From: Alternaria dauci
Lineage: Eukaryota > Ascomycota > Dothideomycetes > Pleosporales > Pleosporaceae
Direction of reading: 5' to 3'
DNA length: 64,000 bases
Assembly: GCF_042100115.1 (NCBI RefSeq)
Contig: NC_091272.1
Span: 6,988,284 to 7,052,283 of the forward strand
Position 1 is the stretch's first letter. Each line of letters starts with the position of its first letter. The translations under genes were made by a program, and so were the position numbers. Under the pieces are notes generated by a model, which had not been told where the DNA came from, did no database searches, and was given only the letters and a program-made list of their open reading frames with translations. Of the stretch, positions 1 to 64,000 are shown in pieces.

Positions 1-134
1 AGCACCGTGTTCCGAATCGCATTCTTGTTGAAGTCCTGTCCCTGGTCTAGCTCGTATTTCAGTGCAGTAGGTGGCTGTACCGCCGAGAGCTTATATACCC
101 TATAGGCTGCAGCTAGAGCCTGTATCGCATCCAT
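1..134 (-). pseudogene. 5' part of a frameshifted unknown gene (unit 1 copy, cut by window edge)
   Basis: The ATG on the minus strand is at 134-132 and the reading frame runs out of the window. The sequence is identical to the beginning of the copy at 24990-25409, where the description is given. Confidence 0.5.
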
Positions 135-184
135 GTCTGACTTTTCGGCGTAAGCCGTCGTACAAAACTATGTCATTAGATCAC

Positions 185-592
185 GATATGGCTTGGGAAG
201 CAAGTTGCCGCAACGGTTGGTTGCTAGCGAGGGCACGTTGCGAAGCGGTTGCGATATGGCTTGGGACGCAAGTTGCCGCAACGGTTGGTTGCTAGCGAGG
301 GCACGTTGCGAAGCGGTTGCGATATGGCTTGGGACGCAAGTTGCCGCAACGGTTGGTTGCTAGCGAGGGCACGTTGCGAAGCGGTTGCGATATGGCTTGG
401 GACGCAAGTTGCCGCAACGGTTGGTTGCTAGCGAGGGCACGTTGCGAAGCGGTTGCGATATGGCTTGGGACGCAAGTTGCCGCAACGGTTGGTTGCTAGC
501 GAGGGCACGTTGCGAAGCGGTTGCGATATGGCTTGGGACGCAAGTTGCCGCAACGGTTGGTTGCTAGCGAGGGCACATTGCGAAGCGGTTGC
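185..592. repeat. 68-bp minisatellite, 6 copies (unit 1)
   Basis: Six head-to-tail 68-bp units each start GATATGGCTTGGGA and contain GCAAGTTGCCGCAAC. They are virtually identical; the last carries CACATTGC in place of CACGTTGC, and the first has GGGAAGC for GGGACGC. The array lies about 50 bp upstream of the start of the broken minus-strand gene and 3' of the SNF2 helicase gene. The short ORFs across it simply reflect a period that is not a multiple of three. Confidence 0.95.
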
Positions 593-909
593 GAAGCATG
601 GAGTAGTATTTAGTGTGGTAGGTTGCATTCGGCCTGACTCGGAAGACCACGCGCCCGCAAGTCAGGCTGACAGCAGCGCTTCCACTCACAACGTTACCTA
701 GGTACAGCAGTAACTTGCTATTGCTAACAGAGGCAACTTTCTAGGCTTCCTACAGTGGCAGCAGTAGGCAATACGTACAGCGTTACTCTATGTTAGTCTG
801 GTGCGCCTATATCGGTACTGAGTCATGGGATCGATTTTGTACTACAGACTACTTGAGAAAGTTACAGTATGTCTCCGCGATTTCCGGGCAGTCATTCCTT
901 CAAAGTATC
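593..909. other. Spacer between 68-bp array and SNF2 helicase 3' end
   Basis: No gene is seen in these 317 bases. They must hold the 3' UTR and polyadenylation region of the minus-strand SNF2 helicase gene. The same spacer lies at 25868-26184 and 51072-51388; the unit 3 copy carries a C to T change at 51297. Confidence 0.6.
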
Positions 910-3900
910 TCAGTCTTGCGCCTTTATCGTGCTCTGAAAATAGCCTTTAGCTTGGAGGTTCTTGACTATCCTCATGTCAATGGTGTCTCGGCATCCTTGA
1001 GGGGCAGTAGTTGTCAGCCATTCAACGAAGACTTCGGCGAACCTCGTATTAATGCGATGTTGGCGTTTCGCAGCCTGTTCAGCAATATGCGCGTTACTCT
1101 GAGGCTCAAGACCATGCAAGATGTTGCCCTCTGTAAGCGATATTGACTGACACATCGCGCCCGTTGCACCCACGAGAATATAGACGCCATCGTCGACCTT
1201 GCCGCCCCCCTCATCCCAGACCTTCTTCCACTTGGGTACTTCCTTGTCCCGTGTCACGGCGTTGTAGGCATGAACAACGTGTTTCTCTCCAAACGTTTGG
1301 CAGATGTAAGCGTAGATCAGAGCACGTGACAATGTCGAGCTCGCGAGTACGACGTACTTGGCTCTGTACTCTAGGGTTTCTCCTTGGTGTGCGCGAGGAC
1401 GGGGATGGGGAATGGTCGTCTTCTTGTTGCGTAGCTCTTCCAACGTCTTGTGAATGTATGCGACCTTGGCTGAGCCCTTGCAAGCCTCCAATGCAATGTC
1501 CCAGATGAATGAGTGTCGAATTGTGTCGCTGTTCACAAGAGCTGTGCGGAGGTTTTCGTTGTTATTACTGAGACTGCGGTGAGGGTCGAGGATCCGATCT
1601 CCGATAAGCTGGTCGGCATCCCAATTGTTGATTGCGGCCATAAGGTTAGGAAAGATGCTGACATGTCGCGCAATGCGGTAGGCCTCGGAGTCTGCGACTG
1701 CGCCTGGGGGCATGGTGGGCTTGGACTTCTTGCTGCTCTCTCCCCCTTGGTCTTCCCAGGCCTCCACTTCCTTCTCGTAATGCTGTTTGACCGCGGCTAG
1801 CACGCGAGACTCTTCTTGTTCCACGTTAGCGAAGTAACACGCATCGTGCTGCAGATACGTGAAGTTGACAGTAAGCTTTGCTGTGACAACGTTGAGGGGT
1901 TTGCGCCAGGGATCCAGACTGTCGGTGTCGCGCATTATGAAACACCACCGAACCATGTCCCGAAAATTGTTCAGCATGTCCTTGATCTCGCCGGACTGGA
2001 GTTGCTTGTCGAGCGCGGACTGTACTTTGTTCTTTTCCTTCTCGGTTTTACAACGCTGCATCCCGTCGTGATACTTCTTGTAGCTATTGAGGAGCTTTCT
2101 CCACACTGCAGTACAATCTACCCCTTTCAAATTGGCTAAAGCTTTGGCGCCTGGATCGGTGGACTGCTTTTGTACTAACCGCTGGATCACGTGGTCGGCG
2201 AATCCTAACACCAGGTCGACCCCGTTCGTGAGAGCTGTGCCCGTCTGACCTACTATACCAGTACGATGATCATTGGGCCTGTAGTCCAAAATGGGGTCGA
2301 TGATGTGGGTGTAGGTTTGAGTTTTTGTACCCGGGGCGGTATGCAGCTCGTCGACCATGATTATTGCAGCGCAACCAACGAATGTGACCAACCACACCTC
2401 GACCCTCACACCTTTGTCGTCTGTCCATATTTGCATGCGACGAGCCTGCCAAGGGCCGAGACCATCAAGCGCAGGCAATCGTGAAGTGTCCATATGCGTC
2501 TTGGCGCACAGGCTCAGCTGTGCTCTCAACGCCGCCCTCTTCTTAGTATGCCTCTTGTCGGTCTTTTCTAACTGTTGTTTTAGCCTCTTGTACTGAGGGG
2601 GCGCAGAGGTATCGACAAGCGTGCCAAAGATCTTCGTCTTCCAAGACTCGCGAGTTGAGACTATCAAGAACCTAACGCTCGTCTTTTGAGGTCTGAAGTC
2701 CGATGTCTCAGGGACGCTGTTTGCCCATTCCTTAGTCGGGTTGTTCAACTTCCACACCTTGTTGTACTCCCCATAGGCCAATCGTGATTTCAACCAGTTA
2801 GGGCGACGGTTGACTTCATCCCACTCTTTTGGTGTCATGCTAGAGTAGATGCTGTTCTTCGCACCGCCATAACGCTGTACAATCTCTTCGCCCGTACCGT
2901 GCAAGACTATCAGCTTCGGTGGCTTGTACTCTGATCCTTGAGCCAAGTGGGCGCTGCCACCCATGATCATACGCCATGCTTGTACCAATGTTTCAAGGCC
3001 TGCTGCACTCGCAACAAAGTAGGTGCATCCAAACAGATTCGGCGTCTCTATCTCGTCTCCGTTCGATTTGAGAGCAGTGTAGGGGAAGTCTGGCGTCGCG
3101 CTGATGCCGAGGCGCTGGTACGATCTAGCAAAATTGAGATACCATATGAGGACATCGGTGATCGTCTTGCCCATGCCCATGTCGTCGGCGATGACAAGTG
3201 CTCCTCGGTCGCCGGCGAGGACATCCAAGCCATCCTTGGCGCCGACCAACTGATGGGGTAGCGGGTGGAAATCTGGGTTTAAGCCGACCCCAGTTCCGAG
3301 GTTGATCTGGTCGCCTTTGAGGTCGTCGAGCGCAAGGCCGAAGGTTTGCGCGGCTAAGTCCCACAAGTCTATGTTCGACTTTTGCGCGTGCGCAAAAGCA
3401 GACATACCATCCATCTTCACCTTCATAGTGCTCGAGAAATGCGCGTTTGCCTGGGTCTTAGCTTGTTCGTTCAATGGGGGTTGTTCCGGTTCGCCTTCGT
3501 CTAACATGCATTCTTCTAGCACCTCTTCATCGTCTACGAGAATGTCCATGTTGTTACTAGACTCGCTGTCACTAGAATCGCTGCTACCACTATCGTCGCT
3601 GATATGTATTGGGTCGTCTAGTCCGCTACCGTGGTAGCTATTAGAAGGGAAGGTCTCGACAAACTTGAGAAAGGACTTAGGTGCGCTGGACGGTGGTTTG
3701 GCAGGTCTGGCGAGCGGTAGCAGATTCACGGGTGTGAACGACGAGGGTTGAAGTGTGCGGGGGAAGGCGATGCTGTTATTCCTGGACATGTATGACGAGA
3801 ACGGACCTACAGGATGCTGCTTGTGTGCGCTGTTGCTAGGTGTGGATTCTTCCCTCGACCAGGATAATGGATGTATGTTGGCCGCCAAATCTAGTATCTC

Positions 3901-5415
3901 CTTGAGTGTCTTGGGTGTAAGCTCCTTACTTTCCGGTGGGACGGCTTCGGAGGAGGCAACTTGCATGTGGGTGGCATCTTGTTGCTGGTCACCTTGCACC
4001 TCTGCTGGCGGGGCGGGCTCGGAGGAGGCAACTTGCATGTGGGTGGCATCTTGTTGCTGACCATCTTGCACCTCTGCTGGCGGGGCGGGCTCGGAGGAGG
4101 CAACTTGCATGTGGGTGGCATCTTGTTGCTGGTCACCTTGCACCTCTGCTGGCGGGGCGGGCTCGGAGGAGGCAACTTGCATGTGGGTGGCATCTTGTTG
4201 CTGACCATCTTGCACCTCTGCTGGCGGGGCGGGCTCGGAGGAGGCAACTTGCATGTGGGTGGCATCTTGTTGCTGGTCACCTTGCACCTCTGCTGGCGGG
4301 GCGGGCTCGGAGGAGGCAACTTGCATGTGGGTGGCATCTTGTTGCTGACCATCTTGCACCTCTGCTGGCGGGGCGGGCTCGGAGGAGGCAACTTGCATGT
4401 GGGTGGCATCTTGTTGCTGGTCACCTTGCACCTCTGCTGGCGGGGCGGGCTCGGAGGAGGCAACTTGCATGTGGGTGGCATCTTGTTGCTGACCATCTTG
4501 CACCTCTGCTGGCGGGACGACTTTGGAGGAGGCAACTTGCGTGTCGGTTACGTTCAATCTAACCGTCGTGACAAACACTACGGCTGTGCCAGCTGGGATT
4601 TCTCGCATAGCAAAGTTGAATCCACCTTGGCTTCCAATTCCGATATGCTGATTTGCTCTTGGAGCGATAAACAAGCGGCCCTTGAAGTCGAATCCATCGA
4701 GTCCTAGGCCTTGCGCAGTTTCGTAGCATTGCTCAGCTTCGTCGCGTAGTTTTTCCCAGTTGGGGATGCCCTCCCAACATATGTCACTGAATTCGACCAT
4801 GCTGACTACTTCGCTGATCTCTCCATCCTTTACGGCGCATATATGTACCTGTGTGTCGAGATTTGAAGCGGTTGGCATGGGAGGATTAGCAGGCTTGTCG
4901 TTGTTCGGAGTAGGCGTGAATCCTGTAGGAACGGTTCTGGATCGAGAGCGCTTAGGTGGGTGGTCTTTGGAGTTGTGCGTTGATTCTGGCGATAACTCGC
5001 GCTTTTGGAGTGTAGAGGTTGCCGTCAAGGGGTTGGGGGTTGGGGCTTTAGCATGGTCGCCTTCCGCTTTACGCTTCCTCAGGCGATTGAGAGAATGTGT
5101 GATCAACTTGCTAATCGCCATTGTCCTCCACGCCTTGGGTTCGTTGCGGAAGTCGGGTACGGACTTCCAGACCAGGGCGTGTAGGTTCTTGTTCAGGTCT
5201 TCATTGGCAGTGTCGCTGAGCTTTGCTGCACCTCGATTGCGTGCATCGGGGTAGTTGTCCACAAGAATCTTGTCAATCGTCCTGGCTATCTCCTTTTGTC
5301 TGGTGGCGTCGTCGATGCCGAAGCCGCGGAAGATCTCTGTTTGGTTCCCCGAGTAGCTAAGGGAGCTGGGGTCGCCTGCCGGTGGATGGGCGGGTGACTG
5401 CGTGTTATCGTCCAT
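910..5415 (-). CDS. SNF2-family DEAD/H-type helicase (unit 1)
   Basis: Predicted 1501-aa nuclear SF2/SNF2-type ATPase, intron-less as read. Numbering from the ATG at 5415: the Walker A motif DDMGMGKT has its lysine at about residue 750; the Walker B motif is DELH at 1022-1025 (VDELH); motif III is GQTGTALTN near 1056; the C-terminal lobe has GAMCQSISLTEGN (motif V) and QAAKRQHRIN near 1447 (motif VI, the RxxR region). Residues about 297-488 are eight tandem 24-aa repeats, followed by a serine/aspartate-rich acidic stretch. The frame is open 171 codons further upstream without a good ATG. That extension is hydrophobic and unlike a helicase, so I chose MDDNTQSPAH as the start. The gene is divergent from the SF1 helicase gene, with about 1.1 kb of shared promoter. 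SNF2 proteins move along double-stranded DNA or remodel chromatin; a role at the telomere is inferred from position. It is not RecQ, unlike known fungal telomere-linked helicases. Confidence 0.85.
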   Translation of the reverse strand: MDDNTQSPAHPPAGDPSSLSYSGNQTEIFRGFGIDDATRQKEIARTIDKILVDNYPDARNRGAAKLSDTANEDLNKNLHALVWKSVPDFRNEPKAWRTMAISKLITHSLNRLRKRKAEGDHAKAPTPNPLTATSTLQKRELSPESTHNSKDHPPKRSRSRTVPTGFTPTPNNDKPANPPMPTASNLDTQVHICAVKDGEISEVVSMVEFSDICWEGIPNWEKLRDEAEQCYETAQGLGLDGFDFKGRLFIAPRANQHIGIGSQGGFNFAMREIPAGTAVVFVTTVRLNVTDTQVASSKVVPPAEVQDGQQQDATHMQVASSEPAPPAEVQGDQQQDATHMQVASSEPAPPAEVQDGQQQDATHMQVASSEPAPPAEVQGDQQQDATHMQVASSEPAPPAEVQDGQQQDATHMQVASSEPAPPAEVQGDQQQDATHMQVASSEPAPPAEVQDGQQQDATHMQVASSEPAPPAEVQGDQQQDATHMQVASSEAVPPESKELTPKTLKEILDLAANIHPLSWSREESTPSNSAHKQHPVGPFSSYMSRNNSIAFPRTLQPSSFTPVNLLPLARPAKPPSSAPKSFLKFVETFPSNSYHGSGLDDPIHISDDSGSSDSSDSESSNNMDILVDDEEVLEECMLDEGEPEQPPLNEQAKTQANAHFSSTMKVKMDGMSAFAHAQKSNIDLWDLAAQTFGLALDDLKGDQINLGTGVGLNPDFHPLPHQLVGAKDGLDVLAGDRGALVIADDMGMGKTITDVLIWYLNFARSYQRLGISATPDFPYTALKSNGDEIETPNLFGCTYFVASAAGLETLVQAWRMIMGGSAHLAQGSEYKPPKLIVLHGTGEEIVQRYGGAKNSIYSSMTPKEWDEVNRRPNWLKSRLAYGEYNKVWKLNNPTKEWANSVPETSDFRPQKTSVRFLIVSTRESWKTKIFGTLVDTSAPPQYKRLKQQLEKTDKRHTKKRAALRAQLSLCAKTHMDTSRLPALDGLGPWQARRMQIWTDDKGVRVEVWLVTFVGCAAIIMVDELHTAPGTKTQTYTHIIDPILDYRPNDHRTGIVGQTGTALTNGVDLVLGFADHVIQRLVQKQSTDPGAKALANLKGVDCTAVWRKLLNSYKKYHDGMQRCKTEKEKNKVQSALDKQLQSGEIKDMLNNFRDMVRWCFIMRDTDSLDPWRKPLNVVTAKLTVNFTYLQHDACYFANVEQEESRVLAAVKQHYEKEVEAWEDQGGESSKKSKPTMPPGAVADSEAYRIARHVSIFPNLMAAINNWDADQLIGDRILDPHRSLSNNNENLRTALVNSDTIRHSFIWDIALEACKGSAKVAYIHKTLEELRNKKTTIPHPRPRAHQGETLEYRAKYVVLASSTLSRALIYAYICQTFGEKHVVHAYNAVTRDKEVPKWKKVWDEGGGKVDDGVYILVGATGAMCQSISLTEGNILHGLEPQSNAHIAEQAAKRQHRINTRFAEVFVEWLTTTAPQGCRDTIDMRIVKNLQAKGYFQSTIKAQD
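3951..4526 (-). repeat. In-frame 72-bp VNTR inside the SNF2 gene, 8 copies (unit 1)
   Basis: There are eight 72-bp units. Each encodes 24 residues beginning QQQDATHMQVASSEPAPPAE, and the DG and GD versions alternate, so the higher-order period is 144 bp. The repeat is rich in Q, A, P and E and probably unstructured. It lies before the ATPase core, so changes in length should leave catalysis intact. The antisense ORFs here are shadows of the repeat. Confidence 0.95.
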
Positions 5416-5747
5416 CCTAGTCACCCGTGGTAGAAGGTGTATGCAGGTTGACGATGCTGCGGTACGTGGTGGGTGGGTGGTGTTGCGGCGAGCGTCGCAA
5501 CGTTCGTGTTGTGGCAACATGCGCGAGGAAACAGCCGGAGAGCGGTGAAAAGTGAAAGGGGAAGCTCCCAGTAATTTTAGCCTCGTCGCCCGTACTGAGC
5601 CTAGTAGAACGATGACCAGGAGTAGGGCATAGTATAGCCACCCGGTTCTGGCGTGAGCGCTCACTGTTGAGCATTGCGGGTACAGCGCACAAGACTCTGA
5701 CGCGGGCTCACGTTGCGTACGCGCGAAACAGAGAAAGTTGATAAAAG

Positions 5748-6156
5748 ATATGGGGATCACCCGAGTGTATAGAAAGCGAGCAGAGGGAGAAGAGAGACAA
5801 GGAGCAGGGAAAGTAGGGAGAGACATGGGGATCACCCAAACGCAGTTCTGGCCGTCATCGTGAACTGAATCGAGCATAGAAGTTGATAGAACCAAACAAA
5901 AGAAAGCGAAAAGAGATATGGGGATCACCCAGCCGTAGGACTAACTGTAGTCGCGAAGGAGAGAGCCAAGACGTAGCCGGCTACACGCTGCGCATTGCTG
6001 TGGCCTTGACGCTCGCTAGATCTCCCATTCACCTTGGCATGTCCTCGCTTATTTGTATGGCCGGTCCGATAGTTATCTTCCTATTGCCCAAAGGTCGACT
6101 GGCTGTCCACTTCTGTCTCTTGGTACCAACTTGTAGAACTCGGGTGATCCCCATAT
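5748..6156. promoter_or_regulatory. Four copies of ATATGGGGATCACCC in the divergent promoter (unit 1)
   Basis: Direct copies lie at 5748-5762, 5823-5837 (ACATGGGG variant) and 5916-5930. An inverted copy (GGGTGATCCCCATAT) lies at 6142-6156. Four conserved 15-mers in one intergenic region suggest binding sites for a regulator acting on both genes, possibly one encoded by the element. No known factor was matched. Confidence 0.6.
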
Positions 6157-6415
6157 CCTCTTCGCGTCCCTATCGTTCTCCATCCAATCCTTCTTTTCAC
6201 GTGTCTTTATCTTGCTCCTCGCTTCCTCACGCACAACCCAAGGTGAGCAACGCAAAATTTGCTTGGCGTTAGCGTCTCTCGCGCTCGCGCTACCTAGTCC
6301 TGCACAAATAACACTTTCCTCCACACCAACTACTTGACACCTTCCCCGAATTGCTTCTCTTGAAAGCAAACCACTCTCAACGTCGATATCTCTACCTACC
6401 CATTGACCCTTGTCG

Positions 6416-6475
6416 GTAAGTTGTTGTGGCCTCCTGTTCCGCTGATCGATTGCTAACGATGTGCTGTCCGTATAG
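6416..6475 (+). other. Predicted 60-bp intron in the 5' UTR of the SF1 helicase gene (unit 1)
   Basis: The donor is GTAAGT, there is a TGCTAACG branch site, and the acceptor is TATAG, all at normal fungal spacing, 50 bp before the ATG. Copies are at 31691-31750 and 56607-56666. Confidence 0.7.
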
Positions 6476-6525
6476 AAACAAAGTCTCACCTACCGTTGAA
6501 ACTCTGTTTTTGCATATCGTCCAGC

Positions 6526-9500
6526 ATGGCCGACCAGTCTGTCATGCACTACATGGTCAATGACCGGCCGACGTCGGCGCCGCATGATACAGAAGTCTAC
6601 GACCAGGGCATTGCTGTCTTGGAGGCACCCGGCAAAGACTCTGTCCAGCTCGGAGGCCTTCCCGACGCCCCTGACCGAGAGAAGCACGCCTGCTTCACCT
6701 GCAAAGAACCAGGCCACAGGGCCAAAGATTGCCCCAAGAAGCTCGAACAGCAAGCGTGTTCCAACTGCGGCGAGGTTGGCCATGTCTACCGCGACTGTCC
6801 CACGAACGAGTGCTTCAACTGCGGTGGTCACGGGCACCTCTCCAAGCAATGCCCTAGTGAGCCAGCAGCAGACCAGGGCCCTAGGTGCAACGGCTGTAAC
6901 CGTCTCGGCCACGTTGCCTCGGATTGCTTCTATCCCCAGCCGATCAAAACCCGCAAGTTTCGTGCTCCTAAGGAGGACGCCTCCAAGGAGGACGTCTCCA
7001 AGGAGGACGTCTCCAAGGATGGCAAAGACGAGCTTCCTCCTGCCCAAACCATGGCCCCACCACTGGATAAACCTAGCTTCACAACAAAGTTATTCACTCG
7101 GAAGATCCCTCACTATGTCTCCTCCGTTAGTGTAGAGATGGATATTTCCTATCCGAGCGACGACGCTAGTATCACCCTCCGTGGCCACGCTCATCGGGCA
7201 GCCTCCATTACCCTGACAGCCCACAACATCGTCAACTGCACTGTACTTCCCATGAAGATCACCGATGAGTTCTTCACCTCAAGGGTTTCCCAAGAAGATG
7301 TTAAGCGAGCTGCTAGTAAGCTTGCACTCAGCGAACTAGGGATGCTCCTACACTTCCGCTTCGACCTCCAAACCGAACAACCTGACGGACAACCTCTGAA
7401 CTCCCGCCCCCTCTACGGATTGGGGTTCTTCTCCCACCAGAACTTTGGGATCTTCGATGAAGTCATCCATCGTGCTCGCGATATCCTCGAGAATGGCGGC
7501 GAGGGCACCGTGCTGCACTTCTTCACGGTCGCCACAGAGTCAGCACAAGAGCGCATGGATACCGTGTACAAAGAGATGCAAGCTCAATACAAGAACGACC
7601 CGATTCTGCTCTACTGGAAGGACTGTCGTGTCAACCCTCAGACTGGCATGGAGATCTCTGTCGACAAGCAGCCGAAAGGATTCAAGGTCCCTCCCCAGTG
7701 GGCATTCCAGAACAACACACAGTACGTCACCGTGCACTACCAGAACCTTGTCCACGAACTGCGCAAGGCCGCCAAGCAGAAGGGTTTCGAGATCACCGAC
7801 ACCAAGATTATGAAGGTTCGCGGCGGCGGTGACCGGTTATACTACGCCGAGCTCAGGGTACCAGAGGGCGCCAGCTACCGCGAGGGCGCCTTCGTGGACA
7901 TCCAGTTCAGTCCCTACCAGGAGCAAGCGGACACCTGGCGATTTGAGATCAAACCGTCCGCAGGCATCACGCCCGCTAGCTACATAGGCGGCTTTCTCTA
8001 CCGCCCTCGCTTGGGTGCATCCTTCGCCGAGCAGCCCCTGTTCAAGGAGGGCGTTCACTACAGCTGTGCATTTAACTATCGTACTTTGCCTGAAGCTGAA
8101 GAGGCATTGCGTAAGCTTCGCGGCATCTACGTCTTTGCTCGCTTGAACCCTGCCACCGTGGGAATCAAGCGCCAGATCAACGCCCTTAACCATTACTTCC
8201 GAGGCGGCGATGCCTTTAGCGATGTCACTCAAATCCTCCACAACTCCTACCTTCGCTTCCCAGACGACAAGATCGTGGACTACTTCGCCGGCATGTTCGC
8301 GTATTTGGGAGACAACGGTGCTAAGGACAGCATCATGGAGCGTCTGAACCGCTCACTCCAACCCGACGTTTTGCAGAAGCTTCGCGCCCTTGCCGGTGGT
8401 GTAGCGCTCATCCAAGGTCCTGGTGGCGTTGGCAAGACACGCATCATCGAGGCTCTGGCTGTTGCGCACTACGAGGCTCAACAAACTGGCGTTATCCATG
8501 GCCTTGGTCGCCTTGCTGCTTTCTGGGTCACGTCGCCGTTGAACAAGCAGCTCGACGACGCTATGCTCAGGATCTACACGGCCTGCCTAGAGCGACGGAA
8601 GGAGCTCAAGGCCGCTGGCATCCAGGCACGTTTCCCTATCGTAATCCGACGCCATATGAAAGAGACGGAGACAGCGGTTGTTCGCAAGGAGTCCGAAGCT
8701 GCTCGCAACGTCCTGCTAAAGAACGAGAAGCCGCCCTACTTTGAATACATCGAAGAAGAGCACTTCACCAAGGACCAGCTGAAAGAGCAGGCAGCGGCTT
8801 ACCAGGAGAAGTCCAGTGAAGACAGGCGGACCATGGCGTTCCTTGACGCACTGACAGTGGACTCGCAATTCCGCATCCTTCTTGAGACGTCCGAGACAAA
8901 GTCGTCTTTCACCGACAAGCGACTTCAGTTGGAAATGCTGTCGGAGGGTGCGTGGGTTCTGCGCCTCGCCGGAGTGCCGGAGCGTAATGCCGATACGAAC
9001 GAGTTAGTGGTACACGAAATCGCCCAACCAAAAAAGTACCGCGATTTCCGTTTTCAGCTCGACCTCTATGCTTCAGGCCAAGAATTCGACGCCGATGACA
9101 TGCGCCGACTGACTGCTCTCACCAACGAGATCATTAGGGACCTCGCTCAACTGGCCGTAGCCATTGGCATGACCTCCGACGTAATCTCGCAGCCGCGTAC
9201 TCATACGCTCGAGCAGCCGTATGCCGTTCATCACGACGAGGCTGGCAAGTCAAGCGAGTCAAGCACGCTCGCTCCTCTCGTGTACACGCACGCCTATAAT
9301 AACGAGGGCCCGCTGATGGTCGAGCGCAAGGCCATAACACCCCACCTGTTCTTCGGCGATATCCATCAGCCAAAGCCTTCTGCTGCCGGTGGTTCGGAGG
9401 AACGTCACGTCTTCAGTGATCAGCAGGACCTACCTTTCTTCCATCGTGCGATGCTAGGCGGCTGTACCACTATTTACCTGCACACACAGTACCGCTTCAA

Positions 9501-11052
9501 TTCCGACATCAACGCTCTCACCAACCACATCCTTCCTCGTGGCCGTATGGAAGTGGCCCCCGGGGTAGATGACCGGGAAGAAAACATTCGCGCCATGGAG
9601 ATCGCGATGGAGCAGTTCAACATTTCCTCCGGCCATCGCGTCATCTTCGTCAGCGTCAAAGGTAGCCACGACATCGTCGGTGCCACCAAGTCTCGCTACA
9701 ACAAGGACTTCATTCCCTATACCCTCCGGGCCGTCTGCAAGATGATCGCTGGCGGGTTTTCTGGTAAGCAGGTCGCTATCATCACCCCGTATGTAGCGCA
9801 AGTTGCCGCTATCCGCTTCGTATTGGCTAGATTCATGGAGCACTTAGCCAATCAGGTTGACGAGGAGGAGCTGTTCAAACTTAGCGTCCAGCTGCGAGAC
9901 GTCGAAGTCTTCACAGTCGACAAAATGCAGGGCGCCGAGAAGGAAGGTATTGTATTCGACACCACCAACGCTGGCGACCTCGGTTTCGTCAAGCATACCA
10001 CACGAATGCTCCTAGCCGTTGGACGCGCGCGTTCCCTCCTCGTTATCGTTGGTAATCCTGTGAGCGTCCTCGCCGAATACACTGGTGCGACCGACAAGGA
10101 CAAGCGGTACGTCAAGCTCGCCTACTACAAGGTTTGGAAATGGTGCCTAGACCGAAAATCCGCCATCCAATTGCACGTTGATCCAGAATTAGCTCAAGGT
10201 TGGTGCGAGTTCAACCCCCCGTTCAATGTCGCCGAGCATATAGAGGCCTTCGCTGCGGGCTCTCAGGCCACTGAAGAGCCCATAAAGATGTTTCCCGATG
10301 CCAACTACGGACCTCTCCCCACATTTTCCACAGCCTCCCCCGTCGACGGTGATAGAATTGATTTCTATTCCGGTGGAGATGACTGGAATCGGGATGACGC
10401 CAAGGACAAGCCAAATGATGATGGGGTTCCTTTCTATTCCGGTGGAGATGACTGGAATCGGGATGACGCCAAGGACAAGCCAAATGATGATGGGGTTCCT
10501 TTCTATTCCGGTGGAGATGACTGGAATCGGGATGACGCCAAGGACAAGCCAAATGATGATGGGGTTCCTTTCTATTCCGGTGGAGATGACTGGAATCGGG
10601 ATGACGCCAAGGACAAGCCAAATGATGATGGGATTCCTTTCTATTCCGGTGGAGATGACTGGAATCGGGATGACGCCAAGGACAAGCCAGAGGGTGAGGA
10701 TCACGCCGACGATGGTGGAGACGAAGCCAAGGACAAGCCAGAGGGTGAGGATCACGCCGACGATGGTGGAGACGAAGCCAAGGACAAGCCAGAGGGTGAG
10801 GATCATGCCGACGATGGTGGAGACGAAGCCAAGGACAAGCCAGAGGGTGAGGATCATGCCGACGATGGTGGAGACGAAGCCAAGGACAAGCCAGAGGGTG
10901 AGGATCACGCCGACGATGGTGGAGACGAAGCCAAGGACAAGCCAGAGGGTGAGGATCACGCTGACGATGATGAGGATCACGCCGGCAATGATGAGGGTCA
11001 CGGTGGAGATCAGTGCAGCAACGTAGCACACGACTGGAACCAGTACGATTGA
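6526..11052 (+). CDS. UPF1-like SF1 helicase with four CCHC zinc knuckles (unit 1)
   Basis: Predicted 1508-aa protein from ATG 6526 (CCAGCATGGCC context; the frame is open 10 codons upstream without an ATG). Four CCHC knuckles lie at about residues 56-133 (for example CFTCKEPGHRAKDC and CSNCGEVGHVYRDC), typical of single-stranded RNA or DNA binding. The helicase core has Walker A GPGGVGKT (about 631), motif II HHDEAGK (D904), motif III GDIHQPKP (about 944), motif IV TQYRF (Q988), motif V VDKMQGAEKEG (about 1131-1141) and motif VI VGRARS (about 1165). This is the SF1B/UPF1 arrangement, with a long insertion between motifs I and II. The C-terminus is an acidic repeat tail from residue 1280. The family translocates 5' to 3' on single strands; a role on telomeric G-strand or its transcripts is inference. 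No reverse transcriptase or protease is present, so it is not a retroelement Gag. Confidence 0.88.
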   Translation: MADQSVMHYMVNDRPTSAPHDTEVYDQGIAVLEAPGKDSVQLGGLPDAPDREKHACFTCKEPGHRAKDCPKKLEQQACSNCGEVGHVYRDCPTNECFNCGGHGHLSKQCPSEPAADQGPRCNGCNRLGHVASDCFYPQPIKTRKFRAPKEDASKEDVSKEDVSKDGKDELPPAQTMAPPLDKPSFTTKLFTRKIPHYVSSVSVEMDISYPSDDASITLRGHAHRAASITLTAHNIVNCTVLPMKITDEFFTSRVSQEDVKRAASKLALSELGMLLHFRFDLQTEQPDGQPLNSRPLYGLGFFSHQNFGIFDEVIHRARDILENGGEGTVLHFFTVATESAQERMDTVYKEMQAQYKNDPILLYWKDCRVNPQTGMEISVDKQPKGFKVPPQWAFQNNTQYVTVHYQNLVHELRKAAKQKGFEITDTKIMKVRGGGDRLYYAELRVPEGASYREGAFVDIQFSPYQEQADTWRFEIKPSAGITPASYIGGFLYRPRLGASFAEQPLFKEGVHYSCAFNYRTLPEAEEALRKLRGIYVFARLNPATVGIKRQINALNHYFRGGDAFSDVTQILHNSYLRFPDDKIVDYFAGMFAYLGDNGAKDSIMERLNRSLQPDVLQKLRALAGGVALIQGPGGVGKTRIIEALAVAHYEAQQTGVIHGLGRLAAFWVTSPLNKQLDDAMLRIYTACLERRKELKAAGIQARFPIVIRRHMKETETAVVRKESEAARNVLLKNEKPPYFEYIEEEHFTKDQLKEQAAAYQEKSSEDRRTMAFLDALTVDSQFRILLETSETKSSFTDKRLQLEMLSEGAWVLRLAGVPERNADTNELVVHEIAQPKKYRDFRFQLDLYASGQEFDADDMRRLTALTNEIIRDLAQLAVAIGMTSDVISQPRTHTLEQPYAVHHDEAGKSSESSTLAPLVYTHAYNNEGPLMVERKAITPHLFFGDIHQPKPSAAGGSEERHVFSDQQDLPFFHRAMLGGCTTIYLHTQYRFNSDINALTNHILPRGRMEVAPGVDDREENIRAMEIAMEQFNISSGHRVIFVSVKGSHDIVGATKSRYNKDFIPYTLRAVCKMIAGGFSGKQVAIITPYVAQVAAIRFVLARFMEHLANQVDEEELFKLSVQLRDVEVFTVDKMQGAEKEGIVFDTTNAGDLGFVKHTTRMLLAVGRARSLLVIVGNPVSVLAEYTGATDKDKRYVKLAYYKVWKWCLDRKSAIQLHVDPELAQGWCEFNPPFNVAEHIEAFAAGSQATEEPIKMFPDANYGPLPTFSTASPVDGDRIDFYSGGDDWNRDDAKDKPNDDGVPFYSGGDDWNRDDAKDKPNDDGVPFYSGGDDWNRDDAKDKPNDDGVPFYSGGDDWNRDDAKDKPNDDGIPFYSGGDDWNRDDAKDKPEGEDHADDGGDEAKDKPEGEDHADDGGDEAKDKPEGEDHADDGGDEAKDKPEGEDHADDGGDEAKDKPEGEDHADDGGDEAKDKPEGEDHADDDEDHAGNDEGHGGDQCSNVAHDWNQYD
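10363..10974 (+). repeat. In-frame 69-bp and 51-bp VNTRs in the SF1 helicase tail (unit 1)
   Basis: Five 69-bp units encode FYSGGDDWNRDDAKDKPNDD plus GVP (23 residues). They are followed by five full and one partial 51-bp unit encoding EGEDHADDGGDEAKDKP (17 residues). The two repeat types share the AKDKP segment, so one probably arose from the other. The tail is strongly acidic. The repeat ORFs on the minus strand are shadows. Confidence 0.95.
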
Positions 11053-11606
11053 AAAGGTTCTAGAGACGCTGGAGGTGATTTGGAGATCAAGGAAGACAAG
11101 CCTCCCAGTAGGATAGTGTGGGACTAGGCTAATATCGATCTCTTCTTGTTCTTTGAAAGCCAGTACGTAGTAATGAAGAGAAGTAGTAGAGTAAGAGTTT
11201 ATGCGCTTACTCTATTCCTCTTAAAGTGATAATACACTGTATCAAAATAATAAACGTGCTGGTAAAAGACGCAAGCACAACACTGTTGAAAGACACTGTA
11301 ATAAATCGCGGTAAAGGTGTGTTTCCTAAACACCTTGAGTTCACCGTATGCAGCTGTATATGTTTGACAATAGATGGGTTGGAAGTAAAGCCCTGAACTT
11401 CAAGCGGTTCTGGAGAGTTGCGGCTACGTTGGGGAGAAGAGGAGTTAAGGCAGAAGAGGATTTTGGAGGAGAAGTAATAATATACTGTATGTAGAACTTA
11501 TACGGGTGTATAAAGCTGTAATATGTAGTATAGTAAGGTACAATAGGTGGTACAATAGTTGGTAATATGTACTATAGTATGTTGTATTATACATTACGAT
11601 ATATCA
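11053..11606. other. 3' flank of the SF1 helicase gene
   Basis: No gene is seen. The stretch becomes AT-richer towards the 22-bp array and includes the hairpin-like AGGTGTGTTTCCTAAACACC at about 11316-11335, a possible 3' UTR or terminator structure. Copies are at 36328-36881 and 61037-61590. Confidence 0.5.
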
Positions 11607-12328
11607 CGGTTGATGTTGCAGCAAGTTGAGGTTCATGTTGCAGCAAGTTGCGGTTGATGTTGCAGTAAGTTGCGGTTAATGTTGCAGCAAGTTGAGGTTC
11701 ATGTTGCAGCAAGTTGCGGTTAATGTTGCAGCAAGTTGCGGTTGATGTTGCCGCAAGTTGAGGTTCATATTACAGCAAGTTGCGGTTAATGTTACAGCAA
11801 GTTGCAGTTAATGTTGCAGCAAGTTGAGGTTCATGTTGCAGCAAGTTGCGGTTGATGTTGCAGCAAGTTGAGGTTCATGTTGCAGCAAGTTGAGGTTCAT
11901 GTTGCAGCAAGTTGCGGTTGATGTTGCCGCAAGTTGAGGTTCATGTTGCAGCAAGTTGCGGTTGATGTTGCAGCAAGTTGCGGTTGATGTTGCCGCAAGT
12001 TGAGGTTCATGTTGCAGCAAGTTGAGGTTTATGTTGCAGCAAGTTGAGGTTCATGTTGCAGCAAGTTGAGGTTTATGTTGCAGCAAGTTGCGGTTGATGT
12101 TGCAGCAAGTTGAGGTTTATGTTGCAGCAAGTTGAGGTTCATGTTACAGTAAGTTGCGGTTAATATTGCAGTAAGTTGCGGTTGATGTTGCCGTAAGTTA
12201 AGGTTGATGTTACAGTAAGTTAAGGTTCATGTTACAGCAAGTTACGGTTTATATTATAGTAAGTTAAGGTTTATATTATAGTAAGTTAAGGTTTATATTA
12301 TAGTAAGTTAAGGTTTATATTATAGTAA
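11607..12328. repeat. 22-bp minisatellite with a RIP gradient, about 33 copies (unit 1)
   Basis: The repeat is CGGTTGATGTTGCAGCAAGTTG and variants. Left-hand copies keep CpA, TpG and CpG. Towards the right, copies successively become TTACAGTAAG and finally TATTATAGTAAGTTAAGG, in which every CpA and TpG has become TpA. The right edge merges into the AT-rich block. Confidence 0.95.
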
Positions 12329-13763
12329 CTTTTAATAAATATTAAAGTTAGTATTACCTAATCTTTTAAAAATTTATATATCTATTAGTATAAATAGTTA
12401 GTAATCCTTTTACTATATCTTTAAAAAATATACTTTCTACTAAATATATTTATAATAATTAATTTTTTTCTTTCTTATTTATTATTTAATAATATTACTA
12501 TAGAAGTAATAAAACTAGACTACTTTTACTTTATAATAATAAAGTAATAAATAAAGAAAAAGTATAAAATAAAGCTAGTTAAATTAAATTTTATTTAAAT
12601 AAGTAGAATAATAAATACTAAAGTAAGAATAAAGTTATTAAGTATTTAATTAAGTAATAAGTAAAGATAGTTTAAAGCTATATTAACTAAATACTAGTTA
12701 CTACTAAGTAAGACTTTCTTATATTATCTTTATAAAAGAAATTTATACTACTATATATAAAACTTAAATAAAGATTAAGAATTTATAAAGTTTTACTATA
12801 ATTAAGAAACCTTTTAAAAAAAGTTATTTATTTTACTTAACTAAGGGTAAGTATATAGTATATATTAATATATTAAATAAGATTTTTTTACTTTTTTATT
12901 TATCTATATTCTTATATAAAGGTTTACTTAGATTTAATAACTTTTAACTACTTTATAAAAAGAAGAAAAGAGTATAACTTATATTTAAGATAAAGATATT
13001 TATAAAGTAAAAGAATAAAATATTTAATACTTTAAAATAAAAAATATTTTATAAAAATTTAGTATTTTTTCTTTAAGAAAAAAAAGTATAATAAAGTATT
13101 AGTAACTACTAAGTATAGTTATTTAAAAAATAAGAAGTAGTTTTTTATAATTTATTATTTTATAATAACTAGTTACTTCTAATTAACTTACTATATAATA
13201 AGCTAAAGCCTAATTAGTTTATTCCTTAATAGGATCTTAGTTATATATATAAAGTATACTACTTATAGAATCTAAGTAGTAAGTAGTTTACTTAGATTCT
13301 ATACTAGTAAACTAAATAAATAATACTCTAAGCTACTACTTCCTAAATAACTTTTAAACTATAGCTTTCCTTAACTTCTTTTCTTATTTAATAAAATAAT
13401 AGTATACTTATATAATAGCTCCTTAAGTATAGCCTTTTATATACTACTTCTAACTATATAGCTATTTTTAATTAAGTAAACTAGTAGAAAGAAATAATTT
13501 TAAAAGTAGTATTTATTAAAAGTTAATAAAAGATTTAAGGTAAAAATAAATTTTTTTTTATTTTATTTAAAAAAAGAGTTTTTAAGTATTTTAAGTAATA
13601 GTTAGTATAGTTTTTTAAATCCTTTATTACTAATAGTAAGATTTATTTCTAAAGTATATAGTTTTATTATTTATATTACTATATAGCTAATAATATTATA
13701 AGAATAAAATAAATATAAACTTTACTACTATTTTACTTTAACTTTAATATAAATTAATCTTAA
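12329..13763. other. RIP-saturated AT-rich block (unit 1)
   Basis: About 1.4 kb of very AT-rich DNA with no open frame. Reading line by line I find no CA, TG or CG dinucleotide from 12247 to about 14254, while CT, CC, GA, GG and GC all occur. This is the exhaustive end state of RIP, which turns CpA into TpA on either strand. The original sequence is no longer recognisable. Confidence 0.9.
13264..13303. repeat. 15-bp inverted repeat in the AT-rich block
   Basis: TATAGAATCTAAGTA and its reverse complement are separated by 10 bases and could form a hairpin. It is also present at 38539-38578 and 62786-62825. It may be a relic of a terminal or internal repeat of whatever element was mutated here. 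Confidence 0.5.
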
Positions 13764-14242
13764 AAGCCTTAAGTAACTAAGAAGCCCTAAGTAACTAAGA
13801 AGCCCTAAATAACTAAGAAGCCTTAAGTAACTAAGAAGCCCTAAGTAACTAAGAAGCCCTAAGTAACTAAGAAGCCCTAAGTAACTAAGAAGCCCTAAGT
13901 AACTAAGAAGCCCTAAATAACTAAGAAGCCTTAAGTAACTAAGAAGCCCTAAGTAACTAAGAAGCCCTAAATAACTAAGAAGCCCTAAGTAACTAAGAAG
14001 CCCTAAATAACTAAGAAGCCTTAAGTAACTAAGAAGCCCTAAGTAACTAAGAAGCCCTAAATAACTAAGAAGCCCTAAATAACTAAGAAGCCCTAAGTAA
14101 CTAAGAAGCCCTAAGTAACTAAGAAGCCCTAAGTAACTAAGAAGCCCTAAATAACTAAGAAGCCCTAAATAACTAAGAAGCCCTAAGTAACTAAGAAGCC
14201 CTAAGTAACTAAGAAGCCCTAAATAACTAAGAAGCCCTAAAT
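13764..14242. repeat. 18-bp satellite containing CCCTAA, about 27 copies (unit 1)
   Basis: Units are GAAGCCCTAAGTAACTAA, with the variants CCCTAAATAA and CCTTAAGTAA. Every standard unit contains one CCCTAA, the complement of the telomere repeat, in the opposite orientation to the terminal TTAGGG tract. The monomer itself has no CA, TG or CG, so it looks like a RIP product that was amplified afterwards. Confidence 0.95.
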
Positions 14243-14270
14243 ACTATAGAGGTAAACAGTATAACTAGCA

Positions 14271-14282
14271 TAGGGTTAGAGG
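14271..14282 (+). repeat. Decayed interstitial telomere motif at the unit 1/unit 2 junction
   Basis: TAGGGTTAGAGG follows the satellite by about 30 bp, where unit 3 has its telomere. It is close to two TTAGGG repeats in the correct orientation for a former right-hand chromosome end. The motif is short, so chance cannot be excluded, but position and orientation fit. Confidence 0.55.
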
Positions 14283-14299
14283 TAAGAGAGTAGCTATAG

Positions 14300-14896
14300 A
14301 GGTCTACCCCTAGGGGTAAGATAGTATCTATAGAGTACTACCCTTAGGGGCGAGATAGTAGGCGTAGAGTGCTACCCCCAGGGGCGAGATAGTAGGCGCG
14401 GGTTGCTGCAAGTTACTGCAAGTTACTACCCCCGGGGGCGAGATAGTAGGCGTAGAGTGCTGCCCCCAGGGGCAAGATAGTAGCCGTAGAGTGCTGCCCC
14501 CGGGGGCGAGATAGTAGCCGTAGAGTGCTGCCCCCGGGGGCGAGATAGTAGCCGTAGAGTGCTGCCCCCAGGGGCGAGATAGTAGCCGTAGAGTGCTGCC
14601 CCTAGGGGCGAGATAGTAGCCGTAGAGTGCTGCCCCTGGGGGCGAGATAGTAGCCGTAGAGTGCTGCCCCCGGGGGCGAGATAGTAGCCGTAGAGTGCTG
14701 CCCCCAGGGGCGAGATAGTAGCCGTAGAGTGCTGCCCCCGGGGGCGAGATAGTAGCCGTAGAGTGCTGCCCCCGGGGGCGAGATAGTAGCCGTAGAGTGC
14801 TGCCCCCGGGGGCGAGATAGTAGGCGTAGAGTGCTGCCCCCAGGGGCGAGATAGTAGCCGCGGATTGCCGTAAGGTGCTGCCCTTGGGGGCGAGAG
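14300..14896. repeat. 34-bp GC-rich palindromic minisatellite, about 17 copies (unit 2)
   Basis: The unit is GTGCTGCCCCCGGGGGCGAG followed by ATAGTAGCCGTAGA. Each has a self-complementary core GCCCCCGGGGGC, with central variants (CCCAGGG, CCTAGGG, CCTGGGG) that partly keep the palindrome. CpG and TpG are intact, in sharp contrast to the AT-rich DNA just to the left. The minus-strand ORFs across it come from the repeat period. Confidence 0.95.
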
Positions 14897-15053
14897 TGAC
14901 TAACACTCACCGCTAGACTTACAGCGGCCTATGCAAGAATAGACGGCTTCTCGCCTACTTATACCTTGTGTAGTACCTCTCTATTGCTTTCTTACCTTCT
15001 CTTATCTCTTTTCCACTTACCTTAGTTTCTGTGTTCTTTCTAACAACGTTGCA
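14897..15053 (+). promoter_or_regulatory. Promoter and 5' UTR of the ParB-like gene (unit 2)
   Basis: A long CT-rich tract (about 14970-15040) leads directly to the ATG, as in many filamentous fungal promoters. The inverted copy pair AACACTCACCGC and GCGGCC near 14909-14932 is weak. The copy is at 40169-40325. Confidence 0.5.
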
Positions 15054-17312
15054 ATGAAGCGCCCTCTAGCAAACGTTTTAACCAAAAACAGCAAACGGCA
15101 GCGTACGAATGATCCAGAGATTGAAGAGACAACTCCTATCCACGAACAAGCTGCGCCATACCTACTCGCTATAGCGAAGTTTCCAATCGATGCGCTTAGC
15201 GCAGAATGGAGTTTTGGTGTCAATAGGTCTATTGACACAGCACACCAGCGCCGCCTCTGCGAGATCTTTAACGAAACTGGTATTCTTCGACGAGACCCTA
15301 GCCACCAACTGCAGATTGCCTGTTCTAAGGAACACGTAGAGCAGATGCTTCATCATCTGAAGGTGGAATTGCCAGCTCAGAGCACAGTTACTTCTGCCAC
15401 GTTTGCGGATAAGGAAGGATTGGAATGGCCGTCGTTCAAGAGCTGGAAAAGCGTGACTGGAGGGACAGCGGAACTTATTACGGGTCACCATCGTGTAGAG
15501 GCATTCAAAGAGTATCTTCGCCTTCGGCAGTTAGGAGAAGAGGAGAGGTGGTGGGTGTGCCGCATCTACGATAAAGGCGGGTGCCCCTTAACGCGCGTAC
15601 TGTGAACAACAGCCCCTAACCTTTTTAGACACGCTACCACCAGACACTCGTGTTAAACTTCGGGCGAATCGGGCCGATATTACGCTCCCTGACAATCATG
15701 GCCAGATATGGTCCAAGTTAACCAGCCTGTTCTGCACAAACGCCAATCTCTTTCAAGGCTCAAGCAAGTCAGTTAAGAAAGAGATGAGAGAGCATCTTCA
15801 GCTTAGTAGCCGCGTCAAGTTCCCAATACGGCGGCTAGTTACCCTGTGGAGAAATCAAAACTGGCAGCCCCTGCTTACGCGTTGGTGTTCTACCGCAATT
15901 GGGCAGGCAACGTTTAATCTCTCCACTTTTGAGTGGATGGCTAGTTGTCGGATAGATGACGTATGTGTAACCCGCCGCCGAAATACTCTGACCTGTCTTG
16001 CTAATCTACTATCTAGCATTAGTTCGCTGCGTTTGAGAACGTACTTCGCATCTCTACATCTATTCGAAAGCAGTATGGGGTTGACGCCAGTTTAGCAGAC
16101 TGGAACACGCTAGCTAGCCTGCCCCAGGCACGAAGTCCCCATGACGTACAAGACCTGTTCTACCCTGGCGAGGAGTTAGACAAGGATCCTGGCCCTTCCC
16201 ATACGCGCCGGCAGGGCTTCTTCCCAACTCTAAGCAATGAGGCCTACCATGCGCTATACTCCACTGTACTTTCAAAGCCCACACACACGTACACAAACAT
16301 CCTCGCTCTCTTAAAAACCCCGAAGAAAGAGGGGAAGCTTATGAGGAGTATTATGACCCACGTCAGCCAATGGGTAAACAGCGGATCCGCCAAGGTGTCT
16401 GACAGCGACAACAACAAACCCGCACTGCGGAAGTATCTAGTGCCCGTGCTGCAGAGCAGGCATGCCGGCCAGGCTGATCAAAAATCTCTTGACCTCCAAC
16501 AAGAAGTACTGCAACACGTACAGCAAAATGCGGAAGCATTCACAAGCTCTATACTAGACCGCTATATTGACGAGTACCCAAGTGCAGAGATCAAGAACTA
16601 CGGCGCACGCTTCCAGCATAAGGTGTGGAGAGAACTGCTGTCAATTGTGACCAGTTTCACAGGGCCAACCTTGCACAACAAGCACTTGGCGTGCCTAATT
16701 TAAAGCGATACCTACATAGCGCGAACGCCTACAATCGCACAAATCGCGTGTGATGCTATCTGTTAGGTCCCTAAAGTCATTAACGAACCTGCGCTCCAGT
16801 CTACTAGGGCAGTAAACGACTTGCTAGAGACAATTCAGGTCGCAATCACTGAATGGATGTCTAGACACACTCTAGAAGACTCTGATAATACAAGTCAAGA
16901 GGTTCCGCTGCCCGCAAGGCACTCTAACGCCGAGTCTAGCAGAGAGAGAGAGCTCAATCTGACAGTCTCTAAAGCGGCACGTAGCGTTTCAGCACGGTCG
17001 AGTTCGGACCAGCTTACCCCAGAGCTAATTTCTCACCCCTCAACTGAGCCGCGCATACCCAAGGCATCCCAGCAGACCAAAGTTCAAAACAGGGGGATTG
17101 AGGACTTGAGTCTAAGCGACCTTGCTGCAGCCCGAGAGAAACACCGTCAGAAACGCACCCTTAGCGACCAGGTAGCTGTAAAGGGCAGTGCTTCTCTAAG
17201 CGAAAAGACCCGAAAGAAACACCGTAAGAAACACACCCTTAGCGACCAGGTAGCTGTAGAGGGCAGTGCTTCTCCAAGCGAAAAGACTCGACAGAAACAA
17301 CGAGGGGCTTAG
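15054..17312 (+). CDS. ParB/Srx-like domain protein, four predicted exons (unit 2)
   Basis: I join exons 15054-15576, 15629-15960, 16023-16646 and 16767-17312 into about 674 aa. The N-terminal region (FPIDALSAEWSFGVNR, then ELITGHHRVEAFKEYL at about 141-155) has the ParB/Srx pattern with a GxxR motif (GHHR, 144-147). It is followed by a conserved-looking region (DTLPPDTRVKLRANR, TLWRNQNWQPLLTRWC, WMASCRIDD). The tail has two basic repeats (SDQVAV...GSAS). Intron 2 is clear (GTATGT, CTAAT, TTAG; in phase). Intron 1 best fits a GC-AG intron joining YDK to DTLPP; GT donors nearby break the frame or give odd joins. Intron 3 has an acceptor at 16766, but its donor (16647, 16623 or 16654) is uncertain. 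ParB-fold proteins bind DNA, hydrolyse CTP or act as nucleases; which applies here is unknown. I recall similar ParB-containing proteins from other filamentous fungi but cannot name a characterised one. Confidence 0.7.
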
Positions 17313-17479
17313 AGGAAGTAATCCGTATCTGACCCTAGCCCTAACCCAATAGACACTGTTCCTCTCCTCTTTCCTCTGCACTGGATATTGTGATTCTCGA
17401 TCATCATCTATCGATCTACCCTACAAGATCCTCAGCCCTTAGCCAACGTACTATTTTATATAATACTGTTCTTATCATC

Positions 17480-20400
17480 ATGTCTTTAGATCTTGCACAA
17501 CAAAACGATAGCGATTACGATAACAGCAGTGCTGGAGAGGAGGACGGCCTATACTAAGATGTGCAACCTGATGAGCACGATAGAGAACCTGACGAGCATG
17601 ATGGAGAAGAATACCACGAGAGCAGCCTTGGGGACGAAGACGCAATAGCGAATAATCAACTTACCTGGGCTATTGACCACAGCGGAGGTGACCACCGACT
17701 ACCTGGTGAGTTTAAGAGCATCCTACTTGTACGCATATAGTAACTACGTAGTAGTGAAGGGATTTATCAAGATGATAGACAGCCCCGAATTTAACGGCAG
17801 TAAGGCTATTGGAATGCTGCAGAAGCGATACACGATAGACTACGGATCGAGGCGCGTTGGGTCCCGACCAGCCAAGCCTGAGGACAAATTTATCCCTGAG
17901 TTCCACCTCGACCTTATCATTATCATCGGCCGGCCGCTCCAACCCATTGTGAAGTTCTCTACGTTCTTCGACCACGTAACAATCAGCTTTAAACACTGGC
18001 GAGCTCCATACAGCGCTAAACACAGCCACGGACTGTCGTTTGATATGGAGCATCGTACCTTCCGTCTTGCAAAGGGTGGAACGCGCGAATCTTGGTTTAT
18101 TGTTATGCACCCTGTCGATAGCACAGTAGACCCTCTTCTGTCAGGCAGCGAACGTCGCAAACGCCGCGAGAAGGCGTCTAAGCACAGCGCTCTCAAACCC
18201 TCCCATGCCCTATTCCTTACGTCGTACATTAAGAAAGTCTTCCTTACAGGCGTATTACTTGGAGAGGGTGTTGAGGCTTCTTAGAAATTGGATGGACCCC
18301 AGTCGCAATCGATCTCAATCGTCAAGTAGGAAACGTTCCAGGAGCAGTTCATAGAAGGGTGGCCAGAGTACGTGCGCAAGAACACGCAGGATCCGTTCTG
18401 GACTAAGAACCTGCCAGCGTTCCATGCGTATGACTACGGGCAGAACCTTCTAATTGAGTTATCTACTGAGCAACTCAATAGTCTGCCTAAGGAAACCCGG
18501 TTGCGCCCTGATGACGAGACGTCTGACTCTGATGACGAGACGTCTGACTCTGATGACGAGACGTCTGACTCTGATAGCGAGACGTCTGATTCTGGGAATG
18601 ATTTGTCAAACTCTGGGAATGATTTACCAAACTCTCAGAATGATTTATCTAACTCTGAAGACGCGGCGGCTAGGTCCGAAGGCGGCGCAGAGGGGGCTAC
18701 GCCCCCACAGAGCGGTACACAAACAGGCGATCCAATTCCCCCGCCGCACGACCATCAACAGCCGTTTGATAACTACACACAGGATCTTCTACGCGCACTA
18801 GAGGACAAGTATAGACTGGAGAGCATTGAGACGGTCTCCTACGCGCTAGCGGTCGACATCCACTCAATAGCATCTTCCAACCTCCCTAACGCCTCTAATG
18901 ACGTCGGTGTCATTCTCGCACCTGCGCGCTGCCTCCTTGCCAATCGCAACAACGTTGTTCGCCAATACCAACACCCGCGCGACTTTACCTTCTACCCTCT
19001 TGCCTTCCATCCATCGTACGGCAACTTCTCCTCCGCGCAGCCCCCAGCATTCCTACGCGACAACGTGCTCGCTGTAATGGAGGACAACATGAGCTATCAG
19101 AACAACGGTGCGAGCGTGTTGACTAGTGGTTATTTTCAGGCGTACTCCAACATTAAGCGAACTATACGCCATAGCCCCGGCAACTTACTTGCTACCAAGG
19201 GCATTGCCACGGCTGCCCTGACGCTGCCAGATCAGGATGGCAACCTAAACCCTCGGGTAGCGGCGAAGCGGCAGCGTTTACTGCGGAAATTGCGAGGCGA
19301 ACAGACTCCTGATAACCCTACGTCTTCCCAACCGTTCGCTCGCGAGCAACAGCGGATTAAAGCCGCTATAAAGGAAGAACTGTACGCGTTTAGGATGGAG
19401 CAAGTTCTGTCTGTGCAGGTGTCGCAGTTAGCTGACGGTCAACGGAATTTTGCGACAGTGCTTCAACCTATCCTCCAGCTAATCCGGTACTTCTCGCTGG
19501 AACAACCTACCTACATTGATGTCCTCTTCGCGTTCAAAGAACGCATCTTTCCAAAGGTTCTCTCCTCCTTTGCTAGTCTGTTCGCGCACGCATCAGACGA
19601 GTTTTATCGTCGCTTCAAGGCTGCTGGCTCTAAAGGGCTGCCTTTTGCCCTAGCGGAAGGTGTGGCCGCATTCGATCGCCTTGGCAGCTACTGCTTTACT
19701 GGGTTCCCCCGGTCTTTAGTGGGCTCAGTGCTCGGGCCTCTCTGCACCATAGAAAGCATTGAGCAGGGTGGGTGGCCGTTTATCGACCCCAACATGCTCA
19801 ATCTGCAAGGCAGTGGCCATGCTAACCTAGTGCGTTGGCCGCGCATGGACAATGGACGACCTATTATGATGCACGTTGCTTCCATTCGCCACCACTATGG
19901 GCCCCAGGTTGCCGCTTATTGTCACAGCGAGGTATGGTTCCGTGAGCTTGGTGGGCTCACAGGTAAAGGGCCTCGTGGCGCAGAAGAGTTCCTAGTAGAG
20001 GTGCTCGAAGAGATGTGGAAGCCGCAGACAATCGCTTTCGTAACACACCAATTCTATCGCGCTCTGAACAAGGGCGGACGGGGCAATGCTCAAAGCGTAA
20101 GCCTAACAACACTGCAGGCACGACAGGAGGCGCAAGAGCAGGTGACGCGTTGGGCTGAAAGCGAGCACCCCTTCTCTGCAGGGTTCGTGCAATTAGCGTT
20201 TCAAATATCAGCCGCTAACACAGTACAGGGAGTACGAGTCGATCTTTCCTGTCTTTTATCCAGAAGCGACTTCGGGTTTGAGAAGCCAGACGCGACGCGA
20301 CTTTGCGCAAGAGCTCTACTGGGAGTGTGTTAACAGCCATGGCCAATCTAGTAGCTACCTCTTTTCAAAGAACGCGAGCTGGTTCACTGTGTTACGCGCT

Positions 20401-21355
20401 GCCGTGCAACACGCCAGGGCCAAGGCGATGAAGGAGGAATACTGGATCAGCGCCATAATGTCAGCTCTAGCGGCGTGCCGCATTGACTGTGTGCCTGGTT
20501 CATACCATGGCCGATTGAGCTACCGGAGAATGACGCGGCTAGTCGGTAACGTTCCGGCCCCATCCGCTATAGCGGCGAGACCGGGCAGCCTCAAGCGGGC
20601 AGCGATTGAGGCAGTACACCAAGCAAAGCGGCGCTCGCAAACAAAGAGTACTATCGACTTTGGTTGCCAAATCCCTTTTAACGCCATCCCGCCGCTAGTT
20701 GAAAAAGGTTTTCAGCAGTTGGACGGCCAGTTCTCAAAGTCCGGCATGAATCAGAAGGTTCGTGAACACTACCACAGAGCACGTCAGTGCCTCATCGAGT
20801 GCTTAGGTCAGCCAAAATGCGATCTAATGCTCATGTTGGTGTTAACCCTTGCATCCTCTTCAGCTACCCCTACTGTAGCGGTGAATGCGACTGAGTTTTC
20901 CAAAGGACCAACCAAGAACTCTGAAATGTTTGCGGCCGCCTTGGTAACAAGAATGCTCTGGTCTCTTCGACCAGATTACTTCCCGTCGGAGGAAGACGAT
21001 GGTTGGGTGCTTTCGGTACGGGAGATGACGAAGAAGATTGGTAAGACTTCCCTAAGAGAGGCCCTTTTCCCAAGTAAGAAGCATTGCTAACATAGTACTA
21101 TCTGGGGTAGAGCACAAAGGTTGCAACAACCGCTTCCTTCGACAACTGCAATGGATTCGGGTTACTAGTGGGCGTCGAGACTCCCCAAGGAACAGCGACA
21201 TAGCGATCAACTATGATTCCGTTCTTGAGAAGAGACGTACAGAGTTAATGCGACTACGGAGCGATGCTAAAGGTTTTATTCAATGCGTGTTTGGTAGTTC
21301 TGATTATGCATGGGTTGACCGATGTCATACTATTATACAGGAGTCCCCAGTGTAG
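17480..21355 (+). pseudogene. Unrecognised five-exon gene with an in-frame TAA in exon 1 (unit 2)
   Basis: Predicted exons are 17480-17705, 17752-18251, 18330-20141, 20224-21040 and 21096-21355, about 1204 codons if the stop is ignored. Introns: GTGAGT...TAG; GTATTA...GTAG (alternative donor 18270); GTGACG...GCTAACACAG (alternative donor 20187); and a textbook GTAAGA...GCTAACATAG, 55 bp. All keep the frame. An in-frame TAA at 17555-17557 follows EEDGLY; the frame beyond it remains coding-like and acidic (DVQPDEHDRE). Exon 3 begins with a DDETSDSD repeat and then a long globular region (LATKGIATAALTLP; RWPRMDNGRPIMMHVASIRH). I recognise no family. It lies 167 bp downstream of the ParB-like gene on the same strand. 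Either exon 1 is misread and the protein starts further in, or the gene is broken. Confidence 0.6.
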
Positions 21356-21995
21356 AGTAAGCTATTATAGCTTCCACTATAATTTTACATCTTCTCTCCT
21401 ATAAAACACGTATATACTATATACATCTTCTATCCTATACAGCTTTTGAAGAGATTAATACACGTTACGTAGTGTTATGATTTTTTAAAATATTTCGTAT
21501 TAACTGTAAATTCAGAAAAACACCAACCCCAATATTAACCGTACTATCGTTGTCGCATGTAATCCGTTTCTTAATCTTAACTGTGTCTCTTCTCTACTAT
21601 TTACATAATTAACGTAATAGTAAAAAGACGCAGGCACTAGAGAATAGAGCCTGCGAAGTCTACATTGCATTAGTGGCTGAAGTAGCACAGTGTAGAGGCA
21701 TCCTGTTACTATTCTCCGCAGGCAAAGGTAATAGCACCTTGCGCGGCAACCTTTAAGGAAAAGAGAGGAAGCCGCTATGTGTTTCGCTCTTCTTTGTAGT
21801 TATTTGTAGATTTGTAGCCTGCGGTGTTGTTGACTTATCTGTATCGCAATACGACAGCAGCTTCCTAGCAGGCTGTAATCGTCGAGAGCCACGGTACAGC
21901 CGGTGACTTAGACGACAGACCTAGCCTAACACTAAATTGGCAAGCTTCCGCAACACGGACGCATACACCCCACCTGCTAATAAGCACCGCTATGA
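21356..21995. other. Intergenic region between convergent genes (unit 2)
   Basis: No gene is seen. It receives the 3' ends of the plus-strand five-exon gene and the minus-strand gene that follows. CGCAGGC at 21629-21635 and GCCTGCG at 21649-21655 could pair as a hairpin, and CGCAGGC recurs near 21717. A copy is at 46628-47267. Confidence 0.5.
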
Positions 21996-23986
21996 CTAGC
22001 AACTCTCGTCTACCTCACTACTTCCGTAGAGTGTCGCTAGAAGCTCAGCATTGTGCTCTTCGAGCCCATCACTCTTTTTCCGCAGCGCATAGTTCAGGGT
22101 CGTCAGGTAACCCGGTTTATTGTTCAACCTATAGGGCTTACAGGACAGAATAATTCAAGTACCGACATCTGTCGCAATGGCGCCGGCGATGCCGGGATAC
22201 TTTCCGATGCGTCAGAATCAGTGTCATCTTCGGCTTCGCTGTCTGGAATCTCTGTTAACCCCACCGCCGTAGCTAGCGCATTCGCTTCAATGCTAAGCCT
22301 CTCCTTTCCAGCAATCGGCGCACCAGTAATTCCATCCGGCCCTAGCCAGGCTTCGAGGGCCCTGCTTGCCGTGCAAATTTCCGGCCGTTCGCGCTTCACT
22401 AGCTCAAGAAAAACATCGCGCTGGTTCTTCCGCAGCACACGCTCGAGCCAATGGTTTGAGACCTCTTCGTGGGGTATGAGCAGCAGCGATCCCCAGCCTA
22501 GAGCTTGAACTATGTCGAACCATCGTGTCGCTCGCTTTAGGCGGTAACGAAAGGCTGCGTGGTCAGATTTAGATGGTGATTGGCAAACCAGATGGACCAA
22601 ATATGTGATAGCCTCTGTTCGTGCCTGGCCCTTCCCGTACCTGTTGCGAGTTCTGTCGTTACTGGCTAGACGATCAGCGACCTGGATTTCGTCGACCTTG
22701 CGAGCGTACGCCTTCCCTAGCAAAGCGAAAGCCCAGCGAGTGCCAATGTTTACAGCTGCAAGCATCGTCTCGTACCGTGTGCACATGTCCCAGGCAAAGC
22801 AGAATGCATTGTCGGCATCAGTATGAAGTGTTGCGCTACTATCCACTGACTGCGACATTTGCGTCTGGGTAAGAACATAACGATCTACTGGTTTTACCAA
22901 GAACGGCGTGCCCTGTTTCCGCCAATTATGCAGGAACTGCGCAGCGCTGTACTGCGAGGTTGCATTTCCAAAAGCACGCGCTTTTGCTAGCATGCTGCAG
23001 GCAGTATAGTAGGGTGTTGGCGAGGCTGTATAGAAATCAGCATCTTCCGCGACTTTTTGCTTGAAGATCCAAGAGATCGTCGGCTCATCGTCTGGCGCAA
23101 TGCTGCCGTACGCCATACGTTCCTGCGCAGGCATCTTCTCAGGCGGTTCCTTTAAGCCTATCGCCTCGAGCTTTATTACACGCGATCTTTCTAGCTTTCT
23201 TGTACGCCGTAGCTCTGCAAGACGATTCTTGTTTGTAACTGTTGCGGACCTCTTTACGGATAGAGGCGTCGTCGCACTCTGGTTTTCGCTGTCCTCGTCG
23301 CTTGTTCCGCGCTCGTGTCCCCCCTCCGCTCTAGCTGTGTCTTTGCCAGCGTGTACTGTCATAGTGTTGACTTCGCTAGCCCTAGCCGTCGATTCGTCCG
23401 CGCTGTCCTCCTGTATTGCTAGGCGGTTTAAGCTGTTGGCACGGATCTCGCTGCGAATAGGCGATGAGGAGGCTGGACGTTTACGGTACGGCACAAGGTC
23501 GCCTGTAGCCCTCTGTGCTGATGGCGGTATGCTATCGTCCTTGTCTGAGTCTATAGCCATGCGGTCCTCCGCGATGCCTTCCGTTGGCGTCATTAGCCGC
23601 GCTGTAGTTAAGTTTCTAGGCTCTAGAGACTTACTACTAGCAAAGTCCATAGCAGCGCTTGTGAGACGCCCCCAATTTTCTGCGTCAAGTGTGCTGGCAC
23701 CCAGCGTCTCTTTCAGCAGCCATATCGCATCTAGTGTCGAGTGGGCTATGAAAACCGGCTTGCACGCTTCGTCGTCGCCTACTTCTGGAACGATCCATCC
23801 CGCGTATCGTACATCGCCTGGTACACGGCATGGTTCTGCGAGACGACGCGCAAGAAATCTGCTGTAGGACGGGTTAGGTGGGCTGTATGCTAAGTTGTTA
23901 GCGACTGTAGCGTCCCACTGTGCAGGAAAGCCTCTTCCGCTGTGTTTATCCTGACAATGGTCACTATCGAGCTGTAACTGATCCAT
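21996..23986 (-). CDS. Unrecognised protein, about 640 aa, two exons (unit 2)
   Basis: ATG at 23986. Exon 1 runs to 22142. A predicted 68-bp intron (22141-22074; GTAAGC donor, CCTGAC branch, AAAAAG acceptor) joins in phase to a short last exon ending at 21996, which encodes SDGLEEHNAELLATLYGSS and a few more residues and looks like a helix. Without splicing the frame ends at 22124. The N-terminal part (WIVPEVGDDEACKPVFIAHS) precedes a long disordered, charged middle region (about residues 135-270) and a helical C-terminal domain (DNAFCFAWDMCTRYETMLAA; YLVHLVCQSPSKSDHAAFRY). I recognise no domain. It is convergent with the five-exon gene. The opposite-strand ORF at 23061-23867 is a shadow. Confidence 0.65.
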
Positions 23987-24433
23987 TTTAGAACCAAGGC
24001 TGACGCTCTAAGCCAGCGATTAGTGTGTGGGTAGAAAAGTAGTAAGAATAACAGCAGAGAAAAGAAGACGTGGCATGGAAAGCAGGGGGCCAGGGCGTGC
24101 CGGCAAGGTGCGGCATATAGTCGCACCGACTAACAAGGTAGAGTACGGTCCCTAATCCCAGAAGAGGTCGCGTCCTTGAGTGTAGAATACATGTTATTTC
24201 TCTTTTTAGAGTGCTATTCTTATATAATATTGAATACTAAAGTTTAGTTGTTGAAGACACGAAAGATCTCAAAGAGGTAGTCCTAGATAGGGAGGGTCGC
24301 TCTGCCTCGTACATCTAAGAGCGCAGTTCCAAATAATATAACACTAGTATTTGCCTTTAGAGGTGCAGCGTGAAGAAGGTTGGAGCGCCAGCCCTAAGGT
24401 AGTTAAAGCGTCCGAATGTTCCAGCTGCAAGGT
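23987..24433. other. Upstream region of the unrecognised minus-strand gene
   Basis: No gene is seen. It should hold the promoter of the gene starting at 23986; on the coding strand, TTCTCTGCTGTTATTCTTAC near 24038-24057 is pyrimidine-rich. The part beyond 24190 is AT-rich. The copy is at 49259-49705. Confidence 0.5.
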
Positions 24434-24487
24434 TGCGATATGGCTTGGGACGCAAGTTGCCGCAACGGTTGGTTGCCAGCGAGGGCA
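24434..24487. repeat. Solitary relic of the 68-bp repeat (unit 2)
   Basis: One partial unit (GCGATATGGCTTGGGACGCA onwards to GCGAGGGCA) matches the array that begins about 1 kb to the right, with a T to C change (TTGCCAGC for TTGCTAGC). It lies on the other side of the MITE-like element and the broken gene. A copy is at 49706-49759. Confidence 0.85.
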
Positions 24488-24576
24488 AGTTACGCAGAGA
24501 CCACGGTATGGCTTCATACACCTACTAACACCTTTTGGGCAACTCTCTGGACTGTCCAAGGTACTGCATGACAGAG

Positions 24577-24989
24577 TTGTCAACAATCAAGCCAATCAAG
24601 CTGGGTGCCCCAGCTTAGCTTGATTAGTGGGTACCTCTACCTCAGCTTAGCTTGATTGGCTTGATGGTTAAAATTAATAAGCTTGGCTTGTTTAGCTTGA
24701 TTAGCTTAACAAAATTAATCCCCCTTTCAAGAAGCTTAAAAGGGGATAGTGTAGGGGTATCCTTATATAATCTTATCACCACGTGATCTTATCACCACGT
24801 GACCTTACTTACTTACTTTAACCTTCTTTATAGAGTATTAATTCTATCAAGCCAATCAAGCCAAACAATCAAGCTAGCTTATAGTAGCTTGGCTTAATTG
24901 ATTTATACCTCTACTCTAGCTTGGCTTGATTGATACGCCAGCTTGATGCCCCAGCTTGATAGCGATCAAGCTGGCTTGATTGTTGACAA
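24577..24989. mobile_element. MITE-like element with 18-bp perfect terminal inverted repeats (unit 2)
   Basis: The 413-bp element starts TTGTCAACAATCAAGCCA and ends with its exact reverse complement. The interior is filled with direct and inverted copies of AATCAAGCCAAGC/GCTTGGCTTGATT, as in MITEs with subterminal repeats. It has no coding capacity. I could not see a convincing target-site duplication, so its superfamily is open. The element sits where the minus-strand frame of the neighbouring gene runs on, so it probably truncated that gene. Confidence 0.75.
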
Positions 24990-25409
24990 GTCTGCTGCAT
25001 GAACAGACGGTTGTTGAACCAATGAACAAACTGATTCCTAATGGTTGTCGCTGTAGAGAAAACGTCGAGGTAGGCAGTATACTCAGTCCTGGACGGCACG
25101 CTGGGACTCTGCCTTGGCCACTGGTTCCTCAGATCTTCCACGAACGAGTCGATCGCCCTAGTTTGATTCTCCTGAAATGCGGCGTGCAATCCTGTCGTGA
25201 TGCTGCTGTTCAGTCTCCGATTCTCGCTTTGGTAGATTCGCTTCATTGGAATCTGCAAACGCCTTGGTGTTGCACAGCACCGTGTTCCGAATCGCATTCT
25301 TGTTGAAGTCCTGTCCCTGGTCTAGCTCGTATTTCAGTGCAGTAGGTGGCTGTACCGCCGAGAGCTTATATACCCTATAGGCTGCAGCTAGAGCCTGTAT
25401 CGCATCCAT
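24990..25409 (-). pseudogene. Frameshifted gene truncated by the MITE-like element (unit 2)
   Basis: From ATG 25409 the frame reads MDAIQALAAAYRVYKL and runs to a stop at 25158. A second frame, overlapping from about 25240, reads MKRIYQSENRRLNSSITTGL and then SFVEDLRNQW, and continues to the element. The two frames look like one helical protein with a one-base frameshift near 25246; the only GT-AG pair there would make a 28-bp intron, which is too short. The frame then runs into the terminal inverted repeat (FMQQTCQQSSQ) and ends inside the element at 24911. No family recognised. Confidence 0.55.
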
Positions 25410-25459
25410 GTCTGACTTTTCGGCGTAAGCCGTCGTACAAAACTATGTCATTAGATCAC

Positions 25460-25867
25460 GATATGGCTTGGGAAGCAAGTTGCCGCAACGGTTGGTTGCT
25501 AGCGAGGGCACGTTGCGAAGCGGTTGCGATATGGCTTGGGACGCAAGTTGCCGCAACGGTTGGTTGCTAGCGAGGGCACGTTGCGAAGCGGTTGCGATAT
25601 GGCTTGGGACGCAAGTTGCCGCAACGGTTGGTTGCTAGCGAGGGCACGTTGCGAAGCGGTTGCGATATGGCTTGGGACGCAAGTTGCCGCAACGGTTGGT
25701 TGCTAGCGAGGGCACGTTGCGAAGCGGTTGCGATATGGCTTGGGACGCAAGTTGCCGCAACGGTTGGTTGCTAGCGAGGGCACGTTGCGAAGCGGTTGCG
25801 ATATGGCTTGGGACGCAAGTTGCCGCAACGGTTGGTTGCTAGCGAGGGCACATTGCGAAGCGGTTGC
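25460..25867. repeat. 68-bp minisatellite, 6 copies (unit 2)
   Basis: Identical in copy number and sequence to the array at 185-592, including the first and last variant copies. Confidence 0.95.
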
Positions 25868-26184
25868 GAAGCATGGAGTAGTATTTAGTGTGGTAGGTTG
25901 CATTCGGCCTGACTCGGAAGACCACGCGCCCGCAAGTCAGGCTGACAGCAGCGCTTCCACTCACAACGTTACCTAGGTACAGCAGTAACTTGCTATTGCT
26001 AACAGAGGCAACTTTCTAGGCTTCCTACAGTGGCAGCAGTAGGCAATACGTACAGCGTTACTCTATGTTAGTCTGGTGCGCCTATATCGGTACTGAGTCA
26101 TGGGATCGATTTTGTACTACAGACTACTTGAGAAAGTTACAGTATGTCTCCGCGATTTCCGGGCAGTCATTCCTTCAAAGTATC

Positions 26185-29100
26185 TCAGTCTTGCGCCTTT
26201 ATCGTGCTCTGAAAATAGCCTTTAGCTTGGAGGTTCTTGACTATCCTCATGTCAATGGTGTCTCGGCATCCTTGAGGGGCAGTAGTTGTCAGCCATTCAA
26301 CGAAGACTTCGGCGAACCTCGTATTAATGCGATGTTGGCGTTTCGCAGCCTGTTCAGCAATATGCGCGTTACTCTGAGGCTCAAGACCATGCAAGATGTT
26401 GCCCTCTGTAAGCGATATTGACTGACACATCGCGCCCGTTGCACCCACGAGAATATAGACGCCATCGTCGACCTTGCCGCCCCCCTCATCCCAGACCTTC
26501 TTCCACTTGGGTACTTCCTTGTCCCGTGTCACGGCGTTGTAGGCATGAACAACGTGTTTCTCTCCAAACGTTTGGCAGATGTAAGCGTAGATCAGAGCAC
26601 GTGACAATGTCGAGCTCGCGAGTACGACGTACTTGGCTCTGTACTCTAGGGTTTCTCCTTGGTGTGCGCGAGGACGGGGATGGGGAATGGTCGTCTTCTT
26701 GTTGCGTAGCTCTTCCAACGTCTTGTGAATGTATGCGACCTTGGCTGAGCCCTTGCAAGCCTCCAATGCAATGTCCCAGATGAATGAGTGTCGAATTGTG
26801 TCGCTGTTCACAAGAGCTGTGCGGAGGTTTTCGTTGTTATTACTGAGACTGCGGTGAGGGTCGAGGATCCGATCTCCGATAAGCTGGTCGGCATCCCAAT
26901 TGTTGATTGCGGCCATAAGGTTAGGAAAGATGCTGACATGTCGCGCAATGCGGTAGGCCTCGGAGTCTGCGACTGCGCCTGGGGGCATGGTGGGCTTGGA
27001 CTTCTTGCTGCTCTCTCCCCCTTGGTCTTCCCAGGCCTCCACTTCCTTCTCGTAATGCTGTTTGACCGCGGCTAGCACGCGAGACTCTTCTTGTTCCACG
27101 TTAGCGAAGTAACACGCATCGTGCTGCAGATACGTGAAGTTGACAGTAAGCTTTGCTGTGACAACGTTGAGGGGTTTGCGCCAGGGATCCAGACTGTCGG
27201 TGTCGCGCATTATGAAACACCACCGAACCATGTCCCGAAAATTGTTCAGCATGTCCTTGATCTCGCCGGACTGGAGTTGCTTGTCGAGCGCGGACTGTAC
27301 TTTGTTCTTTTCCTTCTCGGTTTTACAACGCTGCATCCCGTCGTGATACTTCTTGTAGCTATTGAGGAGCTTTCTCCACACTGCAGTACAATCTACCCCT
27401 TTCAAATTGGCTAAAGCTTTGGCGCCTGGATCGGTGGACTGCTTTTGTACTAACCGCTGGATCACGTGGTCGGCGAATCCTAACACCAGGTCGACCCCGT
27501 TCGTGAGAGCTGTGCCCGTCTGACCTACTATACCAGTACGATGATCATTGGGCCTGTAGTCCAAAATGGGGTCGATGATGTGGGTGTAGGTTTGAGTTTT
27601 TGTACCCGGGGCGGTATGCAGCTCGTCGACCATGATTATTGCAGCGCAACCAACGAATGTGACCAACCACACCTCGACCCTCACACCTTTGTCGTCTGTC
27701 CATATTTGCATGCGACGAGCCTGCCAAGGGCCGAGACCATCAAGCGCAGGCAATCGTGAAGTGTCCATATGCGTCTTGGCGCACAGGCTCAGCTGTGCTC
27801 TCAACGCCGCCCTCTTCTTAGTATGCCTCTTGTCGGTCTTTTCTAACTGTTGTTTTAGCCTCTTGTACTGAGGGGGCGCAGAGGTATCGACAAGCGTGCC
27901 AAAGATCTTCGTCTTCCAAGACTCGCGAGTTGAGACTATCAAGAACCTAACGCTCGTCTTTTGAGGTCTGAAGTCCGATGTCTCAGGGACGCTGTTTGCC
28001 CATTCCTTAGTCGGGTTGTTCAACTTCCACACCTTGTTGTACTCCCCATAGGCCAATCGTGATTTCAACCAGTTAGGGCGACGGTTGACTTCATCCCACT
28101 CTTTTGGTGTCATGCTAGAGTAGATGCTGTTCTTCGCACCGCCATAACGCTGTACAATCTCTTCGCCCGTACCGTGCAAGACTATCAGCTTCGGTGGCTT
28201 GTACTCTGATCCTTGAGCCAAGTGGGCGCTGCCACCCATGATCATACGCCATGCTTGTACCAATGTTTCAAGGCCTGCTGCACTCGCAACAAAGTAGGTG
28301 CATCCAAACAGATTCGGCGTCTCTATCTCGTCTCCGTTCGATTTGAGAGCAGTGTAGGGGAAGTCTGGCGTCGCGCTGATGCCGAGGCGCTGGTACGATC
28401 TAGCAAAATTGAGATACCATATGAGGACATCGGTGATCGTCTTGCCCATGCCCATGTCGTCGGCGATGACAAGTGCTCCTCGGTCGCCGGCGAGGACATC
28501 CAAGCCATCCTTGGCGCCGACCAACTGATGGGGTAGCGGGTGGAAATCTGGGTTTAAGCCGACCCCAGTTCCGAGGTTGATCTGGTCGCCTTTGAGGTCG
28601 TCGAGCGCAAGGCCGAAGGTTTGCGCGGCTAAGTCCCACAAGTCTATGTTCGACTTTTGCGCGTGCGCAAAAGCAGACATACCATCCATCTTCACCTTCA
28701 TAGTGCTCGAGAAATGCGCGTTTGCCTGGGTCTTAGCTTGTTCGTTCAATGGGGGTTGTTCCGGTTCGCCTTCGTCTAACATGCATTCTTCTAGCACCTC
28801 TTCATCGTCTACGAGAATGTCCATGTTGTTACTAGACTCGCTGTCACTAGAATCGCTGCTACCACTATCGTCGCTGATATGTATTGGGTCGTCTAGTCCG
28901 CTACCGTGGTAGCTATTAGAAGGGAAGGTCTCGACAAACTTGAGAAAGGACTTAGGTGCGCTGGACGGTGGTTTGGCAGGTCTGGCGAGCGGTAGCAGAT
29001 TCACGGGTGTGAACGACGAGGGTTGAAGTGTGCGGGGGAAGGCGATGCTGTTATTCCTGGACATGTATGACGAGAACGGACCTACAGGATGCTGCTTGTG

Positions 29101-30690
29101 TGCGCTGTTGCTAGGTGTGGATTCTTCCCTCGACCAGGATAATGGATGTATGTTGGCCGCCAAATCTAGTATCTCCTTGAGTGTCTTGGGTGTAAGCTCC
29201 TTACTTTCCGGTGGGACGGCTTCGGAGGAGGCAACTTGCATGTGGGTGGCATCTTGTTGCTGGTCACCTTGCACCTCTGCTGGCGGGGCGGGCTCGGAGG
29301 AGGCAACTTGCATGTGGGTGGCATCTTGTTGCTGACCATCTTGCACCTCTGCTGGCGGGGCGGGCTCGGAGGAGGCAACTTGCATGTGGGTGGCATCTTG
29401 TTGCTGGTCACCTTGCACCTCTGCTGGCGGGGCGGGCTCGGAGGAGGCAACTTGCATGTGGGTGGCATCTTGTTGCTGACCATCTTGCACCTCTGCTGGC
29501 GGGGCGGGCTCGGAGGAGGCAACTTGCATGTGGGTGGCATCTTGTTGCTGGTCACCTTGCACCTCTGCTGGCGGGGCGGGCTCGGAGGAGGCAACTTGCA
29601 TGTGGGTGGCATCTTGTTGCTGACCATCTTGCACCTCTGCTGGCGGGGCGGGCTCGGAGGAGGCAACTTGCATGTGGGTGGCATCTTGTTGCTGGTCACC
29701 TTGCACCTCTGCTGGCGGGGCGGGCTCGGAGGAGGCAACTTGCATGTGGGTGGCATCTTGTTGCTGACCATCTTGCACCTCTGCTGGCGGGACGACTTTG
29801 GAGGAGGCAACTTGCGTGTCGGTTACGTTCAATCTAACCGTCGTGACAAACACTACGGCTGTGCCAGCTGGGATTTCTCGCATAGCAAAGTTGAATCCAC
29901 CTTGGCTTCCAATTCCGATATGCTGATTTGCTCTTGGAGCGATAAACAAGCGGCCCTTGAAGTCGAATCCATCGAGTCCTAGGCCTTGCGCAGTTTCGTA
30001 GCATTGCTCAGCTTCGTCGCGTAGTTTTTCCCAGTTGGGGATGCCCTCCCAACATATGTCACTGAATTCGACCATGCTGACTACTTCGCTGATCTCTCCA
30101 TCCTTTACGGCGCATATATGTACCTGTGTGTCGAGATTTGAAGCGGTTGGCATGGGAGGATTAGCAGGCTTGTCGTTGTTCGGAGTAGGCGTGAATCCTG
30201 TAGGAACGGTTCTGGATCGAGAGCGCTTAGGTGGGTGGTCTTTGGAGTTGTGCGTTGATTCTGGCGATAACTCGCGCTTTTGGAGTGTAGAGGTTGCCGT
30301 CAAGGGGTTGGGGGTTGGGGCTTTAGCATGGTCGCCTTCCGCTTTACGCTTCCTCAGGCGATTGAGAGAATGTGTGATCAACTTGCTAATCGCCATTGTC
30401 CTCCACGCCTTGGGTTCGTTGCGGAAGTCGGGTACGGACTTCCAGACCAGGGCGTGTAGGTTCTTGTTCAGGTCTTCATTGGCAGTGTCGCTGAGCTTTG
30501 CTGCACCTCGATTGCGTGCATCGGGGTAGTTGTCCACAAGAATCTTGTCAATCGTCCTGGCTATCTCCTTTTGTCTGGTGGCGTCGTCGATGCCGAAGCC
30601 GCGGAAGATCTCTGTTTGGTTCCCCGAGTAGCTAAGGGAGCTGGGGTCGCCTGCCGGTGGATGGGCGGGTGACTGCGTGTTATCGTCCAT
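26185..30690 (-). CDS. SNF2-family helicase (unit 2)
   Basis: The translated product is identical to the unit 1 protein at 910-5415: 1501 aa, eight 24-aa repeats, and all SNF2 motifs present. The frame is intact, so units 1 and 2 each carry an apparently functional copy. The start is the ATG at 30690. Confidence 0.85.
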   Translation of the reverse strand: MDDNTQSPAHPPAGDPSSLSYSGNQTEIFRGFGIDDATRQKEIARTIDKILVDNYPDARNRGAAKLSDTANEDLNKNLHALVWKSVPDFRNEPKAWRTMAISKLITHSLNRLRKRKAEGDHAKAPTPNPLTATSTLQKRELSPESTHNSKDHPPKRSRSRTVPTGFTPTPNNDKPANPPMPTASNLDTQVHICAVKDGEISEVVSMVEFSDICWEGIPNWEKLRDEAEQCYETAQGLGLDGFDFKGRLFIAPRANQHIGIGSQGGFNFAMREIPAGTAVVFVTTVRLNVTDTQVASSKVVPPAEVQDGQQQDATHMQVASSEPAPPAEVQGDQQQDATHMQVASSEPAPPAEVQDGQQQDATHMQVASSEPAPPAEVQGDQQQDATHMQVASSEPAPPAEVQDGQQQDATHMQVASSEPAPPAEVQGDQQQDATHMQVASSEPAPPAEVQDGQQQDATHMQVASSEPAPPAEVQGDQQQDATHMQVASSEAVPPESKELTPKTLKEILDLAANIHPLSWSREESTPSNSAHKQHPVGPFSSYMSRNNSIAFPRTLQPSSFTPVNLLPLARPAKPPSSAPKSFLKFVETFPSNSYHGSGLDDPIHISDDSGSSDSSDSESSNNMDILVDDEEVLEECMLDEGEPEQPPLNEQAKTQANAHFSSTMKVKMDGMSAFAHAQKSNIDLWDLAAQTFGLALDDLKGDQINLGTGVGLNPDFHPLPHQLVGAKDGLDVLAGDRGALVIADDMGMGKTITDVLIWYLNFARSYQRLGISATPDFPYTALKSNGDEIETPNLFGCTYFVASAAGLETLVQAWRMIMGGSAHLAQGSEYKPPKLIVLHGTGEEIVQRYGGAKNSIYSSMTPKEWDEVNRRPNWLKSRLAYGEYNKVWKLNNPTKEWANSVPETSDFRPQKTSVRFLIVSTRESWKTKIFGTLVDTSAPPQYKRLKQQLEKTDKRHTKKRAALRAQLSLCAKTHMDTSRLPALDGLGPWQARRMQIWTDDKGVRVEVWLVTFVGCAAIIMVDELHTAPGTKTQTYTHIIDPILDYRPNDHRTGIVGQTGTALTNGVDLVLGFADHVIQRLVQKQSTDPGAKALANLKGVDCTAVWRKLLNSYKKYHDGMQRCKTEKEKNKVQSALDKQLQSGEIKDMLNNFRDMVRWCFIMRDTDSLDPWRKPLNVVTAKLTVNFTYLQHDACYFANVEQEESRVLAAVKQHYEKEVEAWEDQGGESSKKSKPTMPPGAVADSEAYRIARHVSIFPNLMAAINNWDADQLIGDRILDPHRSLSNNNENLRTALVNSDTIRHSFIWDIALEACKGSAKVAYIHKTLEELRNKKTTIPHPRPRAHQGETLEYRAKYVVLASSTLSRALIYAYICQTFGEKHVVHAYNAVTRDKEVPKWKKVWDEGGGKVDDGVYILVGATGAMCQSISLTEGNILHGLEPQSNAHIAEQAAKRQHRINTRFAEVFVEWLTTTAPQGCRDTIDMRIVKNLQAKGYFQSTIKAQD
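29226..29801 (-). repeat. 72-bp VNTR in the SNF2 gene, 8 copies (unit 2)
   Basis: Same order of DG and GD variants as in unit 1, so the two arrays share a very recent common origin. Confidence 0.95.
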
Positions 30691-31800
30691 CCTAGTCACC
30701 CGTGGTAGAAGGTGTATGCAGGTTGACGATGCTGCGGTACGTGGTGGGTGGGTGGTGTTGCGGCGAGCGTCGCAACGTTCGTGTTGTGGCAACATGCGCG
30801 AGGAAACAGCCGGAGAGCGGTGAAAAGTGAAAGGGGAAGCTCCCAGTAATTTTAGCCTCGTCGCCCGTACTGAGCCTAGTAGAACGATGACCAGGAGTAG
30901 GGCATAGTATAGCCACCCGGTTCTGGCGTGAGCGCTCACTGTTGAGCATTGCGGGTACAGCGCACAAGACTCTGACGCGGGCTCACGTTGCGTACGCGCG
31001 AAACAGAGAAAGTTGATAAAAGATATGGGGATCACCCGAGTGTATAGAAAGCGAGCAGAGGGAGAAGAGAGACAAGGAGCAGGGAAAGTAGGGAGAGACA
31101 TGGGGATCACCCAAACGCAGTTCTGGCCGTCATCGTGAACTGAATCGAGCATAGAAGTTGATAGAACCAAACAAAAGAAAGCGAAAAGAGATATGGGGAT
31201 CACCCAGCCGTAGGACTAACTGTAGTCGCGAAGGAGAGAGCCAAGACGTAGCCGGCTACACGCTGCGCATTGCTGTGGCCTTGACGCTCGCTAGATCTCC
31301 CATTCACCTTGGCATGTCCTCGCTTATTTGTATGGCCGGTCCGATAGTTATCTTCCTATTGCCCAAAGGTCGACTGGCTGTCCACTTCTGTCTCTTGGTA
31401 CCAACTTGTAGAACTCGGGTGATCCCCATATCCTCTTCGCGTCCCTATCGTTCTCCATCCAATCCTTCTTTTCACGTGTCTTTATCTTGCTCCTCGCTTC
31501 CTCACGCACAACCCAAGGTGAGCAACGCAAAATTTGCTTGGCGTTAGCGTCTCTCGCGCTCGCGCTACCTAGTCCTGCACAAATAACACTTTCCTCCACA
31601 CCAACTACTTGACACCTTCCCCGAATTGCTTCTCTTGAAAGCAAACCACTCTCAACGTCGATATCTCTACCTACCCATTGACCCTTGTCGGTAAGTTGTT
31701 GTGGCCTCCTGTTCCGCTGATCGATTGCTAACGATGTGCTGTCCGTATAGAAACAAAGTCTCACCTACCGTTGAAACTCTGTTTTTGCATATCGTCCAGC
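30691..31800. promoter_or_regulatory. Divergent helicase promoter (unit 2)
   Basis: Copy of the 5416-6525 region. The 15-bp motif is at 31023-31037, 31098-31112, 31191-31205 and, inverted, 31417-31431. The 5' UTR intron is at 31691-31750. Confidence 0.7.
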
Positions 31801-34800
31801 ATGGCCGACCAGTCTGTCATGCACTACATGGTCAATGACCGGCCGACGTCGGCGCCGCATGATACAGAAGTCTACGACCAGGGCATTGCTGTCTTGGAGG
31901 CACCCGGCAAAGACTCTGTCCAGCTCGGAGGCCTTCCCGACGCCCCTGACCGAGAGAAGCACGCCTGCTTCACCTGCAAAGAACCAGGCCACAGGGCCAA
32001 AGATTGCCCCAAGAAGCTCGAACAGCAAGCGTGTTCCAACTGCGGCGAGGTTGGCCATGTCTACCGCGACTGTCCCACGAACGAGTGCTTCAACTGCGGT
32101 GGTCACGGGCACCTCTCCAAGCAATGCCCTAGTGAGCCAGCAGCAGACCAGGGCCCTAGGTGCAACGGCTGTAACCGTCTCGGCCACGTTGCCTCGGATT
32201 GCTTCTATCCCCAGCCGATCAAAACCCGCAAGTTTCGTGCTCCTAAGGAGGACGCCTCCAAGGAGGACGTCTCCAAGGAGGACGTCTCCAAGGATGGCAA
32301 AGACGAGCTTCCTCCTGCCCAAACCATGGCCCCACCACTGGATAAACCTAGCTTCACAACAAAGTTATTCACTCGGAAGATCCCTCACTATGTCTCCTCC
32401 GTTAGTGTAGAGATGGATATTTCCTATCCGAGCGACGACGCTAGTATCACCCTCCGTGGCCACGCTCATCGGGCAGCCTCCATTACCCTGACAGCCCACA
32501 ACATCGTCAACTGCACTGTACTTCCCATGAAGATCACCGATGAGTTCTTCACCTCAAGGGTTTCCCAAGAAGATGTTAAGCGAGCTGCTAGTAAGCTTGC
32601 ACTCAGCGAACTAGGGATGCTCCTACACTTCCGCTTCGACCTCCAAACCGAACAACCTGACGGACAACCTCTGAACTCCCGCCCCCTCTACGGATTGGGG
32701 TTCTTCTCCCACCAGAACTTTGGGATCTTCGATGAAGTCATCCATCGTGCTCGCGATATCCTCGAGAATGGCGGCGAGGGCACCGTGCTGCACTTCTTCA
32801 CGGTCGCCACAGAGTCAGCACAAGAGCGCATGGATACCGTGTACAAAGAGATGCAAGCTCAATACAAGAACGACCCGATTCTGCTCTACTGGAAGGACTG
32901 TCGTGTCAACCCTCAGACTGGCATGGAGATCTCTGTCGACAAGCAGCCGAAAGGATTCAAGGTCCCTCCCCAGTGGGCATTCCAGAACAACACACAGTAC
33001 GTCACCGTGCACTACCAGAACCTTGTCCACGAACTGCGCAAGGCCGCCAAGCAGAAGGGTTTCGAGATCACCGACACCAAGATTATGAAGGTTCGCGGCG
33101 GCGGTGACCGGTTATACTACGCCGAGCTCAGGGTACCAGAGGGCGCCAGCTACCGCGAGGGCGCCTTCGTGGACATCCAGTTCAGTCCCTACCAGGAGCA
33201 AGCGGACACCTGGCGATTTGAGATCAAACCGTCCGCAGGCATCACGCCCGCTAGCTACATAGGCGGCTTTCTCTACCGCCCTCGCTTGGGTGCATCCTTC
33301 GCCGAGCAGCCCCTGTTCAAGGAGGGCGTTCACTACAGCTGTGCATTTAACTATCGTACTTTGCCTGAAGCTGAAGAGGCATTGCGTAAGCTTCGCGGCA
33401 TCTACGTCTTTGCTCGCTTGAACCCTGCCACCGTGGGAATCAAGCGCCAGATCAACGCCCTTAACCATTACTTCCGAGGCGGCGATGCCTTTAGCGATGT
33501 CACTCAAATCCTCCACAACTCCTACCTTCGCTTCCCAGACGACAAGATCGTGGACTACTTCGCCGGCATGTTCGCGTATTTGGGAGACAACGGTGCTAAG
33601 GACAGCATCATGGAGCGTCTGAACCGCTCACTCCAACCCGACGTTTTGCAGAAGCTTCGCGCCCTTGCCGGTGGTGTAGCGCTCATCCAAGGTCCTGGTG
33701 GCGTTGGCAAGACACGCATCATCGAGGCTCTGGCTGTTGCGCACTACGAGGCTCAACAAACTGGCGTTATCCATGGCCTTGGTCGCCTTGCTGCTTTCTG
33801 GGTCACGTCGCCGTTGAACAAGCAGCTCGACGACGCTATGCTCAGGATCTACACGGCCTGCCTAGAGCGACGGAAGGAGCTCAAGGCCGCTGGCATCCAG
33901 GCACGTTTCCCTATCGTAATCCGACGCCATATGAAAGAGACGGAGACAGCGGTTGTTCGCAAGGAGTCCGAAGCTGCTCGCAACGTCCTGCTAAAGAACG
34001 AGAAGCCGCCCTACTTTGAATACATCGAAGAAGAGCACTTCACCAAGGACCAGCTGAAAGAGCAGGCAGCGGCTTACCAGGAGAAGTCCAGTGAAGACAG
34101 GCGGACCATGGCGTTCCTTGACGCACTGACAGTGGACTCGCAATTCCGCATCCTTCTTGAGACGTCCGAGACAAAGTCGTCTTTCACCGACAAGCGACTT
34201 CAGTTGGAAATGCTGTCGGAGGGTGCGTGGGTTCTGCGCCTCGCCGGAGTGCCGGAGCGTAATGCCGATACGAACGAGTTAGTGGTACACGAAATCGCCC
34301 AACCAAAAAAGTACCGCGATTTCCGTTTTCAGCTCGACCTCTATGCTTCAGGCCAAGAATTCGACGCCGATGACATGCGCCGACTGACTGCTCTCACCAA
34401 CGAGATCATTAGGGACCTCGCTCAACTGGCCGTAGCCATTGGCATGACCTCCGACGTAATCTCGCAGCCGCGTACTCATACGCTCGAGCAGCCGTATGCC
34501 GTTCATCACGACGAGGCTGGCAAGTCAAGCGAGTCAAGCACGCTCGCTCCTCTCGTGTACACGCACGCCTATAATAACGAGGGCCCGCTGATGGTCGAGC
34601 GCAAGGCCATAACACCCCACCTGTTCTTCGGCGATATCCATCAGCCAAAGCCTTCTGCTGCCGGTGGTTCGGAGGAACGTCACGTCTTCAGTGATCAGCA
34701 GGACCTACCTTTCTTCCATCGTGCGATGCTAGGCGGCTGTACCACTATTTACCTGCACACACAGTACCGCTTCAATTCCGACATCAACGCTCTCACCAAC

Positions 34801-36327
34801 CACATCCTTCCTCGTGGCCGTATGGAAGTGGCCCCCGGGGTAGATGACCGGGAAGAAAACATTCGCGCCATGGAGATCGCGATGGAGCAGTTCAACATTT
34901 CCTCCGGCCATCGCGTCATCTTCGTCAGCGTCAAAGGTAGCCACGACATCGTCGGTGCCACCAAGTCTCGCTACAACAAGGACTTCATTCCCTATACCCT
35001 CCGGGCCGTCTGCAAGATGATCGCTGGCGGGTTTTCTGGTAAGCAGGTCGCTATCATCACCCCGTATGTAGCGCAAGTTGCCGCTATCCGCTTCGTATTG
35101 GCTAGATTCATGGAGCACTTAGCCAATCAGGTTGACGAGGAGGAGCTGTTCAAACTTAGCGTCCAGCTGCGAGACGTCGAAGTCTTCACAGTCGACAAAA
35201 TGCAGGGCGCCGAGAAGGAAGGTATTGTATTCGACACCACCAACGCTGGCGACCTCGGTTTCGTCAAGCATACCACACGAATGCTCCTAGCCGTTGGACG
35301 CGCGCGTTCCCTCCTCGTTATCGTTGGTAATCCTGTGAGCGTCCTCGCCGAATACACTGGTGCGACCGACAAGGACAAGCGGTACGTCAAGCTCGCCTAC
35401 TACAAGGTTTGGAAATGGTGCCTAGACCGAAAATCCGCCATCCAATTGCACGTTGATCCAGAATTAGCTCAAGGTTGGTGCGAGTTCAACCCCCCGTTCA
35501 ATGTCGCCGAGCATATAGAGGCCTTCGCTGCGGGCTCTCAGGCCACTGAAGAGCCCATAAAGATGTTTCCCGATGCCAACTACGGACCTCTCCCCACATT
35601 TTCCACAGCCTCCCCCGTCGACGGTGATAGAATTGATTTCTATTCCGGTGGAGATGACTGGAATCGGGATGACGCCAAGGACAAGCCAAATGATGATGGG
35701 GTTCCTTTCTATTCCGGTGGAGATGACTGGAATCGGGATGACGCCAAGGACAAGCCAAATGATGATGGGGTTCCTTTCTATTCCGGTGGAGATGACTGGA
35801 ATCGGGATGACGCCAAGGACAAGCCAAATGATGATGGGGTTCCTTTCTATTCCGGTGGAGATGACTGGAATCGGGATGACGCCAAGGACAAGCCAAATGA
35901 TGATGGGATTCCTTTCTATTCCGGTGGAGATGACTGGAATCGGGATGACGCCAAGGACAAGCCAGAGGGTGAGGATCACGCCGACGATGGTGGAGACGAA
36001 GCCAAGGACAAGCCAGAGGGTGAGGATCACGCCGACGATGGTGGAGACGAAGCCAAGGACAAGCCAGAGGGTGAGGATCATGCCGACGATGGTGGAGACG
36101 AAGCCAAGGACAAGCCAGAGGGTGAGGATCATGCCGACGATGGTGGAGACGAAGCCAAGGACAAGCCAGAGGGTGAGGATCACGCCGACGATGGTGGAGA
36201 CGAAGCCAAGGACAAGCCAGAGGGTGAGGATCACGCTGACGATGATGAGGATCACGCCGGCAATGATGAGGGTCACGGTGGAGATCAGTGCAGCAACGTA
36301 GCACACGACTGGAACCAGTACGATTGA
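31801..36327 (+). CDS. UPF1-like SF1 helicase with zinc knuckles (unit 2)
   Basis: The 1508-aa product is identical to that at 6526-11052, with four CCHC knuckles, all SF1B motifs and the same tail repeats (five 69-bp units, then 51-bp units at 35638-36249). It shares with unit 1 the TpA forms at 35466 and 35629 where unit 3 has TpG. Confidence 0.88.
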   Translation: MADQSVMHYMVNDRPTSAPHDTEVYDQGIAVLEAPGKDSVQLGGLPDAPDREKHACFTCKEPGHRAKDCPKKLEQQACSNCGEVGHVYRDCPTNECFNCGGHGHLSKQCPSEPAADQGPRCNGCNRLGHVASDCFYPQPIKTRKFRAPKEDASKEDVSKEDVSKDGKDELPPAQTMAPPLDKPSFTTKLFTRKIPHYVSSVSVEMDISYPSDDASITLRGHAHRAASITLTAHNIVNCTVLPMKITDEFFTSRVSQEDVKRAASKLALSELGMLLHFRFDLQTEQPDGQPLNSRPLYGLGFFSHQNFGIFDEVIHRARDILENGGEGTVLHFFTVATESAQERMDTVYKEMQAQYKNDPILLYWKDCRVNPQTGMEISVDKQPKGFKVPPQWAFQNNTQYVTVHYQNLVHELRKAAKQKGFEITDTKIMKVRGGGDRLYYAELRVPEGASYREGAFVDIQFSPYQEQADTWRFEIKPSAGITPASYIGGFLYRPRLGASFAEQPLFKEGVHYSCAFNYRTLPEAEEALRKLRGIYVFARLNPATVGIKRQINALNHYFRGGDAFSDVTQILHNSYLRFPDDKIVDYFAGMFAYLGDNGAKDSIMERLNRSLQPDVLQKLRALAGGVALIQGPGGVGKTRIIEALAVAHYEAQQTGVIHGLGRLAAFWVTSPLNKQLDDAMLRIYTACLERRKELKAAGIQARFPIVIRRHMKETETAVVRKESEAARNVLLKNEKPPYFEYIEEEHFTKDQLKEQAAAYQEKSSEDRRTMAFLDALTVDSQFRILLETSETKSSFTDKRLQLEMLSEGAWVLRLAGVPERNADTNELVVHEIAQPKKYRDFRFQLDLYASGQEFDADDMRRLTALTNEIIRDLAQLAVAIGMTSDVISQPRTHTLEQPYAVHHDEAGKSSESSTLAPLVYTHAYNNEGPLMVERKAITPHLFFGDIHQPKPSAAGGSEERHVFSDQQDLPFFHRAMLGGCTTIYLHTQYRFNSDINALTNHILPRGRMEVAPGVDDREENIRAMEIAMEQFNISSGHRVIFVSVKGSHDIVGATKSRYNKDFIPYTLRAVCKMIAGGFSGKQVAIITPYVAQVAAIRFVLARFMEHLANQVDEEELFKLSVQLRDVEVFTVDKMQGAEKEGIVFDTTNAGDLGFVKHTTRMLLAVGRARSLLVIVGNPVSVLAEYTGATDKDKRYVKLAYYKVWKWCLDRKSAIQLHVDPELAQGWCEFNPPFNVAEHIEAFAAGSQATEEPIKMFPDANYGPLPTFSTASPVDGDRIDFYSGGDDWNRDDAKDKPNDDGVPFYSGGDDWNRDDAKDKPNDDGVPFYSGGDDWNRDDAKDKPNDDGVPFYSGGDDWNRDDAKDKPNDDGIPFYSGGDDWNRDDAKDKPEGEDHADDGGDEAKDKPEGEDHADDGGDEAKDKPEGEDHADDGGDEAKDKPEGEDHADDGGDEAKDKPEGEDHADDGGDEAKDKPEGEDHADDDEDHAGNDEGHGGDQCSNVAHDWNQYD
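35638..36249 (+). repeat. 69-bp and 51-bp VNTRs in the SF1 helicase tail (unit 2)
   Basis: Copy number and order of variants (including the CAC/CAT alternation in the 51-bp units) match unit 1. Confidence 0.95.
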
Positions 36328-36881
36328 AAAGGTTCTAGAGACGCTGGAGGTGATTTGGAGATCAAGGAAGACAAGCCTCCCAGTAGGATAGTGTGGGACT
36401 AGGCTAATATCGATCTCTTCTTGTTCTTTGAAAGCCAGTACGTAGTAATGAAGAGAAGTAGTAGAGTAAGAGTTTATGCGCTTACTCTATTCCTCTTAAA
36501 GTGATAATACACTGTATCAAAATAATAAACGTGCTGGTAAAAGACGCAAGCACAACACTGTTGAAAGACACTGTAATAAATCGCGGTAAAGGTGTGTTTC
36601 CTAAACACCTTGAGTTCACCGTATGCAGCTGTATATGTTTGACAATAGATGGGTTGGAAGTAAAGCCCTGAACTTCAAGCGGTTCTGGAGAGTTGCGGCT
36701 ACGTTGGGGAGAAGAGGAGTTAAGGCAGAAGAGGATTTTGGAGGAGAAGTAATAATATACTGTATGTAGAACTTATACGGGTGTATAAAGCTGTAATATG
36801 TAGTATAGTAAGGTACAATAGGTGGTACAATAGTTGGTAATATGTACTATAGTATGTTGTATTATACATTACGATATATCA

Positions 36882-37603
36882 CGGTTGATGTTGCAGCAAG
36901 TTGAGGTTCATGTTGCAGCAAGTTGCGGTTGATGTTGCAGTAAGTTGCGGTTAATGTTGCAGCAAGTTGAGGTTCATGTTGCAGCAAGTTGCGGTTAATG
37001 TTGCAGCAAGTTGCGGTTGATGTTGCCGCAAGTTGAGGTTCATATTACAGCAAGTTGCGGTTAATGTTACAGCAAGTTGCAGTTAATGTTGCAGCAAGTT
37101 GAGGTTCATGTTGCAGCAAGTTGCGGTTGATGTTGCAGCAAGTTGAGGTTCATGTTGCAGCAAGTTGAGGTTCATGTTGCAGCAAGTTGCGGTTGATGTT
37201 GCCGCAAGTTGAGGTTCATGTTGCAGCAAGTTGCGGTTGATGTTGCAGCAAGTTGCGGTTGATGTTGCCGCAAGTTGAGGTTCATGTTGCAGCAAGTTGA
37301 GGTTTATGTTGCAGCAAGTTGAGGTTCATGTTGCAGCAAGTTGAGGTTTATGTTGCAGCAAGTTGCGGTTGATGTTGCAGCAAGTTGAGGTTTATGTTGC
37401 AGCAAGTTGAGGTTCATGTTACAGTAAGTTGCGGTTAATATTGCAGTAAGTTGCGGTTGATGTTGCCGTAAGTTAAGGTTGATGTTACAGTAAGTTAAGG
37501 TTCATGTTACAGCAAGTTACGGTTTATATTATAGTAAGTTAAGGTTTATATTATAGTAAGTTAAGGTTTATATTATAGTAAGTTAAGGTTTATATTATAG
37601 TAA
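36882..37603. repeat. 22-bp minisatellite with RIP gradient (unit 2)
   Basis: Same length and same order of variant units as at 11607-12328, so the gradient was copied with the unit rather than formed separately. Confidence 0.95.
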
Positions 37604-39035
37604 CTTTTAATAAATATTAAAGTTAGTATTACCTAATCTTTTAAAAATTTATATATCTATTAGTATAAATAGTTAGTAATCCTTTTACTATATCTTTAAA
37701 AAATATACTTTCTACTAAATATATTTATAATAATTAATTTTTTTCTTTCTTATTTATTATTTAATAATATTACTATAGAAGTAATAAAACTAGACTACTT
37801 TTACTTTATAATAATAAAGTAATAAATAAAGAAAAAGTATAAAATAAAGCTAGTTAAATTAAATTTTATTTAAATAAGTAGAATAATAAATACTAAAGTA
37901 AGAATAAAGTTATTAAGTATTTAATTAAGTAATAAGTAAAGATAGTTTAAAGCTATATTAACTAAATACTAGTTACTACTAAGTAAGACTTTCTTATATT
38001 ATCTTTATAAAAGAAATTTATACTACTATATATAAAACTTAAATAAAGATTAAGAATTTATAAAGTTTTACTATAATTAAGAAACCTTTTAAAAAAAGTT
38101 ATTTATTTTACTTAACTAAGGGTAAGTATATAGTATATATTAATATATTAAATAAGATTTTTTTACTTTTTTATTTATCTATATTCTTATATAAAGGTTT
38201 ACTTAGATTTAATAACTTTTAACTACTTTATAAAAAGAAGAAAAGAGTATAACTTATATTTAAGATAAAGATATTTATAAAGTAAAAGAATAAAATATTT
38301 AATACTTTAAAATAAAAAATATTTTATAAAAATTTAGTATTTTTTCTTTAAGAAAAAAAAGTATAATAAAGTATTAGTAACTACTAAGTATAGTTATTTA
38401 AAAAATAAGAAGTAGTTTTTTATAATTTATTATTTTATAATAACTAGTTACTTCTAATTAACTTACTATATAATAAGCTAAAGCCTAATTAGTTTATTCC
38501 TTAATAGGATCTTAGTTATATATATAAAGTATACTACTTATAGAATCTAAGTAGTAAGTAGTTTACTTAGATTCTATACTAGTAAACTAAATAAATAATA
38601 CTCTAAGCTACTACTTCCTAAATAACTTTTAAACTATAGCTTTCCTTATACTTCTTTTTTTAATAAAATAATAGTATACTTATATAATAGCTCCTTAAGT
38701 ATAGCCTTTTATATACTACTTCTAACTATATAGCTATTTTTAATTAAGTAAACTAGTAGAAAGAAATAATTTTAAAAGTAGTATTTATTAAAAGTTAATA
38801 AAAGATTTAAGGTAAAAATAAATTTTTTTTTATTTTATTTAAAAAAAGAGTTTTTAAGTATTTTAAGTAATAGTTAGTATAGTTTTTTAAATCCTTTATT
38901 ACTAATAGTAAGATTTATTTCTAAAGTATATAGTTTTATTATTTATATTACTATATAGCTAATAATATTATAAGAATAAAATAAATATAAACTTTACTAC
39001 TATTTTACTTTAACTTTAATATAAATTAATCTTAA
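37604..39035. other. RIP-saturated AT-rich block (unit 2)
   Basis: Copy of 12329-13763. It differs by a small indel and rearrangement near 38647-38662 (TTATACTTCTTTTTTTAATA), which changes the unit-to-unit offset from 25275 to 25272. It has no CA, TG or CG. Confidence 0.9.
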
Positions 39036-39514
39036 AAGCCTTAAGTAACTAAGAAGCCCTAAGTAACTAAGAAGCCCTAAATAACTAAGAAGCCTTAAGT
39101 AACTAAGAAGCCCTAAGTAACTAAGAAGCCCTAAGTAACTAAGAAGCCCTAAGTAACTAAGAAGCCCTAAGTAACTAAGAAGCCCTAAATAACTAAGAAG
39201 CCTTAAGTAACTAAGAAGCCCTAAGTAACTAAGAAGCCCTAAATAACTAAGAAGCCCTAAGTAACTAAGAAGCCCTAAATAACTAAGAAGCCTTAAGTAA
39301 CTAAGAAGCCCTAAGTAACTAAGAAGCCCTAAATAACTAAGAAGCCCTAAATAACTAAGAAGCCCTAAGTAACTAAGAAGCCCTAAGTAACTAAGAAGCC
39401 CTAAGTAACTAAGAAGCCCTAAATAACTAAGAAGCCCTAAATAACTAAGAAGCCCTAAGTAACTAAGAAGCCCTAAGTAACTAAGAAGCCCTAAATAACT
39501 AAGAAGCCCTAAAT
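39036..39514. repeat. 18-bp satellite containing CCCTAA (unit 2)
   Basis: Same length and same order of variants as at 13764-14242. Confidence 0.95.
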
Positions 39515-39542
39515 ACTATAGAGGTAAACAGTACTACTAGTA

Positions 39543-39554
39543 TAGGGTTAGAGG
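39543..39554 (+). repeat. Decayed interstitial telomere motif at the unit 2/unit 3 junction
   Basis: The same TAGGGTTAGAGG as at 14271-14282. The flanking 45 bases differ from the other junction at six positions, far more than elsewhere between units. Confidence 0.55.
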
Positions 39555-39571
39555 TAGGATAGTAGCTATAG

Positions 39572-40168
39572 GGGTCTACCCCTAGGGGTAAGATAGTATC
39601 TATAGAGTACTACCCTTAGGGGCGAGATAGTAGGCGTAGAGTGCTACCCCCAGGGGCGAGATAGTAGGCGCGGGTTGCTGCAAGTTACTGCAAGTTACTA
39701 CCCCCGGGGGCGAGATAGTAGGCGTAGAGTGCTGCCCCCAGGGGCAAGATAGTAGCCGTAGAGTGCTGCCCCCGGGGGCGAGATAGTAGCCGTAGAGTGC
39801 TGCCCCCGGGGGCGAGATAGTAGCCGTAGAGTGCTGCCCCCAGGGGCGAGATAGTAGCCGTAGAGTGCTGCCCCTAGGGGCGAGATAGTAGCCGTAGAGT
39901 GCTGCCCCTGGGGGCGAGATAGTAGCCGTAGAGTGCTGCCCCCGGGGGCGAGATAGTAGCCGTAGAGTGCTGCCCCCAGGGGCGAGATAGTAGCCGTAGA
40001 GTGCTGCCCCCGGGGGCGAGATAGTAGCCGTAGAGTGCTGCCCCCGGGGGCGAGATAGTAGCCGTAGAGTGCTGCCCCCGGGGGCGAGATAGTAGGCGTA
40101 GAGTGCTGCCCCCAGGGGCGAGATAGTAGCCGCGGATTGCCGTAAGGTGCTGCCCTTGGGGGCGAGAG
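39572..40168. repeat. 34-bp GC-rich palindromic minisatellite (unit 3)
   Basis: Same number and order of units as at 14300-14896. One difference near the left edge (TATAGGGG for TATAGAGG) belongs to the junction cluster. Confidence 0.95.
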
Positions 40169-40325
40169 TGACTAACACTCACCGCTAGACTTACAGCGGC
40201 CTATGCAAGAATAGACGGCTTCTCGCCTACTTATACCTTGTGTAGTACCTCTCTATTGCTTTCTTACCTTCTCTTATCTCTTTTCCACTTACCTTAGTTT
40301 CTGTGTTCTTTCTAACAACGTTGCA

Positions 40326-42584
40326 ATGAAGCGCCCTCTAGCAAACGTTTTAACCAAAAACAGCAAACGGCAGCGTACGAATGATCCAGAGATTGAAGAG
40401 ACAACTCCTATCCACGAACAAGCTGCGCCATACCTACTCGCTATAGCGAAGTTTCCAATCGATGCGCTTAGCGCAGAATGGAGTTTTGGTGTCAATAGGT
40501 CTATTGACACAGCACACCAGCGCCGCCTCTGCGAGATCTTTAACGAAACTGGTATTCTTCGACGAGACCCTAGCCACCAACTGCAGATTGCCTGTTCTAA
40601 GGAACACGTAGAGCAGATGCTTCATCATCTGAAGGTGGAATTGCCAGCTCAGAGCACAGTTACTTCTGCCACGTTTGCGGATAAGGAAGGATTGGAATGG
40701 CCGTCGTTCAAGAGCTGGAAAAGCGTGACTGGAGGGACAGCGGAACTTATTACGGGTCACCATCGTGTAGAGGCATTCAAAGAGTATCTTCGCCTTCGGC
40801 AGTTAGGAGAAGAGGAGAGGTGGTGGGTGTGCCGCATCTACGATAAAGGCGGGTGCCCCTTAACGCGCGTACTGTGAACAACAGCCCCTAACCTTTTTAG
40901 ACACGCTACCACCAGACACTCGTGTTAAACTTCGGGCGAATCGGGCCGATATTACGCTCCCTGACAATCATGGCCAGATATGGTCCAAGTTAACCAGCCT
41001 GTTCTGCACAAACGCCAATCTCTTTCAAGGCTCAAGCAAGTCAGTTAAGAAAGAGATGAGAGAGCATCTTCAGCTTAGTAGCCGCGTCAAGTTCCCAATA
41101 CGGCGGCTAGTTACCCTGTGGAGAAATCAAAACTGGCAGCCCCTGCTTACGCGTTGGTGTTCTACCGCAATTGGGCAGGCAACGTTTAATCTCTCCACTT
41201 TTGAGTGGATGGCTAGTTGTCGGATAGATGACGTATGTGTAACCCGCCGCCGAAATACTCTGACCTGTCTTGCTAATCTACTATCTAGCATTAGTTCGCT
41301 GCGTTTGAGAACGTACTTCGCATCTCTACATCTATTCGAAAGCAGTATGGGGTTGACGCCAGTTTAGCAGACTGGAACACGCTAGCTAGCCTGCCCCAGG
41401 CACGAAGTCCCCATGACGTACAAGACCTGTTCTACCCTGGCGAGGAGTTAGACAAGGATCCTGGCCCTTCCCATACGCGCCGGCAGGGCTTCTTCCCAAC
41501 TCTAAGCAATGAGGCCTACCATGCGCTATACTCCACTGTACTTTCAAAGCCCACACACACGTACACAAACATCCTCGCTCTCTTAAAAACCCCGAAGAAA
41601 GAGGGGAAGCTTATGAGGAGTATTATGACCCACGTCAGCCAATGGGTAAACAGCGGATCCGCCAAGGTGTCTGACAGCGACAACAACAAACCCGCACTGC
41701 GGAAGTATCTAGTGCCCGTGCTGCAGAGCAGGCATGCCGGCCAGGCTGATCAAAAATCTCTTGACCTCCAACAAGAAGTACTGCAACACGTACAGCAAAA
41801 TGCGGAAGCATTCACAAGCTCTATACTAGACCGCTATATTGACGAGTACCCAAGTGCAGAGATCAAGAACTACGGCGCACGCTTCCAGCATAAGGTGTGG
41901 AGAGAACTGCTGTCAATTGTGACCAGTTTCACAGGGCCAACCTTGCACAACAAGCACTTGGCGTGCCTAATTTAAAGCGATACCTACATAGCGCGAACGC
42001 CTACAATCGCACAAATCGCGTGTGATGCTATCTGTTAGGTCCCTAAAGTCATTAACGAACCTGCGCTCCAGTCTACTAGGGCAGTAAACGACTTGCTAGA
42101 GACAATTCAGGTCGCAATCACTGAATGGATGTCTAGACACACTCTAGAAGACTCTGATAATACAAGTCAAGAGGTTCCGCTGCCCGCAAGGCACTCTAAC
42201 GCCGAGTCTAGCAGAGAGAGAGAGCTCAATCTGACAGTCTCTAAAGCGGCACGTAGCGTTTCAGCACGGTCGAGTTCGGACCAGCTTACCCCAGAGCTAA
42301 TTTCTCACCCCTCAACTGAGCCGCGCATACCCAAGGCATCCCAGCAGACCAAAGTTCAAAACAGGGGGATTGAGGACTTGAGTCTAAGCGACCTTGCTGC
42401 AGCCCGAGAGAAACACCGTCAGAAACGCACCCTTAGCGACCAGGTAGCTGTAAAGGGCAGTGCTTCTCTAAGCGAAAAGACCCGAAAGAAACACCGTAAG
42501 AAACACACCCTTAGCGACCAGGTAGCTGTAGAGGGCAGTGCTTCTCCAAGCGAAAAGACTCGACAGAAACAACGAGGGGCTTAG
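40326..42584 (+). CDS. ParB/Srx-like domain protein, four predicted exons (unit 3)
   Basis: Copy of 15054-17312 with the same predicted splice pattern: exons 40326-40848, 40901-41232, 41295-41918 and 42039-42584. I saw no substitution in the coding parts compared. GHHR is at residues 144-147. Confidence 0.7.
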
Positions 42585-42751
42585 AGGAAGTAATCCGTAT
42601 CTGACCCTAGCCCTAACCCAATAGACACTGTTCCTCTCCTCTTTCCTCTGCACTGGATATTGTGATTCTCGATCATCATCTATCGATCTACCCTACAAGA
42701 TCCTCAGCCCTTAGCCAACGTACTATTTTATATAATACTGTTCTTATCATC

Positions 42752-45700
42752 ATGTCTTTAGATCTTGCACAACAAAACGATAGCGATTACGATAACAGCA
42801 GTGCTGGAGAGGAGGACGGCCTATACTAAGATGTGCAACCTGATGAGCACGATAGAGAACCTGACGAGCATGATGGAGAAGAATACCACGAGAGCAGCCT
42901 TGGGGACGAAGACGCAATAGCGAATAATCAACTTACCTGGGCTATTGACCACAGCGGAGGTGACCACCGACTACCTGGTGAGTTTAAGAGCATCCTACTT
43001 GTACGCATATAGTAACTACGTAGTAGTGAAGGGATTTATCAAGATGATAGACAGCCCCGAATTTAACGGCAGTAAGGCTATTGGAATGCTGCAGAAGCGA
43101 TACACGATAGACTACGGATCGAGGCGCGTTGGGTCCCGACCAGCCAAGCCTGAGGACAAATTTATCCCTGAGTTCCACCTCGACCTTATCATTATCATCG
43201 GCCGGCCGCTCCAACCCATTGTGAAGTTCTCTACGTTCTTCGACCACGTAACAATCAGCTTTAAACACTGGCGAGCTCCATACAGCGCTAAACACAGCCA
43301 CGGACTGTCGTTTGATATGGAGCATCGTACCTTCCGTCTTGCAAAGGGTGGAACGCGCGAATCTTGGTTTATTGTTATGCACCCTGTCGATAGCACAGTA
43401 GACCCTCTTCTGTCAGGCAGCGAACGTCGCAAACGCCGCGAGAAGGCGTCTAAGCACAGCGCTCTCAAACCCTCCCATGCCCTATTCCTTACGTCGTACA
43501 TTAAGAAAGTCTTCCTTACAGGCGTATTACTTGGAGAGGGTGTTGAGGCTTCTTAGAAATTGGATGGACCCCAGTCGCAATCGATCTCAATCGTCAAGTA
43601 GGAAACGTTCCAGGAGCAGTTCATAGAAGGGTGGCCAGAGTACGTGCGCAAGAACACGCAGGATCCGTTCTGGACTAAGAACCTGCCAGCGTTCCATGCG
43701 TATGACTACGGGCAGAACCTTCTAATTGAGTTATCTACTGAGCAACTCAATAGTCTGCCTAAGGAAACCCGGTTGCGCCCTGATGACGAGACGTCTGACT
43801 CTGATGACGAGACGTCTGACTCTGATGACGAGACGTCTGACTCTGATAGCGAGACGTCTGATTCTGGGAATGATTTGTTAAACTCTGGGAATGATTTACC
43901 AAACTCTCAGAATGATTTATCTAACTCTGAAGACGCGGCGGCTAGGTCCGAAGGCGGCGCAGAGGGGGCTACGCCCCCACAGAGCGGTACACAAACAGGC
44001 GATCCAATTCCCCCGCCGCACGACCATCAACAGCCGTTTGATAACTACACACAGGATCTTCTACGCGCACTAGAGGACAAGTATAGACTGGAGAGCATTA
44101 AGACGGTCTCCTACGCGCTAGCGGTCGACATCCACTCAATAGCATCTTCCAACCTCCCTAACGCCTCTAATGACGTCGGTGTCATTCTCGCACCTGCGCG
44201 CTGCCTCCTTGCCAATCGCAACAACGTTGTTCGCCAATACCAACACCCGCGCGACTTTACCTTCTACCCTCTTGCCTTCCATCCATCGTACGGCAACTTC
44301 TCCTCCGCGCAGCCCCCAGCATTCCTACGCGACAACGTGCTCGCTGTAATGGAGGACAACATGAGCTATCAGAACAACGGTGCGAGCGTGTTGACTAGTG
44401 GTTATTTTCAGGCGTACTCCAACATTAAGCGAACTATACGCCATAGCCCCGGCAACTTACTTGCTACCAAGGGCATTGCCACGGCTGCCCTGACGCTGCC
44501 AGATCAGGATGGCAACCTAAACCCTCGGGTAGCGGCGAAGCGGCAGCGTTTACTGCGGAAATTGCGAGGCGAACAGACTCCTGATAACCCTACGTCTTCC
44601 CAACCGTTCGCTCGCGAGCAACAGCGGATTAAAGCCGCTATAAAGGAAGAACTGTACGCGTTTAGGATGGAGCAAGTTCTGTCTGTGCAGGTGTCGCAGT
44701 TAGCTGACGGTCAACGGAATTTTGCGACAGTGCTTCAACCTATCCTCCAGCTAATCCGGTACTTCTCGCTGGAACAACCTACCTACATTGATGTCCTCTT
44801 CGCGTTCAAAGAACGCATCTTTCCAAAGGTTCTCTCCTCCTTTGCTAGTCTGTTCGCGCACGCATCAGACGAGTTTTATCGTCGCTTCAAGGCTGCTGGC
44901 TCTAAAGGGCTGCCTTTTGCCCTAGCGGAAGGTGTGGCCGCATTCGATCGCCTTGGCAGCTACTGCTTTACTGGGTTCCCCCGGTCTTTAGTGGGCTCAG
45001 TGCTCGGGCCTCTCTGCACCATAGAAAGCATTGAGCAGGGTGGGTGGCCGTTTATCGACCCCAACATGCTCAATCTGCAAGGCAGTGGCCATGCTAACCT
45101 AGTGCGTTGGCCGCGCATGGACAATGGACGACCTATTATGATGCACGTTGCTTCCATTCGCCACCACTATGGGCCCCAGGTTGCCGCTTATTGTCACAGC
45201 GAGGTATGGTTCCGTGAGCTTGGTGGGCTCACAGGTAAAGGGCCTCGTGGCGCAGAAGAGTTCCTAGTAGAGGTGCTCGAAGAGATGTGGAAGCCGCAGA
45301 CAATCGCTTTCGTAACACACCAATTCTATCGCGCTCTGAACAAGGGCGGACGGGGCAATGCTCAAAGCGTAAGCCTAACAACACTGCAGGCACGACAGGA
45401 GGCGCAAGAGCAGGTGACGCGTTGGGCTGAAAGCGAGCACCCCTTCTCTGCAGGGTTCGTGCAATTAGCGTTTCAAATATCAGCCGCTAACACAGTACAG
45501 GGAGTACGAGTCGATCTTTCCTGTCTTTTATCCAGAAGCGACTTCGGGTTTGAGAAGCCAGACGCGACGCGACTTTGCGCAAGAGCTCTACTGGGAGTGT
45601 GTTAACAGCCATGGCCAATCTAGTAGCTACCTCTTTTCAAAGAACGCGAGCTGGTTCACTGTGTTACGCGCTGCCGTGCAACACGCCAGGGCCAAGGCGA

Positions 45701-46627
45701 TGAAGGAGGAATACTGGATCAGCGCCATAATGTCAGCTCTAGCGGCGTGCCGCATTGACTGTGTGCCTGGTTCATACCATGGCCGATTGAGCTACCGGAG
45801 AATGACGCGGCTAGTCGGTAACGTTCCGGCCCCATCCGCTATAGCGGCGAGACCGGGCAGCCTCAAGCGGGCAGCGATTGAGGCAGTACACCAAGCAAAG
45901 CGGCGCTCGCAAACAAAGAGTACTATCGACTTTGGTTGCCAAATCCCTTTTAACGCCATCCCGCCGCTAGTTGAAAAAGGTTTTCAGCAGTTGGACGGCC
46001 AGTTCTCAAAGTCCGGCATGAATCAGAAGGTTCGTGAACACTACCACAGAGCACGTCAGTGCCTCATCGAGTGCTTAGGTCAGCCAAAATGCGATCTAAT
46101 GCTCATGTTGGTGTTAACCCTTGCATCCTCTTCAGCTACCCCTACTGTAGCGGTGAATGCGACTGAGTTTTCCAAAGGACCAACCAAGAACTCTGAAATG
46201 TTTGCGGCCGCCTTGGTAACAAGAATGCTCTGGTCTCTTCGACCAGATTACTTCCCGTCGGAGGAAGACGATGGTTGGGTGCTTTCGGTACGGGAGATGA
46301 CGAAGAAGATTGGTAAGACTTCCCTAAGAGAGGCCCTTTTCCCAAGTAAGAAGCATTGCTAACATAGTACTATCTGGGGTAGAGCACAAAGGTTGCAACA
46401 ACCGCTTCCTTCGACAACTGCAATGGATTCGGGTTACTAGTGGGCGTCGAGACTCCCCAAGGAACAGCGACATAGCGATCAACTATGATTCCGTTCTTGA
46501 GAAGAGACGTACAGAGTTAATGCGACTACGGAGCGATGCTAAAGGTTTTATTCAATGCGTGTTTGGTAGTTCTGATTATGCATGGGTTGACCGATGTCAT
46601 ACTATTATACAGGAGTCCCCAGTGTAG
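42752..46627 (+). pseudogene. Unrecognised five-exon gene with in-frame TAA in exon 1 (unit 3)
   Basis: Same structure as 17480-21355: exons 42752-42977, 43024-43523, 43602-45413, 45496-46312 and 46368-46627. It has the same TAA at 42827-42829. Two substitutions distinguish it, C to T at 43879 (S to L) and G to A at 44100 (E to K). Both are CpA to TpA on one strand, as RIP would produce. Confidence 0.6.
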
Positions 46628-47267
46628 AGTAAGCTATTATAGCTTCCACTATAATTTTACATCTTCTCTCCTATAAAACACGTATATACTATATACATCT
46701 TCTATCCTATACAGCTTTTGAAGAGATTAATACACGTTACGTAGTGTTATGATTTTTTAAAATATTTCGTATTAACTGTAAATTCAGAAAAACACCAACC
46801 CCAATATTAACCGTACTATCGTTGTCGCATGTAATCCGTTTCTTAATCTTAACTGTGTCTCTTCTCTACTATTTACATAATTAACGTAATAGTAAAAAGA
46901 CGCAGGCACTAGAGAATAGAGCCTGCGAAGTCTACATTGCATTAGTGGCTGAAGTAGCACAGTGTAGAGGCATCCTGTTACTATTCTCCGCAGGCAAAGG
47001 TAATAGCACCTTGCGCGGCAACCTTTAAGGAAAAGAGAGGAAGCCGCTATGTGTTTCGCTCTTCTTTGTAGTTATTTGTAGATTTGTAGCCTGCGGTGTT
47101 GTTGACTTATCTGTATCGCAATACGACAGCAGCTTCCTAGCAGGCTGTAATCGTCGAGAGCCACGGTACAGCCGGTGACTTAGACGACAGACCTAGCCTA
47201 ACACTAAATTGGCAAGCTTCCGCAACACGGACGCATACACCCCACCTGCTAATAAGCACCGCTATGA
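46628..47267. other. Intergenic region between convergent genes (unit 3)
   Basis: Copy of 21356-21995; no gene seen. Confidence 0.5.
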
Positions 47268-49258
47268 CTAGCAACTCTCGTCTACCTCACTACTTCCGTA
47301 GAGTGTCGCTAGAAGCTCAGCATTGTGCTCTTCGAGCCCATCACTCTTTTTCCGCAGCGCATAGTTCAGGGTCGTCAGGTAACCCGGTTTATTGTTCAAC
47401 CTATAGGGCTTACAGGACAGAATAATTCAAGTACCGACATCTGTCGCAATGGCGCCGGCGATGCCGGGATACTTTCCGATGCGTCAGAATCAGTGTCATC
47501 TTCGGCTTCGCTGTCTGGAATCTCTGTTAACCCCACCGCCGTAGCTAGCGCATTCGCTTCAATGCTAAGCCTCTCCTTTCCAGCAATCGGCGCACCAGTA
47601 ATTCCATCCGGCCCTAGCCAGGCTTCGAGGGCCCTGCTTGCCGTGCAAATTTCCGGCCGTTCGCGCTTCACTAGCTCAAGAAAAACATCGCGCTGGTTCT
47701 TCCGCAGCACACGCTCGAGCCAATGGTTTGAGACCTCTTCGTGGGGTATGAGCAGCAGCGATCCCCAGCCTAGAGCTTGAACTATGTCGAACCATCGTGT
47801 CGCTCGCTTTAGGCGGTAACGAAAGGCTGCGTGGTCAGATTTAGATGGTGATTGGCAAACCAGATGGACCAAATATGTGATAGCCTCTGTTCGTGCCTGG
47901 CCCTTCCCGTACCTGTTGCGAGTTCTGTCGTTACTGGCTAGACGATCAGCGACCTGGATTTCGTCGACCTTGCGAGCGTACGCCTTCCCTAGCAAAGCGA
48001 AAGCCCAGCGAGTGCCAATGTTTACAGCTGCAAGCATCGTCTCGTACCGTGTGCACATGTCCCAGGCAAAGCAGAATGCATTGTCGGCATCAGTATGAAG
48101 TGTTGCGCTACTATCCACTGACTGCGACATTTGCGTCTGGGTAAGAACATAACGATCTACTGGTTTTACCAAGAACGGCGTGCCCTGTTTCCGCCAATTA
48201 TGCAGGAACTGCGCAGCGCTGTACTGCGAGGTTGCATTTCCAAAAGCACGCGCTTTTGCTAGCATGCTGCAGGCAGTATAGTAGGGTGTTGGCGAGGCTG
48301 TATAGAAATCAGCATCTTCCGCGACTTTTTGCTTGAAGATCCAAGAGATCGTCGGCTCATCGTCTGGCGCAATGCTGCCGTACGCCATACGTTCCTGCGC
48401 AGGCATCTTCTCAGGCGGTTCCTTTAAGCCTATCGCCTCGAGCTTTATTACACGCGATCTTTCTAGCTTTCTTGTACGCCGTAGCTCTGCAAGACGATTC
48501 TTGTTTGTAACTGTTGCGGACCTCTTTACGGATAGAGGCGTCGTCGCACTCTGGTTTTCGCTGTCCTCGTCGCTTGTTCCGCGCTCGTGTCCCCCCTCCG
48601 CTCTAGCTGTGTCTTTGCCAGCGTGTACTGTCATAGTGTTGACTTCGCTAGCCCTAGCCGTCGATTCGTCCGCGCTGTCCTCCTGTATTGCTAGGCGGTT
48701 TAAGCTGTTGGCACGGATCTCGCTGCGAATAGGCGATGAGGAGGCTGGACGTTTACGGTACGGCACAAGGTCGCCTGTAGCCCTCTGTGCTGATGGCGGT
48801 ATGCTATCGTCCTTGTCTGAGTCTATAGCCATGCGGTCCTCCGCGATGCCTTCCGTTGGCGTCATTAGCCGCGCTGTAGTTAAGTTTCTAGGCTCTAGAG
48901 ACTTACTACTAGCAAAGTCCATAGCAGCGCTTGTGAGACGCCCCCAATTTTCTGCGTCAAGTGTGCTGGCACCCAGCGTCTCTTTCAGCAGCCATATCGC
49001 ATCTAGTGTCGAGTGGGCTATGAAAACCGGCTTGCACGCTTCGTCGTCGCCTACTTCTGGAACGATCCATCCCGCGTATCGTACATCGCCTGGTACACGG
49101 CATGGTTCTGCGAGACGACGCGCAAGAAATCTGCTGTAGGACGGGTTAGGTGGGCTGTATGCTAAGTTGTTAGCGACTGTAGCGTCCCACTGTGCAGGAA
49201 AGCCTCTTCCGCTGTGTTTATCCTGACAATGGTCACTATCGAGCTGTAACTGATCCAT
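47268..49258 (-). CDS. Unrecognised protein, about 640 aa, two exons (unit 3)
   Basis: Copy of 21996-23986, with the predicted intron at 47346-47413 and an identical product as far as compared. Unspliced, the frame ends at 47396. Confidence 0.65.
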
Positions 49259-49705
49259 TTTAGAACCAAGGCTGACGCTCTAAGCCAGCGATTAGTGTGT
49301 GGGTAGAAAAGTAGTAAGAATAACAGCAGAGAAAAGAAGACGTGGCATGGAAAGCAGGGGGCCAGGGCGTGCCGGCAAGGTGCGGCATATAGTCGCACCG
49401 ACTAACAAGGTAGAGTACGGTCCCTAATCCCAGAAGAGGTCGCGTCCTTGAGTGTAGAATACATGTTATTTCTCTTTTTAGAGTGCTATTCTTATATAAT
49501 ATTGAATACTAAAGTTTAGTTGTTGAAGACACGAAAGATCTCAAAGAGGTAGTCCTAGATAGGGAGGGTCGCTCTGCCTCGTACATCTAAGAGCGCAGTT
49601 CCAAATAATATAACACTAGTATTTGCCTTTAGAGGTGCAGCGTGAAGAAGGTTGGAGCGCCAGCCCTAAGGTAGTTAAAGCGTCCGAATGTTCCAGCTGC
49701 AAGGT

Positions 49706-49759
49706 TGCGATATGGCTTGGGACGCAAGTTGCCGCAACGGTTGGTTGCCAGCGAGGGCA
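49706..49759. repeat. Solitary relic of the 68-bp repeat (unit 3)
   Basis: Identical to the relic at 24434-24487, left of the MITE-like element. Confidence 0.85.
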
Positions 49760-49848
49760 AGTTACGCAGAGACCACGGTATGGCTTCATACACCTACTAA
49801 CACCTTTTGGGCAACTCTCTGGACTGTCCAAGGTACTGCATGACAGAG

Positions 49849-50261
49849 TTGTCAACAATCAAGCCAATCAAGCTGGGTGCCCCAGCTTAGCTTGATTAGT
49901 GGGTACCTCTACCTCAGCTTAGCTTGATTGGCTTGATGGTTAAAATTAATAAGCTTGGCTTGTTTAGCTTGATTAGCTTAACAAAATTAATCCCCCTTTC
50001 AAGAAGCTTAAAAGGGGATAGTGTAGGGGTATCCTTATATAATCTTATCACCACGTGATCTTATCACCACGTGACCTTACTTACTTACTTTAACCTTCTT
50101 TATAGAGTATTAATTCTATCAAGCCAATCAAGCCAAACAATCAAGCTAGCTTATAGTAGCTTGGCTTAATTGATTTATACCTCTACTCTAGCTTGGCTTG
50201 ATTGATACGCCAGCTTGATGCCCCAGCTTGATAGCGATCAAGCTGGCTTGATTGTTGACAA
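49849..50261. mobile_element. MITE-like element with 18-bp terminal inverted repeats (unit 3)
   Basis: Copy of 24577-24989 at the same site, so the insertion came before amplification of the unit. Confidence 0.75.
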
Positions 50262-50681
50262 GTCTGCTGCATGAACAGACGGTTGTTGAACCAATGAACA
50301 AACTGATTCCTAATGGTTGTCGCTGTAGAGAAAACGTCGAGGTAGGCAGTATACTCAGTCCTGGACGGCACGCTGGGACTCTGCCTTGGCCACTGGTTCC
50401 TCAGATCTTCCACGAACGAGTCGATCGCCCTAGTTTGATTCTCCTGAAATGCGGCGTGCAATCCTGTCGTGATGCTGCTGTTCAGTCTCCGATTCTCGCT
50501 TTGGTAGATTCGCTTCATTGGAATCTGCAAACGCCTTGGTGTTGCACAGCACCGTGTTCCGAATCGCATTCTTGTTGAAGTCCTGTCCCTGGTCTAGCTC
50601 GTATTTCAGTGCAGTAGGTGGCTGTACCGCCGAGAGCTTATATACCCTATAGGCTGCAGCTAGAGCCTGTATCGCATCCAT
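50262..50681 (-). pseudogene. Frameshifted gene truncated by the MITE-like element (unit 3)
   Basis: Copy of 24990-25409, with the same frameshift and the same truncation. Start codon at 50681. Confidence 0.55.
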
Positions 50682-50731
50682 GTCTGACTTTTCGGCGTAA
50701 GCCGTCGTACAAAACTATGTCATTAGATCAC

Positions 50732-51071
50732 GATATGGCTTGGGAAGCAAGTTGCCGCAACGGTTGGTTGCTAGCGAGGGCACGTTGCGAAGCGGTTGCG
50801 ATATGGCTTGGGACGCAAGTTGCCGCAACGGTTGGTTGCTAGCGAGGGCACGTTGCGAAGCGGTTGCGATATGGCTTGGGACGCAAGTTGCCGCAACGGT
50901 TGGTTGCTAGCGAGGGCACGTTGCGAAGCGGTTGCGATATGGCTTGGGACGCAAGTTGCCGCAACGGTTGGTTGCTAGCGAGGGCACGTTGCGAAGCGGT
51001 TGCGATATGGCTTGGGACGCAAGTTGCCGCAACGGTTGGTTGCTAGCGAGGGCACATTGCGAAGCGGTTGC
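50732..51071. repeat. 68-bp minisatellite, 5 copies (unit 3)
   Basis: One unit fewer than in units 1 and 2; the variant first and last copies are kept, so an inner copy was lost. Confidence 0.95.
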
Positions 51072-51388
51072 GAAGCATGGAGTAGTATTTAGTGTGGTAG
51101 GTTGCATTCGGCCTGACTCGGAAGACCACGCGCCCGCAAGTCAGGCTGACAGCAGCGCTTCCACTCACAACGTTACCTAGGTACAGCAGTAACTTGCTAT
51201 TGCTAACAGAGGCAACTTTCTAGGCTTCCTACAGTGGCAGCAGTAGGCAATACGTACAGCGTTACTCTATGTTAGTCTGGTGCGCCTATATCGGTATTGA
51301 GTCATGGGATCGATTTTGTACTACAGACTACTTGAGAAAGTTACAGTATGTCTCCGCGATTTCCGGGCAGTCATTCCTTCAAAGTATC

Positions 51389-54300
51389 TCAGTCTTGCGC
51401 CTTTATCGTGCTCTGAAAATAGCCTTTAGCTTGGAGGTTCTTGACTATCCTCATGTCAATGGTGTCTCGGCATCCTTGAGGGGCAGTAGTTGTCAGCCAT
51501 TCAACGAAGACTTCGGCGAACCTCGTATTAATGCGATGTTGGCGTTTCGCAGCCTGTTCAGCAATATGCGCGTTACTCTGAGGCTCAAGACCATGCAAGA
51601 TGTTGCCCTCTGTAAGCGATATTGACTGACACATCGCGCCCGTTGCACCCACGAGAATATAGACGCCATCGTCGACCTTGCCGCCCCCCTCATCCCAGAC
51701 CTTCTTCCACTTGGGTACTTCCTTGTCCCGTGTCACGGCGTTGTAGGCATGAACAACGTGTTTCTCTCCAAACGTTTGGCAGATGTAAGCGTAGATCAGA
51801 GCACGTGACAATGTCGAGCTCGCGAGTACGACGTACTTGGCTCTGTACTCTAGGGTTTCTCCTTGGTGTGCGCGAGGACGGGGATGGGGAATGGTCGTCT
51901 TCTTGTTGCGTAGCTCTTCCAACGTCTTGTGAATGTATGCGACCTTGGCTGAGCCCTTGCAAGCCTCCAATGCAATGTCCCAGATGAATGAGTGTCGAAT
52001 TGTGTCGCTGTTCACAAGAGCTGTGCGGAGGTTTTCGTTGTTATTACTGAGACTGCGGTGAGGGTCGAGGATCCGATCTCCGATAAGCTGGTCGGCATCC
52101 CAATTGTTGATTGCGGCCATAAGGTTAGGAAAGATGCTGACATGTCGCGCAATGCGGTAGGCCTCGGAGTCTGCGACTGCGCCTGGGGGCATGGTGGGCT
52201 TGGACTTCTTGCTGCTCTCTCCCCCTTGGTCTTCCCAGGCCTCCACTTCCTTCTCGTAATGCTGTTTGACCGCGGCTAGCACGCGAGACTCTTCTTGTTC
52301 CACGTTAGCGAAGTAACACGCATCGTGCTGCAGATACGTGAAGTTGACAGTAAGCTTTGCTGTGACAACGTTGAGGGGTTTGCGCCAGGGATCCAGACTG
52401 TCGGTGTCGCGCATTATGAAACACCACCGAACCATGTCCCGAAAATTGTTCAGCATGTCCTTGATCTCGCCGGACTGGAGTTGCTTGTCGAGCGCGGACT
52501 GTACTTTGTTCTTTTCCTTCTCGGTTTTACAACGCTGCATCCCGTCGTGATACTTCTTGTAGCTATTGAGGAGCTTTCTCCACACTGCAGTACAATCTAC
52601 CCCTTTCAAATTGGCTAAAGCTTTGGCGCCTGGATCGGTGGACTGCTTTTGTACTAACCGCTGGATCACGTGGTCGGCGAATCCTAACACCAGGTCGACC
52701 CCGTTCGTGAGAGCTGTGCCCGTCTGACCTACTATACCAGTACGATGATCATTGGGCCTGTAGTCCAAAATGGGGTCGATGATGTGGGTGTAGGTTTGAG
52801 TTTTTGTACCCGGGGCGGTATGCAGCTCGTCGACCATGATTATTGCAGCGCAACCAACGAATGTGACCAACCACACCTCGACCCTCACACCTTTGTCGTC
52901 TGTCCATATTTGCATGCGACGAGCCTGCCAAGGGCCGAGACCATCAAGCGCAGGCAATCGTGAAGTGTCCATATGCGTCTTGGCGCACAGGCTCAGCTGT
53001 GCTCTCAACGCCGCCCTCTTCTTAGTATGCCTCTTGTCGGTCTTTTCTAACTGTTGTTTTAGCCTCTTGTACTGAGGGGGCGCAGAGGTATCGACAAGCG
53101 TGCCAAAGATCTTCGTCTTCCAAGACTCGCGAGTTGAGACTATCAAGAACCTAACGCTCGTCTTTTGAGGTCTGAAGTCCGATGTCTCAGGGACGCTGTT
53201 TGCCCATTCCTTAGTCGGGTTGTTCAACTTCCACACCTTGTTGTACTCCCCATAGGCCAATCGTGATTTCAACCAGTTAGGGCGACGGTTGACTTCATCC
53301 CACTCTTTTGGTGTCATGCTAGAGTAGATGCTGTTCTTCGCACCGCCATAACGCTGTACAATCTCTTCGCCCGTACCGTGCAAGACTATCAGCTTCGGTG
53401 GCTTGTACTCTGATCCTTGAGCCAAGTGGGCGCTGCCACCCATGATCATACGCCATGCTTGTACCAATGTTTCAAGGCCTGCTGCACTCGCAACAAAGTA
53501 GGTGCATCCAAACAGATTCGGCGTCTCTATCTCGTCTCCGTTCGATTTGAGAGCAGTGTAGGGGAAGTCTGGCGTCGCGCTGATGCCGAGGCGCTGGTAC
53601 GATCTAGCAAAATTGAGATACCATATGAGGACATCGGTGATCGTCTTGCCCATGCCCATGTCGTCGGCGATGACAAGTGCTCCTCGGTCGCCGGCGAGGA
53701 CATCCAAGCCATCCTTGGCGCCGACCAACTGATGGGGTAGCGGGTGGAAATCTGGGTTTAAGCCGACCCCAGTTCCGAGGTTGATCTGGTCGCCTTTGAG
53801 GTCGTCGAGCGCAAGGCCGAAGGTTTGCGCGGCTAAGTCCCACAAGTCTATGTTCGACTTTTGCGCGTGCGCAAAAGCAGACATACCATCCATCTTCACC
53901 TTCATAGTGCTCGAGAAATGCGCGTTTGCCTGGGTCTTAGCTTGTTCGTTCAATGGGGGTTGTTCCGGTTCGCCTTCGTCTAACATGCATTCTTCTAGCA
54001 CCTCTTCATCGTCTACGAGAATGTCCATGTTGTTACTAGACTCGCTGTCACTAGAATCGCTGCTACCACTATCGTCGCTGATATGTATTGGGTCGTCTAG
54101 TCCGCTACCGTGGTAGCTATTAGAAGGGAAGGTCTCGACAAACTTGAGAAAGGACTTAGGTGCGCTGGACGGTGGTTTGGCAGGTCTGGCGAGCGGTAGC
54201 AGATTCACGGGTGTGAACGACGAGGGTTGAAGTGTGCGGGGGAAGGCGATGCTGTTATTCCTGGACATGTATGACGAGAACGGACCTACAGGATGCTGCT

Positions 54301-55606
54301 TGTGTGCGCTGTTGCTAGGTGTGGATTCTTCCCTCGACCAGGATAATGGATGTATGTTGGCCGCCAAATCTAGTATCTCCTTGAGTGTCTTGGGTGTAAG
54401 CTCCTTACTTTCCGGTGGGACGGCTTCGGAGGAGGCAACTTGCATGTGGGTGGCATCTTGTTGCTGGTCACCTTGCACCTCTGCTGGCGGGGCGGGCTCG
54501 GAGGAGGCAACTTGCATGTGGGTGGCATCTTGTTGCTGACCATCTTGCACCTCTGCTGGCGGGGCGGGCTCGGAGGAGGCAACTTGCATGTGGGTGGCAT
54601 CTTGTTGCTGGTCACCTTGCACCTCTGCTGGCGGGGCGGGCTCGGAGGAGGCAACTTGCATGTGGGTGGCATCTTGTTGCTGACCATCTTGCACCTCTGC
54701 TGGCGGGACGACTTTGGAGGAGGCAACTTGCGTGTCGGTTACGTTCAATCTAACCGTCGTGACAAACACTACGGCTGTGCCAGCTGGGATTTCTCGCATA
54801 GCAAAGTTGAATCCACCTTGGCTTCCAATTCCGATATGCTGATTTGCTCTTGGAGCGATAAACAAGCGGCCCTTGAAGTCGAATCCATCGAGTCCTAGGC
54901 CTTGCGCAGTTTCGTAGCATTGCTCAGCTTCGTCGCGTAGTTTTTCCCAGTTGGGGATGCCCTCCTAACATATGTCACTGAATTCGACCATGCTGACTAC
55001 TTCGCTGATCTCTCCATCCTTTACGGCGCATATATGTACCTGTGTGTCGAGATTTGAAGCGGTTGGCATGGGAGGATTAGCAGGCTTGTCGTTGTTCGGA
55101 GTAGGCGTGAATCCTGTAGGAACGGTTCTGGATCGAGAGCGCTTAGGTGGGTGGTCTTTGGAGTTGTGCGTTGATTCTGGCGATAACTCGCGCTTTTGGA
55201 GTGTAGAGGTTGCCGTCAAGGGGTTGGGGGTTGGGGCTTTAGCATGGTCGCCTTCCGCTTTACGCTTCCTCAGGCGATTGAGAGAATGTGTGATCAACTT
55301 GCTAATCGCCATTGTCCTCCACGCCTTGGGTTCGTTGCGGAAGTCGGGTACGGACTTCCAGACCAGGGCGTGTAGGTTCTTGTTCAGGTCTTCATTGGCA
55401 GTGTCGCTGAGCTTTGCTGCACCTCGATTGCGTGCATCGGGGTAGTTGTCCACAAGAATCTTGTCAATCGTCCTGGCTATCTCCTTTTGTCTGGTGGCGT
55501 CGTCGATGCCGAAGCCGCGGAAGATCTCTGTTTGGTTCCCCGAGTAGCTAAGGGAGCTGGGGTCGCCTGCCGGTGGATGGGCGGGTGACTGCGTGTTATC
55601 GTCCAT
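51389..55606 (-). pseudogene. SNF2-family helicase broken by a premature stop (unit 3)
   Basis: Same gene as 910-5415, but a C to T change at 54966 turns a tryptophan codon (residue 214 from the ATG at 55606) into TAG. The stop lies before the ATPase core, whose frame stays open to the normal end at 51389. The repeat region has four 24-aa units instead of eight. The change is CpA to TpA on the plus strand, the RIP type. A shorter product from an internal start could still carry the whole helicase core, but nothing shows that it is made. Confidence 0.8.
54430..54717 (-). repeat. 72-bp VNTR in the SNF2 gene, 4 copies (unit 3)
   Basis: Two of the four 144-bp DG/GD pairs are missing compared with units 1 and 2; the frame is unaffected. 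Confidence 0.95.
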
Positions 55607-56716
55607 CCTAGTCACCCGTGGTAGAAGGTGTATGCAGGTTGACGATGCTGCGGTACGTGGTGGGTGGGTGGTGTTGCGGCGAGCGTCGCAACGTTCGTGT
55701 TGTGGCAACATGCGCGAGGAAACAGCCGGAGAGCGGTGAAAAGTGAAAGGGGAAGCTCCCAGTAATTTTAGCCTCGTCGCCCGTACTGAGCCTAGTAGAA
55801 CGATGACCAGGAGTAGGGCATAGTATAGCCACCCGGTTCTGGCGTGAGCGCTCACTGTTGAGCATTGCGGGTACAGCGCACAAGACTCTGACGCGGGCTC
55901 ACGTTGCGTACGCGCGAAACAGAGAAAGTTGATAAAAGATATGGGGATCACCCGAGTGTATAGAAAGCGAGCAGAGGGAGAAGAGAGACAAGGAGCAGGG
56001 AAAGTAGGGAGAGACATGGGGATCACCCAAACGCAGTTCTGGCCGTCATCGTGAACTGAATCGAGCATAGAAGTTGATAGAACCAAACAAAAGAAAGCGA
56101 AAAGAGATATGGGGATCACCCAGCCGTAGGACTAACTGTAGTCGCGAAGGAGAGAGCCAAGACGTAGCCGGCTACACGCTGCGCATTGCTGTGGCCTTGA
56201 CGCTCGCTAGATCTCCCATTCACCTTGGCATGTCCTCGCTTATTTGTATGGCCGGTCCGATAGTTATCTTCCTATTGCCCAAAGGTCGACTGGCTGTCCA
56301 CTTCTGTCTCTTGGTACCAACTTGTAGAACTCGGGTGATCCCCATATCCTCTTCGCGTCCCTATCGTTCTCCATCCAATCCTTCTTTTCACGTGTCTTTA
56401 TCTTGCTCCTCGCTTCCTCACGCACAACCCAAGGTGAGCAACGCAAAATTTGCTTGGCGTTAGCGTCTCTCGCGCTCGCGCTACCTAGTCCTGCACAAAT
56501 AACACTTTCCTCCACACCAACTACTTGACACCTTCCCCGAATTGCTTCTCTTGAAAGCAAACCACTCTCAACGTCGATATCTCTACCTACCCATTGACCC
56601 TTGTCGGTAAGTTGTTGTGGCCTCCTGTTCCGCTGATCGATTGCTAACGATGTGCTGTCCGTATAGAAACAAAGTCTCACCTACCGTTGAAACTCTGTTT
56701 TTGCATATCGTCCAGC
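55607..56716. promoter_or_regulatory. Divergent helicase promoter (unit 3)
   Basis: Copy of 5416-6525. The 15-bp motifs are at 55939-55953, 56014-56028, 56107-56121 and, inverted, 56333-56347. The 5' UTR intron is at 56607-56666. Confidence 0.7.
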
Positions 56717-59700
56717 ATGGCCGACCAGTCTGTCATGCACTACATGGTCAATGACCGGCCGACGTCGGCGCCGCATGATACAGAAGTCTACGACCAGGGC
56801 ATTGCTGTCTTGGAGGCACCCGGCAAAGACTCTGTCCAGCTCGGAGGCCTTCCCGACGCCCCTGACCGAGAGAAGCACGCCTGCTTCACCTGCAAAGAAC
56901 CAGGCCACAGGGCCAAAGATTGCCCCAAGAAGCTCGAACAGCAAGCGTGTTCCAACTGCGGCGAGGTTGGCCATGTCTACCGCGACTGTCCCACGAACGA
57001 GTGCTTCAACTGCGGTGGTCACGGGCACCTCTCCAAGCAATGCCCTAGTGAGCCAGCAGCAGACCAGGGCCCTAGGTGCAACGGCTGTAACCGTCTCGGC
57101 CACGTTGCCTCGGATTGCTTCTATCCCCAGCCGATCAAAACCCGCAAGTTTCGTGCTCCTAAGGAGGACGCCTCCAAGGAGGACGTCTCCAAGGAGGACG
57201 TCTCCAAGGATGGCAAAGACGAGCTTCCTCCTGCCCAAACCATGGCCCCACCACTGGATAAACCTAGCTTCACAACAAAGTTATTCACTCGGAAGATCCC
57301 TCACTATGTCTCCTCCGTTAGTGTAGAGATGGATATTTCCTATCCGAGCGACGACGCTAGTATCACCCTCCGTGGCCACGCTCATCGGGCAGCCTCCATT
57401 ACCCTGACAGCCCACAACATCGTCAACTGCACTGTACTTCCCATGAAGATCACCGATGAGTTCTTCACCTCAAGGGTTTCCCAAGAAGATGTTAAGCGAG
57501 CTGCTAGTAAGCTTGCACTCAGCGAACTAGGGATGCTCCTACACTTCCGCTTCGACCTCCAAACCGAACAACCTGACGGACAACCTCTGAACTCCCGCCC
57601 CCTCTACGGATTGGGGTTCTTCTCCCACCAGAACTTTGGGATCTTCGATGAAGTCATCCATCGTGCTCGCGATATCCTCGAGAATGGCGGCGAGGGCACC
57701 GTGCTGCACTTCTTCACGGTCGCCACAGAGTCAGCACAAGAGCGCATGGATACCGTGTACAAAGAGATGCAAGCTCAATACAAGAACGACCCGATTCTGC
57801 TCTACTGGAAGGACTGTCGTGTCAACCCTCAGACTGGCATGGAGATCTCTGTCGACAAGCAGCCGAAAGGATTCAAGGTCCCTCCCCAGTGGGCATTCCA
57901 GAACAACACACAGTACGTCACCGTGCACTACCAGAACCTTGTCCACGAACTGCGCAAGGCCGCCAAGCAGAAGGGTTTCGAGATCACCGACACCAAGATT
58001 ATGAAGGTTCGCGGCGGCGGTGACCGGTTATACTACGCCGAGCTCAGGGTACCAGAGGGCGCCAGCTACCGCGAGGGCGCCTTCGTGGACATCCAGTTCA
58101 GTCCCTACCAGGAGCAAGCGGACACCTGGCGATTTGAGATCAAACCGTCCGCAGGCATCACGCCCGCTAGCTACATAGGCGGCTTTCTCTACCGCCCTCG
58201 CTTGGGTGCATCCTTCGCCGAGCAGCCCCTGTTCAAGGAGGGCGTTCACTACAGCTGTGCATTTAACTATCGTACTTTGCCTGAAGCTGAAGAGGCATTG
58301 CGTAAGCTTCGCGGCATCTACGTCTTTGCTCGCTTGAACCCTGCCACCGTGGGAATCAAGCGCCAGATCAACGCCCTTAACCATTACTTCCGAGGCGGCG
58401 ATGCCTTTAGCGATGTCACTCAAATCCTCCACAACTCCTACCTTCGCTTCCCAGACGACAAGATCGTGGACTACTTCGCCGGCATGTTCGCGTATTTGGG
58501 AGACAACGGTGCTAAGGACAGCATCATGGAGCGTCTGAACCGCTCACTCCAACCCGACGTTTTGCAGAAGCTTCGCGCCCTTGCCGGTGGTGTAGCGCTC
58601 ATCCAAGGTCCTGGTGGCGTTGGCAAGACACGCATCATCGAGGCTCTGGCTGTTGCGCACTACGAGGCTCAACAAACTGGCGTTATCCATGGCCTTGGTC
58701 GCCTTGCTGCTTTCTGGGTCACGTCGCCGTTGAACAAGCAGCTCGACGACGCTATGCTCAGGATCTACACGGCCTGCCTAGAGCGACGGAAGGAGCTCAA
58801 GGCCGCTGGCATCCAGGCACGTTTCCCTATCGTAATCCGACGCCATATGAAAGAGACGGAGACAGCGGTTGTTCGCAAGGAGTCCGAAGCTGCTCGCAAC
58901 GTCCTGCTAAAGAACGAGAAGCCGCCCTACTTTGAATACATCGAAGAAGAGCACTTCACCAAGGACCAGCTGAAAGAGCAGGCAGCGGCTTACCAGGAGA
59001 AGTCCAGTGAAGACAGGCGGACCATGGCGTTCCTTGACGCACTGACAGTGGACTCGCAATTCCGCATCCTTCTTGAGACGTCCGAGACAAAGTCGTCTTT
59101 CACCGACAAGCGACTTCAGTTGGAAATGCTGTCGGAGGGTGCGTGGGTTCTGCGCCTCGCCGGAGTGCCGGAGCGTAATGCCGATACGAACGAGTTAGTG
59201 GTACACGAAATCGCCCAACCAAAAAAGTACCGCGATTTCCGTTTTCAGCTCGACCTCTATGCTTCAGGCCAAGAATTCGACGCCGATGACATGCGCCGAC
59301 TGACTGCTCTCACCAACGAGATCATTAGGGACCTCGCTCAACTGGCCGTAGCCATTGGCATGACCTCCGACGTAATCTCGCAGCCGCGTACTCATACGCT
59401 CGAGCAGCCGTATGCCGTTCATCACGACGAGGCTGGCAAGTCAAGCGAGTCAAGCACGCTCGCTCCTCTCGTGTACACGCACGCCTATAATAACGAGGGC
59501 CCGCTGATGGTCGAGCGCAAGGCCATAACACCCCACCTGTTCTTCGGCGATATCCATCAGCCAAAGCCTTCTGCTGCCGGTGGTTCGGAGGAACGTCACG
59601 TCTTCAGTGATCAGCAGGACCTACCTTTCTTCCATCGTGCGATGCTAGGCGGCTGTACCACTATTTACCTGCACACACAGTACCGCTTCAATTCCGACAT

Positions 59701-61036
59701 CAACGCTCTCACCAACCACATCCTTCCTCGTGGCCGTATGGAAGTGGCCCCCGGGGTAGATGACCGGGAAGAAAACATTCGCGCCATGGAGATCGCGATG
59801 GAGCAGTTCAACATTTCCTCCGGCCATCGCGTCATCTTCGTCAGCGTCAAAGGTAGCCACGACATCGTCGGTGCCACCAAGTCTCGCTACAACAAGGACT
59901 TCATTCCCTATACCCTCCGGGCCGTCTGCAAGATGATCGCTGGCGGGTTTTCTGGTAAGCAGGTCGCTATCATCACCCCGTATGTAGCGCAAGTTGCCGC
60001 TATCCGCTTCGTATTGGCTAGATTCATGGAGCACTTAGCCAATCAGGTTGACGAGGAGGAGCTGTTCAAACTTAGCGTCCAGCTGCGAGACGTCGAAGTC
60101 TTCACAGTCGACAAAATGCAGGGCGCCGAGAAGGAAGGTATTGTATTCGACACCACCAACGCTGGCGACCTCGGTTTCGTCAAGCATACCACACGAATGC
60201 TCCTAGCCGTTGGACGCGCGCGTTCCCTCCTCGTTATCGTTGGTAATCCTGTGAGCGTCCTCGCCGAATACACTGGTGCGACCGACAAGGACAAGCGGTA
60301 CGTCAAGCTCGCCTACTACAAGGTTTGGAAATGGTGCCTAGACCGAAAATCCGCCATCCAATTGCACGTTGATCCAGAATTGGCTCAAGGTTGGTGCGAG
60401 TTCAACCCCCCGTTCAATGTCGCCGAGCATATAGAGGCCTTCGCTGCGGGCTCTCAGGCCACTGAAGAGCCCATAAAGATGTTTCCCGATGCCAACTACG
60501 GACCTCTCCCCACATTTTCCACAGCCTCCCCCGTCGACGGTGATGGAATTGATTTCTATTCCGGTGGAGATGACTGGAATCGGGATGACGCCAAGGACAA
60601 GCCAAATGATGATGGGATTCCTTTCTATTCCGGTGGAGATGACTGGAATCGGGATGACGCCAAGGACAAGCCAGAGGGTGAGGATCACGCCGACGATGGT
60701 GGAGACGAAGCCAAGGACAAGCCAGAGGGTGAGGATCACGCCGACGATGGTGGAGACGAAGCCAAGGACAAGCCAGAGGGTGAGGATCACGCCGACGATG
60801 GTGGAGACGAAGCCAAGGACAAGCCAGAGGGTGAGGATCATGCCGACGATGGTGGAGACGAAGCCAAGGACAAGCCAGAGGGTGAGGATCACGCCGACGA
60901 TGGTGGAGACGAAGCCAAGGACAAGCCAGAGGGTGAGGATCACGCTGACGATGATGAGGATCACGCCGGCAATGATGAGGGTCACGGTGGAGATCAGTGC
61001 AGCAACGTAGCACACGACTGGAACCAGTACGATTGA
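56717..61036 (+). CDS. UPF1-like SF1 helicase with zinc knuckles (unit 3)
   Basis: Predicted 1439 aa, 69 residues shorter than the other two copies because three of five 23-aa tail repeats are missing. The knuckles and helicase motifs are intact. It has TpG at 60382 and 60545, where units 1 and 2 have TpA. This is the last gene before the telomere, about 2.8 kb away, and its frame is open, so it may be the functional copy of this unit while its SNF2 partner is broken. Confidence 0.88.
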   Translation: MADQSVMHYMVNDRPTSAPHDTEVYDQGIAVLEAPGKDSVQLGGLPDAPDREKHACFTCKEPGHRAKDCPKKLEQQACSNCGEVGHVYRDCPTNECFNCGGHGHLSKQCPSEPAADQGPRCNGCNRLGHVASDCFYPQPIKTRKFRAPKEDASKEDVSKEDVSKDGKDELPPAQTMAPPLDKPSFTTKLFTRKIPHYVSSVSVEMDISYPSDDASITLRGHAHRAASITLTAHNIVNCTVLPMKITDEFFTSRVSQEDVKRAASKLALSELGMLLHFRFDLQTEQPDGQPLNSRPLYGLGFFSHQNFGIFDEVIHRARDILENGGEGTVLHFFTVATESAQERMDTVYKEMQAQYKNDPILLYWKDCRVNPQTGMEISVDKQPKGFKVPPQWAFQNNTQYVTVHYQNLVHELRKAAKQKGFEITDTKIMKVRGGGDRLYYAELRVPEGASYREGAFVDIQFSPYQEQADTWRFEIKPSAGITPASYIGGFLYRPRLGASFAEQPLFKEGVHYSCAFNYRTLPEAEEALRKLRGIYVFARLNPATVGIKRQINALNHYFRGGDAFSDVTQILHNSYLRFPDDKIVDYFAGMFAYLGDNGAKDSIMERLNRSLQPDVLQKLRALAGGVALIQGPGGVGKTRIIEALAVAHYEAQQTGVIHGLGRLAAFWVTSPLNKQLDDAMLRIYTACLERRKELKAAGIQARFPIVIRRHMKETETAVVRKESEAARNVLLKNEKPPYFEYIEEEHFTKDQLKEQAAAYQEKSSEDRRTMAFLDALTVDSQFRILLETSETKSSFTDKRLQLEMLSEGAWVLRLAGVPERNADTNELVVHEIAQPKKYRDFRFQLDLYASGQEFDADDMRRLTALTNEIIRDLAQLAVAIGMTSDVISQPRTHTLEQPYAVHHDEAGKSSESSTLAPLVYTHAYNNEGPLMVERKAITPHLFFGDIHQPKPSAAGGSEERHVFSDQQDLPFFHRAMLGGCTTIYLHTQYRFNSDINALTNHILPRGRMEVAPGVDDREENIRAMEIAMEQFNISSGHRVIFVSVKGSHDIVGATKSRYNKDFIPYTLRAVCKMIAGGFSGKQVAIITPYVAQVAAIRFVLARFMEHLANQVDEEELFKLSVQLRDVEVFTVDKMQGAEKEGIVFDTTNAGDLGFVKHTTRMLLAVGRARSLLVIVGNPVSVLAEYTGATDKDKRYVKLAYYKVWKWCLDRKSAIQLHVDPELAQGWCEFNPPFNVAEHIEAFAAGSQATEEPIKMFPDANYGPLPTFSTASPVDGDGIDFYSGGDDWNRDDAKDKPNDDGIPFYSGGDDWNRDDAKDKPEGEDHADDGGDEAKDKPEGEDHADDGGDEAKDKPEGEDHADDGGDEAKDKPEGEDHADDGGDEAKDKPEGEDHADDGGDEAKDKPEGEDHADDDEDHAGNDEGHGGDQCSNVAHDWNQYD
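60554..60958 (+). repeat. 69-bp (2 copies) and 51-bp VNTRs in the SF1 helicase tail (unit 3)
   Basis: Two 69-bp units remain, against five in units 1 and 2; the number of 51-bp units is unchanged. Confidence 0.95.
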
Positions 61037-61590
61037 AAAGGTTCTAGAGACGCTGGAGGTGATTTGGAGATCAAGGAAGACAAGCCTCCCAGTAGGATAG
61101 TGTGGGACTAGGCTAATATCGATCTCTTCTTGTTCTTTGAAAGCCAGTACGTAGTAATGAAGAGAAGTAGTAGAGTAAGAGTTTATGCGCTTACTCTATT
61201 CCTCTTAAAGTGATAATACACTGTATCAAAATAATAAACGTGCTGGTAAAAGACGCAAGCACAACACTGTTGAAAGACACTGTAATAAATCGCGGTAAAG
61301 GTGTGTTTCCTAAACACCTTGAGTTCACCGTATGCAGCTGTATATGTTTGACAATAGATGGGTTGGAAGTAAAGCCCTGAACTTCAAGCGGTTCTGGAGA
61401 GTTGCGGCTACGTTGGGGAGAAGAGGAGTTAAGGCAGAAGAGGATTTTGGAGGAGAAGTAATAATATACTGTATGTAGAACTTATACGGGTGTATAAAGC
61501 TGTAATATGTAGTATAGTAAGGTACAATAGGTGGTACAATAGTTGGTAATATGTACTATAGTATGTTGTATTATACATTACGATATATCA

Positions 61591-61850
61591 CGGTTGATGT
61601 TGCAGCAAGTTGAGGTTCATGTTGCAGCAAGTTGCGGTTGATGTTGCAGTAAGTTGCGGTTCATGTTATAGTAAGTTGCGGTTAATATTGCAGTAAGTTG
61701 CGGTTGATGTTGCCGTAAGTTAAGGTTGATGTTATAGTAAGTTAAGGTTTATGTTACAGTAAGTTACAGTTTATATTATAGTAAGTTAAGGTTTATATTA
61801 TAGTAAGTTAAGGTTTATATTATAGTAAGTTAAGGTTTATATTATAGTAA
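61591..61850. repeat. 22-bp minisatellite with RIP gradient, about 12 copies (unit 3)
   Basis: It is 462 bp (21 units) shorter than in units 1 and 2, but keeps both the GC-rich left end and the fully mutated right end. The loss was internal. Confidence 0.95.
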
Positions 61851-63285
61851 CTTTTAATAAATATTAAAGTTAGTATTACCTAATCTTTTAAAAATTTATA
61901 TATCTATTAGTATAAATAGTTAGTAATCCTTTTACTATATCTTTAAAAAATATACTTTCTACTAAATATATTTATAATAATTAATTTTTTTCTTTCTTAT
62001 TTATTATTTAATAATATTACTATAGAAGTAATAAAACTAGACTACTTTTACTTTATAATAATAAAGTAATAAATAAAGAAAAAGTATAAAATAAAGCTAG
62101 TTAAATTAAATTTTATTTAAATAAGTAGAATAATAAATACTAAAGTAAGAATAAAGTTATTAAGTATTTAATTAAGTAATAAGTAAAGATAGTTTAAAGC
62201 TATATTAACTAAATACTAGTTACTACTAAGTAAGACTTTCTTATATTATCTTTATAAAAGAAATTTATACTACTATATATAAAACTTAAATAAAGATTAA
62301 GAATTTATAAAGTTTTACTATAATTAAGAAACCTTTTAAAAAAAGTTATTTATTTTACTTAACTAAGGGTAAGTATATAGTATATAGTAATATATTAAAT
62401 AAGATTTTTTTACTTTTTTATTTATCTATATTCTTATATAAAGGTTTACTTAGATTTAATAACTTTTAACTACTTTATAAAAAGAAGAAAAGAGTATAAC
62501 TTATATTTAAGATAAAGATATTTATAAAGTAAAAGAATAAAATATTTAATACTTTAAAATAAAAAATATTTTATAAAAATTTAGTATTTTTTCTTTAAGA
62601 AAAAAAAGTATAATAAAGTATTAGTAACTACTAAGTATAGTTATTTAAAAAATAAGAAGTAGTTTTTTATAATTTATTATTTTATAATAACTAGTTACTT
62701 CTAATTAACTTACTATATAATAAGCTAAAGCCTAATTAGTTTATTCCTTAATAGGATCTTAGTTATATATATAAAGTATACTACTTATAGAATCTAAGTA
62801 GTAAGTAGTTTACTTAGATTCTATACTAGTAAACTAAATAAATAATACTCTAAGCTACTACTTCCTAAATAACTTTTAAACTATAGCTTTCCTTAACTTC
62901 TTTTCTTATTTAATATAATAATAGTATACTTATATAATAGCTCCTTAAGTATAGCCTTTTATATACTACTTCTAACTATATAGCTATTTTTAATTAAGTA
63001 AACTAGTAGAAAGAAATAATTTTAAAAGTAGTATTTATTAAAAGTTAATAAAAGATTTAAGGTAAAAATAAATTTTTTTTTATTTTATTTAAAAAAAGAG
63101 TTTTTAAGTATTTTAAGTAATAGTTAGTATAGTTTTTTAAATCCTTTATTACTAATAGTAAGATTTATTTCTAAAGTATATAGTTTTATTATTTATATTA
63201 CTATATAGCTAATAATATTATAAGAATAAAATAAATATAAACTTTACTACTATTTTACTTTAACTTTAATATAAATTAATCTTAA
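61851..63285. other. RIP-saturated AT-rich block (unit 3)
   Basis: Copy of 12329-13763 with very few differences (for example TATAGTAAT for TATATTAAT near 62385, and AATATAATAA for AATAAAATAA near 62914). No CA, TG or CG was seen from 61768 to 63847. Confidence 0.9.
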
Positions 63286-63848
63286 AAGCCTTAAGTAACT
63301 AAGAAGCCCTAAATAACTAAGAAGCCTTAAGTAACTAAGAAGCCCTAAGTAACTAAGAAGCCCTAAGTAACTAAGAAGCCCTAAGTAACTAAGAAGCCCT
63401 AAATAACTAAGAAGCCCTAAATAACTAAGAAGCCCTAAGTAACTAAGAAGCCCTAAGTAACTAAGAAGCCCTAAATAACTAAGAAGCCCTAAGTAACTAA
63501 GAAGCCCTAAGTAACTAAGAAGCCCTAAGTAACTAAGAAGCCCTAAATAACTAAGAAGCCCTAAATAACTAAGAAGCCCTAAGTAACTAAGAAGCCCTAA
63601 GTAACTAAGAAGCCCTAAATAACTAAGAAGCCCTAAATAACTAAGAAGCCCTAAGTAACTAAGAAGCCCTAAGTAACTAAGAAGCCTTAAGTAACTAAGA
63701 AGCCCTAAATAACTAAGAAGCCCTAAGTAACTAAGAAGCCCTAAATAACTAAGAAGCCCTAAATAACTAAGAAGCCCTAAGTAACTAAGAAGCCCTAAGT
63801 AACTAAGAAGCCTTAAGTAACTAAGAAGCCCTAAATAACTAAGAAGCT
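63286..63848. repeat. 18-bp satellite containing CCCTAA, about 31 copies, next to the telomere (unit 3)
   Basis: The same monomer as in units 1 and 2 but a different order of variants and about four to five more copies. It is the array that carries the telomere, joined through CTGTAACCG. Confidence 0.95.
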
Positions 63849-63855
63849 GTAACCG

Positions 63856-64000
63856 TTAGGGTTAGGGTTAGGGTTAGGGTTAGGGTTAGGGTTAGGGTTA
63901 GGGTTAGGGTTAGGGTTAGGGTTAGGGTTAGGGTTAGGGTTAGGGTTAGGGTTAGGGTTAGGGTTAGGGTTAGGGTTAGGGTTAGGGTTAGGGTTAGGGT
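63856..64000 (+). repeat. Telomere, (TTAGGG)n at the right chromosome end
   Basis: About 24 perfect TTAGGG repeats run to the last base of the window, with the G-rich strand 5' to 3' towards the end, as expected for a right-hand telomere. They follow the 18-bp satellite through a short unique linker (CTGTAACCG). TTAGGG is the usual telomere repeat of filamentous ascomycetes. The total length cannot be judged because the window stops here. Confidence 0.98.

Follow-up and report, generated by a model that had tools for sequence, protein, structure and literature searches.

A bounded 25-kb multi-gene unit at the chromosome ends of Alternaria dauci, probably a telomere-terminal mobile element added serially through an exact inner terminus

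Elements that attach to telomeres are known chiefly as retroelements (HeT-A/TART and the Terminons) and as repeats spread by recombination (Y'). Tandem copies of yeast Y' have telomere repeats between them. Starships have a DUF3435 tyrosine recombinase as captain and carry DUF3723 (d37) genes. The Terminons are Athena Penelope-like elements at bdelloid rotifer telomeres, which, according to the excerpted text of a review, encode a reverse transcriptase and a hammerhead and pair with telomeric G-repeats (PMC6431247). MoTeR and FoTeR are described, in excerpts of the respective papers, as non-LTR retrotransposons that insert into telomere repeats, FoTeR being 4.3-7.3 kb long (PMC8381367, PMC12857005). 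The telomere-linked helicase (TLH) genes of fungi belong, in the portions of the papers compared, to the RecQ family (PMC7473861, PMC11893274), and the helicase elements at the chromosome ends of Colletotrichum higginsianum, as far as the excerpted account goes, are 11.3-18.5 kb long, occur as single copies and encode a RecQ-like helicase with DUF3505 (PMC5576322). One A. dauci genome paper is based on a fragmented assembly, and its excerpted text does not mention the telomere (PMC9114375). Among the matches listed in open-licence PMC papers, from searches aimed in part at related topics, none describes the unit reported here, which the first-pass annotation of this DNA had placed outside the classes familiar to it.

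The window, that is, the whole stretch of DNA analysed, covers the final 64 kb of contig C1 (7,052,283 bases) on its right side, where the contig ends; C1 is one of ten contigs that make up a 34.9-Mb genome. Contig ends are designated L (left) and R (right). The features of the window are listed in Table 1. The description of near-identical tandem units ending in telomere repeats is borne out: the tandem period is 25,275 and 25,272 bp (a unit of about 25.27 kb), positions 25276-51073 are 99.946% identical to positions 1-25801 upon self-alignment, and the array closes with TTAGGG up to base 64000. The window contains genes D and E three times and genes A, B and C twice, with a break in the frame of the third gene D on the N-terminal side of its helicase core. 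Read outward, the unit has the tip ATACTATAGAGG on its inner side and next to it a 34-bp GC-rich array; then come genes A(+), B(+), C(-), D(-) and E(+), a 22-bp array, an AT-rich stretch and an 18-bp array, followed at the chromosome end by CTGTAACCG and telomere repeats.

Table 1. Features of the 25-kb unit in the window
Feature	Position	Strand	Remark
Preceding unit, outer part, without outer terminus	1..14240	+	
Internal unit, complete from its inner tip through the cut-back 18-bp array	14241..39512	+	25,272 bp
Terminal unit with both termini	39513..63855	+	
Inner terminus ATACTATAGAGGTAAACAGTA, unit start	14241..14261	+	42 genome-wide matches, 37 exact
Inner terminus of terminal unit	39513..39533	+	
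34-bp GC-rich repeat array just inside inner tip	14277..14860		second at 39549-40132
Gene A, several frames, weakly DUF3723/ParB-like	14943..17309	+	copy 40215-42581
Gene B, large fungal family, function unassigned	17345..21087	+	second copy 25,272 bp on
Gene C, 620 aa, no assigned function	22127..23986	-	copy 47399-49258
Gene D, SNF2-like helicase/translocase (putative)	910..5940	-	copies 26185-31215, 51389-56131 (broken frame)
Gene E, CCHC knuckles and UPF1-like SF1 helicase	6457..11052	+	copies 31732-36327, 56648-61036
AT-rich stretch of the window's units, RIP-like composition	12000..13763		
18-bp array AAGCCCTAAGTAACTAAG, outer side	13764..14240		further at 39036-39512, 63286-63847
Outer terminus AACTAAGAAGCTGTAACCG	63837..63855	+	18 places at 15 ends, 0 at tandem junctions
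TTAGGG telomere repeats, chromosome end	63856..64000	+	

Co-occurrence of the genes at chromosome ends, a check set in advance, is found in this genome. Translated genome searches detect genes A-D at 19 of the 20 contig ends, and gene E at 18 of them, not listed at C2R, a lower bound because 31 of 45 gene E candidates were scored and 14 were left unscored genome-wide. The right end of C7 has no unit genes. Besides 36 whole copies of gene A there are a fragment of it at C9L and two decayed relics; gene B is present in 36 copies, gene C in 34 whole copies with two more cut by contig ends, and gene D in 34 copies, 33 of them whole. A short internal match of gene B (39 residues, C5:2795912) is the sole match of genes A-E away from a contig end among the scored copies, and no intact copy of the unit is found away from contig ends in this genome. 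One to six units are present per end (six at C4L), and the arrays from inner tip to end amount to about 0.88 Mb, or 2.5% of the genome. The complete units have a single orientation throughout. These counts are based on a single assembly of a single strain: two of its contigs, C3 and C4, run beyond telomere repeats into other sequence, probably as misjoins, C9L starts with an inverted unit piece carrying indel-like differences, and the arrays at C2R, C5R and C6R are truncated by the contig end.

The proposal that the unit encodes two helicases outside the RecQ family agrees with the profile searches. Gene E matches Pfam AAA_12 above the cut-off (3.7e-27) and UPF1 chains in the PDB (6.9e-10); its match to the IGHMBP2 family has an E-value of 1e-16, yet lies below the cut-off of that model. 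Four CX2CX4HX4C knuckles are read by eye in the translation of gene E, and three stretches pass the domain scan. None of 5267 candidates passed in a protein search with gene E. Gene D alone gives a weak match to Pfam SNF2 (0.093) and no match to the PDB; it matches a phage DNA-helicase family (8.5e-8) and ZorD SWI2/SNF2 (9e-4), and the PADLOC and PHROG matches of D and E, being to helicase parts of other systems, support the term helicase only. A profile of gene D and two homologues (30 and 32% identity), neither of which has a Pfam match, matches FUN30 (5.6e-5), RAD54 (0.017), HELLS (0.093) and Snf2 (0.36), and the motifs DDMGMGKT, VDELH and GQTGTAL are read by eye in gene D. These results support the assignment of gene D as a putative SNF2-family-like protein through the three-sequence profile, an assignment that is weak for gene D alone.

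The other genes are less readily assigned. In gene A, which had been called ParB-like, a ParB-like motif ELITGHHRVEAF is read by eye, and the match to Pfam DUF3723 is sub-threshold (0.028), so that gene A is a weak candidate for a ParB-like protein. At E 0.001, the family of gene B comprises at least 194 database proteins; two are from A. dauci itself, and others are from Fusarium, Metarhizium, Coniosporium and unnamed sources. The frame of gene B is split into 667 and 297 aa in the window copies, and is a single frame of 894/901 aa in 33 of 36 copies. A gene B profile gives no match in the PDB, and Pfam gives no common family over 30 gene B homologues. Gene C has no family match in Pfam, PADLOC, PHROG and further family scans, and scans of IMG/VR with E, D and B give no match. 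Single-sequence AlphaFold models of the 667-aa frame of B and of the 620-aa product of C are unusable, with mean pLDDT values of 38 and 36. No nuclease, polymerase or recombinase is recognised in the unit, although B and C could conceal one. The unit frames scanned contain no RVT match, although a very divergent reverse transcriptase may be present in B or C, and none of the 112 RVT_1 matches in the genome is located inside an element. A TERT domain is encoded elsewhere in the genome at C8:1169027-1169472.

The inner end of the unit is exact. The 21-base inner tip is found with three or fewer mismatches at the 42 places given in Table 1, as compared with 1 for a reversed-pattern control. These tips are accounted for by 19 innermost units and 17 tandem joints (together the 36 gene A units), three short restarts of 114, 236 and 600 bp, and three relics, and all 36 units, restarts and relics start at one same base (ATACTATAGAGG...). 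The inner tip farthest from an end lies at 156 kb; the probability that a random site lies that near is 0.089. The DNA on the other side of this base varies: 39 junctions compared include 31 that are distinct in the last 25 nt, the three relic junctions having been read separately. When flanks were aligned with the unit in a way that tolerates C-to-T changes (14 of 19 ends tested), 13 of 14 have no clear homology to it. The flank of C5R is clearly an older, cut-back unit, the only such case in the 14 flanks; those of C10L and C1R score 82 and 85 against the unit as compared with 58 and 63 for shuffles, under the threshold set. The inner flanks are not telomeric, which argues against insertion into telomere repeats, a candidate that was considered and rejected. 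Some flanks are related between ends (C2L/C3R/C8R, C8L/C9L and C9L/C10L; the C1L flank, only 23 bases long, was excluded from this comparison), and segmental duplication therefore also acts.

The outer end behaves differently. TTAGGG follows the outer terminus at all 11 ends read; the terminus at C2L is a shortened form, and at C3L and C6L AACTAAGAAGCTGTAACCG recurs within the telomere tract. At none of the 17 tandem junctions is the outer terminus present. All 17 inner units of the arrays are cut back in the last 1.1 kb and followed by the exact tip of the next unit, the junctions mapping to positions 62750-63762 of the terminal unit. The cut-back point lies in the 18-bp array at nine of the 17 joints and in the AT-rich stretch at C2R, C8R and C4L and, at one common point, at three joints of C3R and two of C5R. 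No telomere repeats are present in the 125 bases before each of the 17 junctions. An exact inner terminus on varied DNA, with an outer terminus that is lost in buried units, is the end anatomy that is new here. The unit is thus an oriented, precisely bounded element attached to chromosome ends. These exact bounds and one-way attachment go beyond the first-pass annotation, which had suggested a self-maintaining element. Of its interpretation, co-occurrence at ends within this genome and two non-RecQ helicases are supported, the ParB-like assignment is weak, and self-maintenance goes further than the sequence shows.

For 12 distinct junction types, the intact unit or a related flank from a different chromosome allows the DNA present before joining to be inferred, the related flanks being 86-100% alike in the matched part. 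The lost DNA has at least 2 nt in common with ATACTATAG in 12 of 12 types and at least 3 nt in 10 of 12, or in 11 of 11 and 9 of 11 without the type in the 18-bp array (nine of the 17 internal junctions), which is ambiguous because its homology depends on the ATA variant of the repeat having been lost, the GTA variant giving 0 nt. It began, as the tip does, with AT in two types, ATA in eight, ATAC in one and ATACTAT in one. Locally, chance would give two letters with a probability of at most 0.134 and three with at most 0.089, and P is 3.3e-11 for 12/12 at 2 nt or more and 1.8e-9 for 10/12 at 3 nt or more. C2L and C8R, whose flanks are related, use one site in different register and are possibly not independent events. 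The joint C3R j3 reads ATAGTATAGAGG, a single case in which a chromosomal-side G is retained, as would result from priming by a longer 3' end with a mismatch. A 3-bp target duplication was considered and rejected: at C2L and at one joint of C4L, the DNA inferred to have been lost is ATT, and therefore the third A is supplied by the element.

The inner end is exact, the DNA that it joins varies, and the two agree in sequence at the joint, which indicates that the donor end is fixed and the acceptor flexible. The outer end is missing from all buried units but present at exposed ends, which points to erosion before the next addition. These results suggest that the 25-kb unit is probably a telomere-terminal mobile element whose copies would be joined serially, by the inner tip, to chromosome ends without a telomere. 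A chromosome end would lose its telomere and erode to a 3' end in ..AT or ..ATA; this 3' end would anneal to the complementary strand of the element tip, ..CTATAGTAT-3', and would prime outward synthesis along the element as far as the end of the donor. Telomere repeats can follow afterwards because TERT is present, and telomerase would then keep the new end capped. A DNA strand is favoured as the template because two helicases are present and a reverse transcriptase is not found in the unit. A site-specific nick at the tip is predicted to free the donor strand, which the SNF2-like and UPF1-like helicases of the element would unwind, so that a reverse transcriptase would not be needed, and the CCHC knuckles of E may hold the single-stranded DNA. 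As a tentative proposal, the unit may represent a new class of terminus-only transposon that is free of reverse transcriptase, in which a DNA strand with one exact end, peeled off by the helicases of the element, would be captured by a worn chromosome end via 2-7 nt and copied to the tip.

The serious rival to this DNA route is a Terminon-like retro-addition, which is rather unlikely. According to it, an RNA ending in ..CUAUAGUAU-3' pairs with an ..ATA-3' end, and the reverse transcriptase is hidden in B or C or acts in trans, from telomerase or from one of the retroelements of the genome, in which the 112 RVT_1 matches and TERT offer candidates. The exact inner end, the variable outer loss, the short abortive restarts and the pairing over 2-7 nt are typical of priming by a reverse transcriptase. 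In addition, such an RNA would contain C and D in the sense direction, and each of these is one uninterrupted frame in intact copies, whereas the frames of A and B, encoded on the opposite strand, are split. However, E, which would be antisense, is a single open frame as well, and a 25-kb template would have genes on both strands. Neither the unit nor the location of the 112 RVT_1 matches gives this route a recognised reverse transcriptase within the element, and Rfam gives no match at E 1 over positions 11000-39600 of the window, so that a hammerhead is absent from the 28.6 kb scanned.

Spread through homologous recombination and break-induced replication alone, as for Y', is improbable. It readily accounts for the near identity of the units across ends, for the relatedness of some flanks, and for the fact that the 125 bases preceding C3R j2 and j3 recur without change, and in matching order, ahead of C5R j1 and j2, where different tip variants come next. 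However, it does not account for the same inner base on flanks that mostly have no homology with one another and, in 13 of the 14 tested, none that is clear with the unit; it is strained by the 31 distinct junctions, and the bases before the tandem joints contain no telomere repeats. Addition to eroded ends is therefore favoured, because homologous recombination explains the sameness and the common stretches, but not the founding joints. Capture of linear, telomere-bearing extrachromosomal copies at broken ends by microhomology-mediated end joining would account for one exact end, one telomeric end and the 2-7 nt homology, but it requires an independent linear form with an exact end and does not itself explain restarts of 114-600 bp, and is very improbable.

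The copies of the element form layers of different age. Of the 31 scored copies of gene E, 30, distributed over 17 ends, differ by only 8 substitutions over a 5.3-kb core, and all 8, when polarised by majority, are changes of C to T before A. Changes of C to T before A are the pattern of repeat-induced point mutation (RIP). A 15-base deletion is present in four E copies, and a two-base gap in one copy (L038), for which the comparison covers 3.3 kb only. Three linked changes are common to C3R, C8R, C10L and C6L, indicating that copies or segments move between chromosomes. Decayed, RIP-like copies sit inward of intact ones at C8L, C3R and C5R. The older unit starts at 50,948 at C8L, with a gene A relic containing 18 stops, and at 3,193,722 at C3R, with a gene A relic containing 9 stops; the start is cut back at C5R, and at C1L a mutated start is located at 55,756. 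Homologous exchange between ends would multiply and homogenise the units serially added there, and RIP would decay the copies left behind. The AT-rich outer stretch has a RIP-like index of 0.00 over one kilobase, and a decayed segment therefore seems to have been incorporated into the spreading unit. The 5.8S match in the genome also falls in RIP-like sequence. Duplication in the assembly was rejected as the whole story on account of the many different junctions, the shared SNP haplotypes and the relics.

In this element, apparently serial addition to chromosome ends in one orientation goes together with the lack of a recognisable reverse transcriptase and with the presence of a telomerase gene in the host. 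If the proposed mechanism holds, it would be a separate route for rebuilding chromosome ends, from which the host could benefit, and the element would leave a readable record of past telomere loss. If the reading without reverse transcriptase is true, the element would be a DNA-based system for the repair of broken telomeres and for its own spreading. In addition, gene B opens a large unnamed fungal protein family to study.

Y' resembles the unit in being telomere-adjacent, tandem and helicase-coding, but has another type of helicase, and the tandem joints of A. dauci are without telomere repeats. No Starship DUF3435 domain is found in the larger unit frames, which were those scanned. MoTeR and FoTeR are likewise telomere-confined and mobile with truncated copies, and FoTeR is also decayed by RIP, as stated in the excerpted text (PMC8381367, PMC12857005); in the A. 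dauci unit, however, a reverse transcriptase is not found and the inner flanks are non-telomeric. The RecQ genes resemble the unit in placing helicase genes at many ends, as far as the papers were excerpted (PMC7473861, PMC11893274), whereas the unit is bounded, contains multiple genes and encodes SNF2-like and UPF1-like proteins. By these tests, the unit does not qualify as a Y' element, a RecQ TLH gene or a known telomeric retrotransposon. The C. higginsianum elements are the closest published fungal case among the matches listed: in the excerpted account they are long helicase repeats at chromosome ends, in one orientation, between the telomere and unique sequence, but that account describes no exact inner terminus, arrays or serial addition, and has fragments elsewhere in the genome (PMC5576322). 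The Terminons appear to be most alike in working, although neither their reverse transcriptase nor their hammerhead is found in the A. dauci unit and the joints of the latter are at non-telomeric AT/ATA instead of telomeric G-repeats. According to the excerpted description, Terminons are, like the unit, giant (up to 40 kb), multi-gene and arranged head to tail, with one defined attaching end and cut-back at the opposite one, and they attach to chromosome ends through short base pairing (PMC6431247).

The spreading unit carries a fixed stretch of RIP-like composition, suggesting that RIP acted on the element before it last spread. The coding frames of the SNF2-like gene D and the UPF1-like gene E contain 72-bp, 69-bp and 51-bp repeat arrays, and the frame length of E varies from copy to copy.

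An additional ATACT precedes the inner tip at the junctions of the left end of C2 (L084) and the right end of C10 (L087). At C2, the related allele at the right end of C3 accounts for this motif as base pairing in another register. At the left end of C9, a unit fragment comprising the 34-bp array and gene A lies outside the outer terminus in inverted orientation and shows indel-like differences. This fragment is either an assembly artefact or a real inverted addition. At the left ends of C3 (L061) and C6 (L064), the telomere tracts are broken up by short pieces of the 18-bp array, which end in CTGTAACCG before TTAGGG resumes. These interruptions may result from recombination at the tip.

Telomere repeats are also located within two contigs. 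Those of C3 are followed by approximately 119 kb more sequence (to 3445196), AT-rich at its start, and those of C4 by approximately 21 kb of other sequence, each probably representing an assembly join. On C7, at a distance of 32 kb from the sole contig end without the element, a 5.8S rRNA-like match occurs in a region whose composition is RIP-like. A short internal match to gene B on C5 (59% over 39 residues) is possibly a chromosomal relative.

Positions of the features described in the text
Feature	Contig or window	Position	Stretch
Repeat arrays in D and E	window	3947-4548, 10362-10969
RIP-like stretch	window	12000-13763
Inverted fragment	C9	1-3000	L067
Outer terminus	C9	3236-3254
Internal telomere repeats	C3	3325556-3325700	L088
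Internal telomere repeats	C4	3421431-3421543	L089
5.8S rRNA-like match	C7	2725102-2725255	L039
Gene B match	C5	2795912-2796028
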